This document shows, piece after piece, positions 1 through 51,763 of a stretch of 51,763 nucleotides of DNA. Source of the DNA: Frondihabitans peucedani (lineage in GTDB: Bacteria > Actinomycetota > Actinomycetes > Actinomycetales > Microbacteriaceae); assembly GCF_039537585.1 (NCBI RefSeq), contig NZ_BAABAU010000006.1, forward strand, positions 1 through 51,763, read 5' to 3'. The notes under the pieces were generated by a model. The model saw only the letters and a program-made list of their open reading frames with translations, ran no database searches and was not told the origin of the DNA. The position numbers and the translations under genes were made by a program. Numbering within the stretch: position 1 is the first letter of the stretch; the number at the start of each line of letters is the position of its first letter.

Positions 1-284
1 GCGTCATCCAGGGCCGTCTCAAGCCGAAAGACGACGCCGAGCGCCAGAAGGCCCTCGACGCGGGCCACGACCTCGACCGGATCCTCGACCAGGACGACCT
101 CGTCACCGGCGACAACACCTACTTCGTGGCGACCGGCGTGACCGACGGCGCTCTCGTGGCGGGCGTCTCGCGCAGCAAGGGCATGATCCGCACCGAGTCG
201 CTGGTGCTCCGCTCGCACTCCGGAACCCAACGCCGCGTCATCGCCGACCACCTCGAGTCGAAGTGGCTCGGCGAAGACGACTGA
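1..284 (+). CDS. glpX: Fructose-1,6-bisphosphatase class II, C-terminal part
   Basis: This is the last 94 codons or so of a gene that starts before the window; the frame opens at base 3 and stops at TGA 282-284. The residues LVTGDNTYFVATGVTDGAL followed by LVLRSHSGTQRR match the C-terminal lobe of GlpX-type phosphatases, which hydrolyse fructose 1,6-bisphosphate to fructose 6-phosphate in gluconeogenesis. Class II enzymes are the usual FBPase in actinobacteria. The catalytic N-terminal part lies outside the window and cannot be checked. The gene runs convergently into rmuC with a gap of only 15 bases. Confidence 0.88.
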   Translation, partial: VIQGRLKPKDDAERQKALDAGHDLDRILDQDDLVTGDNTYFVATGVTDGALVAGVSRSKGMIRTESLVLRSHSGTQRRVIADHLESKWLGEDD

Positions 285-299
285 TGTTCGGGCGTCGGC

Positions 300-1523
300 T
301 CAGTCGCGCGGCTCCAGCTGCGCGGTGAGCTCCACGGCGGCCAGATCTCGGGGCACGTCGTCGATTGTCGCAGGCGACTGCAGCACGGTCGCCTCGTCGA
401 GCATGCTGAGGCGCCGCGCCGAGGGGAGCACCTGGCGCTCCAACGACCCGACGAAGCGGTTGTAGTCGGCGACGGAGCCGCGGAGCGACCTGCCGAGCTT
501 GTCGACGTGGGTGGCGAGGGTCGAGATGCGCCCGTAGAGCTCGCGGCTGAGATCGAACAGCTGCTTCGCCTCCTGCGTCACCACGTCTTGTTGCCAGCTG
601 AAGGCGATCGTCTTGAGCACCGACCACAGGGTCACGGGCGAGGCCAGGGCGATCCGTTTCTGGAACGCGTAGTCCATGATCGACGGGTCGGCCTCGAGGG
701 CCGACGAGACGAGCGACTCGCTCGGGATGAACGCGATCGTGAGCTCGGGCGACGAGTCGAGGCCGGCCCAGTAGGTCTTGCCGGCGAGGGTGTCGATGTG
801 CGCCCGGACCGCGCGGACGTGATCGCGCAGGAGTTCGGTGCGCCGCGCACCCTCCGCGCCCGTCGCCGTGACCGGGATGCTCGATGCCTCGAGGTACGCG
901 GCGAACGGCACCTTCGCGTCGACGGCGATGTCCTTGCCGCCGGGCAGGTGGATGACCATGTCGGGGCGGCCGGCCCCGGCGTCGCTCCGGATGCTCGTCT
1001 GGACGTCGAAGTCGACCCTCTCGAGGAGGCCGGCGGCCTGCACGACGTTGCGGAGTTGCGTCTCGCCCCAGAGGCCTCTCGTGCTGTTCGACTTCAGGGC
1101 CGCCGCGAGCGTCTCGGCGGTCGACCGCAGGCGCTCTTCGGACTCGGCTGCGGCGCGGAGCTGCTCGCTCAGCTCGCCGTGCTGCCGGAGGCGCTGCTGC
1201 TCGAGCTCCGCGACCTTGGCCTGCACGGCTCGGAGGCTCTCGGCCACGGGGCTGAGGGCGGTGAGCACCCTCCCGTCGGAGGAGCCGCGGCGGTTCTCGG
1301 CCTCGGCGCTCGCGATGAGCCGGTCGTGGAGCTCGTCGATGCGCTGCTCCTGCTGCTCGAGCTGGCGCTCGTGGAGCGCCCCCTCGGCGTCGAGGCGCTC
1401 CCGGAGCGCGTCGGCGGTCGACGAGGCGGCGGCGACGCGGGCACGGAGCAGCGCGAGGCCGACCAGGAGGCCCAGCGCGGCCCCGACGACGAGACCCAGG
1501 AGGAGGGCGAGAACCGGTGACAT
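300..1523 (-). CDS. rmuC: DNA recombination protein RmuC homologue
   Basis: The protein of about 407 residues has the RmuC layout: an N-terminal membrane segment (LALLLGLVVGAALGLLVGLA), a long Glu/Arg/Gln-rich coiled coil (about residues 30-150), then a globular domain with RGLWGETQLRNVV and DAKVPFAAYLEA, characteristic of this nuclease-like family. RmuC limits inversions at short inverted repeats in E. coli; its biochemical activity is not settled. I chose the ATG at 1521-1523 because the membrane segment starts right after it; a longer in-frame reading to 1670 would add a low-complexity leader. It is divergent from iolC, with about 120 bases between the two starts. Confidence 0.85.
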   Translation of the reverse strand: MSPVLALLLGLVVGAALGLLVGLALLRARVAAASSTADALRERLDAEGALHERQLEQQEQRIDELHDRLIASAEAENRRGSSDGRVLTALSPVAESLRAVQAKVAELEQQRLRQHGELSEQLRAAAESEERLRSTAETLAAALKSNSTRGLWGETQLRNVVQAAGLLERVDFDVQTSIRSDAGAGRPDMVIHLPGGKDIAVDAKVPFAAYLEASSIPVTATGAEGARRTELLRDHVRAVRAHIDTLAGKTYWAGLDSSPELTIAFIPSESLVSSALEADPSIMDYAFQKRIALASPVTLWSVLKTIAFSWQQDVVTQEAKQLFDLSRELYGRISTLATHVDKLGRSLRGSVADYNRFVGSLERQVLPSARRLSMLDEATVLQSPATIDDVPRDLAAVELTAQLEPRD

Positions 1524-1603
1524 GCGGGCAGTCTGGCAGCGGCCACCGACATCTCGGGGATGCCGCGACGGGTGCCAGAGAGCGGATCCGGAGAGTCGGA
1601 AGT

Positions 1604-1637
1604 TTGTCCTGACATTAAGCCAACATGCGTGTACGCT
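1604..1637 (+). promoter_or_regulatory. iolC promoter with overlapping palindromic operator
   Basis: The motif TTGTCCTGACATTA (1604-1617) contains the inverted repeat TGTC-CT-GACA. A -35-like CTGACA (1609-1614) sits inside it, followed 17 bases later by TACGCT (1632-1637) as -10. The predicted transcript would begin at about 1644-1645, exactly at the iolC ATG, so the mRNA would be leaderless, which fits the lack of a Shine-Dalgarno. Nearly the same 14-mer lies upstream of the gntR gene (12196-12209). A bound repressor would cover the -35 box. The operator assignment is inference from the shared motif. Confidence 0.65.
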
Positions 1638-1644
1638 CGGGGCC

Positions 1645-2613
1645 ATGACGCAGTCCGACAGCACCTCCACCTACGACGTGATCACCATGGGGAGGGTCGG
1701 CGTCGACATCTACCCCCAGCAGGCCGGCGTGCCGCTCGAGAGGGTCGAGACGTTCTCGAAGTCGGTCGGCGGCAGCGCGACCAACGTCGCCATCGCCGCC
1801 TCCCGCTACGGTCGCCGCTCCGCGGTCGTCACGCGCACGGGCGTCGACCCCTTCGGCCGCTACATCGTCGAGGAGCTCGGGCGCCTCGGCGTCTCCACGG
1901 AGTTCGTCGAGGCGGTCGCGGGGCTCCCGACGCCGGTCACCTTCTGCGAGATCTTCCCGCCCGACGACTTCCCGCTCTACTTCTACCGCGAGCCCAAGGC
2001 GCCCGACCTCATGATCACGGGGGAGTCGCTCGACCTCGAAGCCGTCCGGACGGCCGGCGTGTTCTGGACCACCGTCACCGGCCTCTCCGAGGAGCCGAGC
2101 CGCGAGGCGCACCACGTCGCCTACCAGGCCAGGGCCCGTCGGCCGCTGACCGTCCTCGACCTCGACTACCGGCCCATGTTCTGGTCGTCGCCGGAGGACG
2201 CGACGCGCGAGGTGGGTCGCGCCCTCGAGCACGCGACGGTGGCGGTGGGCAACCGCGAGGAGTGCGAGATCGCTGTCGGTGAGACCGATCCCGAGCGGGC
2301 GGCCGACGCGCTGCTCGAGCGCGGCGTCGAGCTGGCGATCGTCAAGCAGGGGCCGAAGGGCGTGCTGGCCAAGACGGGCGACGAGCGCGTCGAGGTGCCG
2401 GCGCACCTGGTGAAGGTGATCAACGGGCTGGGCTCGGGCGACGGATTCGGCGGGGCGCTGTGCCACGGCCTCCTCGCGGGCTGGGACCTCACCCGCATCC
2501 TGCGCTTCGCCAACGCGGCGGGCGGGATCGTCGCGACCCGCTTCGAGTGCTCCACCGCCATGCCGACGGCCGCCGAGGTCGAGGCCGTGCTCGAGGAGGC
2601 GCTCCATGTCTGA
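1645..2613 (+). CDS. iolC: 5-dehydro-2-deoxygluconokinase (IolC)
   Basis: This 322-residue PfkB/ribokinase-family enzyme phosphorylates 2-deoxy-5-keto-D-gluconate in myo-inositol breakdown. Visible hallmarks are the N-terminal di-glycine motif SVGGSATNVA (about residues 41-49) and the C-terminal NGLGSGDGFGGAL (about 259-271), which carries the catalytic Asp and anion hole. Length is normal for the family. The ATG at 1645 follows a promoter with no room for a leader; it is the first gene of the iol operon and overlaps the next gene by 8 bases. A longer in-frame ORF exists upstream but is antisense to rmuC and has no family features. Context with iolA, B, D and E makes the substrate assignment firm. 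Confidence 0.9.
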   Translation: MTQSDSTSTYDVITMGRVGVDIYPQQAGVPLERVETFSKSVGGSATNVAIAASRYGRRSAVVTRTGVDPFGRYIVEELGRLGVSTEFVEAVAGLPTPVTFCEIFPPDDFPLYFYREPKAPDLMITGESLDLEAVRTAGVFWTTVTGLSEEPSREAHHVAYQARARRPLTVLDLDYRPMFWSSPEDATREVGRALEHATVAVGNREECEIAVGETDPERAADALLERGVELAIVKQGPKGVLAKTGDERVEVPAHLVKVINGLGSGDGFGGALCHGLLAGWDLTRILRFANAAGGIVATRFECSTAMPTAAEVEAVLEEALHV

Positions 2614-3535
2614 CACGAAGACCGCCAGCGCACCGACGGTCGACGTCGCGCGGCTCCGCGAGATCCGCGCGACCGAGCCCGAGGCGATCGGCGCCGCGCT
2701 GGCCAGCCGGGTGCGGAGGCCGCTGCTGCAGGGCGACGGCAGGCTGTTCATCGTCGCGGCCGACCACACCGCCCGCGGCGCCCTCGGGGTCCGTGGCGAT
2801 GCGCTCGCCATGTCCGACCGCGGCGAGCTCCTCCGCCGCCTCGTCGTCGCGCTCGAGCGGCCCGGCGTCGACGGGGTCCTCGGCACGCCCGACATCCTGG
2901 AGGACCTCGCCCTCCTCGGCGCCCTCGACGGGAAGGTCGTGGTCGGCTCGATGAACCGCGGCGGGCTCCAGGGGGCCTCGTTCGAGATGGACGACCGCTT
3001 CACCGCCTACTCCGCCAGGTCGATCGTCGACTCCGGCTTCGACTTCGCCAAGCTCCTCGTGCGCATCAACCTCGCCGACCGGGCGACGGCCGACACCATC
3101 GAGGCCACCGCCCGCGCGGTCACCGAGTCGGCAGCCCTCCGCCTCCCGATCATGCTCGAGCCGTTCGTCTCGGACTGGGTCGAGGGCAGGATCGTGAACG
3201 ACCTGAGCACCGAGGCCGTCGTCAAGTCGGTCGCCATCGCCTCCGGCCTCGGAGAGTCGACCGCCTACAGCTGGCTGAAGCTCCCCGTCGTCCCCGACAT
3301 GGAGCAGGTGATGGCCGCGACGACGCTGCCCACGCTGCTGCTCGGCGGCGATCCTGCCGAGAGCCCGGCCGAGACGTACGAGAGCTGGGCGCGAGCACTC
3401 GCCCAGCCCGGCGTCCGCGGCCTCACGGTCGGGCGCACGCTGCTCTACCCGCCCGACGACGACGTCGAGGCAGCCGTCGACATCGCGGCCGGCCTCGTCC
3501 ACCCCGGCGTCTCCGCCGCTTCCCAGAACGCCTAG
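2606..3535 (+). CDS. DeoC/FbaB-like aldolase of the inositol pathway (Cgl0158 type)
   Basis: A 309-residue TIM-barrel aldolase-like protein. It has IVAADHTARGALGV near residue 50, VDGVLGTPDILEDLALL near 90, and a predicted Schiff-base region around FAKLLVRINL. In actinobacterial iol operons a protein of this type sits directly after iolC and is thought to cleave 2-deoxy-5-keto-gluconate 6-phosphate to malonate semialdehyde and dihydroxyacetone phosphate, the job of IolJ elsewhere. The start overlaps the iolC stop (ATGTCTGA), implying translational coupling. No classical IolJ is visible in the window, which supports this role, but substrate specificity is inferred from context. Confidence 0.78.
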   Translation: MSDTKTASAPTVDVARLREIRATEPEAIGAALASRVRRPLLQGDGRLFIVAADHTARGALGVRGDALAMSDRGELLRRLVVALERPGVDGVLGTPDILEDLALLGALDGKVVVGSMNRGGLQGASFEMDDRFTAYSARSIVDSGFDFAKLLVRINLADRATADTIEATARAVTESAALRLPIMLEPFVSDWVEGRIVNDLSTEAVVKSVAIASGLGESTAYSWLKLPVVPDMEQVMAATTLPTLLLGGDPAESPAETYESWARALAQPGVRGLTVGRTLLYPPDDDVEAAVDIAAGLVHPGVSAASQNA

Positions 3536-3549
3536 TCGAAAGAACGCCC

Positions 3550-5079
3550 ATGACCACGACCTCAGCCGTCAGCGAGACGACCGGCACCGACCTCCCCGAG
3601 ATCACCCACTGGATCGACGGGAGGCGCGTCCCCGGGACCTCCGGGCGCACCGCACCCGTCTTCGATCCTGCGCTCGGCGTCGCGACGAAGCGGGTCGCTC
3701 TCGCGAGCCAGGAGGAGATCGACGCGGCCATCGCGTCCGCGAAGGCGGCCTTCCCCGCCTGGCGCGACCTGTCGATCACGAAGCGCCAGCAGATCATGTT
3801 CCGCTTCCGCGAGCTGGTGAACGAGCGGAAGGACGAGCTCGCCGAGATCCTGACCTCCGAGCACGGCAAGGTCCTCTCCGACTCGATCGGCGAGATCCAG
3901 CGCGGCCTCGAGGTCCTCGAGCTCGCGACCGGCTTCCCGCACCTGATCAAGGGCGAGTTCAGCCAGCAGGTCTCCACCGGCGTCGACGTCTACTCGACGA
4001 AGTCGCCGATCGGCGTGGTCGGGGTCATCAGCCCGTTCAACTTCCCGGTCATGGTGCCGATGTGGTTCTTCCCGATCGCCATCGCCGTGGGCAACACCGT
4101 CGTGCTCAAGCCGAGCGAGAAGGACCCGTCGTCGTCGATCTTCCTAGCCGAGCTCTTTCAGGAGGCGGGCCTCCCCGACGGCGTCTTCACCGTCCTGCAG
4201 GGCGACAAGCTCGCGGTCGACGGCCTCCTCGAGAGCCCCGACGTCGCGAGCATCTCGTTCGTCGGCTCGACTCCCATCGCGAAGTACATCTACGAGACGG
4301 CCGCGAAGAACGGCAAGCGCGTCCAGGCGCTCGGCGGGGCGAAGAACCACATGCTGGTGCTGCCCGACGCCGACCTCGAGCTCGTCGCGGACTCCGCGAT
4401 CAACGCCGGCTTCGGCTCGGCGGGCGAGCGGTGCATGGCGATCAGCGTGCTCGTCGCGGTGGACGACGTCGCCGACCGGGTCGTGCCGATGATCCGCGAC
4501 CGCATGGCGCAGCTGACCGTGGGCGACGGCCGGCGCTCCTGCGACATGGGCCCGCTGGTCACCGAGCAGCACCGCGACAAGGTGGCCTCCTACGTCGACA
4601 TCGCTCTCGAAGACGGCGCCGAGGTGGTCGTCGACGGGCGCGGCATCGAGGTGGACGGCGACGAGGGCGGCTTCTGGTTCGGCCCGACTCTGATCGACCG
4701 GGTGCCGCTGACCAGCCGCGTCTACACGGAAGAGATCTTCGGTCCGGTCCTGAGCGTGGTCCGGGTCGCCACCTACGAGGAGGGCGTCGACCTCATCAAC
4801 GCGGGCGCCTTCGGCAACGGCACCGCGATCTTCACCAACGACGGCGGGGCCGCGAGGCGCTTCCAGAACGAGATCGAGGTCGGCATGATCGGCATCAACG
4901 TGCCGATCCCGGTGCCCGTCGCCTACTACTCGTTCGGCGGCTTCAAAGACTCGATCTTCGGCGACTCGAAGGCGTACGGCCTCCAGGGCTTCCACTTCTT
5001 CACCCGCGAGAAGGCGATCACCTCGCGCTGGTCCGACCCGAGCCACGGAGGCATCAACCTCGGCTTCCCGCAGGCATGA
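3550..5079 (+). CDS. mmsA: Methylmalonate-semialdehyde dehydrogenase, CoA-acylating (IolA/MmsA)
   Basis: A full-length (509 residues) aldehyde dehydrogenase. FNFPVMVPMWFFPIA (near residue 162) and the catalytic GERCMA with Cys at about residue 295 are diagnostic of the CoA-dependent MMSDH subgroup, which converts malonate semialdehyde to acetyl-CoA and CO2 using NAD and CoA. The motif FTREKAITSRW near the C-terminus is also typical. It lies 14 bases after the aldolase stop. In the inositol pathway it takes malonate semialdehyde made by the preceding enzyme; it may also serve valine catabolism. The stop overlaps the iolB start (ATGA), so the two are probably coupled. Confidence 0.92.
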   Translation: MTTTSAVSETTGTDLPEITHWIDGRRVPGTSGRTAPVFDPALGVATKRVALASQEEIDAAIASAKAAFPAWRDLSITKRQQIMFRFRELVNERKDELAEILTSEHGKVLSDSIGEIQRGLEVLELATGFPHLIKGEFSQQVSTGVDVYSTKSPIGVVGVISPFNFPVMVPMWFFPIAIAVGNTVVLKPSEKDPSSSIFLAELFQEAGLPDGVFTVLQGDKLAVDGLLESPDVASISFVGSTPIAKYIYETAAKNGKRVQALGGAKNHMLVLPDADLELVADSAINAGFGSAGERCMAISVLVAVDDVADRVVPMIRDRMAQLTVGDGRRSCDMGPLVTEQHRDKVASYVDIALEDGAEVVVDGRGIEVDGDEGGFWFGPTLIDRVPLTSRVYTEEIFGPVLSVVRVATYEEGVDLINAGAFGNGTAIFTNDGGAARRFQNEIEVGMIGINVPIPVPVAYYSFGGFKDSIFGDSKAYGLQGFHFFTREKAITSRWSDPSHGGINLGFPQA

Positions 5080-5996
5080 ACGAGTGGTTCTTCCCCCGCG
5101 GCACCCTGGCGCGGGGCGACTGGGAGACCGTCGTCGACGACACGTTCGAGGGCTGGCAGCACACCGGCCTCCGCATCGGCGACCTCGGCGCCGCCGGCAG
5201 TGCGGGCCTCACGCTCGAGGCCGAGGGCGTCGAGCGGATGGTCGTGCCGCTCTCGGGCGACGTCCGCATCGCTCACGAGGGCGCAGGATCCCGCGGCGAG
5301 ATCGACCTCGTCGGCCGCCGGTCGGTCTTCGACGGGCCCTGCGACGTCGCCTACCTCGGCGTCGGCGTCCGGGCGACGCTCACCGGCACGGGCCGCGTCG
5401 CGGTCGCCGAGGGGCCCGCGACCGAGCCGCTCGACGTCCAGGTGCTCCGGGCAGCCGACATCCCCGTGGAGATCCGGGGTGCGGGCCGGTCGACCCGCCA
5501 GGTGCACAACCACGGCACCCCCGCCGGGCTCCACGCGCAGAAGCTGATCGTCTGCGAGGTGATCACCCCGGCCGAGAACTGGTCGTCGTATCCGGCGCAC
5601 AAGCACGACGAGAGCGTGCTCGGCACCGAGTCGCGGCTGGAGGAGATCTACTACTTCGAGTCGGCCGTCTCCCGCGGCGTCGACGCCCCCGCAGGCGCCG
5701 ACCCGTTCGGCCTGTTCGCGACCTACTCGTCGCCGGCCGGCCGCATCGACGTCAATGCGCTCGTCCGCACCGGCGACGTCGCCCTGGTGCCGTTCGGCTA
5801 CCACGGCCCCGCGGTGGCGGCCCCCGGCTACGACCTCTTCTACCTCAACGTCATGGCGGGCCCCGACCCGGAGCGCGTCTGGAACATCTCCGACGACCCC
5901 CGCCACGCCTGGGTCCGCGAGCAGTGGGCGACCCAGCAGCCCGATCCGAGACTCCCGTACACGCGAGCCACCACCCCCGAAGGGCAGCACCGATGA
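5076..5996 (+). CDS. iolB: 5-deoxy-glucuronate isomerase (IolB)
   Basis: This 306-residue bicupin protein matches IolB/KduI. Motifs include STRQVHNHGTP (near residue 147), WSSYPAHKHDE (near 173), the metal-binding EEIYYFE, and a second cupin strand VPFGYHGP near residue 240. It isomerises 5-deoxy-D-glucuronate to 2-deoxy-5-keto-D-gluconate, the substrate of IolC. The ATG at 5076 overlaps the mmsA stop and its own stop overlaps the iolD start (ATGA at 5993-5996), a chain of translational coupling. A much longer open frame continues upstream but overlaps mmsA and is Arg-rich shadow sequence. Confidence 0.9.
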   Translation: MNEWFFPRGTLARGDWETVVDDTFEGWQHTGLRIGDLGAAGSAGLTLEAEGVERMVVPLSGDVRIAHEGAGSRGEIDLVGRRSVFDGPCDVAYLGVGVRATLTGTGRVAVAEGPATEPLDVQVLRAADIPVEIRGAGRSTRQVHNHGTPAGLHAQKLIVCEVITPAENWSSYPAHKHDESVLGTESRLEEIYYFESAVSRGVDAPAGADPFGLFATYSSPAGRIDVNALVRTGDVALVPFGYHGPAVAAPGYDLFYLNVMAGPDPERVWNISDDPRHAWVREQWATQQPDPRLPYTRATTPEGQHR

Positions 5997-7903
5997 GCAC
6001 CACCCCGACGACGAAGCGGATGACCGTGGCGCAGGCCCTGGTCGAGTTCCTGGCCAACCAGTGGACGGTCGACGGCGACATCCGCGAGCGCACCATCCCC
6101 GGCGTCTTCGGCATCTTCGGACACGGGAACGTCGCAGGAGTCGGCCAGGCCCTCAAGCAGATCCACGAGACCGATCCTGGTCTGATGCCGTACTTCCAGG
6201 CGCGGAACGAGCAGGCGATGGTGCACCAGGCGGTCGGGTACGCCCGCATGCACCGCCGTCGCGCGACCTACGCCGCCGCCGCGTCCGTCGGGCCCGGAGC
6301 CGCGAACATGCTGACCGGCGCCGCCCTCGCCACCACGAACCGACTGCCCGTCCTGCTCCTCCCGAGCGACACCTTCGCCACCCGGGTCGCCGACCCGGTG
6401 CTGCAGCAGCTCGAGATGCCGCACGACACGAGCGTGCAGGTCACCGACGCGTTCCGCCCGCTCTCGCGCTTCTTCGACCGCGTCCAGCGACCCGAGCAGC
6501 TGTTCTCCATCGCGCTCGCGGCGATGCGCGTCCTGACCGATCCTGCCGAGACCGGTGCCGTGACCATCGCCCTGCCCGAGGACGTCCAGGCGGAGGCGCT
6601 CGACGTCCCGCTGGAGTTCCTGCAGCCCCGCGAGTGGCACATCCGGCGGCCGCTTCCCGAGCGCGGCCCGCTCGAGAGGGCCGTCGCCGCCATCCGAGGC
6701 GCGGAGCACCCCTTCGTCGTCGCCGGCGGCGGGGTCCTCTACTCCGGCGCCGAAGAGCTGCTCGCCGCCCTCGCTTCGGCCACCGGCATCCCGGTCGGCA
6801 CCACTCAGGCCGGCGGCGGCGCGCTCCTCCACGACCACCCGCAGTACCTCGGCGGAGTCGGGGCGACCGGCACCCTCGCCGCCAACCGCCTCGCGGCCGA
6901 GGCCGACGTGGTCATCGGCATCGGCACCCGGTACAGCGACTTCACGACGGCGTCGCGCACCGCGTTCCAGAACGACGACGTCACCTTCGTAAACATCAAC
7001 GTCGCCCCGTTCGACGCCTACAAGCACGGCTCGCAGCTGCCCGTCGTCGCCGACGCGCGAGAGACCCTCGAGGCGCTCGCCGGAGCCCTCGCCGGGTTCC
7101 ACGTGAGCGACGAGCACGCCGCGACGGTGGCGCGCGAGAAGAGCGGCTGGGACGCCCTGGTCGACGAGGCCTTCCGGCCGACCGGCCAGGCGCTGCCCGG
7201 GCAGTCGGAGATCATCGGAGCCGTGCAGGCCGCGAGCGACCCCACCGACGTGGTCGTCCAGGCCGCAGGATCCCTCCCGGGCGACCTCCACAAGCTGTGG
7301 CGGGTCCGCGACGCGCTCGGCTACCACGTCGAGTACGCGTTCTCGACGATGGGCTACGAGATCGCGGGCGGGCTCGGCGTCAAGCGCGGAGCGCCCGAGC
7401 GCGACGTCATCGTCATGGTCGGCGACGGGTCGTACCTGATGCTGCACACCGAGCTCGTCACGGCGGTGGCCGAGGGGATCAAGATCATCGTCGTCCTGAT
7501 CCAGAACCAGGGGTTCGCCTCGATCGGCCACCTCTCGGAGACCGTCGGCTCCGAGCGCTTCGGCACGCTCTACCGGAAGCGCGACCCCGAGACCCTCGAC
7601 TTCCAGGGCAGCGAGATCCTGCCTGTCGACCTGGCCGCCAACGCGCGGAGCTACGGCATCGACGTCATCGACATCCTGCCCGGGGCATCCGCGATCGACG
7701 ACCTGTCGGCCGCGCTCGCGACCGCGAAGGCGTCGCCCACCGCGACGCTGATCCACATCAACAGCGACCCGCTCGTCTACGCGCCCGACGGCGACGGCTG
7801 GTGGGACGTCCCGGTCGCTCAGACCTCGACCCTGCCGAGCACCGGCCGGGCCTACGACGAGTACCTCGTCGACAAGGCGAGGCAGCGGCCGCTCCTCGGC
7901 TGA
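5993..7903 (+). CDS. iolD: 3D-(3,5/4)-trihydroxycyclohexane-1,2-dione hydrolase (IolD)
   Basis: A 636-residue thiamine-diphosphate enzyme. Features in order: the PYR domain with the activating Glu in YFQARNEQAMVHQAVGYAR (near residue 72), a central Rossmann-like domain with VAGGGVLYSGAEE, and the PP domain with GDGSYLMLHTELVTA (near 477) followed by NQGFASIGHLS, the GDG-(n)-N motif that binds TPP and Mg. IolD opens the ring of the trihydroxy-dione to give 5-deoxy-glucuronate. Length is as expected. It is coupled to iolB and followed by an 82-base gap before iolE. Confidence 0.92.
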   Translation: MSTTPTTKRMTVAQALVEFLANQWTVDGDIRERTIPGVFGIFGHGNVAGVGQALKQIHETDPGLMPYFQARNEQAMVHQAVGYARMHRRRATYAAAASVGPGAANMLTGAALATTNRLPVLLLPSDTFATRVADPVLQQLEMPHDTSVQVTDAFRPLSRFFDRVQRPEQLFSIALAAMRVLTDPAETGAVTIALPEDVQAEALDVPLEFLQPREWHIRRPLPERGPLERAVAAIRGAEHPFVVAGGGVLYSGAEELLAALASATGIPVGTTQAGGGALLHDHPQYLGGVGATGTLAANRLAAEADVVIGIGTRYSDFTTASRTAFQNDDVTFVNINVAPFDAYKHGSQLPVVADARETLEALAGALAGFHVSDEHAATVAREKSGWDALVDEAFRPTGQALPGQSEIIGAVQAASDPTDVVVQAAGSLPGDLHKLWRVRDALGYHVEYAFSTMGYEIAGGLGVKRGAPERDVIVMVGDGSYLMLHTELVTAVAEGIKIIVVLIQNQGFASIGHLSETVGSERFGTLYRKRDPETLDFQGSEILPVDLAANARSYGIDVIDILPGASAIDDLSAALATAKASPTATLIHINSDPLVYAPDGDGWWDVPVAQTSTLPSTGRAYDEYLVDKARQRPLLG

Positions 7904-7985
7904 GCCGGTCCGCCCCGCCGTCCCGCTGGCCCCGCCCCGCCCTCCCCGAACCACCGAGCACCTCGAGAAAGCAGACACCGACGTC

Positions 7986-8921
7986 ATGACCATCACCGAC
8001 TCGACGACCGCCACCCAGGGCATCCGCATCGGCACCGCGCCCGACTCCTGGGGCGTCTGGTTCCCGGAGCACCCGAGCCAGGTGCCGTGGAACCGGTTCC
8101 TCGACGAGGTCGTCGAGGCGGGCTACGAGTGGATCGAGCTCGGGCCGTTCGGCTACCTGCCCACCGATCCGAACCAGCTGCAGGACGAGCTCGGCTCCCG
8201 CGGCCTGAAGCTCTCCGCCGGCACCGTCTTCACCGGCTTCCACAAGGGCGCCGACCAGTGGAAGCGGGCCTGGGACCAGGCGCTCGACGTGGCGGGTCTC
8301 GCCTCGCAGCTCGGCGCCGAGCACCTCGTCGTCATCCCCGACCTGTGGCGGAGCGACCTCGACGCCTCGGTGATCGAGCCGCGGTCTCTCGATCCTGAGC
8401 AGTGGGAGGCCCTCGGCCGCGGTCACGACCAGCTGGGCAAGGCGCTGTTCGAGGAGTTCGGCATGCGCCAGCAGTTCCACACGCACGCCGACAGCCACGT
8501 CGGGACGTACCAGGAGACCGAGCGGTTCCTCGAGGTGACCGACCCCCGGTTCACGAACCTCTGCCTCGACACCGGCCACTTCGCCTACTACGGCGGCGAC
8601 AGCGTCCGCCTCATCGAGGCGCACCCCGAGAGGATCGGCTACCTGCACCTCAAGCAGGTCGACTCCGACCTCCGCTTCACGGTGCTGAAGAACGACATCC
8701 CGTTCGGCGACGCCGTCGCGATGGGCGTGATGGTCGAGCCGCCGCTCGGCGTGCCCGAGTTCGCCCCGATCATCGAGGCCGTCGCGAAGCTCGACCCGAG
8801 CATCTTCGGGATCGTCGAGCAGGACATGTTCCCGGTGCCGTCGCTCGACCTCCCGCTCGGGATCGCCACCCGCACCCGCGAGCACATCTTCGGCTGCACG
8901 GCGATGGCCCGCATCCGCTGA
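7986..8921 (+). CDS. iolE: Inosose dehydratase (IolE)
   Basis: A 311-residue xylose-isomerase-like TIM barrel (AP-endonuclease-2 fold). It begins IRIGTAPDSWGVWFPEHPSQ and contains GYEWIELGPFGYLPT, FHTHADSHVGTY and CLDTGHFAYYGGD, all strongly conserved in IolE; the His/Asp/Glu residues here bind the catalytic metal. The enzyme removes water from scyllo-inosose (2-keto-myo-inositol), giving the dione used by IolD. The ATG at 7986 sits after AGAAAGCAGACACC, a moderate ribosome site. Position between iolD and the dehydrogenase fits the pathway. Confidence 0.9.
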   Translation: MTITDSTTATQGIRIGTAPDSWGVWFPEHPSQVPWNRFLDEVVEAGYEWIELGPFGYLPTDPNQLQDELGSRGLKLSAGTVFTGFHKGADQWKRAWDQALDVAGLASQLGAEHLVVIPDLWRSDLDASVIEPRSLDPEQWEALGRGHDQLGKALFEEFGMRQQFHTHADSHVGTYQETERFLEVTDPRFTNLCLDTGHFAYYGGDSVRLIEAHPERIGYLHLKQVDSDLRFTVLKNDIPFGDAVAMGVMVEPPLGVPEFAPIIEAVAKLDPSIFGIVEQDMFPVPSLDLPLGIATRTREHIFGCTAMARIR

Positions 8922-9007
8922 CCCGGCTCGCGAGCCTCGCGCGCACGCCCGGCCCGCAGACGCCACCGCCTCGTCAGCCCATCGACTCATCCCTCGAAGG
9001 AGAAACC

Positions 9008-10063
9008 ATGTCCCCCTCACCCGCCCCTCTCCGCGTCGCCGTCGTCGGTGCCGGCGCCATGGGCAGCGACCACGTCAGCAGGATCACGCGCAGGATCTCG
9101 GGCGCCGAGGTCACCGCCGTCGTCGACCCCGACTCCGCCCGCGCGACGGCCGCTACGGCCCTCGCCCCCGGGTCGCAGACGTACTCCTCCTTCGAGGAGG
9201 CCCTCGACGCGACGCCGATCGACGCCGTGATCATCGCGACGCCCGGGTTCCTGCACGAGCCGGTGATCCTGCCCGCCCTCGAGAGGGGTCTCGCGATCCT
9301 GAGCGAGAAGCCCCTGAGCGACACCGTCGAGTCGAGCCTGCGCATCATCGAGGCGGAGCAGAGGCTCGACCGGCCGCACATCCAGGTCGGCTTCATGCGG
9401 CGCTTCGACCGCGGCTACCTCGAGCTCCGCGAGCTGGTCGAGAAGGGCGAGAACGGCGCCCTCCTGGCGCTGCACTGCGCTCACCGCAACCCGTCGACGC
9501 CGCCGAACTACTCCGAGTCCGCGCTCATCACCGACTCGGTGATCCACGAGATCGACATCGTGCCGTTCCTCGCGGGGGAGCCGATCGTCTCGGTCGAGGT
9601 GAAGAAGCCGCGCCGCAACTCGCTCGCTCCGGAAGGGCTCGTCGAGCCGCAGTTCGTGCTGTTCGAGACGCTCTCGGGCACCCTCGCGATCGTCGAGATC
9701 AGCGTCAACATCCAGTTCGGCTACCAGGTGACCACCGAGGCCGTGTTCGAGTCGGGCGTCGCCTCGATCGGCCGGGCCGAGACGATCCAGGTCGCCTCAG
9801 CCGGCACGCTCGGACAGGGTGTCACGCCGTCGTACAAGGAGCGCTTCGGCGCCGCCTACGACACCGAGATCCAGCGCTGGGTCGACGCCGCGGCCCGAGG
9901 CGCGATCGACGGCCCGTCGGCCTGGGACGGCTACCTCGCCAGCGTCGTCGCCGACGCGGGCGTCCTCGCGCAGTCGACCGGCGAGAAGGTCGCCGTCGAG
10001 TACGCGCTCGAGAAGCCGGCCTTCTACGAGGCGGGTGCGTCGTTGACATCGACGGGGGCGTGA
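9008..10063 (+). CDS. Gfo/Idh/MocA family inositol dehydrogenase-like oxidoreductase
   Basis: A 351-residue NAD(P)-dependent oxidoreductase. The Rossmann motif VVGAGAMGSDH is at about residues 13-23, IIATPGFLHEPV near 77 and the family-defining EKPLS near 100; the catalytic region contains DSVIHEIDIVPFL near 180, with the His/Asp pair expected for inositol dehydrogenases. It probably oxidises myo-inositol (or an isomer) to the inosose used by IolE. Start ATG follows a strong GAAGGAGAAACC ribosome site. Paralogues in this family act on scyllo- or chiro-inositol, so the exact isomer cannot be read from sequence. Confidence 0.82.
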   Translation: MSPSPAPLRVAVVGAGAMGSDHVSRITRRISGAEVTAVVDPDSARATAATALAPGSQTYSSFEEALDATPIDAVIIATPGFLHEPVILPALERGLAILSEKPLSDTVESSLRIIEAEQRLDRPHIQVGFMRRFDRGYLELRELVEKGENGALLALHCAHRNPSTPPNYSESALITDSVIHEIDIVPFLAGEPIVSVEVKKPRRNSLAPEGLVEPQFVLFETLSGTLAIVEISVNIQFGYQVTTEAVFESGVASIGRAETIQVASAGTLGQGVTPSYKERFGAAYDTEIQRWVDAAARGAIDGPSAWDGYLASVVADAGVLAQSTGEKVAVEYALEKPAFYEAGASLTSTGA

Positions 10064-10067
10064 TCCT

Positions 10068-10937
10068 GTGGTCAAGATCGCTCTCGACCCGACCCCGTTC
10101 CACCACGACGTCCCGCTCCTCGAGCTGCCCGCGAAGGTGGCGTCGCTCGGCTACGAGCACCTGCAGCTGACCCCGCACGTCGACCTCCTCCCCTTCTTCC
10201 GCCACCCGAAGGCCGACGACGACCTCGTCGACGCGTTCGCGCGAGCCTGCCGCGACGCCGGAGTGGGCATCGCGTCGGTCCTGCCGGTGCTCCGCTGGTC
10301 GGGCCCCGACGAGGAGTCGAGGCGCGCCGCCGTCAAGCAGTGGAAGCGGGTCATCGACATCACCGCGCGCCTCGGGGTCGACCTGATCAACACCGAGTTC
10401 AGCGGACGTCCCGAGCGCCAGGAGGAGTCGGAGCGCGCCTTCTACTGGTCGATGGAGGAGCTCCTGCCGCTGTTCGAGCGCGAGGGCATCCGCGTGCTCA
10501 TCGACCCGCACCCCGACGACTTCGTCGAGGACGGCCTCGAGGCCCTCCGCGTGATCCGCGGCCTCAACTCCCCGCTCGTCGGCATGGCCTTCGTCGCCTG
10601 CCACACCTTCCACTACGGAGACCAGACCCCGGCGATCCTGGAGGCCGCGGGCGACCGCATCGGCCTCGTCCACATCGCCGACACCTTCGACCACCACCGC
10701 TCGCACGGTCTCCGGTACATCACCAACCCGCCCGGCAACGCGGCGCGCGTGCACCAGCACCTCCCGATCGGCCGAGGCGACGTCGACTTCGACGAGTTCT
10801 TCGGCGGCCTCCGCGGCCTCGGCTTCTTCGACCGCGACGACACCGTCGCCGTGTCGAGCGTCTTCGCGGAAGACGAGGACGCCGACGAGGTGTCGCGCTT
10901 CCAGCTGGCCGAGATCCGGCGCAGGATCGCGGACTAG
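10068..10937 (+). CDS. Sugar phosphate isomerase/epimerase (IolH/IolI-like TIM barrel)
   Basis: A 289-residue xylose-isomerase-like barrel starting at GTG 10068, four bases after the previous stop. Visible metal-site candidates are LINTEFSGRP (Glu near residue 107), LIDPHPDDFVEDG (near 145), ACHTFHYGDQ (His near 180) and LVHIADTFDHHR (near 204). Proteins of this type in iol operons (IolH, IolI) have been described as inosose isomerases or epimerases that feed other inositol stereoisomers into the pathway. It is distinct from IolE in sequence. The exact reaction is uncertain; co-transcription with the iol genes is very likely. Confidence 0.72.
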   Translation: MVKIALDPTPFHHDVPLLELPAKVASLGYEHLQLTPHVDLLPFFRHPKADDDLVDAFARACRDAGVGIASVLPVLRWSGPDEESRRAAVKQWKRVIDITARLGVDLINTEFSGRPERQEESERAFYWSMEELLPLFEREGIRVLIDPHPDDFVEDGLEALRVIRGLNSPLVGMAFVACHTFHYGDQTPAILEAAGDRIGLVHIADTFDHHRSHGLRYITNPPGNAARVHQHLPIGRGDVDFDEFFGGLRGLGFFDRDDTVAVSSVFAEDEDADEVSRFQLAEIRRRIAD

Positions 10938-10983
10938 CGTCCACAGCACCGGCCTCCCGCCGGCTCCCACCCGAAAGGACCCC

Positions 10984-11400
10984 ATGCCACTCGTCCGCAT
11001 CGACGTCACCCAGGGGCGCACCGACGCCGAACTCCGATCCATCGCCGACGCGATCCACACCTCGATCGTCGAGGTCTACGGCATCCCGGAGCGCGACCGC
11101 TTCCAGGTGATCAACGAGCTCCCCGCGGGGCGGATCATCGCCGAAGACGCCGGGCTCGGCTTCGAGCGCACCCCGGGCGTGATCCTGATCCAGATCTTCA
11201 CCCAGCGCGGCCGCAGCGAAGACGACAAGGGCGCTCTCTACGCCAGGATCGCCGCAGCCCTCGGCGAGCTCGGCGTCGCCGGCGAGGACGTCTTCATCGG
11301 CTACGTCGAGAACGGCCCGGAGGACTGGTCGTTCGGCTACGGCCGCGCGCAGTACGTCACCGGCGAGCTGTCGGTGCCGTCTACTTATCGACCAGAGTGA
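10984..11400 (+). CDS. Tautomerase family protein with N-terminal proline
   Basis: A 138-residue protein beginning Met-Pro-Leu-Val-Arg-Ile. After Met removal the N-terminal Pro is the general base of the 4-oxalocrotonate tautomerase/MIF superfamily. Length and the block GVILIQIFTQRGRSEDDKG resemble the two-motif Tautomerase_2 group rather than the 60-residue 4-OT monomers. A good ribosome site (CCGAAAGGACCCC) precedes the ATG. As last gene of the iol operon it might assist keto-enol steps of an inosose or dione; this is inference. Its last 20 bases overlap the convergent gntR gene. Confidence 0.72.
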   Translation: MPLVRIDVTQGRTDAELRSIADAIHTSIVEVYGIPERDRFQVINELPAGRIIAEDAGLGFERTPGVILIQIFTQRGRSEDDKGALYARIAAALGELGVAGEDVFIGYVENGPEDWSFGYGRAQYVTGELSVPSTYRPE

Positions 11401-12142
11401 TGCTGAAGCTGTAGAGGTCGGGTCGGTAGCAGTGGTAGCCGACCTCGACCGCTCGGCCCGACGCGTCGTAGGCGGTGCGGCTCATCGTGAGGACCGCGCC
11501 GCCCTCGTCGATCTCGAGGAGCTCGGCCTCGTCGCCGTGGCTGGCGCGGGCGCCGATGCGCTGCTTGGCCACCCGCATCGTCACGCCGCGGCCGCGGAGC
11601 AGCTGGTACAGGCCGAACGTCTCGAAGTCGTCGGCGCTCAGGTCGGCGACGCTCACCGGCAGGAAGTTCTCGAGCAGCGCGACCGGCACGTCGTCGGCCA
11701 GCCGGAGGCGCCGGATGTGCGTCACCTCGGCGCCGACCTCGATCCCGAGGTCTTCGGCGACGTGCTCGTCGGCGGGGATCACGTCGTGCGCGAGCACGCG
11801 GGTCGTCGGAGACTGGTCGCCGGCCTTGAGGTCGTCGAACAGGCTCGTCAGCTCGACCTTGCGGCTGACGGGGCCGTGGACTACCTGCGTGCCGATGCCG
11901 CGGCGCCGCACGAGCAGGCCCTTGTCGACGAGCTCCTGGATCGCCCGGCGGATCGTCGGGCGCGACAGGCCGAGGCGCTCGCCGAGGGCGACCTCGTTCT
12001 CGAGGCGTGACCCCGCCGGCAGGTCGCCGGAGGTGATCGCGCTCTCGATGCGTGACGACACCTGGAAGTACAGCGGCATCGGACCGGACCGGTCGAGGTC
12101 CATGAAGAGGTCGGCCGGGAGGGTGCCGTCGGGAGGTGTCAT
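11381..12142 (-). CDS. GntR-family (HutC/UTRA type) transcriptional regulator, probable iol repressor
   Basis: A 253-residue regulator. The winged helix-turn-helix lies at about residues 35-90 (LENEVALGERLGLSRPTIRRAIQELVDKGLL), followed by a UTRA ligand-binding domain with VTHIRRLRLADDVPVALLENFLP and a C-terminal EVGYHCYRPDLYSFSI. ATG at 12142 is preceded by AGGAAGC. It is convergent to the inositol operon, and its promoter region carries the same palindrome as the iolC promoter, so it most likely represses both until an inositol intermediate binds. The ligand and the repression sense are inferred, not visible. Confidence 0.85.
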   Translation of the reverse strand: MTPPDGTLPADLFMDLDRSGPMPLYFQVSSRIESAITSGDLPAGSRLENEVALGERLGLSRPTIRRAIQELVDKGLLVRRRGIGTQVVHGPVSRKVELTSLFDDLKAGDQSPTTRVLAHDVIPADEHVAEDLGIEVGAEVTHIRRLRLADDVPVALLENFLPVSVADLSADDFETFGLYQLLRGRGVTMRVAKQRIGARASHGDEAELLEIDEGGAVLTMSRTAYDASGRAVEVGYHCYRPDLYSFSITLVDK

Positions 12143-12195
12143 GAGGCTTCCTGGGTCGGGGGAGCGGGGCCCGCAGAGTGCAGGATCGTCGCCCC

Positions 12196-12209
12196 TTGTC
12201 CAGACATTA
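12196..12209. promoter_or_regulatory. Palindromic operator upstream of gntR
   Basis: The sequence TTGTCCAGACATTA matches 1604-1617 (TTGTCCTGACATTA) at 13 of 14 positions and keeps the TGTC-N2-GACA inverted repeat, 54 bases before the gntR start. Read on the gntR strand it contains TGGACA, a possible -35 element. The spacing fits autoregulation by a GntR dimer. No other copy was noticed in the window by eye. Confidence 0.65.
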
Positions 12210-12273
12210 TCACCGGTCGGCGGTGCGGCTTCGGGCTGCCGGGTCTCGTGCGGCCTGTTCTCGTGCGGCCTGG

Positions 12274-12882
12274 TCAGCGGGCCGCGCCGGCTCCGGCCTC
12301 GGCCCGGGCCGCGACCGGCCGGAGGACGTTGATGCGCACACCGGTCGCAGCGGCGAGCTCGTCGAGGTCGCTCGCGTCGTGGCGCTTCGCCGCGTGCAGG
12401 ATGATCGCGGCGCAGGCCTCGGCGTCGGCCAGCGCGTCGTGGTGGGCGAAGTCCTCGAACCCGGCGGCCATCGCGGCGACCGGCAGGCGGTAGCTGTCGA
12501 GGTGGTACGTCTTGCGGGCGACCTGGAGGCTGCAGAAGTAGCGCGACGACGGGGTGTCGAGCCCCGTGGCGGCGCACCCGCCGCGGATCACGCCCATGTC
12601 GAACCCGGCGTTGTGGGCGACCAGGATGTCGTCGCCCGCGAACGCGAGGAGGTCGGGCAGCTGCTCGGCCCAGCCGAGAGCGCCGATGACGTCGTCGCGC
12701 ACGATGCCGTGGATGCGGGTGTTCCACTCTGAGAAGTCGTCGTGCCCGTAGGGCGGCTTGATCAGCCAGGAGGCCTTGTCGACGACCCGGCCGCCTTTGA
12801 CCTTGACGAGACCGACGGAACACGCCGAGGCGCTGGAGGAGTTCGCGGTCTCGAAGTCGATCGCTACGTAGTCGAGGGGCAC
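12274..12882 (-). CDS. DEDDh 3'-5' exonuclease (DnaQ-like)
   Basis: A 202-residue protein with the DnaQ-type exonuclease core: ExoI motif AIDFETANSS (Asp9, Glu11), ExoII VAHNAGFDMGVI near residue 98 and ExoIII HHDALADAEACA near 153, giving the D-E-D-D residues with the catalytic His of the DEDDh class. The block CSVGLVKVKGGRVV after motif I is typical of stand-alone epsilon-like exonucleases in actinobacteria. It may act in DNA repair or trimming; the substrate is not visible. It starts at GTG (12880-12882), with no ATG in frame nearby. The C-terminus is Ala/Arg-rich. Confidence 0.83.
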   Translation of the reverse strand: MPLDYVAIDFETANSSSASACSVGLVKVKGGRVVDKASWLIKPPYGHDDFSEWNTRIHGIVRDDVIGALGWAEQLPDLLAFAGDDILVAHNAGFDMGVIRGGCAATGLDTPSSRYFCSLQVARKTYHLDSYRLPVAAMAAGFEDFAHHDALADAEACAAIILHAAKRHDASDLDELAAATGVRINVLRPVAARAEAGAGAAR

Positions 12883-13036
12883 GCGTTCATGGTCGCACGG
12901 GCCTCCGACACAGGCTGGTCACGCGTCGGCGTGGGCGGGTGTTCGGAGCCTTCGGCGCCCCTCGGGAGAGGGGCCCACTGCGACCACCACCCGCCGAAGC
13001 CGCCCACCCCCACCCCGCCGGTTAGGCTTGACGACC

Positions 13037-14110
13037 GTGGCTCTCACTATCGCGATCGTCGGACTCCCCAATGTGGGCAAGTCCACTCTCTTCAACGCCC
13101 TGACCAAGAACCAGGTGCTGGCGGCGAACTACCCGTTCGCCACCATCGAGCCGAACGTCGGGATCGTGAACCTGCCCGACCCGAGGCTCGGCGTGCTCGC
13201 CGAGCTGTTCCACTCCGAGAAGATCCTGCCCGCGCCGGTCTCCTTCGTCGACATCGCCGGCATCGTGAAGGGCGCCTCCGAGGGGGAGGGCCTGGGCAAC
13301 AAGTTCCTGGCCAACATCCGCGAGGCCGACGCCATCGCCGAGGTGGTCCGCGGCTTCGAAGACCCCGACGTGGTGCACGTCGACGGCGTCGTCGATCCTG
13401 CTGCCGACATGGGCACTATCAACACCGAGCTGATCCTGGCCGACCTCGAGACCGTCGAGAAGGCCCTCGTCCGCTACGAGAAGGAGCTCCGCCTCAAGCG
13501 CGTCGAGCCGCTCGTGCACGACACCGCCGTCGCCGCCCGCGACGCGCTCCAGCGCGGCGAGGCCCTCTCGGCCACGAAGATCGACCTCGCGCCGATCGCC
13601 GAGCTCGGCCTCCTCACCGCGAAGCCCTTCATCTACGTCTTCAACGTCGACGAGACCGTCATCGGCTCGCCGGAGCGCCAGGCCGAGCTGTCGGCTCTGG
13701 TCGCGCCCGCCGAGGCGATCTTCCTCGACGCCAAGATCGAGTCCGAGCTGATCGACCTCGACCCCGAAGACGCTGCCGAGCTCCTCGCCTCCACCGGCCA
13801 GGAGGAGTCCGGCCTCGACCAGCTCGCGCGCATCGGCTTCGACACCCTCGGCCTCCAGACCTACCTCACCGCCGGCCCCAAAGAGACGCGCGCCTGGACC
13901 ATCGGCAAGGGCTGGAAGGCTCCGCAGGCTGCCGGCGTCATCCACACCGACTTCGAGAAGGGCTTCATCAAGGCCGAGGTCATCTCCTTCGCCGACCTGG
14001 TCGAGACCGGCTCGATCGCCGAGGCTCGCGCCCACGGCAAGGCCCGCATCGAGGGCAAGGAGTACGTCATGCAGGATGGCGACGTGGTGGAGTTTCGATT
14101 CTCTAAGTAG
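13037..14110 (+). CDS. ychF: Redox-regulated ATPase YchF
   Basis: A 357-residue Obg-family P-loop protein. The Walker [15 protein letters not shown] is near residue 7, [27 protein letters not shown] is the switch II region, and NVDE replaces the usual NKxD, the change that gives YchF its ATP preference. The TGS domain closes the protein (GAKE-like tail with [13 protein letters not shown]). YchF associates with ribosomes and modulates stress responses. GTG 13037 gives the standard length; a TTG at 13028 would only add three residues. TAGGCT at 13023-13028 is a -10-like box just before the start, so the transcript may be leaderless. The 3' end marks the left border of the accessory island. Confidence 0.92.
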
Positions 14111-14144
14111 ATCGTTGAATTTACGGGGATCGTGCCGGAATTCC

Positions 14145-14192
14145 TGACACAAAATTAGTGTCAAATCTGCTGTTTGTGTCATGGTTGTGTCA
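14145..14192. repeat. Cluster of TTGTGTCA repeats at the island border
   Basis: TGACACAA (14145-14152) is followed by the inverted partner GTGTCA (14158-14163), then two direct copies of TTGTGTCA at 14174-14181 and 14185-14192 spaced 11 bases apart, one helical turn. The group lies about 35 bases after the ychF stop. Such arrays are typical binding sites of recombinases, excisionases or phage-type repressors. No matching array was found at the right end of the island. Confidence 0.5.
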
Positions 14193-14411
14193 AGGAATCT
14201 GGCTCAAGAATCGCTAGGCGGAGATCTAAGCCCGTCTCTTGCTCCATCCGTGCGATTGCTCGTCTCTACCCTCTTCTCGTCCGAGGCGGGAACCTCTGCG
14301 TGGCGAGCTTGAGATGGTGGTCATCAGGAGAGACAAGGCGGGCCTACAGAGCGAGTCCCAGTTCCGATCTCGCATCGATCCCGTGTGGCGTAAGTAAGCG
14401 AAGCTGAGCAT

Positions 14412-14447
14412 CGAAGGCCGGGCACTCAATGGAGTGCCCGGCCTTCG
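14412..14447. terminator. 16-bp perfect hairpin, possible bidirectional terminator
   Basis: The arms 14412-14427 and 14432-14447 (CGAAGGCCGGGCACTC and its complement) pair perfectly around an AATG loop. There is no T-run on the plus side, so it may be a weak terminator or a structural element. It lies about 300 bases beyond ychF and 100 before the secreted-protein gene. Confidence 0.5.
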
Positions 14448-14543
14448 TCGTAGCTGCCCGCCTCCGCGACGCTCACGCGGAACTCGCCGGATCATGCCGC
14501 CCGGCGCTCTTCGGGGATAAGTCTCCGTGCTCCGGGCTGCCCG

Positions 14544-15137
14544 TTGTACGCCTGCGCGCCGACACGCCCGGGGCTACACATCACTGCGCTACTCACCGCC
14601 TCCGCGCTGCTACTTGCAGCAGCCATGAGCCTTGCTCCATTTCCCGTCAGCCAGGTTGCTTCAGCGGCCCCTGCCACTGCGCCTCCCGCTGCCAAGCCCA
14701 ACATTGTCGAGGGCGCGAGCTACGCCGGAAGCATCTTCGAGATCACGGGCTGGGACTTCTGTCCCAATATGCGGATCGCGGACGGAAGCACTCAGACTTA
14801 CCAGCCCGGAGAGCTGACGGTCACCGCTGCGGTCGTTGGGGGCGTTGACCGCGTGGAAGTGTATCCAGGGTGGTCGGCCAAGATCGAGCGCAGCGGACAG
14901 ACGAGCGGGACGGTCAGCCTCACCAATGAGCGATCGATCATTCTCACCTCGCACCCCGACCGTGACGACGCTGCTCACCGCTTCGACGATTTCTTCTGCT
15001 TCACGGTCTATGGGGATCTACCACTTCACGCTCGCCGGACCATGGCGCTTAGCAGAGCGGAAATCATCACGGCCGGAGACATCATTCCTGTAGGCAAGGG
15101 GTTGGTACCGGTTGGTTGGGGATCTGTGTTCCACTGA
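14544..15137 (+). CDS. Secreted hypothetical protein
   Basis: The frame encodes up to 197 residues. The N-terminal part has a hydrophobic run (ITALLTASALLLAAAMSLAPF) ending in VASAAPA, a good signal peptidase I site, so the mature protein of about 150 residues is probably exported. It contains two Cys residues (WDFCPNM and FFCFTVYG) that could form a disulfide. No family was recognised. The start is uncertain: TTG 14544 is the first codon given for the frame and there is no clear ribosome site; an internal ATG at about 14625 would cut the signal peptide. The next gene is convergent. Confidence 0.5.
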   Translation: MYACAPTRPGLHITALLTASALLLAAAMSLAPFPVSQVASAAPATAPPAAKPNIVEGASYAGSIFEITGWDFCPNMRIADGSTQTYQPGELTVTAAVVGGVDRVEVYPGWSAKIERSGQTSGTVSLTNERSIILTSHPDRDDAAHRFDDFFCFTVYGDLPLHARRTMALSRAEIITAGDIIPVGKGLVPVGWGSVFH

Positions 15138-15220
15138 TTTAGTCGGAAAGCGAACAACTGCGGGCCTCGACTCCTTTCTGGGATTGTGGCCTGCTGCCGT
15201 TGTGTCCCACCTACGAAAGC

Positions 15221-16066
15221 TCAAGCCTCGGCAGGGATTACTACGCCAGAGGTGAGCCACTGGACGAGCGTCGCAGCAAGGATCACGGCAGCCCTCGCTT
15301 CTTCGAGGGTGGCATCTGTGTAGTCGGGGCGTCCGTGCCGGCTCGCGTGGCCTCGCCAAAGCACCCGCATCATCGTTGCAAGGCTCTTTGCGCTCGGAGC
15401 CTTGTCGTTGTCCCGCAGCACGAGTCGCCATCTTGGATTCGACGCCTCGAGCACGGTGATGACCGTGCCCAGCGTCGGCTCATCCTTGCCGGTCTCGATG
15501 AGAGATAAAGCCGCCGTTTCGACGGCAACCACAGCGTTGCTGTACGCGACAGAGGATCTGGGATTCGTTCCGTAGGCATCGAGCCAAGCTTCTTGCAGCT
15601 TGACTGATGCGGCATCCTTAGCGCCGAGAACGCCTCGAACAGCCTCTTGAACACCGTTTGGTACGCGCTTAACCAGTCTGGCGCTATTTGTTTGCCACCG
15701 ACTAACGGTCCAAGCCGATCCGCCATCACTCAAAATCAGTTCTAAAGGGTGTTCCTGGCCTCTAGGAAAGTTGCTCCTACTTGCGAAGTAGTCGAGAAGA
15801 TTGGTGAAGTTGGCGTCTGAGATGGTTCGAAGATGCGTCAGGACCGTGCCGCGCCAGTTGAGTCTTGTGCTGGCCTTGAATCCCAAGTCTGTGCGCGACG
15901 CATTCTGAAAATCGACAAACTTATTGGAGTCAATGTTCGAACTCGTTACCGTCACCTGTGACTGCATCCACCTGAACACGGCTTCTCTCAGGTAGCCCGG
16001 GAAGTCTTCGGTGAGAGCCTCTTCTCTACCGGTTGGGATGGCCGGCCGCCACGCTTCGTTGCTCAC
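15221..16066 (-). CDS. Abi_C-like (abortive infection C-terminal) protein, putative defence
   Basis: A 281-residue soluble protein. The last 60 residues, with LWRGHASRHGRPDYTD followed by EEARAAVILAATLVQWL, resemble the HEPN-like abortive-infection C-terminal domain, where a short R/H-G-H-G loop precedes an Ala-rich helix. The N-terminal two thirds (about residues 15-200, with FPGYLREAVFRWMQ and NFTNLLDYFASRS) were not recognised. GTG at 16064-16066 is the start in frame. It stands alone on the minus strand, convergent to the secreted protein. The defence role rests on the domain resemblance and on the neighbourhood. Confidence 0.55.
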   Translation of the reverse strand: MSNEAWRPAIPTGREEALTEDFPGYLREAVFRWMQSQVTVTSSNIDSNKFVDFQNASRTDLGFKASTRLNWRGTVLTHLRTISDANFTNLLDYFASRSNFPRGQEHPLELILSDGGSAWTVSRWQTNSARLVKRVPNGVQEAVRGVLGAKDAASVKLQEAWLDAYGTNPRSSVAYSNAVVAVETAALSLIETGKDEPTLGTVITVLEASNPRWRLVLRDNDKAPSAKSLATMMRVLWRGHASRHGRPDYTDATLEEARAAVILAATLVQWLTSGVVIPAEA

Positions 16067-16268
16067 GCCATGAGCGTAGCGGGCGGATCAGACATTCGGG
16101 TCTGATGCCCGCCTTCTGCTTAGGCACGAGCATGTGACATCTCAGCGTCCCGAGACGCTCAAGCATGAGTGTGCGCATGACGGCGGGCCAAGGGCGTGCC
16201 AAGGGCGTGCCAATTGCGAGAGGACCTGCGCAGCCCGTGCCCGGGCGCAAGTCATTTTGTAATGATGC

Positions 16269-16748
16269 CTACGGAGCTCGCCTAAGAGAGACGATGGCGG
16301 CAGCCGATAGGCCGAGGACGATCATCGTACCTATGAGCAGCCTCGTCTTATCTGCGCTCCGGACATTCGCGTCCATGAACTCGCTAGCCTTCTCTGCTCC
16401 CTGGCCCTGCAAGCTCTCGATGAGGTGGTAGATCCTGGACCGCTCATCGTCTCCCAAATCGCCTTGATCAAGGCGCTTGAGAAGACCATCGAGGGTGCGT
16501 TGAGTCAAGGCGAAGTAGGCCTGGCCGATGCTTTCAAGCGTTTCCTGCTCGCCCGTCCGTACTTGCTGGATCGCGTCAAAGCCGAGCGCCAGGAACCGTG
16601 CGAGGCTGGGGTGGCCCACCGCAAGCAGAGCAAGGTCTTCAGGATCGCGCTGAAGCAGATCTCTGGTCTCGTCAAGCGTTGGATGTGACCAGTCATCAAC
16701 CCGCGGCTCATCCGGTTCCCCGATGTCCTGATGTTCCTCGTCGGCCAT
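16269..16748 (-). CDS. Tail-anchored hypothetical protein
   Basis: The protein has 159 residues from ATG 16748, which follows GGGAG. The N-terminal 30 residues are acidic (ADEEHQDIGEPDEPRVDDW). The middle is a helical soluble part (LLQRDPEDLALLAVGHPSLARFLALGFDAIQQVRTG, then LTQRTLDGLLKRLDQG). One hydrophobic segment at the end (LLIGTMIVLGLSAAAIVSL) is followed by RRAP, so it is probably anchored by its C-terminus facing the cytosol. No family was recognised. A longer reading to 16811 would add a weakly supported leader. Confidence 0.6.
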   Translation of the reverse strand: MADEEHQDIGEPDEPRVDDWSHPTLDETRDLLQRDPEDLALLAVGHPSLARFLALGFDAIQQVRTGEQETLESIGQAYFALTQRTLDGLLKRLDQGDLGDDERSRIYHLIESLQGQGAEKASEFMDANVRSADKTRLLIGTMIVLGLSAAAIVSLRRAP

Positions 16749-16950
16749 CTGAACTCCCGTTTCTGTTCGACTCAATGGTATCGGTAGGGCCGCATCGAGC
16801 TCAACGATCATCCAGATCGGCGGCTTGGCGATGGTGACTTATACCCCCGGTTGGAGCACCACCCTTAGATCACCACGCTTTGATATTGGTTTCTGCGCCA
16901 TAACCGCCGGAGAACAGCTCCGGGCCGAAAAGTGTCGCAGGAGGCATCCC

Positions 16951-17037
16951 ATGAGTTCTACGCCAGCCGCTCTCATCAAGGCATCTCGCCTGATCTCTCG
17001 TGAGACTCGCCGCACCGTGCCAGTCCACCGCATTTGA
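16951..17037 (+). CDS. Small basic peptide (28 aa) upstream of the recombinase
   Basis: An ORF too short for usual gene calling but preceded by a strong GCAGGAGGCATCCC ribosome site. The product is Ser/Arg-rich with LIKASRLISRETRRTV. It begins a run of four co-directional ORFs: 28 aa, 34 aa, serine recombinase, 50 aa. It could be a translated leader or a tiny accessory protein of the recombinase module; function unknown. Confidence 0.4.
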   Translation: MSSTPAALIKASRLISRETRRTVPVHRI

Positions 17038-17109
17038 CTCCGGCTCTCAACGGAACCAGACCAGTACGAAGTGCGCTTCTCCTATCCACAACCGAAGGAG
17101 GACGGAGTC

Positions 17110-17214
17110 GTGCACTCTCTCATCCCAAGACTCAGTCTCACATCTTTCGAGTTCCAGGCCGCCGAAGCTTGGCTCGATGACCGCTGCAAGAACGCAGGAG
17201 GACGACCATGGTAA
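17110..17214 (+). CDS. Small protein (34 aa) overlapping the recombinase start
   Basis: GTG at 17110 follows AAGGAGGACGGAGTC, a near-ideal ribosome site. The 34-residue product (SFEFQAAEAWLDDRCKNAGG near its middle) ends at TAA 17212-17214, overlapping the recombinase ATG (17208) by seven bases in another frame. A second AGGAGG inside this ORF serves the recombinase. The arrangement suggests translational coupling that would control recombinase output. No homologue is known to me. Confidence 0.45.
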   Translation: MHSLIPRLSLTSFEFQAAEAWLDDRCKNAGGRPW

Positions 17215-17933
17215 GACGGGCTGGATACATCAGGCTAAGCCGCGACGACAGCAAGAGCCTCTCCATCGAGAACCAGGAGCGTGCGCTCTCGGAATACGAT
17301 CCCGACATGCCTATCTGGGTAGATAGGGGAGTATCCGGATCGATCAACCTCACCGACGCCACCAGCGAATGGTCCACGAAGGTGCGGCCGTTCTTTGCGG
17401 CTGATCCGGTCAACACCGAGATCGTCGTTTACACCTTCGACCGACTGGGCCGGAGCAAGGGTGCGGTTCTCTTCGAGGTCGAGACGATGACCAAGGCAGG
17501 CGGGTCGCTCCATGTGATCCGCGAGGGTACGACTTTCACCGACGCGGAGGATCTCAGCCAGGCGATCGAGCTGACCTTCCGCTCGCTTTCGGATGAGAGC
17601 TACCGCACCGAAGGACGCAAGAAGACCCAGCGAGCCATCGATGCCCTCAAGGCTGCTGAGGTTCCGCTGGGTCGCAAGCCGTCTCTCACCGAGAAGCAGA
17701 TCACGGAAATCAAGAAGCTCCATAGTCTGGATCTTGGTTTGACTTCCATCGGTAAGGCCGTCCGCACGAAGCGGAAGAAGGATGGAGTCATGACTGCTAC
17801 CTCGCCTCGTGTGATCGCCCGTGTGCTCGCTGGCGAGTATGAGAGCCGAGAAGCCTACGAGCGCCGGGATCTTTCGGCACGAGAGGCGATGGCTGCTCGC
17901 GCTGTACTGGATCGCATTGGAGAACGAGCATGA
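17208..17933 (+). CDS. Small serine recombinase (resolvase/invertase family)
   Basis: A 241-residue protein with the serine-recombinase catalytic core: GYIRLSRDD near the N-terminus, where Ser11 is the probable nucleophile, and the conserved VVYTFDRLGRSKG near residue 78. A C-terminal helix-turn-helix lies around GRKPSLTEKQITEIKKLHSLDLGLTSIGKAV (about 165-195). It is too short to be a large serine integrase, which has 450 or more residues, so resolution or inversion, or integration of a small element, is more likely. ATG follows CAGGAGGACGACC. It overlaps the ORFs before and after. Confidence 0.8.
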   Translation: MVRRAGYIRLSRDDSKSLSIENQERALSEYDPDMPIWVDRGVSGSINLTDATSEWSTKVRPFFAADPVNTEIVVYTFDRLGRSKGAVLFEVETMTKAGGSLHVIREGTTFTDAEDLSQAIELTFRSLSDESYRTEGRKKTQRAIDALKAAEVPLGRKPSLTEKQITEIKKLHSLDLGLTSIGKAVRTKRKKDGVMTATSPRVIARVLAGEYESREAYERRDLSAREAMAARAVLDRIGERA

Positions 17934-18082
17934 GCCGCGCGGGGAGGCTGGGGAAGCATCCTAAGCGGCTAGCTAGTGGTCTCTACGGGCGGCTGCCCTG
18001 GTACGGCAAAGTCCTTGTGTCTCTGGCCACCATCGCCTCGGGGCTGCGTCTCCTCGATTGGATGGTGGGCCTATTCGTCTAG
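17930..18082 (+). CDS. Small hydrophobic protein (50 aa) coupled to the recombinase
   Basis: ATG 17930 overlaps the recombinase stop (ATGA). The 50-residue product has a basic N-terminus (SRAGRLGKHPKRL) and a hydrophobic second half (WYGKVLVSLATIASGLRLLDWMVGLFV), so it is probably a small membrane protein. It is followed 15 bases later by a strong terminator, which closes the four-ORF unit. Function unknown. Confidence 0.5.
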   Translation: MSRAGRLGKHPKRLASGLYGRLPWYGKVLVSLATIASGLRLLDWMVGLFV

Positions 18083-18096
18083 AAGTCGTCACAAGC

Positions 18097-18134
18097 AAGG
18101 CCGGGGTTCGATTGGTCTCCCGCCCCGGCCTTTT
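18097..18134 (+). terminator. Rho-independent terminator of the recombinase unit
   Basis: AAGGCCGGGG (18097-18106) pairs with CCCCGGCCTT (18123-18132), and the stem runs into TTTT (18131-18134). It lies between the 50-aa ORF and the convergent gene at 18169 and could serve both directions, since the stem also starts with AA. Confidence 0.8.
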
Positions 18135-18168
18135 CTGTGGCCTCTGGTTGCAAAGGGTCGTCCAGCAA

Positions 18169-18810
18169 TCAAGTTGGCATAGGAACCAAGCCGGTAAGTT
18201 GGAGGACAAGCAACGCGACACTCGCGACGGTCGATGCAAGCAGCCCAACGATAATGTTGTCTCGGTTCCGCACGAACCACCGGCGAAGTCCCCATTTGAC
18301 GCCCTTCACCCTTATGAGCTGCGGGCCGGTAACTTTCGCACTTGGGCTGGCCTGACTGTGGTGCCTAACATTCTTGGCGTTGAACTTCGCTCCGTTCCAG
18401 CGCTTACGACGACTGAAATCTTTCATAACTCGCTCGGTGCCGTATCGCATGGCTTCCGTGTCTACACGAATGGGCGTCTGCCAACTCAATAAAACGGTTT
18501 CTGCCTTTTCTCCCGCGAACAAGATCATCGGGTCAGCGGATCGAAACTCATTATTGAGCCAGAGATTGGCGTAAATGGAAATGTCACGCATTGGTCCACC
18601 AAACTCTGTTACTCGTTGCTGCAGGCTTGTGAGGTCGGTCGAGTAGAAGGCTATGTTCGAAGTGGAGGTCGCAGTGAAGCGGAGTTTTGTTTTTTTCCAA
18701 TTTTCGCCGAAGAGTATTTCTAGAAGTTCGCAAATGTCCTCCGCGATGCGCCAGGGATCAGCTGGCTGTGGCAGTTCTATGGTTGCGTCTTGAGTAAAAC
18801 GGTCAGGCAT
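18169..18810 (-). CDS. Tail-anchored hypothetical protein, low GC
   Basis: A 213-residue protein whose codon use is clearly more AT-rich than its neighbours (for example the TTTTTTTCCAA stretch), a sign of transfer. Residues 1-150 are soluble with AEDICELLEILFGENWKKTKLRF and SIYANLWLNNEFRSADPMILFAG; then comes a basic stretch (GVKWGLRRWFVRNRD) and one hydrophobic segment (NIIVGLLASTVASVALLVLQL) at the C-terminus. It is probably a C-terminally anchored cytosolic protein. No family recognised. The ATG lacks a strong ribosome site. Confidence 0.6.
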   Translation of the reverse strand: MPDRFTQDATIELPQPADPWRIAEDICELLEILFGENWKKTKLRFTATSTSNIAFYSTDLTSLQQRVTEFGGPMRDISIYANLWLNNEFRSADPMILFAGEKAETVLLSWQTPIRVDTEAMRYGTERVMKDFSRRKRWNGAKFNAKNVRHHSQASPSAKVTGPQLIRVKGVKWGLRRWFVRNRDNIIVGLLASTVASVALLVLQLTGLVPMPT

Positions 18811-19018
18811 GAGGAGTTTCTGTCTTAGGGCGCTGGTGATACGAAGATGGGCGCCGGTTAAGTCGAGGTTGATGAGACGCTACCGCGAATAGTCGAGTCG
18901 CGATGCGCGTGCTCCAATAGCTCGTAACCTGTATGCCCAGGTGTTCCTACGGTCTCTTCGCGCGTGGCCTGAGTGCCTCGTTAGCGGGCTCAAGCGGGCG
19001 ACTTCGTACACTGAGAGC

Positions 19019-19864
19019 ATGGATCAGGCGCATCGCGAGGGATCAGACACGGATCCGTCCGACCTTCGGAATGACGAACTGGAGCGAGAGCCTGTAGCAG
19101 TCGAGGACAGCGACGACTTCGCGCTCGGATCGCTCGACTTTGACGGGCTCTCGCCCACAGACTTCGAGGAGTTCTCTTTCGACCTCATGGCCGAGAGCGG
19201 TTTCTCCAATGTGGACTGGCGCAAGGGCACACCCCTCGCAGCTTCGCCCGCTGACCGTGGCCGAGACATCGTTGCTCGGAAGACGCTGACCGACATCGAC
19301 GGGCACCAGTACGAGGAACAGTGGTTCGTCGACTGCAAGCATTACAAGCGAGGGGTGCCGCCCGATGCCCTCCAGGGAACCCTCGCCTGGGCCATGGTTG
19401 AGCGTCCGGCTGTGGTCCTCTTCATTGCGTCCGGCTACCTCACCAACGGGGCGAAGGACTGGATCGCGGACTACGAGCGAACCAATCGGCCTCCGTTCCG
19501 CATCCGGGTCTGGGAGAAGCCACAGCTCCTCCGACTGGTGGAGAAGAACCTCGATCTGGCCTTCCGGCACGATGTCGGCACGAGCGCGCTGAGGCGTGTT
19601 TCGGAGATCCTGCGGTCGGAGTCGGAGTTCATGGATCGACTCTGGTACGGGCGCAAGCCTGCTGACGAGAATGTCGATCTCTACGACTGGGCGGATGACA
19701 TTAGGGCGGGGATGCTCGCCGCCAAGCGTCGGATGGAAGAGCAATACGGCCTAGATGAACTGGCAAAGGATGTCGAGACAGACTGGGCCTGGGGCTACCT
19801 TTCGGGCAAGATCTCTGCGCTGCGTTGGGTCCTCGGTGATGATTGGGACAATCTCGACAGCTGA
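19019..19864 (+). CDS. Mrr-like restriction endonuclease domain protein
   Basis: A 281-residue protein. After an acidic N-terminus, LSPTDFEEFSFDLMAESGFSNVDW (about 43-66) matches the start of Mrr_cat domains. The PD-(D/E)XK-type core is ADRGRDIVA (Asp83) and WFVDCKHYKRG (Asp105, Lys107), with VLFIASGYLTNGAKDW as the following strand-helix. The C-terminal 90 residues (from FRHDVGTSALRRVSEI) have no known match. Mrr-type enzymes cut modified or foreign DNA. ATG 19019 begins a co-directional set with the DUF5343 gene (77 bases later) and the HEPN gene, probably one operon. Confidence 0.75.
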   Translation: MDQAHREGSDTDPSDLRNDELEREPVAVEDSDDFALGSLDFDGLSPTDFEEFSFDLMAESGFSNVDWRKGTPLAASPADRGRDIVARKTLTDIDGHQYEEQWFVDCKHYKRGVPPDALQGTLAWAMVERPAVVLFIASGYLTNGAKDWIADYERTNRPPFRIRVWEKPQLLRLVEKNLDLAFRHDVGTSALRRVSEILRSESEFMDRLWYGRKPADENVDLYDWADDIRAGMLAAKRRMEEQYGLDELAKDVETDWAWGYLSGKISALRWVLGDDWDNLDS

Positions 19865-19941
19865 ACTAAGTTTGCGGCGCGCTCGTTCTCAGAGGGATCC
19901 TCACCCTCCGCTAAGGTCTCAGTACAGACGAAGGAGTCCAT

Positions 19942-20595
19942 GTGGCCAACGAACTACCCCTGACGACGAACACCGCATCACTCACGCGGTTCCTGACTCA
20001 TATTCAGGGCAGTGGGGTTCCAGCCAAGGTCGACCGAAGCTACTTGAAGAGTGTCGGATTCAAGAGTGGCAATGACGGCTACATCATCCCTGTGCTCAAG
20101 CACATCGGCTTCATCTCGACTAGTGGTGCGCCGGAGACAAGGTGGCGTAGCTATCGCGACAAAACTCGGGCTCCGAAAATCCTCGCACAGGGGATCCAGG
20201 AGGGTTACGCGGATCTCTTTGAGGTGTACCCGGAGGCCTACCGGAAGGACGAAGAGGCGCTTCGGAACTGGGTTCGCAGTAAGACCGAGTATGACGAAGT
20301 CAAGGTCGGTCACGCTGTGAAGACTTTTCAGGCTCTGGGAGCCATGGCGGAATTCGATAAGCCCGTGGACGGCCAGTCGGACGCCGAAATCACTCCGGCT
20401 GAAGCATCAGTGCCGATCGTTCAAGCCACCGTGCCCAATGCGGCTGCACTCGCCGCGTCGCCCTCTCCCGGTGCAACTACACCTTCCTTCAACATCAACA
20501 TCGAGCTTCACCTCCCGCCTTCGGCCGACGCTGACACCTACGACAAGTTCTTCGCCGCCATGAAAAAGCACCTGTTCCCGGATGCCTCAGCTTGA
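19942..20595 (+). CDS. DUF5343 domain protein
   Basis: A 217-residue protein from GTG 19942, which follows GAAGGAGTCCAT. Residues about 25-150 match DUF5343: SYLKSVGFKSGNDGYIIPVLKHIGFI, then YADLFEVYPEAYRKDEEALRNWVRSKT. This family looks like a winged-helix-type DNA- or nucleoprotein-binding module and is often next to defence genes. A Pro/Ala-rich linker (about 150-185) leads to a C-terminal block FNINIELHLPPSADADTYDKFFAAMKKHL. The last 14 bases overlap the HEPN gene, so the two products are probably made together. The biochemical role is unknown. Confidence 0.75.
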   Translation: MANELPLTTNTASLTRFLTHIQGSGVPAKVDRSYLKSVGFKSGNDGYIIPVLKHIGFISTSGAPETRWRSYRDKTRAPKILAQGIQEGYADLFEVYPEAYRKDEEALRNWVRSKTEYDEVKVGHAVKTFQALGAMAEFDKPVDGQSDAEITPAEASVPIVQATVPNAAALAASPSPGATTPSFNINIELHLPPSADADTYDKFFAAMKKHLFPDASA

Positions 20596-21130
20596 CGATC
20601 TCGTAGGCCGAGCGGAGGCTTTCAAGAAGGAAGCGCACAGTCTCTTCGGCCAGTTTGAGAGCGCTCCGTCTCGTGTTATCCAGCTGGACGAGTCCTATCA
20701 GACCCTCTCAGTCCTAAACCTCAAGCAGGACGAGCTGGTGCGGCAGGCACTCCGTTGCGTTGAGCATGGCCTTTACCGAGCAGCGCATGTGATGGCCTGG
20801 GCCGGCTTCATGGACTTCTACGAGGAGATTCTGCAATCGGATGGTCTAGTCGCAGTCCGCACATTGCGGGACAAATGGGATCACTGCCGAGACATCGAAG
20901 AGCTGAGAGAGTACAGAGCAGAATCTGCTCTTCTAGACCTCGCCCAGCCGCTTCAGATCGCCTCCAAGAATGAGATGAAAGCCCTACACTCCATGCTCAA
21001 CAAGCGGAACCAGTGCGCACATCCAAGCTCGTTCGCCCCGGACTTGAACTCAACTCTGGGTTTTCTATCTGAAGTACTGCACTACCTAAAGCTGCTGGCA
21101 GGCAAGGTTCCGGTCCTCCCTGCTCCTTGA
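20582..21130 (+). CDS. HEPN-like protein with Rx4H motif
   Basis: A 182-residue mostly helical protein. DELVRQALRCVEHGLYRAAHVMAWAGFMDFYEEIL (about 50-85) looks like the first HEPN helices, and MLNKRNQCAHPSSF gives R142-x4-H147, the catalytic motif of HEPN ribonucleases. The start lies inside the DUF5343 gene (14-base overlap). Together with the Mrr-like and DUF5343 genes it forms a plausible three-gene defence cassette: a nuclease, a sensor or adaptor, and an RNase toxin. This assembly is my inference. The gene ends 33 bases before the IS left end. Confidence 0.68.
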   Translation: MPQLDDLVGRAEAFKKEAHSLFGQFESAPSRVIQLDESYQTLSVLNLKQDELVRQALRCVEHGLYRAAHVMAWAGFMDFYEEILQSDGLVAVRTLRDKWDHCRDIEELREYRAESALLDLAQPLQIASKNEMKALHSMLNKRNQCAHPSSFAPDLNSTLGFLSEVLHYLKLLAGKVPVLPAP

Positions 21131-21231
21131 GGCGGTCACTCACTGCAGGGGCGATCATCCATGGGGACTGCTGAGGGTTCGGTTGACTCCGATCGGTAGG
21201 AGCATGTGCTCCTGCTGGAAGGATGTTCCTC

Positions 21232-21534
21232 ATGGTGAAGGCCTATCCACCGGAGTTCCGGCGTGACGTGATCGCGGTCGCCCGCTGAGGCGAGGCGTCG
21301 CATCGACAAGTCGCGAAAGACTTCGGGATCTCCGAGACATGTCTGCAACGGTGGCTTCGAGTAGCCGACCGCGACGAGGGACTCGATCCGGCGTCAGCGT
21401 CGACCGCAGCTGCAAAGGCGGCTGAGCAAGCGGCCCTGAAAGAGGCGCAGAAAAGGATCCGGCTGCTCGAGCAGGAGAACGAGATTCTCCGCCGGGCGGC
21501 CGCGTATTTCGCTCAGTCCCAGCTCCCAAAATGA
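21232..21534 (+). pseudogene. IS3 orfA with an internal stop
   Basis: The frame encodes MVKAYPPEFRRDVIAVAR, then TGA at 21286-21288, then GEASHRQVAKDFGISETCLQRWL, a normal IS3 orfA helix-turn-helix, and a C-terminal leucine-zipper-like RIRLLEQENEILRRAAAYF. In intact relatives the TGA position is Arg or Lys, so a CGA-to-TGA change is likely. The ORF ends at TGA 21532-21534, overlapping the native orfB ATG at 21531. An in-frame ATG at 21223 could also be the start. Confidence 0.8.
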
Positions 21535-22401
21535 GTTACCCGCAGGTCCCCTGACCTTGCCGCTGACGGGGTCCCCGTCACGGTGGCCTGCCGGGTGCTC
21601 GGCTTCTCGAAGCAGGCGTTCTATCGGTGGAGGAGCAACCCGGTCGGCCAGCGCGACTGGGACGACGCCCACCTCACGAACGCGGCTTTCGACGCTCATG
21701 AGGATGACCCGACGTTTGGGTATCGGTTCATCGCCGATGAGTTGAAGGCCGCCGGCCATCGGACATCGGAGCGACGTGTCTGGCGGTTGTGCTCCCAGCA
21801 GCGGCTCTGGTCGCTGCACTCGAAGAAGCGGGGCCTGAACCGCAAAGCTGGCCCACCGGTGCACGACGACAGGGTCAAACGGGAGTTCACGGCGCCGGAC
21901 GTGGACCGGCTCTGGCTCACGGACATCACCGAGCACGAGACGGCCGAGGGCAAGCTCTACCTGTGCGCTGTGAAAGACGCCTGCTCCCGTCGGATCGTGG
22001 GTTACTCGATTGACCACCGGATGAAAGCGTCCCTCGCTGTCAACGCGCTTCGGATGGCTGTCGACCGCCGGAGCCCGGCCGGCACCGTGGTTCACTCCGA
22101 CCGGGGCAGCCAGTTCCGGTCCAAGAAATACGTCCGCGCTTTCAGCGAGGCGGGCCTGCTCGGCTCGATGGGAAGGGTCGGTGCGTGCGCCGATAACGCT
22201 GCAATGGAATCGTTCTTCGCGCTCCTGCAGAAGAACGTTTTGAACCGGCGGAAATGGGCCACAAGACAGCAGCTGCGGCTGGCGATCATCACCTGGATCG
22301 AGGCCAGCTATCACCGGAAACGACGCCAACGCGGCCTCGGGAAGCTGACACCGGTCGAGTACGAAGCAATAATCAACCCCCAGACCGCAATCGCGGCCTA
22401 G
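21531..22401 (+). pseudogene. IS3 orfB transposase with frameshifted start
   Basis: From GTG 21583 the frame encodes 272 residues of a DDE transposase: WLTDITEH (first Asp), VVHSDRGSQF (second Asp) and NAAMESFF (Glu), with the HTH_21 segment DDPTFGYRFIADELKAAG. The native start is the ATG at 21531 (MSYPQVP), but that frame meets TGA at 21552. An extra C in GTCCCCTGAC restores nothing downstream, so the first 17 codons are out of frame with the rest. A shortened protein from GTG 21583 might still fold, but normal programmed OrfAB fusion is not possible. Confidence 0.78.
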
Positions 22402-22433
22402 GAAACCGAGTCAACTAAACCCTCAGCAGTCCC

Positions 22434-23179
22434 GGGTCACGCGTGCTTGGGCGAGGATGGCATAGGTCGTGACACTCTTGCCGGAACGAGTCTCACCGGT
22501 CACCAGAGTGTGCAGGGAGTCTTCGAGGGAGCATTGCGCCAGTAGTCCGTCTTCCGTCGTCCCGATAATCACGGGGCTTCTCCGAACCAACCATCCATAT
22601 CGGCGGCCCCATCAACGCTCGTAGTCCCGGCGAGCGGGTCGACGTAGTGAAACTCAAGAAGGACATGGACGGGGCAGCCTCGGAGGACACGTAGGTCCTC
22701 GCAGTGAAGCATGGCGCCCAGTACTTCTTCCTTCGACACCAAGTCGGTGGGCGTCTGTCCGAGGCGTTCGCGGACTCGGATGCGGACGACTCCGCCAAAC
22801 GGCGTTGGCTCGAAGGACTGGATTCTCGGGAACTGCCACCTGTGCTTCGTGACGACCTTTCCTTGGCTGTTCGTTGTCTCGTAAGTTGACTCAGCGGCCA
22901 GACCAGCACCACGGAAGATTTCCCGCTGGGTGCCGCGGAAATACCCGACGGCCTTGAGGAAGCGACTGCGGGCGGGTTCAGATGCCCCGTTCGTCTTGGA
23001 TGCTGCCTGGATCCTGGTGAGCAGGATGGAGCGGAGGGGGTTAGAGCACGCTGCCCACCTAGCCACGCCGCAACGCCGAGCGACCATTGTCCTGTCGCTG
23101 CGACACTCAGCCACACGAGCGGCTAAGCCGCGACTAGCCCGACAGTGGCCCACGCAGCCCAGGCCTTGAAGTTGACCAT
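22434..23179 (-). pseudogene. FtsK/TraB-like DNA transfer ATPase, broken and truncated by the IS
   Basis: Starting at ATG 23179 after GAAGGGAGTCCAC, the sequence reads VNFKAWAAWATVGLVAA, a TAG stop, then PLVWLSVAATGQWSLGVAAWLGG: two membrane segments as in TraB/FtsK-type conjugation ATPases. It then changes frame to LLTRIQAASKTNGASEPARS and continues to DMDGWFGEAP, where loss of one C shifts it again to VIIGTTEDGLLAQCSLED and a Walker A, TGETRSGKSVTTYAIL. The gene stops at the IS right end. The rest of the ATPase is missing. It is a remnant of an actinobacterial conjugative element. Confidence 0.75.
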
Positions 23180-23201
23180 GTGGACTCCCTTCGTTGATCG
23201 C

Positions 23202-23234
23202 AGGGGCCCGCTTCGCTCTTGGAAGCGGGCCCCT
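23202..23234 (-). terminator. Strong hairpin between the 118-aa gene and the transfer pseudogene
   Basis: AGGGGCCCGCTTC (23202-23214) pairs perfectly with GAAGCGGGCCCCT (23222-23234) around a 7-base loop. It lies after the stop of the 118-residue gene and before the pseudogene start on the minus strand, so it is either a terminator or an attenuator of the transfer gene. There is no T-run. Confidence 0.6.
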
Positions 23235-23248
23235 GATTCCCGACGCGG

Positions 23249-23605
23249 TTAGCGAGCCGCCGGTGGGGTGATGTTCTCCACGAACACAGAGATCGCCAGA
23301 CCGAAGCCGTTCTGTGCGGTGCGGATCCGGAGTTCGCCCCGCGAGCCCACCAGCACTGTTCCGAACGGCACGCTATTCGCTGGGACTTTCGTGAGCGTCT
23401 CAATCGTGGCTTCTGATGCCACGCCGTTCACCTGGACGATGCCGCTTCCGCGGTACAGCAGCTTGCCGCTCGCGGGGTCAGTCTTGAACTGCCCGTCTTG
23501 CCTTGACCCGTCGACGTACACGGCGGATGTTTTCGTCTCTGAAAGGCCAAGGATCTGGACGGACTTCGGGTCCACCGGGACGGTGTGGCTACTGATGACG
23601 GCCAT
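23249..23605 (-). CDS. Hypothetical protein of the conjugative-element remnant (118 aa)
   Basis: A 118-residue protein rich in beta-type segments (VQILGLSETKTSAVYVDGSR, then GTVLVGSRGELRIRTAQNGFGLAISVFVENI). No signal peptide or membrane segment. ATG 23605 follows CGAAAGGAGAACACC, a strong ribosome site. Small proteins of this size commonly precede the FtsK/TraB gene in actinobacterial integrative elements. I do not recognise the family. It looks intact, unlike the transfer gene downstream. Confidence 0.62.
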   Translation of the reverse strand: MAVISSHTVPVDPKSVQILGLSETKTSAVYVDGSRQDGQFKTDPASGKLLYRGSGIVQVNGVASEATIETLTKVPANSVPFGTVLVGSRGELRIRTAQNGFGLAISVFVENITPPAAR

Positions 23606-23634
23606 AAGGTGTTCTCCTTTCGTTGTGACGTCGA

Positions 23635-23772
23635 CTAGCTGCCGACGCTTCTCACATATGCGGCGGACGGACCGAAGAGTCTCCCGATGACACTCGCGGC
23701 TGCCGGTGGCAGAGGCGGCGCTGCCGCCGCGATGGCATCCACCTGGGCCGCGTATTCGATGTTGGTCGTCAT
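23635..23772 (-). CDS. Small Ala/Pro-rich protein (45 aa)
   Basis: The ORF begins at ATG 23772 after GCCGGAGCC and encodes 45 residues with YAAQVDAIAAAAPPLPPAAASVIG followed by RLFGPSAAYVRSVGS. It ends 29 bases before the 118-residue gene in the same direction, so the two may be co-transcribed. It is below normal gene-calling length; coding is supported only by its ribosome site, orientation and lack of frame damage. Confidence 0.4.
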   Translation of the reverse strand: MTTNIEYAAQVDAIAAAAPPLPPAAASVIGRLFGPSAAYVRSVGS

Positions 23773-24110
23773 GGCTCCGGCTATGCAGCCGGAGGGCGTC
23801 TCAGCTGGTTACATTGGCCAACGAGGGAACGTGATGGTGGAGGTCCGCTTCAACGTCTAGCGTCTTGGGCGACGTCGAGGAGTCCGGCTTCAGCGATGGG
23901 TGTCCCCGGCGTTCACCAGTCAGTGCCGCTGAGTACCGGGTGATTGAACCCGCGCGACATAGTCGAGTTCCACTCGCAGATTGGCGTCTGCATCGAGAAG
24001 GCAGGGTGACTAATCGACGATCTGTGGAGGTGAACATTCCTCGGCGTCCTGGCGTCGTTCCGGCAATACGGCCATGATTAGCGGAACATCGTGAGCGGCA
24101 GGGGTGACGA
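23773..24110. other. Intergenic stretch without a clear gene
   Basis: Both strands have open frames of 70-115 codons here, but none shows a ribosome site with a plausible start, hydrophobic pattern or known motif, and they overlap each other. The stretch separates the conjugative remnant (minus strand) from the TIR-like gene (plus strand) and should contain the promoters of both. No clear promoter motif was picked out. Confidence 0.4.
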
Positions 24111-24737
24111 GTGAACGTTTTCGTGAGTGTCGGTTCGGGGCTGAGCACACAACAAAATCAGGTGGTGGAGGCGCTCGAAGATCAACTCCGAAGAATGGGC
24201 TTGACGCCGCACACGGTCAATCGGAACGACGACTTCAGGGCAAGCGCGCCGCTGGATGCTGTGACAGAGATGATGGACAGCTGCGCAGGGGTAGTGGTCG
24301 TGGCGCTGGAGCGCTTTTACTTCGCGAGAGGATTGGAGCGCCCGGGATCGGATGAGCAGCAAGAACTTCGCAGCGTTCGCTTGCCGACACCGTGGAACCA
24401 GATCGAAGCGGCGATGGGCCACAGCCGGGGCCTTCCGGTCCTTGTCATCATCGATAAGAGGGTGAGAAAGGACGGGCTGCTGACAATGAGCAACAACTGG
24501 TACGTCCACGAAATCGATGTCGAGACCGAGTCTTTCTCGACTGCGCAATCCATCGGCATCCTCAGGGATTGGCACAAGAAGCTCGAGGTGCGCAAACCAG
24601 CGAGGGTCACCAATCCGGCCACGCTCACGTTGCGTGATTTGTTCGTTGGATTGAAGCCCGCGCAACTCTGGACGCTCGGGGGGGCGATCGTCGTGGTGTT
24701 GAGCGCGGCATTCTCGGTCGGGCGGTTCTTCGGTTGA
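24111..24737 (+). CDS. TIR-like/nucleoside-2-deoxyribosyltransferase-like protein with C-terminal membrane anchor
   Basis: A 208-residue protein from GTG 24111. It opens with a strand VFVSVGSG, then helix QNQVVEALEDQLRRMGL, MMDSCAGVVVVALERFYF (near 48-65), and TPWNQIEAAMGHSRGLPVLVIID (near 94-116). Glu99 in NQIEAAMG sits where TIR-like and deoxyribosyltransferase folds carry their catalytic Glu. The C-terminus has one hydrophobic segment (LWTLGGAIVVVLSAAFSVG). TIR-like domains cleave NAD or bind nucleotides in bacterial immunity; the membrane anchor recalls effector proteins. It stands alone, with no obvious partner gene. The fold assignment is by eye. Confidence 0.6.
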   Translation: MNVFVSVGSGLSTQQNQVVEALEDQLRRMGLTPHTVNRNDDFRASAPLDAVTEMMDSCAGVVVVALERFYFARGLERPGSDEQQELRSVRLPTPWNQIEAAMGHSRGLPVLVIIDKRVRKDGLLTMSNNWYVHEIDVETESFSTAQSIGILRDWHKKLEVRKPARVTNPATLTLRDLFVGLKPAQLWTLGGAIVVVLSAAFSVGRFFG

Positions 24738-25063
24738 TCTACGCGCCGTCGCTGGCGGGCGCCAATGTAGAGAGACAGAGACCTACTTAGGGACCTCGGA
24801 GGGTCGTTGTGAGTCGACGCACGGACCAGTGCCGCGGGGCCCGGGTCAGGAGAAATTCCCACGAATTGTCATGTTTGGTCCGCCGAGTGAGCTCCCGTTC
24901 ACGGGTACCCGACGCAGTGGCCGATACGTTGTGAGCCCTCGGAACGTGGTTGAATTTCGCTTCAACAACTGAGCTGGCGACGCATCGTCCTGCCGGAGTT
25001 GGATCGCGCACTCCATGGCGGCGCGACTGACACCCGGCCCTGGCGGTGGGTACGAAAACTGAT
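24738..25063. other. Intergenic stretch without a clear gene
   Basis: I see no gene here. Short minus-strand frames exist but lack starts with ribosome sites. A small hairpin (GTTGAA-N6-TTCAAC at about 24949-24966) is the only structure noted. The stretch precedes the promoter and structured RNA of the abiF-like gene. Confidence 0.4.
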
Positions 25064-25093
25064 TTGCCTGGCCGAATCTGCCCCGCCTAAGAT
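25064..25093 (+). promoter_or_regulatory. Promoter of the AbiF-type RNA
   Basis: TTGCCT (25064-25069) and TAAGAT (25088-25093) are separated by 18 bases, a good sigma-70-type promoter. Transcription would start near 25100, just before the GACCGG stem of the RNA and about 80 bases before the abi gene. Confidence 0.65.
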
Positions 25094-25099
25094 GGATCT

Positions 25100-25145
25100 A
25101 CCAAGACCGGTTCCGCCTACTTCGGTAGGTCCAGGGCCGGTCCTC
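25100..25145 (+). ncRNA. Structured RNA upstream of the Abi_2 gene (abiF RNA motif candidate)
   Basis: The RNA would fold into an outer helix GACCGG/CCGGTC (25105-25110 with 25137-25142) enclosing a perfect hairpin CCTAC-TTCG-GTAGG (25116-25129) with a UUCG tetraloop. A structured RNA motif (abiF) has been described upstream of Abi_2-domain genes, and related non-coding RNAs act as antitoxins to these HEPN proteins. Location, size and own promoter all fit. I cannot test the match to the covariance model. The transcript may end here or continue into the abi gene, which has its own GGGGGCGGTC ribosome site. Confidence 0.62.
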
Positions 25146-25181
25146 ACTCTTTCTAACCCTCGTCTCGGGTAGGGGGCGGTC

Positions 25182-26090
25182 ATGAGCGCGGACGTCAAGG
25201 CATACAACACGTACGCCGAGCAAGTGACGCTTCTGGAAAGCCGCGGCATGGCCATCGGGGACCGCGACGTCGCCATTGCCACCCTGCGGAGGGTGAACTA
25301 CTACCGGCTGAGCGGCTACTGGTACCCGTTTAGGAAGCTGTCCCAGAACGGACGGCAAGACGACTTCTTTCCTGGTACTCGCTTTGACGACGTCGCTGCT
25401 CTTTACGACTTCGACGCTAGACTCCGTGCCGCCACCTTCGCCGCGCTGACGCCTGTGGAGCTGGCTCTTCGCGCGCTTCTCGGGCATGAGCTGGGTCGGA
25501 TCGACCCGTGCGTTCATCTCGAGCCGACCAAGCTCGGTCCCACGGCGCGGCAGGGGGATCGCTATTCGAGGTGGGTAGAGCGCTATCGGAAGGAGCTCGC
25601 TCAGTCTCGTGAGGACTTCGTTGAGCATCACAAGCACAAGTACGCGGGACGCCTGCCGGTCTGGGTAGCGACGGACCTCCTAGATTGGGGAAGCCTCACC
25701 TACCTCTTCGGATTCGCCCTTCGCAGCGTTCAGGACACAGTGGCTGATGCCTGCGGCCTGACCGCGCCTCAGCTGACCAGCTGGTTCAAGGCGCTCAATC
25801 TCGTGCGGAACACGTGCGCTCATCACGGACGCCTCTTCAATCGCGTTCATACGATTTCGCCCAAACTTCCTAGATCTGGCCAGCATCCCGACCTGGATGC
25901 TGTATCCACCGACTGGAGCCGCACATTCGGTCAGCTCACCCTCGTGCAATTCCTGGCTGACCGACTGCAACTAGAGCGAAGTCGCTTGCTGCCGGCCGTG
26001 CTGAAGACCTTTCCCTCAATCGAGATTGTTCCGCTTGCGCACGTCGGAGCGCCCAACAACTGGCAAAGCGCATCGCGCCTCTGGGCCTGA
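25182..26090 (+). CDS. Abi_2 family abortive-infection protein (AbiD/AbiF type)
   Basis: A 302-residue protein with the Abi_2 layout: YAEQVTLLESRGMAIGDRDVAIATLRRVNYYRLSGYWYPF (about 11-50), FDDVAALYDFDARLRAATFAALTPVELALRALLGHEL (about 68-105), and the C-terminal LNLVRNTCAHHGRLFNR, where R209-x4-H214 is the HEPN RNase motif. These proteins act as RNA-cleaving toxins that stop phage growth, probably restrained by the upstream RNA. ATG 25182 follows GTAGGGGGCGGTC. Length is usual for the family. It is the last defence gene before core DNA resumes. Confidence 0.88.
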   Translation: MSADVKAYNTYAEQVTLLESRGMAIGDRDVAIATLRRVNYYRLSGYWYPFRKLSQNGRQDDFFPGTRFDDVAALYDFDARLRAATFAALTPVELALRALLGHELGRIDPCVHLEPTKLGPTARQGDRYSRWVERYRKELAQSREDFVEHHKHKYAGRLPVWVATDLLDWGSLTYLFGFALRSVQDTVADACGLTAPQLTSWFKALNLVRNTCAHHGRLFNRVHTISPKLPRSGQHPDLDAVSTDWSRTFGQLTLVQFLADRLQLERSRLLPAVLKTFPSIEIVPLAHVGAPNNWQSASRLWA

Positions 26091-26324
26091 CGTGCTCGAA
26101 AACGGATCCCGCGGCGCGGCGACAGCCAGTGCCAACGTGCGCCCCACCCCGCCGTTCATCAACCCAGAGGCCCGAGAGAACAGGGAAATGGCCCGACAGC
26201 GATAGTCATGTCCCGCAATCCGCCGCGGTCTCGCACAGCCCAACTCGCGCTCCTGTTTCGTTCCGGCGTATTCAGGCGGGTCAAACCACCCGCTCCCTTC
26301 ACGCCGTCAGTGCTTCACTGGGGT

Positions 26325-26936
26325 ATGGCCGCCTCCCCGATGTTCCCGCTCGGATCAGTGCTGTTCCCGGGCGTGCCCATCCAGCTGCGGGTCTTCGAGC
26401 CGCGGTATCTGACGTTGCTCGGCCGCCTGCTCGACGAGGACGAACCGGGCTTCGAGTTCGGCGTCGTCCTCATCGAGCGCGGCTCGGAAGCCGGGGGCGG
26501 AGACCAGCGCGCCTCGGTCGGGACGATGGCACGCCTCGTGACCGCCGCGGCGGGGGCCGACGACCTGTTCATCGTGGGGGTCGGGACTCGGCGGTTCACG
26601 GTCGAGCGCTGGGTCGGTGAGGATCCGTACCCGCGCGCCGAGCTCTCGATCCTGCCCGATCTGGAGTGGTCCGAGAAGCTGGAACCCCTGCGGGACCAGG
26701 CCGAGGCAGCTGTCCGCCGCCTGGTCGCTCGCGCTGCGGGCTCGCAGGTGGATGCCGACATCGAGCTCTCGGAGGATCCTGTCGCAGCCGTGTGGCAGCT
26801 GGCCGCGCTCGCCCCGCTTGGCGAGTACGACCGGTACAACCTGCTGAGGTCGACGACGATGGGCGGACTCTTGCGTCAGATCATCGATCTGACGCTCGAG
26901 GCGGAAGAGCTCTGGTCTGCCGAGTCGGGCGACTGA
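26325..26936 (+). CDS. LON substrate-binding domain protein
   Basis: The 203-residue protein opens with MFPLGSVLFPGVPIQLRVFEPRYLTLL, the hallmark of the Lon N-terminal (substrate-binding) domain, followed by FEFGVVLIERGSE and a helical C-terminal part. It lacks the AAA and protease domains, so it is the stand-alone form common in actinobacteria, perhaps a substrate adaptor. ATG 26325 puts the domain at the very N-terminus; the frame extends upstream but without support. Codon use here returns to core type, marking the island's right edge. Confidence 0.85.
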   Translation: MAASPMFPLGSVLFPGVPIQLRVFEPRYLTLLGRLLDEDEPGFEFGVVLIERGSEAGGGDQRASVGTMARLVTAAAGADDLFIVGVGTRRFTVERWVGEDPYPRAELSILPDLEWSEKLEPLRDQAEAAVRRLVARAAGSQVDADIELSEDPVAAVWQLAALAPLGEYDRYNLLRSTTMGGLLRQIIDLTLEAEELWSAESGD

Positions 26937-26942
26937 GGACCT

Positions 26943-27554
26943 GTGGGCACCGTGGACTTCTTCGAGCCGGATCCGGTAGTGCCCGATCAGGAGCCTGACG
27001 AACAAGAGCGCGACCCGAGGTCGGGGCCGGCCTTCGACGAGCTCCCTGCCATCGCTCCGATCAACGCCCTGATGGCTACGAACGAGCATGTTGCGATCGT
27101 CCTCTCGTCCGTCCGTGTCTTCAGCGACGGAGTTGAACTGCTGGTGGAACGCAGGATGCGCCGAAGTGGAATGACCCGAGCGGACTTCCGAGACCTCACC
27201 GAGGAACGCCGGATCCGGTCTGACAGCGATGCGCACGCCTCTCGTCTGCGGTACGGAGTCCTCCTCGCTGACGGCGAACGCCTGGCCGGGAGCACACCCT
27301 GGTTCCGAGAAGTCGAAGGAACCACTGTCTCGCCGGAGCAGCACAGCCTGGCGACGACGGGGCAGAGCGGCGGAGGATCAGATAACCGCTACGAGCATCG
27401 CGATGATCTGTGGCTGCACCCGCTCCCGCCGGCAGGGCCGCTCGAGCTCGTCACGCAGTGGCCTCTGGCGGGCATCGGAGAGACCCACTTCGAGATGGAC
27501 GCGAACCTGCTTCTCGACCTCGTGCCTCGGGTTCGACCCCTCTGGGACGACTGA
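26943..27554 (+). CDS. Conserved actinobacterial hypothetical protein
   Basis: A 203-residue soluble protein from GTG 26943, six bases after the previous stop, with a TGAGGACCT ribosome site. The acidic N-terminus (about 1-35) is followed by EHVAIVLSSVRVFSDGVELLVERRM and a C-terminal DDLWLHPLPPAGPLELVTQWPLAGIGET, a pattern I associate with a conserved actinobacterial family of unknown function. It is probably co-transcribed with the LON-domain gene. Confidence 0.65.
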   Translation: MGTVDFFEPDPVVPDQEPDEQERDPRSGPAFDELPAIAPINALMATNEHVAIVLSSVRVFSDGVELLVERRMRRSGMTRADFRDLTEERRIRSDSDAHASRLRYGVLLADGERLAGSTPWFREVEGTTVSPEQHSLATTGQSGGGSDNRYEHRDDLWLHPLPPAGPLELVTQWPLAGIGETHFEMDANLLLDLVPRVRPLWDD

Positions 27555-27651
27555 GCCCGCAGTTCGCACTCCCTGTCTATCGCACCCACGTCCGTCCTCA
27601 GTCAAGCGCCCAGAGTTACGGCTCGCGTGTGCCGCGGCGTAGGTTCAGGGC

Positions 27652-27858
27652 ATGGGCGATTTGGACGACCGGCAAGCCGTTCCCGGGTATGTGCCAGGAG
27701 TGCTCGTGCTTTCAAACCTCGCCATCGGCTGGGCCGCGCTGTTCGGCTTCACGATCGGGCTCTCCTTGGTCGTGACGGTTCTCAAACCGAACACAGAGCC
27801 TGTCACGCAGATCTTCACGGGGGTACTCCTCTTGGCCGAGATCGTTCTCGGTGTTTGA
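27652..27858 (+). CDS. Small two-helix membrane protein
   Basis: A 68-residue protein. After a short polar N-terminus, VLVLSNLAIGWAALFGFTIGLSLVVTVL and IFTGVLLLAEIVLGV form two probable membrane segments. ATG at 27652 is preceded by AGGTTCAGGGC. No family recognised. It stands alone between the hypothetical gene and a convergent methyltransferase. Confidence 0.55.
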   Translation: MGDLDDRQAVPGYVPGVLVLSNLAIGWAALFGFTIGLSLVVTVLKPNTEPVTQIFTGVLLLAEIVLGV

Positions 27859-27988
27859 GCTGCTACTCGTTACCGCCGCGTGCGCCGTGCGCAGGCGCCT
27901 GTCAGTCATCGACTGACTCAGAGGTGAAAAGTCTTCTCCGCCGAATGAGCAGGAAGGAGAGGATGAGGGTGATTGCCGCGAAGGACGA

Positions 27989-28747
27989 TCAGCACGCCGC
28001 GAGAGCCCGAGATTTCTCCGCGATGGCCAAGTACCGGTGCTCGTTCGTGACGAACCCGTCGGCGGACACGTTGTTTTGCAGGATCGCGTTCAGACTCGAG
28101 GCGTCGCCGATTGCTCGAGCTCCGTCTATATCGGCGTGAAGGGTATCGAGTGCCCGAAGCCAGAAGACGAGTGAATCGATGTCAGGAACGATATAAGTGA
28201 CGTCGTACTCGCGGAACTCGAGGAGGGTGAGCGCCGAATCGTCGAACGTCTCTCGAGTCACAGGAGCGGGCACGGACTGCCCGAGAGCGGCTTTCACGTT
28301 CGCCATGTTTCGCTCGCCCACCTGCTGCGTGATGAATACACCGCCGTCCTTGAGATGGGACGCGAAGGCGTCGACCGAGAAGGGAGCGTGTCGGCTCAGG
28401 ACGACGTCGAATACTTCTTGGACATCTTCGAGCAGGTGACTGCTTCGGCGAAACCCGACGTTCGGTGGATTGTCCGCGTTCTCACGCGCCACCTGGACCA
28501 TCTGCTGGTCGATGTCGATGCCCAACCCCGTGTGAATCCTGTTCGCGAATGATCTCAGGATCTCGCCGCCCCCGGTGCCGATGTCGAGTACGTCGTGGCG
28601 GGGTGCCAGGCGCTCACCGACGACATCCTCGTAGCTCCAGGGCACTGGCGCTCGCCAGTCGGACATCCGCGAGAAGTCCCACCCGTGACGGGGCTCCACC
28701 CTCGCCTTGATCTCGTTCAGTTCCGTCTCGCTGTAGGAGGCCCTCAC
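27989..28747 (-). CDS. SAM-dependent methyltransferase
   Basis: A class I methyltransferase of 252 residues from GTG 28747. Motif I is VLDIGTGGGEIL (near residue 51), followed by GLGIDIDQQMVQVAREN and EVFDVVLSRHAPF (motif IV) and HLKDGGVFITQQVG (post II). The segment SRHAPFSVDAFASHLKDGG resembles small-molecule methyltransferases of the UbiE/COQ5 type. The substrate cannot be read from sequence. A longer frame to 28807 exists, but the family-like start is VRASYSETELNEIK. Confidence 0.8.
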   Translation of the reverse strand: MRASYSETELNEIKARVEPRHGWDFSRMSDWRAPVPWSYEDVVGERLAPRHDVLDIGTGGGEILRSFANRIHTGLGIDIDQQMVQVARENADNPPNVGFRRSSHLLEDVQEVFDVVLSRHAPFSVDAFASHLKDGGVFITQQVGERNMANVKAALGQSVPAPVTRETFDDSALTLLEFREYDVTYIVPDIDSLVFWLRALDTLHADIDGARAIGDASSLNAILQNNVSADGFVTNEHRYLAIAEKSRALAAC

Positions 28748-28766
28748 AGCAGGATTCTCGCACCAT

Positions 28767-29363
28767 CTATCTCTCGCGGATCGTGATCGCGGGGATCGGA
28801 GGCGCATAGCCGCTCGTCGGGAACGTGATCGTGACGGAGCCGTCGCGGTGGCACGTCGAGGTGTAGTAGCCCTCGGCGGCAGGCTGCACTCCCAGGGATG
28901 GCCGGTACTCGGACTCCGGAGCGCGAATCAGGATGACGCCGTATCGCTCGTAGAGGGCCCCGCGCGCGCGGAGGAGTGTGTCCGTCTCGCGGGCCGTGAT
29001 CGCAGGATGTCCATGACAGGACGAGGCGACGGTGGTGTACGTGGCTCGGTGGCCGATGTAGCCGGTGACGGCCGTCGCCCCCGACACGACGGCCAGGGCG
29101 ATTCCCACGGAGGCGAGGGCGCGGCGGACGGGCATGTGGAGTCTCGCGCGCAACCACAGGAGACCGCGTGCAGCCGCAGCGACCTCGGCGATCACGAGCG
29201 AGAAGGCCCCGACGTCCCACGCGGCTGCGCCGTGGAAGAAGACATCGACGTGAGCGAACGTGCCGAGGCACACCAACGCGACCGTGACGGAGCCGAGCGT
29301 CACAGCGACGATCGAGAACAGTCGGCCCGATGCGACCAGAGCACGCGATGGTCGATCCTGCAT
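28767..29363 (-). CDS. Membrane protein of unknown function
   Basis: A 198-residue protein with about three membrane segments in the first 110 residues (LFSIVAVTLGSVTVALVCLGTFA, WDVGAFSLVIAEVAAAARGLL, ALASVGIALAVVSGATAVTGYI), then an outside domain of about 85 residues that contains Cys residues in SSCHGHPA and TSTCHRDGSV, a possible disulfide. The stop is 20 bases before the methyltransferase start; the two may be co-transcribed. No family recognised. Confidence 0.62.
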   Translation of the reverse strand: MQDRPSRALVASGRLFSIVAVTLGSVTVALVCLGTFAHVDVFFHGAAAWDVGAFSLVIAEVAAAARGLLWLRARLHMPVRRALASVGIALAVVSGATAVTGYIGHRATYTTVASSCHGHPAITARETDTLLRARGALYERYGVILIRAPESEYRPSLGVQPAAEGYYTSTCHRDGSVTITFPTSGYAPPIPAITIRER

Positions 29364-29525
29364 GCCTCCACGCTATGGATCGACGTCGGCCCTCGCGTCG
29401 ACCGTCAGATGCATTCGGGGCCGCGAAGCTCACCCGATCGGAGAATCACCCGCGAGGAGGAGGACCGCATCGCCCCGGCATGAGAGTCTCAGACGCCAGC
29501 TTCATCGCCTCTGGGGGGTCTCACC

Positions 29526-30029
29526 ATGTCCGTGTCTGCTCGTCTCACCGCCGTCGTGATCGGGGCCGGTCTTCTGGCCGTCGCTGCGACCGGATGCGCC
29601 TCGTCGACGCCTTCTCCCGCGCCGACAGTCACCAAGACGGTGACTGTGGCCACGCCGGCGCCCGTCGCGACCATCAAGCCGGGCGATCCCGACATGAGTG
29701 CTGCCGCGGTCTGCGGGCAGTTCAGTGCCCTCTTCTCGATCGAGACGAATGCCACGGCCGCAGCCAGGGCCGGGACCATCACGAGAGCCGTCGAGGCCGC
29801 CGAACTGTCGAGCATCGTCCCCGGCATGAAAGAGGCGGCCTCCTCGGACAGCGGTGTCCAGAGTGCCCAGCAGAAACTCGCCGCGGCTCTCTCGGCGTCC
29901 AGCACGTCCGCTCCGGGACTTCCCTACGACCCCTCGTCGACGGAGTATCGCGCCGCGCAGCAGCAGCTCGTCAGCGCCTGCAGGGCAGCAGGATCGCAGA
30001 TCAGCGAATACGTGAACGTCGGCGGCTGA
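29526..30029 (+). CDS. Lipoprotein of unknown function
   Basis: The 167-residue protein begins with a lipoprotein signal: SARLTAVVIGAGLLAVAATGC, where the lipobox is VAATGC (Cys24). A Thr/Pro-rich linker follows, then a helical domain with AVCGQFSALFSIETNATAAARAG and a second Cys near the C-terminus (LVSACRAAGSQI). It is probably an anchored extracytoplasmic protein. The last 29 bases overlap the convergent surface-protein gene. Confidence 0.72.
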   Translation: MSVSARLTAVVIGAGLLAVAATGCASSTPSPAPTVTKTVTVATPAPVATIKPGDPDMSAAAVCGQFSALFSIETNATAAARAGTITRAVEAAELSSIVPGMKEAASSDSGVQSAQQKLAAALSASSTSAPGLPYDPSSTEYRAAQQQLVSACRAAGSQISEYVNVGG

Positions 30030-31653
30030 GTCTCGTCGGGGCGAGGACGGCGATCGCCACCCCGAGCCCGAGAAGACCCGCTCCGACGAGGAACGGCGCT
30101 GCCGCGTCATCACCGGTCATCGCCAGCTCGGGCGCCGATGACCCGGGCGCCGCAGCCTCGGTCGGTGTCGTCGAGCCCCCGCCGGGCGGAGGTGTCGTCC
30201 CACCTGCGATGACTGGCGTCCCGCCCGCGTCGAAGGTCTGGTCAGCGCCGATCACCGTCGAGCCAGGCGAGGCCGGGTCGCCCAGGTCGTAGGCGAATGC
30301 TCCGACCGCGAAGGTTCCCGCGGGGACGGAGACCGTGCCCGACCAGTGCCCGTCGGCGTCGACGACGATCCTGCCGTCGTAGGCGGGGACCACTTCGGAG
30401 GGTGCCGCGGTCGAGTCGTCGAACCAGCCCGGGTAGAGGCCGCTGGTGAAGTCGTCGTAGGTCGACAGGTCTGCGGCGAAGAGCTGCACGCCGTCTCCGG
30501 GAGACCCTGTGCCCGTGACAGTTGCGAGGAAGCGGGCACTGCCGTCGCTCCCTGCGCCAGCGGTACTGCCGGTCGGGACGCTGGTCGGAGCACTGGTCGG
30601 GGCGCCCGTCGGATCGCTGGTCGCGACGGCGTCCGAGTCGACGGTGAATGTCGGCTCCGGGCCCGTTCCGTCATCCTGCACGACCGCGATGTCGGGATCG
30701 ACGTCGGCCGGGAGGATGTAGTCGGCCGGGAGAACGACCGTGGCAGGGCCGACGGGCTGGCCGTCCATGTAGCCGCTCAGCGGGCCCAGCTCGTCGTCGA
30801 TGGTCTGGGCGACGGGTGTGAAGGTGTACGCGCCGAGACCGACGGGGACCTCGACCGTGAAGTGGCCGGTCGAGTCCGTCCGGGCGAAGGCGCCGTCCTG
30901 GGAGGTGCCGGTGCCGGGGTCGGTCGGCTCTCCGAGGACGAAGATCTGGTCTCCGGGCTTCGCCGTGCCACTCACCGGGACGGAGAAGTGCCCGCCGCCG
31001 AACGGCAGGGTCGTGCCCGGCACGTCGTCTCCCCGGAGCGGCGACGTGATGACAGGGGTCTGTGTCGCCGGCGCATCGAACTGCACCTCGACCAGCTGCT
31101 CTTCGAGTGCGCGCCCACCGGATGATCCGTCGATGAGCAGGAGCTGATCCCAGCTGCCGTCGTGCGAGAACGAGAGGTCGACGGACCACGCGCCTTTCGC
31201 GTCGGCCACCGTCGACTCGCTGACCTTCCCCCGCTCGTCGGCGACTCTGATGGCGGCGCCCGCGGGTGCCAGTCCTGCGATGGTGACGTTCCACGCGCCG
31301 TGCACGAAGAAGACCGTGTCAGGATCGGACGGGGTGGTGACGACGATGCCCGTCGTCGGTCCTGCCGGAGCCTTCGACGAGGGCGTGGCTCCTGCGGCCG
31401 ATCTGGCCGACGGCGTGCTCACCCGCGGGCGAGGCTCGGAGGCGGCACTCGACCCGGCTTTCTCGACGAGGGACAGAGCTGCCGTGTCAACGTTCGACGG
31501 GTCGTGGCCGACCAGGGCCGACAGCCGAGGCTGCGACACGGCAGGCGCTCGGTCGGTCGCGGCGGCGGCAGCCGATGCGGACGGCATCGCTCCCAGCAGG
31601 CACAGGGCGAAGGCGGCTGGGACGGCCACCACCGCGACGAAGGTCTTTCTCAC
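30001..31653 (-). CDS. Sortase-anchored surface protein (LAMTG motif)
   Basis: A 550-residue protein from GTG 31653. It has a Sec signal (TFVAVVAVPAAFALCLLGAMPSASA), Ig-like repeats of bacterial surface type (for example VFFVHGAWNVTIAGLAPAG and HFSVPVSGTAKPGDQIFVLG), a Thr/Ser/Pro-rich spacer (about 320-360) and a C-terminal sorting signal: ELAMTGDD, a hydrophobic stretch (FLVGAGLLGLGVAIAVLA) and RLSRRRSR. LAxTG is the class E sortase motif of high-GC actinobacteria. It is probably a wall-linked adhesin-like or stalk protein. No enzyme domain is visible. Confidence 0.82.
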   Translation of the reverse strand: MRKTFVAVVAVPAAFALCLLGAMPSASAAAAATDRAPAVSQPRLSALVGHDPSNVDTAALSLVEKAGSSAASEPRPRVSTPSARSAAGATPSSKAPAGPTTGIVVTTPSDPDTVFFVHGAWNVTIAGLAPAGAAIRVADERGKVSESTVADAKGAWSVDLSFSHDGSWDQLLLIDGSSGGRALEEQLVEVQFDAPATQTPVITSPLRGDDVPGTTLPFGGGHFSVPVSGTAKPGDQIFVLGEPTDPGTGTSQDGAFARTDSTGHFTVEVPVGLGAYTFTPVAQTIDDELGPLSGYMDGQPVGPATVVLPADYILPADVDPDIAVVQDDGTGPEPTFTVDSDAVATSDPTGAPTSAPTSVPTGSTAGAGSDGSARFLATVTGTGSPGDGVQLFAADLSTYDDFTSGLYPGWFDDSTAAPSEVVPAYDGRIVVDADGHWSGTVSVPAGTFAVGAFAYDLGDPASPGSTVIGADQTFDAGGTPVIAGGTTPPPGGGSTTPTEAAAPGSSAPELAMTGDDAAAPFLVGAGLLGLGVAIAVLAPTRLSRRRSRIR

Positions 31654-31813
31654 TCGAGAACCGCGCTTGTCTGTGAGCCGGCAGCGCGACCGCGCGCGAG
31701 GCTCACACCCAGGACACGGCAGTACCGGTGATCACGGCACTGCGCCGACGGTAGCAGTTCTGTTGTCGCCGCCGCTGTCCCAGAACGGGTGTCGGGCGGG
31801 GGAGACGCGGGGG

Positions 31814-32365
31814 CTATACAGCGGCGGGGAGGTCTCGGATCCTGCGCGCGGGAACGCCTCCGTAGATGCCGTGCGAGGTGAGGTGGCCGGTGACGACCGC
31901 ACCGGCCGCGATGATCACGTCGTCGTCGATCCGGGCTCCGGGGAGGATGGTCGCTCGGGCGCCGATCCAGACGCGCTCACCGATCGTGACCGGCTTCCCG
32001 ATGGGCGCGGGGTCCCACTGGCCGTCGTCGGCGATCTCGTGGTGGCTGGTGATGATGAGCACCTGCATCCCGATGGAGGTGTTCGCGCCGATCGTGACGG
32101 GAGCGATGGCCTCGACCGACACGTCCTTATTGAGGAAGACGCCTGATCCGATGCTGAGATTGCGGGCGCTGCCGGCGAGAGCGAAACCGGTCCCGACGGA
32201 CGATCTCGCATCGGCCCCGGCCGTGAGGAGGAGTGTTCTCCGGACGAATCGTGGCAGAAACGGTGATCCGAGGATGCTCGTGAAGACCGTGTGCTCGAGA
32301 GCGAACGCCACGTCCTCCCGCAGCCTCGAAGCGAATGAGGACGAACGTCCGGTTGCTTCAGTCAT
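31814..32365 (-). CDS. Maa/NodL-type O-acetyltransferase (left-handed beta-helix)
   Basis: The protein of 183 residues carries hexapeptide repeats: IGSGVFLNKDVSVEAIAPVTIGANTSIG, then the catalytic-His region ITSHHEIADDGQW and WIGARATILPGARIDDDVIIAAGAVVTG. These are typical of sugar or maltose acetyltransferases, which trimerise and use acetyl-CoA. The ATG at 32365 gives family length; an upstream ATG at 32440 would add 25 residues without homology. The acceptor sugar is unknown; it may decorate the surface glycans of the nearby locus. Confidence 0.78.
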   Translation of the reverse strand: MTEATGRSSSFASRLREDVAFALEHTVFTSILGSPFLPRFVRRTLLLTAGADARSSVGTGFALAGSARNLSIGSGVFLNKDVSVEAIAPVTIGANTSIGMQVLIITSHHEIADDGQWDPAPIGKPVTIGERVWIGARATILPGARIDDDVIIAAGAVVTGHLTSHGIYGGVPARRIRDLPAAV

Positions 32366-32566
32366 TTCATCCCATCCGGCGCACACGGGGACGATCTCCG
32401 GGCCGGCTCCGGCGGCGAAGATCTTCGAGGTGGGCTTCAACGTGCAAAGACTGCACGGCGCGCAGCTTCCCTAAGCATGGCGGAAACAGACGGTCCTCGA
32501 TGCCACCCGACGAGGGGTGATCGCACCGCGCTAACGTGGGGTCGCACACCAGCGGAAGGAACGCTC

Positions 32567-33031
32567 ATGACGTACATCGTCGACTTCGTGGAGGTCTCGG
32601 CTACCGGGCTCGAGAGCTCGCCGGTCGCCGACGCGCTCGCAGGGCTCCGCGCCAACGAGGCCCGCTACTTCAAGAACAAGTACGACCACGTGTTCACGAC
32701 GGGGACACCCGAGGAGGAGGCCGACGCTCTCGAGTGGGTGACCCGCATCCTGCGCGAGGAGCGGGACATCGTCATCGCGTCGCCGCCGCTCGAGGCGACG
32801 GCGTTCGAGGTCGACAGGATCCGGATGGCCTACGTGTTCTACGAGTCGGGGCTGTCGATCAACGTCATGTACTCGATCGCGGACGGCGGGAAGCGGGCGG
32901 TCGGCTTCAAGCTGTCGCAGGGCATGGAGGTGCCCGAGGAGCTCGCGTCGCGCTTCAAGTTCGCGCGTCAGCGGTCGAAGCTCGCCGGGGAGATCCGCGG
33001 GTCGTTCTTCGTCATCAAGAACGAGCACTGA
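32567..33031 (+). CDS. Conserved hypothetical protein (154 aa)
   Basis: The ATG at 32567 follows GCGGAAGGAACGCTC. The 154-residue soluble protein contains EARYFKNKYDHVFTTGTPEEEADALEWVTRIL and a basic C-terminus (RFKFARQRSKLAGEIRG). No motif or domain was recognised. Codon use is of core type, and the reading frame is clean. The gene is followed by the structured RNA unit. Confidence 0.6.
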   Translation: MTYIVDFVEVSATGLESSPVADALAGLRANEARYFKNKYDHVFTTGTPEEEADALEWVTRILREERDIVIASPPLEATAFEVDRIRMAYVFYESGLSINVMYSIADGGKRAVGFKLSQGMEVPEELASRFKFARQRSKLAGEIRGSFFVIKNEH

Positions 33032-33118
33032 CGCTCAGGCGTCGGGCTGCATGACCGCTTGGTCGGTCATGGTCTCAGGGTAGGGCGGGAGAGCGCTCCG
33101 GAGGCGGAACAACAGGCG

Positions 33119-33148
33119 TTGACACCCGCGGCAGCACGAGCGTATAAG
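33119..33148 (+). promoter_or_regulatory. Strong sigma-70-type promoter of an RNA unit
   Basis: A perfect TTGACA (33119-33124) is separated by 18 bases from TATAAG (33143-33148), the best consensus promoter seen in the window. Transcription would start near 33155. No ORF with a ribosome site begins soon after it. Confidence 0.75.
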
Positions 33149-33154
33149 ACCCTC

Positions 33155-33416
33155 TCACCAGCGGAAACGGTACCCGTGTACCCCGTTCTCGGCTGGCAGG
33201 CCCGCAGAGGCGACAACGCGTCTCTACCTCCGCGCGGGGCGGAAAGCAAGCATCGTTCGGCGTCGAGGAGTTCTGACCGATCCTGCCAGTCGGAGCGTCG
33301 CGAGCGGGGTTACCGTCAGGTGTCCGCCCGCCACGCGACCAGCCCGCTCTTCGGGACTCGAGCCGGCAGCGCGGCAGGAGGCGGAACCCTGGCCGCCGTT
33401 CGGGCGGCGGCCAGGG
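33155..33416 (+). ncRNA. Putative structured non-coding RNA of about 260 nt
   Basis: The unit starts at a near-consensus promoter and ends in a 12-bp perfect hairpin. Near the 5' end CCAGC (33158-33162) pairs with GCTGG (33192-33196), enclosing AACGG/CCGTT (33166-33170 with 33183-33187) and GGTAC/GTACC (33169-33173 with 33178-33182). No credible ORF is present: one frame is open over 450 bases but its start lies before the promoter and the composition is Arg/Ala-rich shadow type. Size and architecture recall abundant housekeeping RNAs such as actinobacterial Ms1 or 6S, but the RNase P, tmRNA and SRP signature sequences are not seen. The class is unknown. Confidence 0.55.
33387..33416 (+). terminator. 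Terminator hairpin of the RNA unit
   Basis: CCCTGGCCGCCG (33387-33398) pairs perfectly with CGGCGGCCAGGG (33405-33416) around TTCGGG. Twelve G-C-rich pairs without a U-run are common for actinobacterial terminators. Confidence 0.65.
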
Positions 33417-33507
33417 CGCCTCAGGCGAGAAGTGTGCCCGCGCGAGGGAGTTGGGACCGCCGCGCTACCCGGGCACGAGAGAGCACGAGAACGGGAAGGA
33501 CTAGACC

Positions 33508-33777
33508 ATGATCGAGATCACAGTGCAGATCGACGACACGCGGTTCCGGCTTGCGCAGGAGGAAGACCTCCCGGCGCTGCAGGAGAGGTTCCGGCAGGCC
33601 GTCCAGGGCCCGGCCGCCTTCGTCACCTTCGAGCCGCTCGGCTACTCGACGGTGTCGGTGCTGGTGTCTCCGACGACGAAGGTCCGGTTCGACCAGGTGG
33701 CGCGCTCGGAGTCCGTCAGCGATGTCGACTCCTGCACCGTCTCCGAGTGGGAGCCCGAGATCGACTCGGTGGCCTGA
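33508..33777 (+). CDS. Small conserved hypothetical protein (89 aa)
   Basis: The ATG at 33508 follows GGGAAGGACTAGACC. The 89-residue acidic protein has VQIDDTRFRLAQEEDLPALQERFRQAV and ends EWEPEIDSVA. No signal peptide or membrane segment. No family recognised; clean core codon use supports coding. Confidence 0.55.
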   Translation: MIEITVQIDDTRFRLAQEEDLPALQERFRQAVQGPAAFVTFEPLGYSTVSVLVSPTTKVRFDQVARSESVSDVDSCTVSEWEPEIDSVA

Positions 33778-33786
33778 CCCTCCGGG

Positions 33787-33957
33787 CTACGACGCGAGCT
33801 CGACCGGGGCGGCCGGCAGCGGCGCGAAGAAGTCGGCGTAGGTGATGTCGACCGGCAGCGGCAGCGGCCGGAACGTCCAGCCCGCCGGACGCCGCTTCGG
33901 GTAGCCCTTGATGACCACGGGGGTCATGAACGGGTTCGACTCGTACAGACTCATCAT
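33787..33957 (-). CDS. Small hypothetical protein (56 aa)
   Basis: ATG at 33957 (or the adjacent ATG at 33954) follows GGGGAAGAGGTC. The product contains SLYESNPFMTPVVIKGYPKR followed by RPAGWTFRPLPLPVDITYA and ends in LPAAPVELAS. It has no membrane segment. It is convergent with the 89-aa gene, whose stop is 10 bases away. Good ribosome site and codon use support a real gene; function unknown. Confidence 0.5.
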   Translation of the reverse strand: MMSLYESNPFMTPVVIKGYPKRRPAGWTFRPLPLPVDITYADFFAPLPAAPVELAS

Positions 33958-34300
33958 GACCTCTTCCCCAGGTGATTCGATCCTGAATAAGACGGTAGAG
34001 CCGGTCGCGAATACCGTGAAGAGGCTTGCTTTTCTGGCCCTCGTCTGGGTGACACGGTGGCGCGGGGTTCTGCCGTCCGTGTGGGCGGGTGCCCCGCCCT
34101 ACGCGGCGCACGCCCAAGAAGCAACCCCGAGACGCACCTGCCGCCCGAGGGATACACCGGAGGCATGCCGGTTCCCACTCACCGCGGCCTGACCCGCATC
34201 CTCGTCCTGGTCCTGATCGCCACCGTGTCGGCGCGCGCCGAGATCCTGCGCGAGCACCTGACCGCCCGCTAGCGAGCTCGCCGCGGGAGACGCACCGCGG
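33958..34300. other. Intergenic stretch with one doubtful small ORF
   Basis: No firm gene is present. An ORF at 34165-34272 would give a 35-residue peptide with a hydrophobic core (LTRILVLVLIATVSARAEIL), but its GGAGG is only one base before the ATG, too close to work well. The upstream part should contain the promoter of the small minus-strand gene. Confidence 0.35.
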
Positions 34301-34989
34301 CTACGGCCCGGTCTGCTCGTGCGGCGCACCCACGGGCTTCGACTGCGACGACCCGCGCGCGCGCAGGTAGATCGGGAGCACGACCATGCTCCCGACGGCC
34401 AGGAACTCCGACTGCCAGTTCTGCAGCGTCCGGTCCCAGAAGTCGCTCGAGAAGATGTACCCGACGAGGGTCACCGGGGCCTCGTAGTCGGTCAGCTGCT
34501 GCCCGTCGAACGACACGTGGCCGGCGACCGCCTGCGCGGTCCAGGAGGTGAGGAAGATGGCGCCCATGACGATCAGGAGCGAGTTCGAGTAGAGCCAGAG
34601 TCGGAAGCCCCGGGCCCTCGCCCAGGCGGGGAGTCGGGCCTCGCGTACTCGCCGACCAGCTGGTCCTCGTCGCTCTGGCGGCCGATCTCGTCGAGCTGCT
34701 TCGACTCGGGGGCCCCGCAGTGCACCAGCCAGACGGTCGCCGCGATGTAGAGGAGGAACTGCAGGTACTCCGACTGCCAGTTCTCGGCGACGTCGGCGGC
34801 GAAGCTCGAGGAGGTCACGTACTCCGTCCACGAGATCGAGACCAGCTGCGACGCCGCCTGCTGGTCGTTGAACTGGGCCCACCCGGCGAACGACTGCCCG
34901 ACGAGGGTCGCCAGGAAGATCACGCCGAAGAAGGTGCCGAGACCGACCGGCGTGAGGCGACCGAGGAGTGCCCGCAGAGCGCCCCTCAC
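34301..34989 (-). pseudogene. DUF6766 membrane protein, one-base frameshift
   Basis: Two frames join into one protein of about 228 residues. The first, from GTG 34989, runs GTFFGVIFLATLVGQSFAGW to ESKQLDEIGRQSDEDQLVGEYARPDSP; the second resumes AWARARGFRLWLYSNSLLIVMGAIFLTSW and ends SKPVGAPHEQTGP. Each half has two membrane segments and a matching motif, ENWQSEYLQF and QNWQSEFLAV, the internal repeat typical of DUF6766. The break lies in the GGGG run at 34628-34631, where one G (C on the coding strand) is missing. It could be a real mutation or a sequencing error. Function of the family is unknown. Confidence 0.75.
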
Positions 34990-35069
34990 CGGAGCAGCCC
35001 CGCGACGAGGAACATCAGCGCGAGGCCGACCCCGATGCCGATCAGGTAGACGCGGAACGACGCCTTCAT
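34986..35069 (-). CDS. 27-aa membrane peptide
   Basis: ATG 35069 follows GGAGGCGAGTGAG, which also contains the stop of the lipoprotein gene. The product is a single membrane helix (FRVYLIGIGVGLALMFLVAG) with Lys2 and a final Arg. Its TGA overlaps the GTG of the DUF6766 gene (GTGA), so three ORFs are joined by coupling. It may be a subunit or regulator of the DUF6766 protein. Confidence 0.55.
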   Translation of the reverse strand: MKASFRVYLIGIGVGLALMFLVAGLLR

Positions 35070-35070
35070 C

Positions 35071-35505
35071 TCACTCGCCTCCCAGCGCGCACTCGAACGG
35101 ACCCTCGGCCTTCGGCGTGCAGCCGGCCGCCCGCACCGCCCAGGTGTCGCCCGACCGCGCGAGGAACACGCTGGCCCCGGTCGCGGTCACGAGGGCTGCC
35201 CGGCCGTAGACGCGGGTGGACTCGGAGGGGCCCTGCTCCGGAAGCCCCAGCGACGGCAGCGACGAGGCGCAGGATCGGCCGCTCTGCTTCTCGACGTCGG
35301 CCTTCGTGGGCGGGGTGAGCAGTCGGCACGCCGCCCCGTAGTCCCTCGTCGACACCGCGTGCTCGAACCGGGCGGCGACCGCGGACGGCGACGTGGACGC
35401 GCCGGCCGTCGCCGACCCGCAGGCCGACAGCGCGCAGGATGCCAGGGCGAGCACCGCCAGGAGGGGGAGGAGCGTCGGCCGGCTCCGGCTCAGACGGTCC
35501 GCCAC
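35071..35505 (-). CDS. Lipoprotein (144 aa)
   Basis: The product begins with an Arg-rich stretch and a lipoprotein signal (TLLPLLAVLALASCALSACGS; lipobox LSAC). The mature part of about 115 residues includes FEHAVSTRDYGAACRLL and KQSGRSCASSLPSLGL, a pattern of small secreted NTF2-like lipoproteins, with four Cys residues. GTG 35505 overlaps the end of the dehydrogenase gene. It starts the lipoprotein / 27-aa peptide / DUF6766 set. Confidence 0.68.
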   Translation of the reverse strand: MADRLSRSRPTLLPLLAVLALASCALSACGSATAGASTSPSAVAARFEHAVSTRDYGAACRLLTPPTKADVEKQSGRSCASSLPSLGLPEQGPSESTRVYGRAALVTATGASVFLARSGDTWAVRAAGCTPKAEGPFECALGGE

Positions 35506-36292
35506 GAGTCGTCCGTCAGGTGCGACCCCGCCTGCGGGCCCATCTGGAGCATGCCGCCGTCGACGGGCCAGGAGACGCCGGTGACGTAGCTCGACTGCGG
35601 CGAGGCGAGGAACGCGATGACGGCGGCGATCTCGCGCGCATCGCCGGGCCGGCCCAGCGGGACCCCGGGGCGGTGGACGTCGTGCGGATCCTGCCCGTCC
35701 ATTCCGGTCATCGGGTCGCGATCTCCCCGGGTGCGACGCAGTTGGCGGTGATGCCGCGGTCGCCGAGCTCGAGGGCGATGGTCTTCATGAGGCCGCCGAG
35801 CCCGTGCTTGGCGGCGTCGTAGGCGGCCGAGCCGACCCGGGGCTGGTGCTCGTGGACGCTCGTCACCGCGATGAGGCGGCCGCCGTTCCCGGCAGCGACC
35901 ATGATCCGGGCGGCTCTCTGCAGGCAGACGAAGGCGCCGTCGAGGTCGGTGGCGACGACGTGCCGCCAGTCGTCGAGGGTCGTGTCGGTGAAGAGGGTGC
36001 TGGCGCCGGTCCCGGCGTTGTTGACGAACACGTCGACCCCGCCGAGCCGCCCGATGAGGTCGTCGACGACGTCGCCGCACTCGTCGAGGCGGCTCGTGTC
36101 GAGCTCGGCGAGCTCCGCCTTCACGCCGTGGGAGCGGACCTCCTGGGCCGTGACCCGCGCGCCCTCCTCATCGCCGTACCAGGCGATGCCGACGTCCATG
36201 CCGGCCGCCGCGAGGGCGACCGCGGTGGCCTTGCCGATGCCGGAGTCGGCTCCGGTGACGATGGCGCGGGTGGGTTCGAAGGTGTCGACCAT
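35490..36292 (-). pseudogene. Short-chain dehydrogenase with one-base frameshift
   Basis: An SDR of about 267 residues in two frames. Frame one has the cofactor motif VTGADSGIGKATA, VFVNNAG, the catalytic Ser region VTSVHEHQPR and YDAAKHG (Tyr-x3-Lys), up to NCVAPGEIAT. Frame two continues PMTGMDGQDPHDVHR and ends SYVTGVSWPVDGGML. The GGG at 35713-35715 (CCC on the coding strand) appears to have lost one base. A truncated protein ending at ATR would lack the C-terminal substrate lobe. The promoter looks like a general-stress type, so this may be a stress-induced dehydrogenase. Confidence 0.75.
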
Positions 36293-36349
36293 GACTGTCT
36301 CCTGCTCGTCTCGCGGCGCCCCGCCTGATCGGGGCGAGGTGCGTCTCCC

Positions 36350-36374
36350 GTACCCGGGCGGCGCCCATCCAAAC
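36350..36374 (-). promoter_or_regulatory. SigB/SigF-type promoter of the SDR gene
   Basis: On the minus strand GTTT (36371-36374) and GGGTAC (36350-36355) are separated by 15 bases, matching the GTTT-N15-17-GGGTA pattern of actinobacterial general-stress sigma factors. It lies 58 bases before the SDR start. A sigma factor of this class is encoded at the end of the window. Confidence 0.6.
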
Positions 36375-36414
36375 GGGGTAAGCCGGACGGACGAACCGAC
36401 AGGAAGAAGCACCG

Positions 36415-36681
36415 CTGACACAGCGCGAGACAGCCTCCGACCGCCGAGACAGCGACGACCCGACCTTCGACAGCCCCCGCTCGGAGGCCGTCACCGAAGA
36501 CCTGCAGTCGTCGTCGATCGACGAGTCGCCGGCCATCGACGCCGACACGGACGCGGAGGACGTCAAGATCCTGCCCGGCACCGGCGGCCCCGACGACGGT
36601 GGCGACATCGAGGTCGACGAGTCGGAGCTGAACCTCTCGGGCGACTCGATCCCGGGGCACCCGAAGCCGGGCGACGAGTAG
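36415..36681 (+). CDS. Small acidic protein (88 aa), probable CTG start
   Basis: The frame is closed by TAA at about 36379 and has no ATG, GTG or TTG before the conserved-looking body, so CTG 36415, eight bases after AGGAAG, is the likely start. The product is very acidic (AIDADTDAEDVKILPGTGG, then DIEVDESELNLSGDSIPGHP). The ending IPGHPKPGDE recurs in actinobacterial small proteins I have seen, but the function is unknown. Core codon use supports coding. The start remains uncertain. Confidence 0.5.
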   Translation: MTQRETASDRRDSDDPTFDSPRSEAVTEDLQSSSIDESPAIDADTDAEDVKILPGTGGPDDGGDIEVDESELNLSGDSIPGHPKPGDE

Positions 36682-36792
36682 TCCCGTCCCGCCGCGACGG
36701 CGGGTGGACGCAGGTGTGGGCGGGTCTTCCGAGACCCGCCCACTGCTGCATCCACCCGCCGTCGCGCTCACGCGCGCGGCGAGCCGATACGG

Positions 36793-36987
36793 CTACTCCT
36801 GGCCGATGCCCTTGCTGACGTCGGTCGGCGCGTCGAAGCTGTCGCCGTCGAGCTTCTGGAGGGCCTCGACGACGTCGTCCGGCGCGCCCTGCTTCTTCGC
36901 ATTCTCGACGAGGTCGTCCTTCGAGACGGGGTAGTCGATTCCGCTGAGGTACTTCTGGATCTGGATGGGGTTCGGGGTGTCGCTCAT
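36793..36987 (-). CDS. DUF2795 family protein
   Basis: A 64-residue protein with IQKYLSGIDYPVSKDDLVENAKKQGAPDDVVEALQKLDG, the typical DUF2795 sequence. These small actinobacterial proteins are soluble and of unknown function, perhaps stress-linked. The ATG at 36985-36987 overlaps the stop of the GT2 gene, an unusual partner, so it is translated as the last gene of the glycan operon. Confidence 0.82.
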   Translation of the reverse strand: MSDTPNPIQIQKYLSGIDYPVSKDDLVENAKKQGAPDDVVEALQKLDGDSFDAPTDVSKGIGQE

Positions 36988-37862
36988 CGTGATTCCTCTC
37001 TCGTGGGGTGGGCGTCGGCGCTCCCGCGGTCTCCGCCCTCGTCGAAGGCGACCACGTCGATCGCCTCCACGTCTCTGTCCGGGATCGTGGTCGGCGCCTC
37101 GAGGTGCACCGCTCCAGACGGCAGGATCCCGGCCCCGCCGTACCGCTCCATGACGCGCCACTGCGCCGCGACGTCCTCGCCCGCGTGCTGCGGCGGGAGG
37201 CCGGCCCAGAAGTCGAATCCGCCGGTGGCGACGAGCGCCTGCCTGTCGTAGAGGACGCAGCCGCCCACCCAGGCGATCCGGTAGGGGAGGTAGTCGTCGC
37301 GGCCGACCGGGTGCTCGGTCGCCTCGTGGACGAGGTTCGCCGCGTTGTGGAGGCGCCAGCGCTCGAAGGCGCCGGTATCGCGGCGGATCCGCTCGGGCTC
37401 GACGCCCGTGCTCCACGGCTCGAACGAGCTCCGCTCGTGCGGACGGACGTCGTCGAGGTACGACAGGCCCTGCACCGCCGACCCGACGAGGCCGCAGCCG
37501 AGCTCGTGGAGGGCCCGCTCCATGCGGCCGAGGAGCCCGGGCTCGAGCCAGACGTCGTCGTCGAGGAAGAGCACCGACGGCGCGCTCGCCTGGTCGAGGA
37601 GGAACTGCCGGCCCTGCGCTTCCAGGACCCGCGCCATCGAGGCGACGGCGGGGGCGTCGAAGTCGGGGGCGCCGGTCGACTGGTCGCTCACGATCACCCG
37701 GAACCGCGGGTCGTCCTGCGCCGCGAGCCCGGCGAGGGTGACGGCGAGCTCGGCCGGACGGTCGGCCGTCGGCACGAGGACGTCGACGGCGATCGGGCCG
37801 GGCTCCTGGCCGCGACCCCAGTCGCCCGACCAGCGCCTCGACGGGCTGCCGGTGAGCGTCAC
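36984..37862 (-). CDS. Family 2 glycosyltransferase
   Basis: A 292-residue GT-A enzyme. VDVLVPTADRPAELAVTLAGLAAQ (about 26-49) starts the nucleotide-sugar fold; VLFLDDDVWLEP carries the metal-binding Asp cluster (near 95), and GGCVLYDRQALVATGGFDFW (near 200) matches the acceptor region of rhamnosyl- and galactosyl-type GT2. No membrane helix, so it acts at the inner face. Its start overlaps the stop of the HldE-type gene by four bases. Donor and acceptor unknown. Confidence 0.82.
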   Translation of the reverse strand: MTLTGSPSRRWSGDWGRGQEPGPIAVDVLVPTADRPAELAVTLAGLAAQDDPRFRVIVSDQSTGAPDFDAPAVASMARVLEAQGRQFLLDQASAPSVLFLDDDVWLEPGLLGRMERALHELGCGLVGSAVQGLSYLDDVRPHERSSFEPWSTGVEPERIRRDTGAFERWRLHNAANLVHEATEHPVGRDDYLPYRIAWVGGCVLYDRQALVATGGFDFWAGLPPQHAGEDVAAQWRVMERYGGAGILPSGAVHLEAPTTIPDRDVEAIDVVAFDEGGDRGSADAHPTREESR

Positions 37863-39457
37863 GGGAGCGCCTCCGCGGCGTCGTCCTGCTCCTGGGCGTC
37901 GGCCGAGGTCGACGCCAGGGACGAGCGGATCCGGTCGACGACGAGGGTCGTCGAGTGGTCCTTCACGTAGTCCAGGATCGCGACGTGCCCGCCGATCCTG
38001 CGCACCGCCTCGGTCTCGTCCATCATCTCGGGCACGTAGTCGCCGCCCTTCGCGTACACGTCGGGGCGGAGGCGCTCGATGATGGCGACGGCCGTGTCGG
38101 CGCCGAAGGCGGTCACGTAGTCGACGCAGCTCAGCGCGGACACCACGCCGACGCGATCCTGGACCGGGTTGATCGGCCGCGTCGGACCCTTCAGCCGCCG
38201 GGTGGAGGCGTCGTCGTTGACCGCGACGACCAGGACGTCGCCGAGGGCCCGCGCCTCGGCGAGCGAGGTGGTGTGGCCGCGGTGGAGAACGTCGAAGCAG
38301 CCGTTCGTCAGCACGATGCGCTTGCCGCGCGCCCGCTCCTCGTCGAGGCGGCGGACGAGCTCGTCGAGGTCCCAGGCGGCGTCCTCGCGCTCGTGCAGGG
38401 CGTCGATCACGTCGGCGGTGGAGCAGACCGACGTGCCGAAGCGCCGGACGACCACGTCGGCGGCGAGCTGCGCCAGGTCGAGGCTGGTCTCGAGGGCGAA
38501 GCCGGAGGCCCGCGCGACGGTGAGGCCCGCGACGAAGGAGTCTCCGGCACCGGAGGCGTTGCTCTCGCGGCCGGGGCGTGCCCAGGTGCGGTGCGAAATG
38601 ACGGGCTCGCGGTCGGGGCCGGGCTCGCCTGGATCCGTCTCACGGGCGCCCGCCTCACCGGCGCCCGCCTCGGTCGAGGTCAGGAGCACGCTGCCGGTGC
38701 GGTCGAGGGTCACCACGACCGCGGCGGCGCCGCTCGCCTCGGCGAGGGCTCCGGCGTGCGCCTGCACCCAGGCGACGCGGTCCTCGTCCGCTCCGGCGGG
38801 CGACGGGCCGGCACTGCCGACGAGTGCTGCCGCCTCGCGCGCGTTCGGGGTGATGAGGTCGGGGCGCAGGATCCGCCACGGGGCCAGGTCGTGCGCGTCG
38901 ACGACGACGAGAGGCGGTCGCCCTCCGGCGCTCGCCAGAGCCTCGCGGAGGTGCGCGAGGAAGCTGCCGCCGTAGTCGCAGACGACCTCGGCGGCGGCGC
39001 CGCGGCGGGCTTCGAGGGCGGCCGCGAGCAGCGCGTCGAGGTCGTCGCTCCCGAGGGAGTCCTCGCCGACGTCGTCCAGGCGCATGAGCACCTGCTCATC
39101 GACGACGACGCGCGTCTTCGTGGTCGTGGTCCGGCCCGGCAGCAGGAGGACCCCGGCGGTGTCCACTCCCGCATCCGCGAGGAGAGCGACGAGGGCCCGG
39201 CCATCGACGTCGTCGCCGACCCAGCCGGTCAGCCGGACGCGCGCCCCGAGGGCCGCGAGGTTCACGGCCGTGTTCGCCGCGCCGCCCGCCGAGCGGACCC
39301 GGTCGCTGATGTCGACGGCCGGCACCGGCGCCTCGCGCGTGATGCGCTCAGCTGCGCCGGACCACCAGCCGTCGAGGAGCAGGTCGCCGACGACGCTCAC
39401 GACGGGCGCGCGCTCGGCGATCGCCTCGAGGTCGTCGCGGTTCAGCCTGGTCACCAC
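37859..39457 (-). CDS. HldE-type bifunctional kinase/adenylyltransferase, copy 1
   Basis: A 532-residue fusion. The N-terminal PfkB domain (about 1-340) has VVSVVGDLLLDGWWSG, SAGGAANTAVNLAALGA and the catalytic NASGAGDSFVAGL. The C-terminal domain (about 370-510) is a cytidylyltransferase-fold enzyme with TNGCFDVLHRGHTTSL (HxGH), LKGPTRPI and YAKGGDY. In HldE these phosphorylate D-glycero-D-manno-heptose 7-phosphate at C1 and make ADP-heptose. An Ala/Gly/Glu-rich insert lies in the kinase (about 255-280). The frame is one base after the aldehyde dehydrogenase stop. A second, diverged copy lies at 42966-44324. Confidence 0.85.
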   Translation of the reverse strand: MVTRLNRDDLEAIAERAPVVSVVGDLLLDGWWSGAAERITREAPVPAVDISDRVRSAGGAANTAVNLAALGARVRLTGWVGDDVDGRALVALLADAGVDTAGVLLLPGRTTTTKTRVVVDEQVLMRLDDVGEDSLGSDDLDALLAAALEARRGAAAEVVCDYGGSFLAHLREALASAGGRPPLVVVDAHDLAPWRILRPDLITPNAREAAALVGSAGPSPAGADEDRVAWVQAHAGALAEASGAAAVVVTLDRTGSVLLTSTEAGAGEAGARETDPGEPGPDREPVISHRTWARPGRESNASGAGDSFVAGLTVARASGFALETSLDLAQLAADVVVRRFGTSVCSTADVIDALHEREDAAWDLDELVRRLDEERARGKRIVLTNGCFDVLHRGHTTSLAEARALGDVLVVAVNDDASTRRLKGPTRPINPVQDRVGVVSALSCVDYVTAFGADTAVAIIERLRPDVYAKGGDYVPEMMDETEAVRRIGGHVAILDYVKDHSTTLVVDRIRSSLASTSADAQEQDDAAEALP

Positions 39458-39458
39458 G

Positions 39459-40877
39459 TCACGAGACCGCCTTCCGCAGCACCGGCACGCCCTGGTGGAC
39501 GACCTTCGTGAGCGACATCTCGTCGAGGAGCTCGGGTCCGTAGCCGAAGCCGGAGCCGCTGTCCTTCCGGGGCTGGGCCGCGCCGCCCGGTGCCCCGCCG
39601 AACGCGGCGTTGATCTTGACCGTCCCGACCGGGAGGTCGCGCGCGGCGCGGTTGGCGTGGACGAGCGAGCCGGTGAGGACCGTGGCCGCGAGGCCGTAGC
39701 GGTCGTTGACCGCCGCCTCGATCGCAGCGTCGAAGCTATCCACCACCGAGACGGGAGCGACCGGTCCGAAGGTCTCCTCGGTCATGATCTCCATCGAGGG
39801 CCTGCACCCGGTGAGGACGGTGGCCGGGTACCAGGATCCTGCGCCGTCCGGCACCTGACCGCCGACGAGGGCCGTCGCACCGGCGTCGAGGGCCGCGCGC
39901 ACCTGGGCGTCGACCTCGTCCCGGAGGCGGCGGTCGACCAGGGGGCCGAGGCGGCCGGCGTCGTTCCAGCGCTTCGTCTCGGCGACGAGCGCGTCGAGGA
40001 ACTCGTCGGCGATGTCGCGGTGCACGAAGATGCGCTCGACCGAGGTGCAGATCTGGCCCGCGTTCGCGAACGAGCCGAGAGCGGCCTGCTCGGCGGCCCA
40101 GACAGGATCGACGTCGGCGTCGACGATGAGGGCGTCGTTGCCCCCGTTCTCGCGGACGACGTGGGCGCCGGTCAGGGCCGCGACCCGGGCGATCTTGCGC
40201 CCGGTCACTGACGAGCCGACGTGCGCGACGACGTCGACGCCGTCCTGCTCGGTCAGGAGCGAGCCCACCTGGCCGCCACCCGAGACGGTCTGGAACACGC
40301 CCGAGGGCAGTGCCGCCTCGAGGAGCTCGCCGAAGCGGACCCCGAGGTGCGGGCAGCGCTCGCTCGGCTTGTGGACGACCGTGTTGCCCATGACGAGGGC
40401 GGCGCCGATCAGGCCGCAGGCGACCGCGACCGGGTCGTTCCACGGGGTGACGACGGCGACGACGCCGTAGGGCTCCGGGGTCGTCCAGTCGGCAGCGTCG
40501 CGATTGCCGAGGAGGGACGTGCCGCGGTGGACCGGCCCGAGCTCCGCGTACTGGCGGAGGGTCGAGGCCCCGGCCATCACTCCGCCGAGGGAGTCGCCGA
40601 GGAGCTTGCCCGTCTCGCGCTCGTTGAGCGCCGCCAGCTCGTCCGCCGCTCCCACGAGCGCGTCCGCGAGGCGGTGCAGCGCCGTGCCCCGCTCCGCCGG
40701 AGCCGTGGCCGACCAGCCGGGGAACGCCTGCCGGGCCCGGTCGACCGCGTAGCCGACCTCGTCGCGATCGGCCTCGTCCACACTGCCGACGATCTCACCG
40801 GACCTCGGGTCGACGATGGTGATCGAACCGGTGTCGCCGGTGTGGCCAGGCCGAGCCTGGGGGACGAGTGTCGTCAT
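39459..40877 (-). CDS. Aldehyde dehydrogenase family protein
   Basis: A 472-residue NAD(P)-dependent aldehyde dehydrogenase. Motifs: VVTPWNDPVAVACGLIGAALVMGNTVVHKPSE (about 139-170), VRENGGNDALIVDAD with the general-base Glu (near 244), and the catalytic FANAGQICTSVERIF with Cys (near 278). ATG 40877 follows AAGGAGGATC, an ideal ribosome site. It begins an operon with the HldE-type fusion, GT2 and DUF2795 genes, so it may oxidise a sugar-derived aldehyde, but the substrate is unknown. It is divergent from the GT9 gene. Confidence 0.85.
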   Translation of the reverse strand: MTTLVPQARPGHTGDTGSITIVDPRSGEIVGSVDEADRDEVGYAVDRARQAFPGWSATAPAERGTALHRLADALVGAADELAALNERETGKLLGDSLGGVMAGASTLRQYAELGPVHRGTSLLGNRDAADWTTPEPYGVVAVVTPWNDPVAVACGLIGAALVMGNTVVHKPSERCPHLGVRFGELLEAALPSGVFQTVSGGGQVGSLLTEQDGVDVVAHVGSSVTGRKIARVAALTGAHVVRENGGNDALIVDADVDPVWAAEQAALGSFANAGQICTSVERIFVHRDIADEFLDALVAETKRWNDAGRLGPLVDRRLRDEVDAQVRAALDAGATALVGGQVPDGAGSWYPATVLTGCRPSMEIMTEETFGPVAPVSVVDSFDAAIEAAVNDRYGLAATVLTGSLVHANRAARDLPVGTVKINAAFGGAPGGAAQPRKDSGSGFGYGPELLDEMSLTKVVHQGVPVLRKAVS

Positions 40878-40952
40878 GATCCTCCTTCGATGCCCGTGGC
40901 ATCCTGACCTCCCTCTACCCACGAGACCGGAGGCTCACACCTGCCGATCCGG

Positions 40953-40977
40953 GTTTGGCGGAGCCGACCCCGGGGAA
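40953..40977 (+). promoter_or_regulatory. Possible stress-type promoter of the GT9 gene
   Basis: GTTT (40953-40956) and GGGGAA (40972-40977) are 15 bases apart, similar to the GTTT-N15-GGGTA pattern at 36350-36374. The -10 box departs from consensus (GGGGAA for GGGTA). It lies 31 bases before the ATG at 41009. Confidence 0.35.
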
Positions 40978-41008
40978 CAGGAGGAGCAGCAGACCAGAGA
41001 GGACGCCC

Positions 41009-42196
41009 ATGGCGCTGAGCATCGCGATCGACCACCAGAGAGTGCCCGGGCTCCCCGAGCCGCACGAGCCGTTCGAGGGCGTGCAGCGCATCGCCGTCCT
41101 CCGCGGCGGCGGCCTCGGCGACCTCGTCTTCGCGCTCCCCGCGATCGCAGCCCTCCGCGCCGCGTACCCGGACGCCGAGGTCACGCTCCTCGGCTCGCCG
41201 TCGCACCGCGCCCTGCTCGCCGGCCGCGGCCTGGTCGACGACGTCGTCGACCTGCCCGCCGTCCCCGGCGTCGGGAGCCCGACCGCCGAGCCCGCCGACG
41301 ACGACACCGTCGAGCGGTTCTTCGCCGGGCAGCGGGCCCGCGGGTACGACCTCGCCGTGCAGGTCCACGGCGGCGGCCGGAACTCGAACCCGTTCCTCCT
41401 CCGGCTCGGCGCCCGCCACACGGTCGGCACGCGCACCCCGGACGCCGTCGACCTCGAGCGCTCGATGCCGTACGTCTACTACCAGCACGAGGTGCTCCGC
41501 GCCCTCGAGGTCGTCGCGCTCGCCGGAGCCGTCGCGGCCTCGGGCGGGCCGCTCCTGTCGCCGTCCGACGACGAGCGGGCCGCAGCGCTGTCCGTCCTTC
41601 CCGCAGCCGGCGACGGCTCGCCGCTCGTCGTCGTCCACCCCGGAGCCTCCGACCCCAGGCGCCGCTGGCCCGCGTCGAGGTTCGCCGAGACCGTGGCGGC
41701 ACTCGCGGCCGACGGGTGCCGCGTGGCCGTGGTCGGCGGCGAGGAGGATCGCGCCGACGCCGAGCGGATCGTCGAGCAAGCCCGGGAGCGGATCGCAGGA
41801 TCCCGCGTGGCCGACCCGGAGGCGATCGTCGCGCTCGCGGGCGAGGTGGGTCTGACCGTCCTGCTCGGCGTCCTCGAGAGCGCCGACGTGGTCATCGGCA
41901 ACGACTCCGGCCCGCGCCACCTCGCCGAGGCCGTCGGCGCCCGCACCAGCTCGGTGTTCTGGTACGGCAACGTCATCAATGCCGCCCCGCTCGGCCGCAC
42001 CGACCACCGCGTGGCGATCGCGCACCGCACCACCTGCCCGGTCTGCGGCGTCGACATCAGCCAGGTCGGCTGGACCGCCGAGCGCTGCCAGCACGACGAC
42101 TCGGTCGTCGCCGACGTGACGGTCGACGAGGTGCTGGCGAACACGCGCGAGCTGCTGGGCCGGGCCGACGCAGCGGGGCCGGCGCCGTCAGCCTGA
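41009..42196 (+). CDS. Family 9 (heptosyltransferase-like) glycosyltransferase
   Basis: A 395-residue GT-B enzyme of family 9. RIAVLRGGGLGDLVFALPAIAALRAAYPDAEVTLLGS (about 28-63) is the WaaF/WaaC-type N-terminal motif, VVVHPGASDPRRRWPASRFAE (near 210) the central GT9 motif and ADVVIGNDSGPRHLAEAVGA (near 305) the nucleotide-binding end. A Cys-rich loop CPVCGVDISQ near 354 is unusual and could bind a metal. ATG 41009 follows AGAGAGGACGCCC; a longer frame to 40955 is possible. It stands alone on the plus strand amid the heptose genes. Confidence 0.84.
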   Translation: MALSIAIDHQRVPGLPEPHEPFEGVQRIAVLRGGGLGDLVFALPAIAALRAAYPDAEVTLLGSPSHRALLAGRGLVDDVVDLPAVPGVGSPTAEPADDDTVERFFAGQRARGYDLAVQVHGGGRNSNPFLLRLGARHTVGTRTPDAVDLERSMPYVYYQHEVLRALEVVALAGAVAASGGPLLSPSDDERAAALSVLPAAGDGSPLVVVHPGASDPRRRWPASRFAETVAALAADGCRVAVVGGEEDRADAERIVEQARERIAGSRVADPEAIVALAGEVGLTVLLGVLESADVVIGNDSGPRHLAEAVGARTSSVFWYGNVINAAPLGRTDHRVAIAHRTTCPVCGVDISQVGWTAERCQHDDSVVADVTVDEVLANTRELLGRADAAGPAPSA

Positions 42197-42231
42197 GCTG
42201 ACCACGCCGGCCCCTCCGGGCGGAGTGCCGA

Positions 42232-42948
42232 TCAGGGCCAGGAGTCCTCTTCGGGGTGCGTCACGACGAGCTCGCGGATCTCGCTGGTCGGCGGCATGGT
42301 CAGGGCGAAGACGACGGCGCGGGCGACGTCGGCCGGATCCTGCAGTCGGGAGTCGTCCTTCGGCTTGTACTGCTCGTCGCGCTCGTCGAAGAAGCGGGTC
42401 TTCATGCCCGAGGGGATGAGGGTCGTCACGCGGACGACGCCCTTCAGCTCGGCCGCGAGCGAGCGGGTGAAGCCGACGACGCCGAACTTCGACGCGCAGT
42501 AGGCCGTGGCGTCGCCGACGGCCTTGATGCCGAGCGACGAGGCGACGGTGACGACCTTGCCGTGCGACTCCTTGAGGTGCGGGAGCGCGGCGCGGACCGT
42601 CGACACGGTGCCGAAGAGGTTGACGCCGACGATGTGCTCCCACTGGTCGGTGGTCAGGCCGTCGAGCGGTGCCGGCTTGTCGATGCCGGCGGCGGTCACG
42701 ACCGCGTCGAGCCCGCCTGCGGCCTCTGCCGCCGCCGCCACCGCGCGGTCGACGGCGCCCGAGTCGCTCACGTCGACCTGGTAGGCGTCGTCCGATCCGA
42801 GCGACGACACGTCGAGGTCGAGGACGATCGCTCGGCCGCCCGCCTCGGTGACCGCGATCGCGATCGCGCGTCCGAGGCCGGAGGCGCCTCCGGTGATGAG
42901 CACGCGACCGGGGGAGGTCGGGGTGCGCTCTGCTGGAGAGTCGGTCAT
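42232..42948 (-). CDS. Short-chain dehydrogenase/reductase
   Basis: A 238-residue SDR. It has VLITGGASGLGRAIA (cofactor motif, near 16), VVTAAGID in place of NNAG, TVASSLGIK (catalytic Ser) and YCASKFG (Tyr-x3-Lys). It lies 17 bases after the second HldE-type gene, with a GAAAGGAAACCC ribosome site, as the last gene of the heptose operon. Classic HldD is a longer extended SDR, so this is not a standard epimerase; it may reduce or oxidise a sugar intermediate. Confidence 0.82.
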   Translation of the reverse strand: MTDSPAERTPTSPGRVLITGGASGLGRAIAIAVTEAGGRAIVLDLDVSSLGSDDAYQVDVSDSGAVDRAVAAAAEAAGGLDAVVTAAGIDKPAPLDGLTTDQWEHIVGVNLFGTVSTVRAALPHLKESHGKVVTVASSLGIKAVGDATAYCASKFGVVGFTRSLAAELKGVVRVTTLIPSGMKTRFFDERDEQYKPKDDSRLQDPADVARAVVFALTMPPTSEIRELVVTHPEEDSWP

Positions 42949-42965
42949 GGGTTTCCTTTCGGTGG

Positions 42966-44324
42966 TCAACCGACCTTGGCGAGAGCCGAGGCCAGGTGGG
43001 TGGTGGATCGTCCGGGATGGAACGGGACGGTCACGGTGCGTCCGCCCCAGGACGCGACGAGGGACGCCTCGGGGAGGGAGGCGGCGTCGTAGTCGCCGCC
43101 CTTCACCCAGACGTCGGGGCGGATCCGGTCGAGGATGGCGTGCGGGGTGTCTTCCCCGAAGACGGCGACCCCGTCGACGCACTCGAGGGCGCCGAGGAGG
43201 TCGACGCGGTCCTCCTCGCGCATGATCGGTCGCTCCGGCCCCTTGAGCCGGGTGACCGACTCGTCGGAGTTGACCACGACGATCAGGCAGTCGCCGAGCT
43301 CGCGCGCGGCGGCGAGCGTCTTGGCGTGGCCGGCGTGCAGGAGGTCGAAGCAGCCGCCGGTGGCGACCACGCGGCCGCCGCGCGCCCGGACGGCCTCGGC
43401 CACCGCGAACGCGTCCGGGATCCGGAGCGGCACGGGAGGCCGGGCCGGCTCGGAGCCGTCGACGAGCGACGACCAGGGGAGCGAGCCGACGCCTCCCGCG
43501 GCCAGGAAGGTCGCGGCATCCTGCGTGCCCCGCTCGAGAGCGGCCGCCGCGTCGGCGCCAGCGGCGAACGCGATCGCGACGGAGGCGGCGAGGCGGTCGC
43601 CGGCGCCGCACGGGTCGGCTGCCTCGACGGCGGTGACGGCCAGCTGCTTCTCGACGCCGTCGCCGGTCGCGAGGACGGCGCCCCGCGAGCCCTGGGTGAC
43701 GGCGACGCTGCGGGCGTTCCAGAGCGTCCGGAGCGTGGCGGCGGCCCCCTCGGCGGAGCCGGCGAAGCGCTGTGCCTCCGAGTCGTTCGGGGTGACCATC
43801 CAGCAGCCGTCGACCGGGGTCTCGCCGCGGGGGTGAGGGTCCCAGATCACCGGCGACTCGACGGCCTTCGCAGCCAGGGTCTCGCGGAGGGCCTCGTTGC
43901 GCAGAAGGCCGCGGCCGTAGTCGGCCACGATGACGGCGTCGGCGCGCAGGATCGCGGCCAGCATCTCGGGCGTGACGCTCGGCCGCGACGGAGTGCCGCA
44001 GTTCTCGTCCACCCGGACCACGGCGTGCGACCCGGCGCGCACCCGCGTCTTCACCGGGGTGCCCTGGTTGAGGCGCCCTGCGACGACGGCCAGGGGGCCG
44101 AGGGTGGCGCGGAGCTCGGCTGCGGGGTCGTCGTCGGCGAGAGCGGTCACGAGGGTGACCTCCTCGCCGTCCATCGCGAGGAACGCGGCCACGAGTCCGG
44201 CGCCTCCCGGCCGGACCGACCGCCCCTCGACGTCGACGACGGGGACGGGCGCGTCCGGGCTGAGCCGCGTCGCGCTGCCGGACAGGTCGACGTCGAGCAG
44301 CACGTCTCCGACGACGGCGATCAC
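42966..44324 (-). CDS. hldE: HldE-type bifunctional kinase/adenylyltransferase, copy 2
   Basis: A 452-residue fusion. The kinase half begins IAVVGDVLLDVDLSGSATRLSPDAPVPVVDVE, has GGAGLVAAFLAMDG and the catalytic DPCGAGDRLAASVAIA (near 238). The adenylyltransferase half has ATGGCFDLLHAGHAKTL (HxGH, near 325), LKGPERPIMREEDRVDLL and WVKGGDYD. It is shorter than copy 1 and, since it is coupled to gmhA (ATGA overlap), is the better candidate for ADP-heptose synthesis. Two diverged copies may act on different heptose phosphates. Confidence 0.86.
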   Translation of the reverse strand: MIAVVGDVLLDVDLSGSATRLSPDAPVPVVDVEGRSVRPGGAGLVAAFLAMDGEEVTLVTALADDDPAAELRATLGPLAVVAGRLNQGTPVKTRVRAGSHAVVRVDENCGTPSRPSVTPEMLAAILRADAVIVADYGRGLLRNEALRETLAAKAVESPVIWDPHPRGETPVDGCWMVTPNDSEAQRFAGSAEGAAATLRTLWNARSVAVTQGSRGAVLATGDGVEKQLAVTAVEAADPCGAGDRLAASVAIAFAAGADAAAALERGTQDAATFLAAGGVGSLPWSSLVDGSEPARPPVPLRIPDAFAVAEAVRARGGRVVATGGCFDLLHAGHAKTLAAARELGDCLIVVVNSDESVTRLKGPERPIMREEDRVDLLGALECVDGVAVFGEDTPHAILDRIRPDVWVKGGDYDAASLPEASLVASWGGRTVTVPFHPGRSTTHLASALAKVG

Positions 44325-45028
44325 AGGGCGCCGCCCGAGGCCTCGGGGGAGGTGGCGGAGGAGCCCGCGTGCCCGGGAGCACGCCGGTCGGGGCCCTCGA
44401 TGCAGCGCCGCTCGATCTCCTCGTCGAACACCAGGCAGAGCGAGTGCACGGCGACCAGCTGGCCCTCCTGCACGTTCGACGACGCGCCCGGCAGGGCGAT
44501 GACGTCGTCGACCAGGGAGGCGAGCGGGTTCGGCGTCGGGCCGGTCAGCGCCCAGGTCGTCATGCCGATCGAGGACGCGGCCTTCGCCGCCTCGAGGAGG
44601 TTTCCGCTGGCGCCGGAGGTCGATAGGAGCAGCAGGACGTCACCCGCCCGCCCGTGTGCCAGGACCTGCCGCGCGAAGACCTGGTCGAAGCCGTAGTCGT
44701 TGCCGATCGCGGTCACGGCGCTCGTCTCCGAGTGGAGGGCGACGGCCGAGAAGGCAGGGCGATCGGCCTGGAAGCGTCCGACGAACTCGCTGGTGAGGTG
44801 TTGCGCCTCGGCGGCGGAGCCCCCGTTGCCCGCGGCGAGCAGGCGGTGGCCGGCCGAGAGGCGGTCGGCCAGCGTCTCCGCCCAGGAGCGGAGGCGGCCG
44901 GCCTGCGCGTCGAGGGCCTGGAGCACCGCGCCGAGCGACGCGATGTGCTCGCTGATGGTGCCGGTCGAGGGCTCCGTCGCGGCCTGCGTCGTCGTCCTGG
45001 TGCCGGCGGCGGTCTGCGTGATCGTCAT
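44321..45028 (-). CDS. gmhA: Sedoheptulose 7-phosphate isomerase-like SIS protein (GmhA)
   Basis: A 235-residue SIS-domain protein. GNGGSAAEAQHLTSEFVGRF (near 67-88), SAVTAIGNDYGFDQVFARQV, LLLLSTSGASGNLLEAAKAA and the C-terminal LVAVHSLCLVFDEEIE match GmhA, which turns sedoheptulose 7-phosphate into D-glycero-D-manno-heptose 7-phosphate, first step of heptose-nucleotide synthesis. The N-terminal 20 and C-terminal 25 residues are low-complexity extensions. Start and stop overlap the neighbouring GT4 and HldE-type genes by four bases. Confidence 0.88.
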   Translation of the reverse strand: MTITQTAAGTRTTTQAATEPSTGTISEHIASLGAVLQALDAQAGRLRSWAETLADRLSAGHRLLAAGNGGSAAEAQHLTSEFVGRFQADRPAFSAVALHSETSAVTAIGNDYGFDQVFARQVLAHGRAGDVLLLLSTSGASGNLLEAAKAASSIGMTTWALTGPTPNPLASLVDDVIALPGASSNVQEGQLVAVHSLCLVFDEEIERRCIEGPDRRAPGHAGSSATSPEASGGAL

Positions 45029-46287
45029 CGGACCGATCCCTTGGCTCGGGTGGGAGCGCCCTGACTGGCGCTCACCGCGTTCGTGTAGAGAGAGGCGGTC
45101 CGCGAGGCGATGCGGTCCCAGGAGTAGCGCGAGCGGGCCCGCGATGCGCCGGCGCGGCCGAACGCCGCACCGGTGTCGGGGGAGTCCAGGATGCCCGCCA
45201 CGGCCGAGGCGATCGCCTCCGGGTCCCGAGGCGGCACGCTCCGACCGGTCACCCCGTCGACGACGGTGTCGATGAGCCCGCCGACGGTGGCCGCGACCAC
45301 GGGGACGGCGCAGGCCATCGCCTCGAGCGGCACGATCCCGAACGGCTCGTACCAGGGGGCGCAGATGACGGCGTCCAGGGAGCGGAGGACGCGGGGGAGC
45401 TCCTGCTGGTCGAGGCGGCCCCGGAGGTGCACGCGGTCGGCGACGCCCAGCTCGTCCGCGAGGGCGAGGAGGGTCCTGGCGGTCTCATCGTCCTCGAGGT
45501 GGTCGGCGGCGGGACCGCCGACGACGAGGAGCTCGACGTCGCGGCCCTCCTCGACGAGCTGCGCCAGCGCGGAGATGGCGAGCCCGTGGCCCTTGCGAGG
45601 CACGAGCCTGCCGATCGTCGCGATGCGGTGCGGGCGGGCGCGCTCCTCGACGGGGCCGTCCGGCTGGAACACCGCGGTGTCGACGCCGCAGGGCGCGATG
45701 GCGATCTTGTCGGCGTCGACGCCCATGCTGCGGAGCTCGAACACCTCGTCGGAGCAGGTGGCGATGACGAGGTCCGACGACCTGCCGACCGACGGCTCGA
45801 GGTACTCGCGCTCGCCGGGGCTCGTGTCCTGCGCGCCCTGGTGGCGGCGCTTCACCTGCCCGAGGGCGTGGAATGTCTGGACGTGCGGGATCGGCGACCG
45901 CCCGCCGCGCGCCTTGAGCGAGGGCCGCGAGACCGCGTCGGCAGCGGCGAGGCCCGACATCCAGAAGTGGGCGTGGACGACGTCCGGGCGGTCGGCGAGG
46001 AAGGCGCGCTCGAGGCCGTCGGCGAGGGCCGGCATGAAGGGGAGCAGGTCGTCCTTCGGGATCGTCTCCGCCGGGCCCGCGTCGAGGTGGACGACCTCGA
46101 CGCCGGACGGCATGACGACGCTCTCCGGCAGCTCCGGGTCGTCGCGCCGCGTGTACACGACGACGTCGTGCCCGCGGCGGACGAGGGCGGCCGACAGCTG
46201 CGCCACGTGGACGTTCTGCCCGCCTGCGTCTACTCCGCCGAGCGTCGCCAGCGGGCTGGCGTGCTCCGAGACCATCGCGATCCTCAT
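45025..46287 (-). CDS. Family 4 glycosyltransferase
   Basis: A 420-residue GT-B enzyme. It begins RIAMVSEHASPLATLGGVDAGGQNVHVAQL, typical of GT4 enzymes related to sucrose synthase and MshA. VVHAHFWMSG, ATIGRLVPRKGHGLAI (near 217) and CAPWYEPFGIVPLEAMACAVPVVA, with the E-x7-E motif (near 310-325), follow. It transfers a sugar from a nucleotide donor, perhaps in the same glycan as the GT9 enzymes. It overlaps both neighbours by four bases. Confidence 0.86.
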   Translation of the reverse strand: MRIAMVSEHASPLATLGGVDAGGQNVHVAQLSAALVRRGHDVVVYTRRDDPELPESVVMPSGVEVVHLDAGPAETIPKDDLLPFMPALADGLERAFLADRPDVVHAHFWMSGLAAADAVSRPSLKARGGRSPIPHVQTFHALGQVKRRHQGAQDTSPGEREYLEPSVGRSSDLVIATCSDEVFELRSMGVDADKIAIAPCGVDTAVFQPDGPVEERARPHRIATIGRLVPRKGHGLAISALAQLVEEGRDVELLVVGGPAADHLEDDETARTLLALADELGVADRVHLRGRLDQQELPRVLRSLDAVICAPWYEPFGIVPLEAMACAVPVVAATVGGLIDTVVDGVTGRSVPPRDPEAIASAVAGILDSPDTGAAFGRAGASRARSRYSWDRIASRTASLYTNAVSASQGAPTRAKGSVR

Positions 46288-47351
46288 GATGCCGTCGTCC
46301 TCTCGTACGGTGTCGGGTGGTTCTCTTCCGGGTCGTGCCGGATGCTCCGGGCGAGCCCCGCCCCCTCGGCGGCCTCGGCGGCGGTGGCGCCCCCGACGAC
46401 GTTCGCGAGGACCGCGTCCCAGTCGGCCAGGAAGCGGCTCAGGCCGTACCGGCGGAGCGCGTGGGCCCTCGCGATCCTGCCTGCCGCTCTCGCCTCGTCG
46501 GGGTCGTGCACCAGCCGGCGCGCGGTCGACGCCAGCACTCCCAGGTCGGTCGACACGGCACCCGCCCCGGGCGGCACGGCGTGGAACGCCTCGGTGGTGG
46601 CCAGGGCGATCACGGGCATCCCGAGGTGCATGGCCTCGATGAGCGAGAGGCCGAGCGATGTCCAGCGGATCGGGTGCAGGTAGACGCGGCGTCGGGCGAG
46701 GCTCTCGTGCAGCCTCCTCGTCGGCAGGTCGCCTTCGACCGCCAGGCGGTCCTCGCCGAGCCCGAGGGCCTCCCCGAGTCCGTCGGCGTTCATGCCGTAG
46801 ACGTCGATCGGCGCCGCGTCGGCGAACGCCGGCAGGAGGTCGGATCCGGTCACGCGCCAGCGGCGCACCGGGTCGTTGACGACGACGCCGAAGCGCGGCA
46901 GCTCGCCGGTGTAGAGCTCGCCCGGGTCGACGACGCCGTGCTCGATGACGGTGGTCGGTGCGCGGCCGCAGTCCCAGAACAGCGAGTTGAAGGGCGTGAC
47001 GTGGGCGACCAGGATGTCGTCGCGCTCAGACAGGGGGTGCACCGAGTTCGGGACGTCGCGCCGCGGGGTGTTGTGCTCGACGAAGACGGCGGGGACGTCG
47101 CGGCCGAGGCGGCGGCCGAGCAGCTCCTCGGCCTTCTCGAGGTCCTCGGTCCGCTGCAGGACGACGAGGTCGACCCCGGCGTCGCGGAGGTCCTCCGGCG
47201 CGATCTCCCGCACCGACTCCGGCCAGTCGCGACCGCCGCGGCCGAGCCCCCAGGGGCCGCCCTCGGGGGTGGTGGGCAGCAGGTACTCGTGCTCGCCGCG
47301 GACGAACGCGTCCGTCCAGCCGCCGTGCACGTGCCAGAGCAGGATCCTCAC
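46284..47351 (-). CDS. GT-B glycosyltransferase (GT4-like)
   Basis: A 355-residue protein from GTG 47351. RILLWHVHGGWTDAFVRGEHEYLLPT opens it; VPAVFVEHNTPRRDVPN (near 95) and the C-terminal VYLHPIRWTSLGLSLIEAMHLGMPVIALATTEA (near 235-265), with the E-A-M-x-x-G-x-P motif, show a GT4-like fold. This type is typical of actinobacterial glycan clusters where it lies between GT9 and GT4 genes. The GTG overlaps the preceding stop (GTGA) and the stop overlaps the GT4 start (ATGA). Confidence 0.78.
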   Translation of the reverse strand: MRILLWHVHGGWTDAFVRGEHEYLLPTTPEGGPWGLGRGGRDWPESVREIAPEDLRDAGVDLVVLQRTEDLEKAEELLGRRLGRDVPAVFVEHNTPRRDVPNSVHPLSERDDILVAHVTPFNSLFWDCGRAPTTVIEHGVVDPGELYTGELPRFGVVVNDPVRRWRVTGSDLLPAFADAAPIDVYGMNADGLGEALGLGEDRLAVEGDLPTRRLHESLARRRVYLHPIRWTSLGLSLIEAMHLGMPVIALATTEAFHAVPPGAGAVSTDLGVLASTARRLVHDPDEARAAGRIARAHALRRYGLSRFLADWDAVLANVVGGATAAEAAEGAGLARSIRHDPEENHPTPYERTTAS

Positions 47352-48406
47352 GAGGCGACTCCTTCTTCGTGGATCAGGGACGGCCGGCCGGCCAGGTCGA
47401 CGACGGCGCGGACGACGTCGTGCTCGGTCACGCCGGCGAGGCAGGGGTGACCCGCGATCGGGCAGTCCCGGGCGCGGCTGCCGCGGCAGGCGGCCCCCTG
47501 GTCGCCGAGCAGGATCGTCGGCGTCCGGTAGGGCGCCCAGCGGATCGCGGGCACCACGGGCGAGAAGAGGCTGACGACGGGCGCTCCGACGGCGGCGGCG
47601 AGGTGGGCGGGCCCGGTGTTGCCCACGACGACGGCCTCCGACTGCGCGAGCACGGTGGCCAGCTGGCCCAGCGAGAGCCGCCCGCCGAGGTCGACGCCGT
47701 CGACTCCGGCGACGCTCGCGGTGAGGCCGGTCTCGGACGGACCGCCCGTCACGACGACGTCGAAGCCGGCGCGAGCGAGAGCGGGGACGCAGGATCGGGC
47801 GCGCTCGGCGGGCCAGGTGCGGGCCTCGACCTGCGCACCGGGGTGCAGCACCACGAAGCGCTCCGGCAGCAGCGCCTGGACGTCCGCGGGCAGCTCCTCG
47901 GCGAGCACGGCGAGGCGTCCGTCGTCGCCCGCGGGCAGCACGTGGCCGGCGGCACGGGCGATCGCGAGCTGCCGCTCGGGCTCCGGCTGGTCCTCGACGA
48001 GGTCCTCGCCGGGCCGTAGCCGGACGTCGAGGAGGCTCCCGGCGTAGTCGGTCGACGCGCCGGTGATGCGCGAGACCCCGGCCAGCCGGAGGAGCAGCGC
48101 CAGCGGCAGCGGCGACTGGTGGAACGAGCTCAGGATCACGGCCTCGTCGGGCGCCCACTCGCGGAGCAGGCCGGCCAGGCTCTCGACGTGCTCGGGCGTC
48201 GCGGCAGGCGCAGGATCGACGATCCACGGTGCCGACCAGGTCAGCACGCGATCGACGCCAGGCAGGAGTCGGCCGGCCGCCGCACCCTCGGGCGAGCAGA
48301 GCAGGGCGACCTCGGCGCCGGGGGTCGCCGCCACCGCGCGGATCGCCGGGCCTGAGACGAGCACGTCGCCGACGCTGTCGAGTCGAGCCACCAGGATCCG
48401 GGTCAC
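47348..48406 (-). CDS. Family 9 (heptosyltransferase-like) glycosyltransferase
   Basis: A 352-residue GT9 enzyme from GTG 48406. ILVARLDSVGDVLVSGPAIRAVAA (residues 4-27) is the WaaF-like start; FVVLHPGAQVEARTWPAE (near 189) and AVVVGNTGPAHLAAAVGAPVVSLFSPVVPA (near 267) match heptosyltransferases. A C-terminal Cys cluster (GAACRGSRARDCPIAGHPCLAG) is common in actinobacterial members. It overlaps the GmhB-type gene by four bases, part of a seven-gene set. Confidence 0.86.
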   Translation of the reverse strand: MTRILVARLDSVGDVLVSGPAIRAVAATPGAEVALLCSPEGAAAGRLLPGVDRVLTWSAPWIVDPAPAATPEHVESLAGLLREWAPDEAVILSSFHQSPLPLALLLRLAGVSRITGASTDYAGSLLDVRLRPGEDLVEDQPEPERQLAIARAAGHVLPAGDDGRLAVLAEELPADVQALLPERFVVLHPGAQVEARTWPAERARSCVPALARAGFDVVVTGGPSETGLTASVAGVDGVDLGGRLSLGQLATVLAQSEAVVVGNTGPAHLAAAVGAPVVSLFSPVVPAIRWAPYRTPTILLGDQGAACRGSRARDCPIAGHPCLAGVTEHDVVRAVVDLAGRPSLIHEEGVAS

Positions 48407-48966
48407 CGGGCTACCTCGACGGCGTCGAGCAGCTCCAGCGCGCGCTCGACGGCGGCCTCGAGATCCGGGGCGACGAGGGAGGCGGCGTCGACCTCGGCCG
48501 CGCGGGTGGCGGAGGTGGGGACGAGGATGCCGCGGGATCCTGCGCTCTCGGCGGCGGTCACGTCGGAGCCGATGTCGCCGATCAGGACGACGCGGTCCGC
48601 CTCCACGCCGAAGAAGCGCTGCGCCTGGAGCACGAGGCCCGGCGCGGGCTTGCGGCAGTCGCAGCCCTCGTCGCGGCCGTGCGGGCAGACGAACCAGGCA
48701 TCGAAGGGCCCGATCAGCTCGTCGACCCGGGAGTTCACGGCGTCGACCTCGGCCCTGGTCGCCCGGCCGTCGCCGATCATGCCCTGGTTCGTCGCGACTC
48801 CGACTCCGAACCCGGCGGCCCGGACACGCCGGACCGCCCGGGCTGCGCCCTCCACCGGGGCGACGAGAGCCGGATCCCGGTTGTAGGGCACGTCGTGCAC
48901 GAGGGTGCCGTCCCGATCGAACAGGACGACCCCCTGCGGCGCGACGGAGAAGGAGGAGAAGGTCAT
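48403..48966 (-). CDS. gmhB: D-glycero-D-manno-heptose 1,7-bisphosphate phosphatase-like HAD protein (GmhB)
   Basis: A 187-residue HAD-IIIA phosphatase. VVLFDRDGTLVHDVPYNRDP (residues 13-32) has the nucleophile and acid Asp pair; VATNQGMIGDG (near 57) is motif II, and the zinc loop CPHGRDEGCDCRKPAPG (near 93-109) plus LIGDIGSDVTAA (motif IV) are features of GmhB. It removes the C7 phosphate between the two HldE steps. ATG 48966 lies in the divergent region and starts the operon; a longer frame to 49086 would run into the GT9 gene on the other strand. Confidence 0.87.
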   Translation of the reverse strand: MTFSSFSVAPQGVVLFDRDGTLVHDVPYNRDPALVAPVEGAARAVRRVRAAGFGVGVATNQGMIGDGRATRAEVDAVNSRVDELIGPFDAWFVCPHGRDEGCDCRKPAPGLVLQAQRFFGVEADRVVLIGDIGSDVTAAESAGSRGILVPTSATRAAEVDAASLVAPDLEAAVERALELLDAVEVAR

Positions 48967-49076
48967 ACAGGCGCTGTTCCCACAGGCGCTTCTTCTCAAA
49001 CCCCTCGAGGGCTCCCGAGGGTCCCGGAGGGTCCCGAAGCGCAGATCCGGGCCCGATGTCGGCGGCTGCTGGCACC

Positions 49077-50117
49077 ATGGCCCCAATGCGACGGCTCTCC
49101 GACACCCCCAGCGACGTTCCCGAGATCCTGGCGCTCCGAGCGCTCAAACTGGGCGACCTGCTGGTCGCGGTCCCGGCCATCCACGCGCTCAAGCGCGAGC
49201 GGCCCGACCACGACCTCGTGCTCGCGATCCCCGGCTGGCTCGAGCCGATCGCCGAGCTGACCGGCGCCGACGTGCTGCACCCCACCCCCGGGCTCGACCA
49301 CCCGCTCGCCGAGCCCGCCCGGGCCGGCCGCTTCGACACGGTCGTCAACCTGCACGGCAACGGCCCTGAGAGCCGCGGAGTGCTCGACCTCCTCGACGCG
49401 CCGCACCGCATCGGGCACCGCGCCTCGGGCTGGGACGGCCCCGAGTGGGAGGACGGCGTCCTGGAGCGCCACCGCTGGGCCCGCCTGGTCGACTCGTTCG
49501 GCATCCCGGCCGACCGCGACGACATCGCGATCGACCGCCCTGCGGTCCGCAACGTCGCCCCCGGGGCCGTCGTCGTGCACGTCGGCGCCTTCTACGGGTC
49601 GAGGCACTGGCCCGAAGAGCGCTTCGCCCGAGTCGCCCAGGGGTTCGCGGCCGACGGCCACCGCGTCGTGTTCACCGGGAGCGCGGCCGAGCGCCCCCGC
49701 GCGGTCGAGGCCGCCCGGCTCGCGGGCCTCCCCGACGAGAGCGTGCTCGCCGGCACGATCGACCTCGCCGAGATGGCCCTCGTCGTCGCCGAGGCCGCGC
49801 TCGTCGTCTCGGTCGACACCGGGGCCGCCCACCTCGCCTCCGCCTACGGCACCCCCTCCGTGGTGCTCTTCGGCCCGGCGCCGGTCGAGGAGTGGGGCCC
49901 GCCCGAGCACGGCCCGCACATCGTCCTGACCGACGCGTCGCTGCGGGTCGGCGACACCTTCGGCACCGAGCCCGACCCCGCCCTCCTCGCGGTGCAGCCC
50001 GCCGACGTGCTCAGCGCCGGACGAGAGGTCGTCCGAGGAGTAGAACCGGGAGCGACCGCGCTGTCCCCAGGGCCGATCGGCCAGGCGACCGGCCCGGCGG
50101 AGAGGACCGACGAATGA
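49077..50117 (+). CDS. Family 9 (heptosyltransferase-like) glycosyltransferase
   Basis: A 346-residue GT9 enzyme, the third in the locus. ILALRALKLGDLLVAVPAIHALKRERPDHDLVLAI (near 17-51), VVHVGAFYGSRHWPEERFARVA (near 168) and ALVVSVDTGAAHLASAYGTPSVVLFGP (near 241) fit the family. The start may be ATG 49077 or the in-frame ATG 49086; neither has a Shine-Dalgarno. The stop overlaps the GAF-ANTAR gene start (ATGA), tying a glycosyltransferase to a regulator. Confidence 0.84.
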   Translation: MAPMRRLSDTPSDVPEILALRALKLGDLLVAVPAIHALKRERPDHDLVLAIPGWLEPIAELTGADVLHPTPGLDHPLAEPARAGRFDTVVNLHGNGPESRGVLDLLDAPHRIGHRASGWDGPEWEDGVLERHRWARLVDSFGIPADRDDIAIDRPAVRNVAPGAVVVHVGAFYGSRHWPEERFARVAQGFAADGHRVVFTGSAAERPRAVEAARLAGLPDESVLAGTIDLAEMALVVAEAALVVSVDTGAAHLASAYGTPSVVLFGPAPVEEWGPPEHGPHIVLTDASLRVGDTFGTEPDPALLAVQPADVLSAGREVVRGVEPGATALSPGPIGQATGPAERTDE

Positions 50118-50866
50118 CCGACGACCGATTCTTCGCGATGCTCGCGGAAGACCTCCAGACGGAGCCCGACCTCCGACAGACGGTCATCCGCGCGGCCGGC
50201 TACGCCCGTGCTCTCCTCGGCACCGACGACGCCGTGATCCGCTTCCACCGCGCGTCGATCCCGGGGGAGGCCCGCGTCGCCGCCACCAGCGCGCAGGCAG
50301 AGAACGCCGACGACCTCCGCATGCTGCACCGAGCCCCGGGCGCCTCGCGTCGCGATCCCGACCGCATCGTCGTGGCCGACACCGCCACCGACACGCTCTA
50401 CCCGGCCTGGTCGCGCTCGATCCTGGCGCTCGGGTACGGCAGTGCGATGACGGTGCGCCTCGACGCGAGACGCCACTCCGTCGGCCTGCTCACCGTCCTG
50501 TCGGAGCACCGCAACGACTTCTCGCCGACCGCCAGGCGCCTCGACCTCGACGCCCTCGACACGCTGGTGCGCCACATGTCGGTGGCCCTCTACGACCTGC
50601 GCGCAGCCGTCGACTTCGACGCGGCCATCGAGAGCCGCACCGTCGTCGGTCAGGCGCAGGGCATCCTGATGGAGCGGCACGGGCTCGACCAGCACCGCTC
50701 CTTCGAGGTGCTCCGGCGGCACTCCCAGCAGGGCAACATCAAGCTGACAGACGTGGCTCGGGCCCTGGTCGACACTCGAGAGCTGCCGCAGCCGGCGCCT
50801 GGCCGAACGCGCAGCGCAGCTCCCGGAGCAGCCGCGCGAGGATTCGAGACACCTGCATCTGCGTGA
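50114..50866 (+). CDS. GAF and ANTAR domain regulator
   Basis: A 250-residue protein. An N-terminal GAF-like sensor (about 10-150: LRQTVIRAAGYARALLGTDDAVIRFHR, SMTVRLDARRHSVGLLTVLSEHRNDF) precedes an ANTAR RNA-binding domain (about 163-220: AIESRTVVGQAQGILMERHGLDQHRSFEVLRRHSQ and LTDVARALV). ANTAR proteins bind dual-hairpin RNAs and stop transcription termination. The last 25 residues, Pro/Ala-rich, are encoded by DNA that is antisense to the end of the sigma factor gene (128-base overlap). It is coupled to the upstream GT9 gene. Confidence 0.86.
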   Translation: MTDDRFFAMLAEDLQTEPDLRQTVIRAAGYARALLGTDDAVIRFHRASIPGEARVAATSAQAENADDLRMLHRAPGASRRDPDRIVVADTATDTLYPAWSRSILALGYGSAMTVRLDARRHSVGLLTVLSEHRNDFSPTARRLDLDALDTLVRHMSVALYDLRAAVDFDAAIESRTVVGQAQGILMERHGLDQHRSFEVLRRHSQQGNIKLTDVARALVDTRELPQPAPGRTRSAAPGAAARGFETPASA

Positions 50867-51656
50867 CCCCGATCCTGCGCCCGATCTCCTGCTGGCTGAG
50901 CTCCTCGGCGTAGCGGAGGCGCAAGACCTCGAGGTCGCGCGGCGCCAGGCCCCGGAGGGCCGGGGCGAGGTCGCTGGTGCGGTCCACGCGCTCGAAGCCG
51001 CCCTCGTCGTAGCCCAGGAGCTGGCCGAACGGCACGCCCTCGGAGCCCGACACGGGCATGTCCAGCGAGAGCACGCGGCTGTCGTCCTGGACGCGCTGCG
51101 CCTCGCGGAGGTCGTCGACGCTGCAGCCGACGACCGCGGCGAGCTCGTCGACGCTCGGGCGGGAGTGCCCCGAGTCGCGGAGGTCGTCCTCGGCGTGCGC
51201 GGCGGCGGCGCGGATCTCCTGCAGGTTCCGAGGCGGTCGGACCAGCCAGCCGTGATCGCGGAGGTGCCGTTTGATCTCGCCGCGGACCGTGGCGACGGCG
51301 AAGGCGACGAAGTCCTGGCCTCGATCGACGTCGAAGCGCTCGGCGGCCTTCACCAGGCCGAGGCAGGCCACCTGCCGGATGTCGGCGAGGTCGCGGCGGC
51401 GTGCGCCGTAGCGGAGGGCCAGCGCTTCCGCCACGTCGAGGTGGTCCTCGACGACGGCGTTGCGGGCTCGGCGCGCGGTCTCGGGGTCGGCGGCGCGCGC
51501 GCTCTCGAGGGTCGAGACGGTGCGACGCTGCCGGGCTGCTTCGGCGGGCGTCCGCGCCGAGGTGCGGGCGGGGGCTGCGAGGGGAGTCGGGGCGGGGCTC
51601 GGAGTGAGGGTCCGCGGGCGGACGACGGTCAGGACGGGTTCGGCAACGATGGTCAT
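50739..51656 (-). CDS. SigB/SigF-type RNA polymerase sigma factor
   Basis: A 305-residue group 3 sigma factor. After a Pro/Ala-rich N-terminus (about 1-40), region 2 is DLADIRQVACLGLVKAAERFDVDRGQDFVAFAVATVRGEIKRHLRDH (near 91-137), region 3 includes PPRNLQEIRAAAAHAEDDLRD and region 4 ends with the helix-turn-helix LSQQEIGRRIGVTQMQVSRILARLL (near 250-275). This is the SigB/SigF general-stress type that reads GTTT-N15-GGGTA promoters. ATG 51656 follows ACAGGAGCGCC. No anti-sigma gene is next to it inside the window. It overlaps the ANTAR gene by 128 bases at the 3' end. Confidence 0.88.
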   Translation of the reverse strand: MTIVAEPVLTVVRPRTLTPSPAPTPLAAPARTSARTPAEAARQRRTVSTLESARAADPETARRARNAVVEDHLDVAEALALRYGARRRDLADIRQVACLGLVKAAERFDVDRGQDFVAFAVATVRGEIKRHLRDHGWLVRPPRNLQEIRAAAAHAEDDLRDSGHSRPSVDELAAVVGCSVDDLREAQRVQDDSRVLSLDMPVSGSEGVPFGQLLGYDEGGFERVDRTSDLAPALRGLAPRDLEVLRLRYAEELSQQEIGRRIGVTQMQVSRILARLLRELRCAFGQAPAAAALECRPGPEPRLSA

Positions 51657-51763
51657 GGCGCTCCTGTGAGAAGGAGGGCAACCGCTCTCTTCTCGGCGGT
51701 TGTGGCGTCCACTGGATGACACACCCCCCATCGGATTCCGGTACCCCCCTTGCCTGCTGCTCC

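Follow-up and report, generated by a model that had tools for sequence, protein, structure and literature searches.

A Short Genomic Word with Uptake-Sequence-like Features in Frondihabitans peucedani and Its Dialects in Microbacteriaceae

Introduction

Few bacteria are known to prefer the uptake of DNA of their own kind. The uptake sequences of Neisseriaceae (DUS) form eight dialects with the core CTG (PMC3630211). Those of Pasteurellaceae (USS) span 9 to 10 bases and come in two versions between species; the cited portion of that work reports no orientation bias for uptake sequences and places about 10% of them in inverted pairs (PMC1939737). HIP1 occurs about once per 1000 bases, and some cyanobacteria carry alternate HIPs, each with a matching methylase, according to the cited part of PMC4390886. 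Chi of E. coli occurs once per 5 kb, and the proteobacterial Chi candidates described in the cited part of PMC8022716 are five similar motifs over a phylum.

Here we describe the word GATCCTG, found in a window of 51,763 nucleotides (the whole stretch of DNA that was analyzed) from Frondihabitans peucedani. The abundance of DUS and USS, about one per kb, is matched (1.36 per kb). Like the DUS, as far as the cited account describes them, the word is short and non-palindromic, occurs in thousands of copies without orientation bias, and has dialects that follow phylogeny around a common core. Unlike the DUS, it belongs to Actinobacteria, its cognate receptor was not found among the pilins of the operon examined, and its inverted pairs are not in excess, although such pairs are not a strict defining feature of DUS. 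With the USS, in the portion cited, it shares a drive towards accumulation in tolerated places and versions that differ between species; in contrast to the USS, it has a shorter core with no extended flanks beyond about -1 to +8 and, since the genome is dense, falls largely within genes. The HIPs, again as the cited part presents them, have a similar density, occur on both strands and are replaced by alternate words in some lineages, whereas the Frondihabitans word is non-palindromic and its own genome lacks the C5 methylase family. Chi and Chi-like motifs are likewise short, non-palindromic and enriched in the resident chromosome, but the present word is unpolarized, denser than E. coli Chi in the source cited, and changes within a genus.

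Results and Discussion

The window contains 65 copies of GATCCTG in both orientations, in agreement with the approximately 65 claimed in a preliminary description of this DNA, including the first and last positions. The expectation of roughly four copies given there was too low: dinucleotide shuffles of the window produced 9.0 on average (largest 18; 0 of 100 reached 65), and an order-2 Markov model predicts 10.7. The copies are listed below, together with the word-poor island core.

Copies of GATCCTG and island core in the window (coordinates, strand, description)
3187..3193, minus, copy
3350..3356, plus, copy, GAT CCT G in ORF 2606-3535
3664..3670, plus, copy, GAT CCT G in ORF 3550-5079
3846..3852, plus, copy
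5284..5290, minus, copy
6173..6179, plus, copy, GAT CCT G in ORF 5084-7903
6539..6545, plus, copy, GAT CCT G in ORF 5084-7903
7266..7272, minus, copy
7615..7621, plus, copy
8391..8397, plus, copy, GAT CCT G in ORF 7986-8921
9079..9085, minus, copy
9091..9097, minus, copy
9265..9271, plus, copy
9295..9301, plus, copy
10062..10068, plus, copy
10634..10640, plus, copy
10922..10928, minus, copy
11181..11187, plus, copy
11244..11250, minus, copy
12181..12187, minus, copy
13222..13228, plus, copy
13394..13400, plus, copy, GAT CCT G in ORF 13028-14110 (ychF-like)
13432..13438, plus, copy
14200..26300, no strand, word-poor island core with genes for a resolvase, an Mrr-type nuclease, an IS-type integrase and Abi_2
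16431..16437, plus, copy (island)
16640..16646, minus, copy (island)
19606..19612, plus, copy (island)
23010..23016, plus, copy (island)
26648..26654, plus, copy
26775..26781, plus, copy, reading frame uncertain
28079..28085, minus, copy
28556..28562, minus, copy
29354..29360, plus, copy
29989..29995, minus, copy
30367..30373, plus, copy
31320..31326, minus, copy
31838..31844, plus, copy
32815..32821, minus, copy
33279..33285, plus, copy
33979..33985, plus, copy
34242..34248, plus, copy
35270..35276, minus, copy
35687..35693, plus, copy
36567..36573, plus, copy
37122..37128, minus, copy
37973..37979, minus, copy
37994..38000, plus, copy
38155..38161, plus, copy
38867..38873, minus, copy
39832..39838, minus, copy, forming with the 39835..39841 copy the palindrome CAGGATCCTG
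39835..39841, plus, copy, second half of the palindrome CAGGATCCTG
40103..40109, minus, copy
41796..41802, minus, copy
42336..42342, plus, copy
43947..43953, minus, copy
46473..46479, plus, copy
47340..47346, minus, copy
47510..47516, minus, copy
47790..47796, minus, copy
48131..48137, minus, copy
48211..48217, minus, copy
48392..48398, minus, copy
48536..48542, plus, copy
49124..49130, plus, copy
50419..50425, plus, copy
50871..50877, plus, copy

The word runs against codon preference, as had been proposed. The core genes of the window encode Asp 544 times by GAC and 85 times by GAT, yet their 41 Asp-Pro pairs include nine GAT CCT and two GAC CCT. All seven coordinates named earlier for this reading give GAT CCT G in the ORF tested; the one at 26775 is uncertain, since the tested ORF spans 26208-26936 but the gene caller chose 26355-27344 on the minus strand.

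The 3.69-Mb genome contains 5,025 copies (1.36 per kb), 2,541 forward and 2,484 reverse, as compared with 76 copies of the reversed pattern (36 forward and 40 reverse). Synonymous codons were shuffled gene by gene in a sample of the same genome with 275,433 coding bases (genes called by a simple GC3 rule); the mean was 83.3 and the largest of 40 shuffles gave 101, as opposed to 395 observed. The excess thus survives the codon-usage check that was at stake in the preliminary description; this null predicts about one-fifth of the coding copies, leaving a fair excess of nearly five-fold, and ranks GATCCTG first among 7-mers. The excess appears in all six frames. Outside called genes the density is the same as inside (56 copies in 36.3 kb). 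The fuller form of the word is approximately GATCCTGC, with no flanks extending beyond about -1 to +8. We conclude that GATCCTG is a genuine genomic word, selected or driven, and that codon usage does not explain it.

The copies are evenly spread (1.47 per kb on average, with a variance of 1.41), with intergenic densities of 1.3 to 1.9 per kb. Consecutive sites are unpolarized in the four genomes inspected, where 268 of 547, 102 of 200, 110 of 224 and 126 of 244 lie on the same strand as their neighbor (0.49 to 0.52). The coding strand carries somewhat more of the copies (60 to 70%), which fits codon preference, since about 65% of the expected copies fall there in the codon shuffle as well. 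Inverted pairs are not in excess: where 32.6 adjacent pairs less than 40 bp apart were expected, 38 occur, and the overlapping palindrome CAGGATCCTG accounts for 12 of them. Paired sites show no clustering of the kind seen at terminators, and terminator hairpins were rejected on the lack of an excess of inverted pairs.

Copies are scarce in part of the DNA that appears to be acquired. The island core (14.2-26.3 kb) holds four in 12.1 kb, 4.6-fold less than the flanking core with 49 in 32.0 kb. The approximately five-fold depletion noted before therefore holds for this segment but not for 26.3-34 kb, which is as dense as the core (12 in 7.7 kb). A 94-kb plasmid-like contig (C2), which encodes a MobF relaxase, has no excess, with three coding copies against 6.2 to 7.0 expected. 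In a congener (G003), three plasmid stretches hold 14 copies where 4.2 are expected. The suggestion that the word marks native DNA is borne out by the island core and contig C2 but not by these plasmids: it is of practical, but not absolute, use for telling long-resident from recently acquired DNA.

A comparison with relatives, also proposed earlier, extends the excess to all seven Frondihabitans species examined (congener samples of 260 kb each) and brings to light dialects that had been missed. GATCCTGC is enriched in 7 of 7, but in three of them another word leads or equals it: CGGATCCT in one, GCTCCTGC/GCATCCTG in another and GTTCCTGC in the third. Much of Microbacteriaceae has CGGATGCC instead, with up to 4,113 copies per genome. 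These words were picked by ranking all 6- to 9-mers, uncorrected. Counts pooled over named loci across the family come from orthologous regions and are inflated by shared ancestry; the whole-genome family counts, including the 4,113 for CGGATGCC, are free of this effect. The dialects agree with phylogeny (for Frondihabitans, a species tree of seven) and have a common core, which by our own reading of the word lists is probably GGA. GATC is present in several dialect words and missing from GTTCCTGC. At sites where G000 carries its word, G005 has GTTCCTG in 2 of 87, and G004 has GCTCCTG in 3 of 66 and CATCCTG in 6 of 66; one-for-one switching between dialects at the same sites is this rare and was rejected. 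In the openly licensed literature we found no announcement of such a word in Microbacteriaceae, including GGATGCCG in Microbacterium, which is no proof of unpublished status.

What might maintain such a word? An origin that involves no recognizing protein, as a side effect of codon, dipeptide or codon-pair usage or context-dependent mutation, is hardly credible. The frame xxG ATC CTG is indeed codon-favored, raises the background over the order and accounts for 48.9 of the 83.3 expected copies, and a few words that are one base off are also raised, by at most 1.8-fold. However, an unfavored frame is up to about 35-fold in excess (28 against 0.8), noncoding DNA is equally dense, and contig C2 in the same cell lacks the excess. 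Under this null, the observed-to-expected ratio of GATCCTG is 1.0 to 1.3 in Microbacterium, Curtobacterium, Agromyces, Rathayibacter and G027, and family-wide codon-pair habits therefore cannot be the explanation; on these ratios and the codon shuffle we rejected codon, dipeptide and codon-pair usage. No single one-off word behaves as a depleted donor, which also led us to reject single-base repair of the VSP type. A Chi-like recombination signal is very improbable. Such words are short, non-palindromic and over-represented in the core genome (PMC8022716, in the part cited), but consecutive sites show no polarity, on which ground Chi was rejected, as the preliminary description had also held from the frequency of both orientations. 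The coding-strand excess fits codon preference, and words that change within a genus differ from the similar proteobacterial motifs in that source.

Two further readings invoke a protein, and we consider both unlikely. In a HIP1-like scenario, a methylase would mark the word, methylation-dependent repair would create and maintain it, and a new methylase would give rise to an alternate word. The comparable density, the alternate HIPs with matching methylases in the cited part of PMC4390886, and the GATC inside several dialects are consistent with this scenario. HIPs are palindromic, however, while GATCCTGC, CGGATGCC, GCTCCTGC and GTTCCTGC are not, and the last lacks GATC. The C5 methylase family PF00145 is unmatched in G000, G002, G220, G027, G198 and G236, all with enriched or dense words; within Frondihabitans, in a search that covered the C5 class in three of the seven species, it is absent from G000 and G002 and present in G001. 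With no PF00145 match, a HIP1-type C5 methylase was rejected for the word's own genome, and of the three candidates offered earlier (a HIP1-like word, an uptake-like word, or a protein site), HIP1 in its published sense is not supported. That the word is genuine stands, and the dialects and missing polarity favor the uptake-like candidate. The improbable alternative of a chromosomal site for a DNA-binding protein, serving nucleoid organization, segregation or protection from silencing and needed about once per 700 bases, agrees with the even, Poisson-like spacing in coding and noncoding DNA and with an excess that is small or nil in contig C2 and the island core. Against it, thousands of sites swapped between sister species would be hard to achieve without drive, and the word occurs on the G003 plasmid stretches.

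We favor, at a probability of roughly 0.4, the reading of GATCCTG(C) as an uptake-sequence-like chromosomal self-label that may be kept by biased DNA import. DNA bearing the word would be taken up or recombined in more readily than word-free DNA, and each import would tend to add words. Through molecular drive, the word would pile up at all places that genes tolerate, coding or noncoding, on either strand and in any frame. Should the preference of a putative receptor shift, the genome would follow, so that sister species and genera would end up with related yet distinct words. The genomes display a genome-wide excess beyond codon usage, an even spread, dialects, no polarity between sites, and little if any enrichment in the island core or contig C2; DNA import would be the driver. 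Against the uptake reading speak the near-universal ComEC, the failure of PilM to track the word clearly, the pilins, the lack of an excess of hairpin-forming pairs, the G003 plasmids, the low conservation of sites, the rare one-for-one switching and the polarity in G006. A broader proposal is possible but more tentative: Microbacteriaceae may label their chromosomes with lineage-specific words, dialects around a GGA core, as a barrier to interspecies DNA exchange, through an uptake system independent of those of Neisseriaceae and Pasteurellaceae and with a new receptor.

If true, sequence-specific recognition of self-DNA would exist in high-GC Gram-positive bacteria, and a single family would bring together numerous species that differ in their words, making word origin, spread through the genome, switching and species isolation directly testable. 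If the driver is not DNA uptake, the same data would point to a genomic word with a reader of some other kind.

The genus has a type IV pilus as well as ComEC, and we found nothing that ties either to the word. ComEC and PilM each occur in 7 of 7 Frondihabitans genomes. Across the family, ComEC occurs in 388 of 398 genomes whether the word is present or absent, and is thus uninformative. Over all 85 genera, the presence of PilM and the density of CGGATGCC are linked (p 0.0011); when only genomes of 2.5 Mb or more are considered, the link no longer holds (p 0.13). PilM is also missing from the tested genome of Humibacter (1.04 per kb) and from those of two further word-rich genera. The type IV pilus operon encodes two ATPases, T2SSF, two N-methyl pilins over the cut-off, a prepilin peptidase and PilO, and G006 has a second PilM locus. 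The minor pilins of G000 share about 80% identity with those of G002, whose leading word differs, and about 40% with those of the sister G006, whose word is the same. No receptor pilin that co-varies with dialect was found among the pilins of the one operon examined. The type IV pilus was rejected as the explanation because PilM does not clearly track density in larger genomes and these pilins ignore dialect.

In favor of the uptake reading, word codons tend to fall at less conserved amino acids in five of six comparisons; against it, word sites are less conserved than average 7-mers in five of six congeners. G006 is the only genome with some polarity along its contig, and this polarity is mild: 62% of its sites are forward in the first contig half or reverse in the other (hand sum; origin assumed near the contig start).

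Abundance of the Word and Codon Usage

The preliminary description reported about 65 copies of GATCCTG/CAGGATC in both orientations, and this claim holds. The window contains 65 copies, both orientations are present, and none of 100 dinucleotide shuffles reaches this number (mean 9.0, largest 18). Under an order-2 Markov model, GATCCTG is among the top two 7-mers of the window and GATCCTGC is the top-ranked 8-mer. A genome-wide count, the check proposed there, also finds an excess: the Frondihabitans peucedani genome (G000; 3,692,699 bases, 12 contigs) contains 2,541 forward and 2,484 reverse copies versus 36 and 40 copies of the reversed-pattern control.

The word was also said to run against codon preference. 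To quantify this, synonymous codons were shuffled 40 times within the 245 called genes of a 311,763-base sample of G000. Coding sequence contains 395 copies, versus a mean of 83.3 and a maximum of 101 after shuffling, which bears the claim out. The excess is found in all six frames, including the unfavoured ones (57 vs 4.8, 28 vs 0.8, and 9 vs 0.6 expected). The shuffle result and the six-frame excess rule out codon usage as its source. Outside called genes the word occurs 56 times in 36.3 kb (1.5 per kb); the density inside is 1.4 per kb. The ratio to the same null is 4.6 in a larger G000 sample. Elsewhere it is much lower: 1.3 for Microbacterium loci taken together, 1.2 for each of Curtobacterium, Agromyces, and Rathayibacter, 1.0 for G027, and 1.4 for G044.

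The 21 one-off words reach at most 1.8-fold, and most are near 1 or below; the exact word stands at 4.7-fold. Directly 3′ of the word C is favoured (7.5-fold; the other bases reach 2.7 to 3.6), followed by G at the second position (7.2 vs 3.2 to 4.1); directly 5′, A is the least favoured base (2.6 vs 4.7 to 5.9). Enrichment by base revealed no consistent preference at further flanking positions. The fuller form of the word is therefore about (not A)GATCCTGCG.

Layout was analyzed over 391,763 bases of G000. Spacing is Poisson-like (mean 1.47, variance 1.41 per kb), and intergenic densities are 1.86, 1.74, and 1.34 per kb in tandem, convergent, and divergent regions. Neighbours less than 40 bases apart form 38 pairs (32.6 expected), 12 of which are the overlapping palindrome CAGGATCCTG; these pairs show no sign of terminator hairpins.

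Dialects in Frondihabitans and Microbacteriaceae

GATCCTG reaches 0.44 to 1.36 per kb in all seven Frondihabitans genomes. In an even sample of 149 genomes of the order, those outside the genus carry approximately 0.03 to 0.50 per kb, a raised background consistent with ATC and CTG being favoured codons. Of the 398 family genomes, G220 (0.92 per kb) alone stands out clearly beyond the genus; some genomes of the Leucobacter group come next, near 0.5 per kb. GATCCTGC exceeds codon-shuffle expectation in all seven Frondihabitans species, and in some of them other words lead or accompany it.

Observed/expected copies of words in Frondihabitans genomes (codon-shuffle null)
G000: GATCCTGC 287/40.3; GCATCCTG 88/27.9
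G001: GATCCTGC 132/20.1; GCTCCTGC 102/32.5; CGGATCCT 48/12.1
G002: GATCCTGC 52/12.2; CGGATCCT 110/15.3
G003: GATCCTGC 105/18.8; GCATCCTG 75/24.5
G004: GATCCTGC 76/17.4; GCTCCTGC 126/33.3; GCATCCTG 93/22.6
G005: GATCCTGC 71/17.1; GTTCCTGC 77/15.3
G006: GATCCTGC 139/25.5

Outside G005, GTTCCTGC is at most about two-fold enriched in the genus. In a six-gene tree, G000 and G006 form one pair and G001 and G003 another (support 1.0); G004 lies closer to G000 and G006 (0.63), and G002 and G005 fall outside. The genomes with mixed words look as if one word were gradually replacing another.

Further dialects emerged when 8- and 9-mers were ranked within named loci.

Leading words in other Microbacteriaceae (observed/expected)
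Microbacterium: CGGATGCCG 179/25
Agromyces: CGGATGCC 75/19
Plantibacter, Gryllotalpicola, Humibacter, and Schumannella, pooled: CGGATGCC 30/5
Clavibacter (38 kb only): CGGATCCG 30/4
Pseudoclavibacter: CGGATGCG 24/4
G027: CGGATGCCT 14 vs <1

The same ranking, on small samples, gave no standout word in Curtobacterium, Rathayibacter, Frigoribacterium, or three Promicromonosporaceae loci. Pooled Curtobacterium loci do show raised purine-rich 9-mers, such as GAAGGAAGC (15 vs 1) and GAAGGGACT (11 vs <1), an excess that may be inflated by orthologous sampling. Alignment by eye shows that GGA or GGAT, in one orientation, is common to most words (GCAGGATC, GCAGGAGC, GCAGGAAC, AGGATCCG, CGGATGCC, CGGATCCG, CGGATGCG).

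CGGATGCC was counted over the whole genomes of the 398 family members. It occurs 4,041 times in G230, a 3.9-Mb Humibacter genome (reversed control 116), and 4,113 times in G503 (4.4 Mb; control 230). The seven Frondihabitans genomes carry 0.09 to 0.11 per kb, and the G000 sample is not above codon expectation (29 vs 28.3). Within one genus (g3) the count ranges from 313 (G075) to 3,329 (G103). Two g3 genomes, G075 and G538, are poor in the word (0.09 and 0.18 per kb) next to congeners at 0.55 to 0.82 per kb, reflecting either loss or another dialect inside the genus.

Turnover and Possible Function

Sister species G006 retains 43 of 93 aligned G000 sites, compared with 33% for identical 7-mers overall. 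The other five congeners retain 14/58, 10/55, 17/67, 13/66, and 18/87, below their all-7-mer level of 28 to 34%. Amino acids encoded by word codons show somewhat lower conservation than flanking ones in five of six comparisons of about 100 codons each (G003, 0.677 vs 0.764; the exception is G006, 0.863 vs 0.853). Thus, sites are gained and lost, mostly at places that the protein tolerates.

Passages of PMC4390886 group over-represented words into Chi, uptake sequences, and HIPs. A Chi-like signal is disfavoured, since consecutive sites lack polarity: neighbours share a strand in 268/547 cases in G000, 102/200 in G001, 110/224 in G003, and 126/244 in G006. In these four genomes the earlier statement that the word is no strand-biased Chi-type signal is thereby upheld. 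Sites lie on the coding strand in 60 to 70% of cases, and codon shuffling predicts about 65%. Assuming an origin near the contig start, hand sums by contig halves give leading-sense fractions of 53% (G001), 55% (G003), 53% (G004), and 62% (G006), of which only the G006 value is notable. Of the proposed HIP1-like or uptake-like word, the uptake-like reading is favoured, and a HIP1-like word in the published sense is less likely. The published HIP model requires a palindrome and a cognate methylase, whereas GATCCTG is not a palindrome, and a search of 100 genomes found the C5 methylase family in G001 but not in G000, G002, or G220.

If the word were an uptake sequence, this would account for its having no orientation, for its being tolerated in coding sequence and, most of all, for its dialects. 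We favour this reading because only a process with drive would readily rewrite thousands of sites between sister species, which is an argument and not a result. By this analogy GATCCTG would work most like an uptake sequence, without being filed as one. Actinobacterial competence is established in Micrococcus luteus, via Flp pili and ComEA/ComEC (PMC4322843), where no uptake preference is mentioned and "uptake sequence" occurs 0 times. A search of openly licensed papers turned up no description of a word like this in Microbacteriaceae. The kind of word is already known; its actinobacterial occurrence with family-wide dialects appears to be new.

Competence and Pilus Genes

ComEC is present in all seven Frondihabitans genomes and in nearly the whole family (388 of 398 genomes). 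PilM, taken as the marker of a type IV pilus proper, occurs in 7/7 and 184/398, respectively; in G006 it is in pieces, with a further match on another contig. The G000 PilM operon encodes two T2SSE ATPases, T2SSF, a prepilin peptidase, PilO, and three pilins, of which two have an N-methylation motif scoring above the cut-off and one falls below it; the remaining gene names were assigned by position. One of the pilins resembles solved type IV pilins from several bacteria. ComEC of G003 (in two pieces; L104, L105) and several G006 pilus genes (L235) are each split over two frames, through either decay or assembly error.

Taking one genome per genus (85 genera), the median CGGATGCC density is 0.32 with and 0.13 without PilM (p 0.0011); among genomes of at least 2.5 Mb the difference is not significant (0.37 vs 0.27, p 0.13), and Humibacter, g2 (another family genus), and g3 are word-rich without PilM. 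Minor pilins of G000 (L229, 6689–10619; counterparts L233 and L235) share 75 to 80% identity with their G002 equivalents but only 39 to 48% with those of G006, even though the latter is the sister species and has the same word. PilM does not clearly track the word and the pilins do not follow the dialect; therefore, we rejected both the presence of this pilus and the pilins of this operon as explanations of the dialect. Judging from these identities, pilin genes seem to have been exchanged between Frondihabitans species.

Native and Acquired DNA

The expected scarcity of the word in the island is found in its core (14.2–26.3 kb; 4 copies in 12.1 kb, compared with 49 in 32.0 kb of flanks) but not at 26.3–34 kb (12 in 7.7 kb). 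The suggestion that the word marks native DNA fits the island core and C2, a plasmid-like contig of G000 (L086; 94,412 bases) whose MobF relaxase gene resembles those of Frondihabitans plasmids; identity to one such plasmid is 82.5% over 3.8 kb. In 54.4 kb sampled, C2 holds 5 copies, and its coding copies do not exceed the codon-shuffle null (3 vs 6.2 to 7.0 expected). However, three small G003 contigs, sampled over 10 kb each, together contain 15 copies, 14 of them coding vs 4.2 expected, which argues against a simple native-DNA rule.

The island at 14200–26300 is low in GC. Five of ten ORFs scanned there have no Pfam match, nor does the ORF at 26355–27344. Genes in the window include:
17208–17933, resolvase (island)
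18941–19864, Mrr-type nuclease (island)
21583–22401, IS-type integrase (island)
25182–26090, Abi_2 (island)
34573–51731, cluster with HldE-like (heptose kinase/adenylyltransferase), heptosyltransferase-like, and MshA-like genes

This combination of genes is unusual in an actinobacterium.
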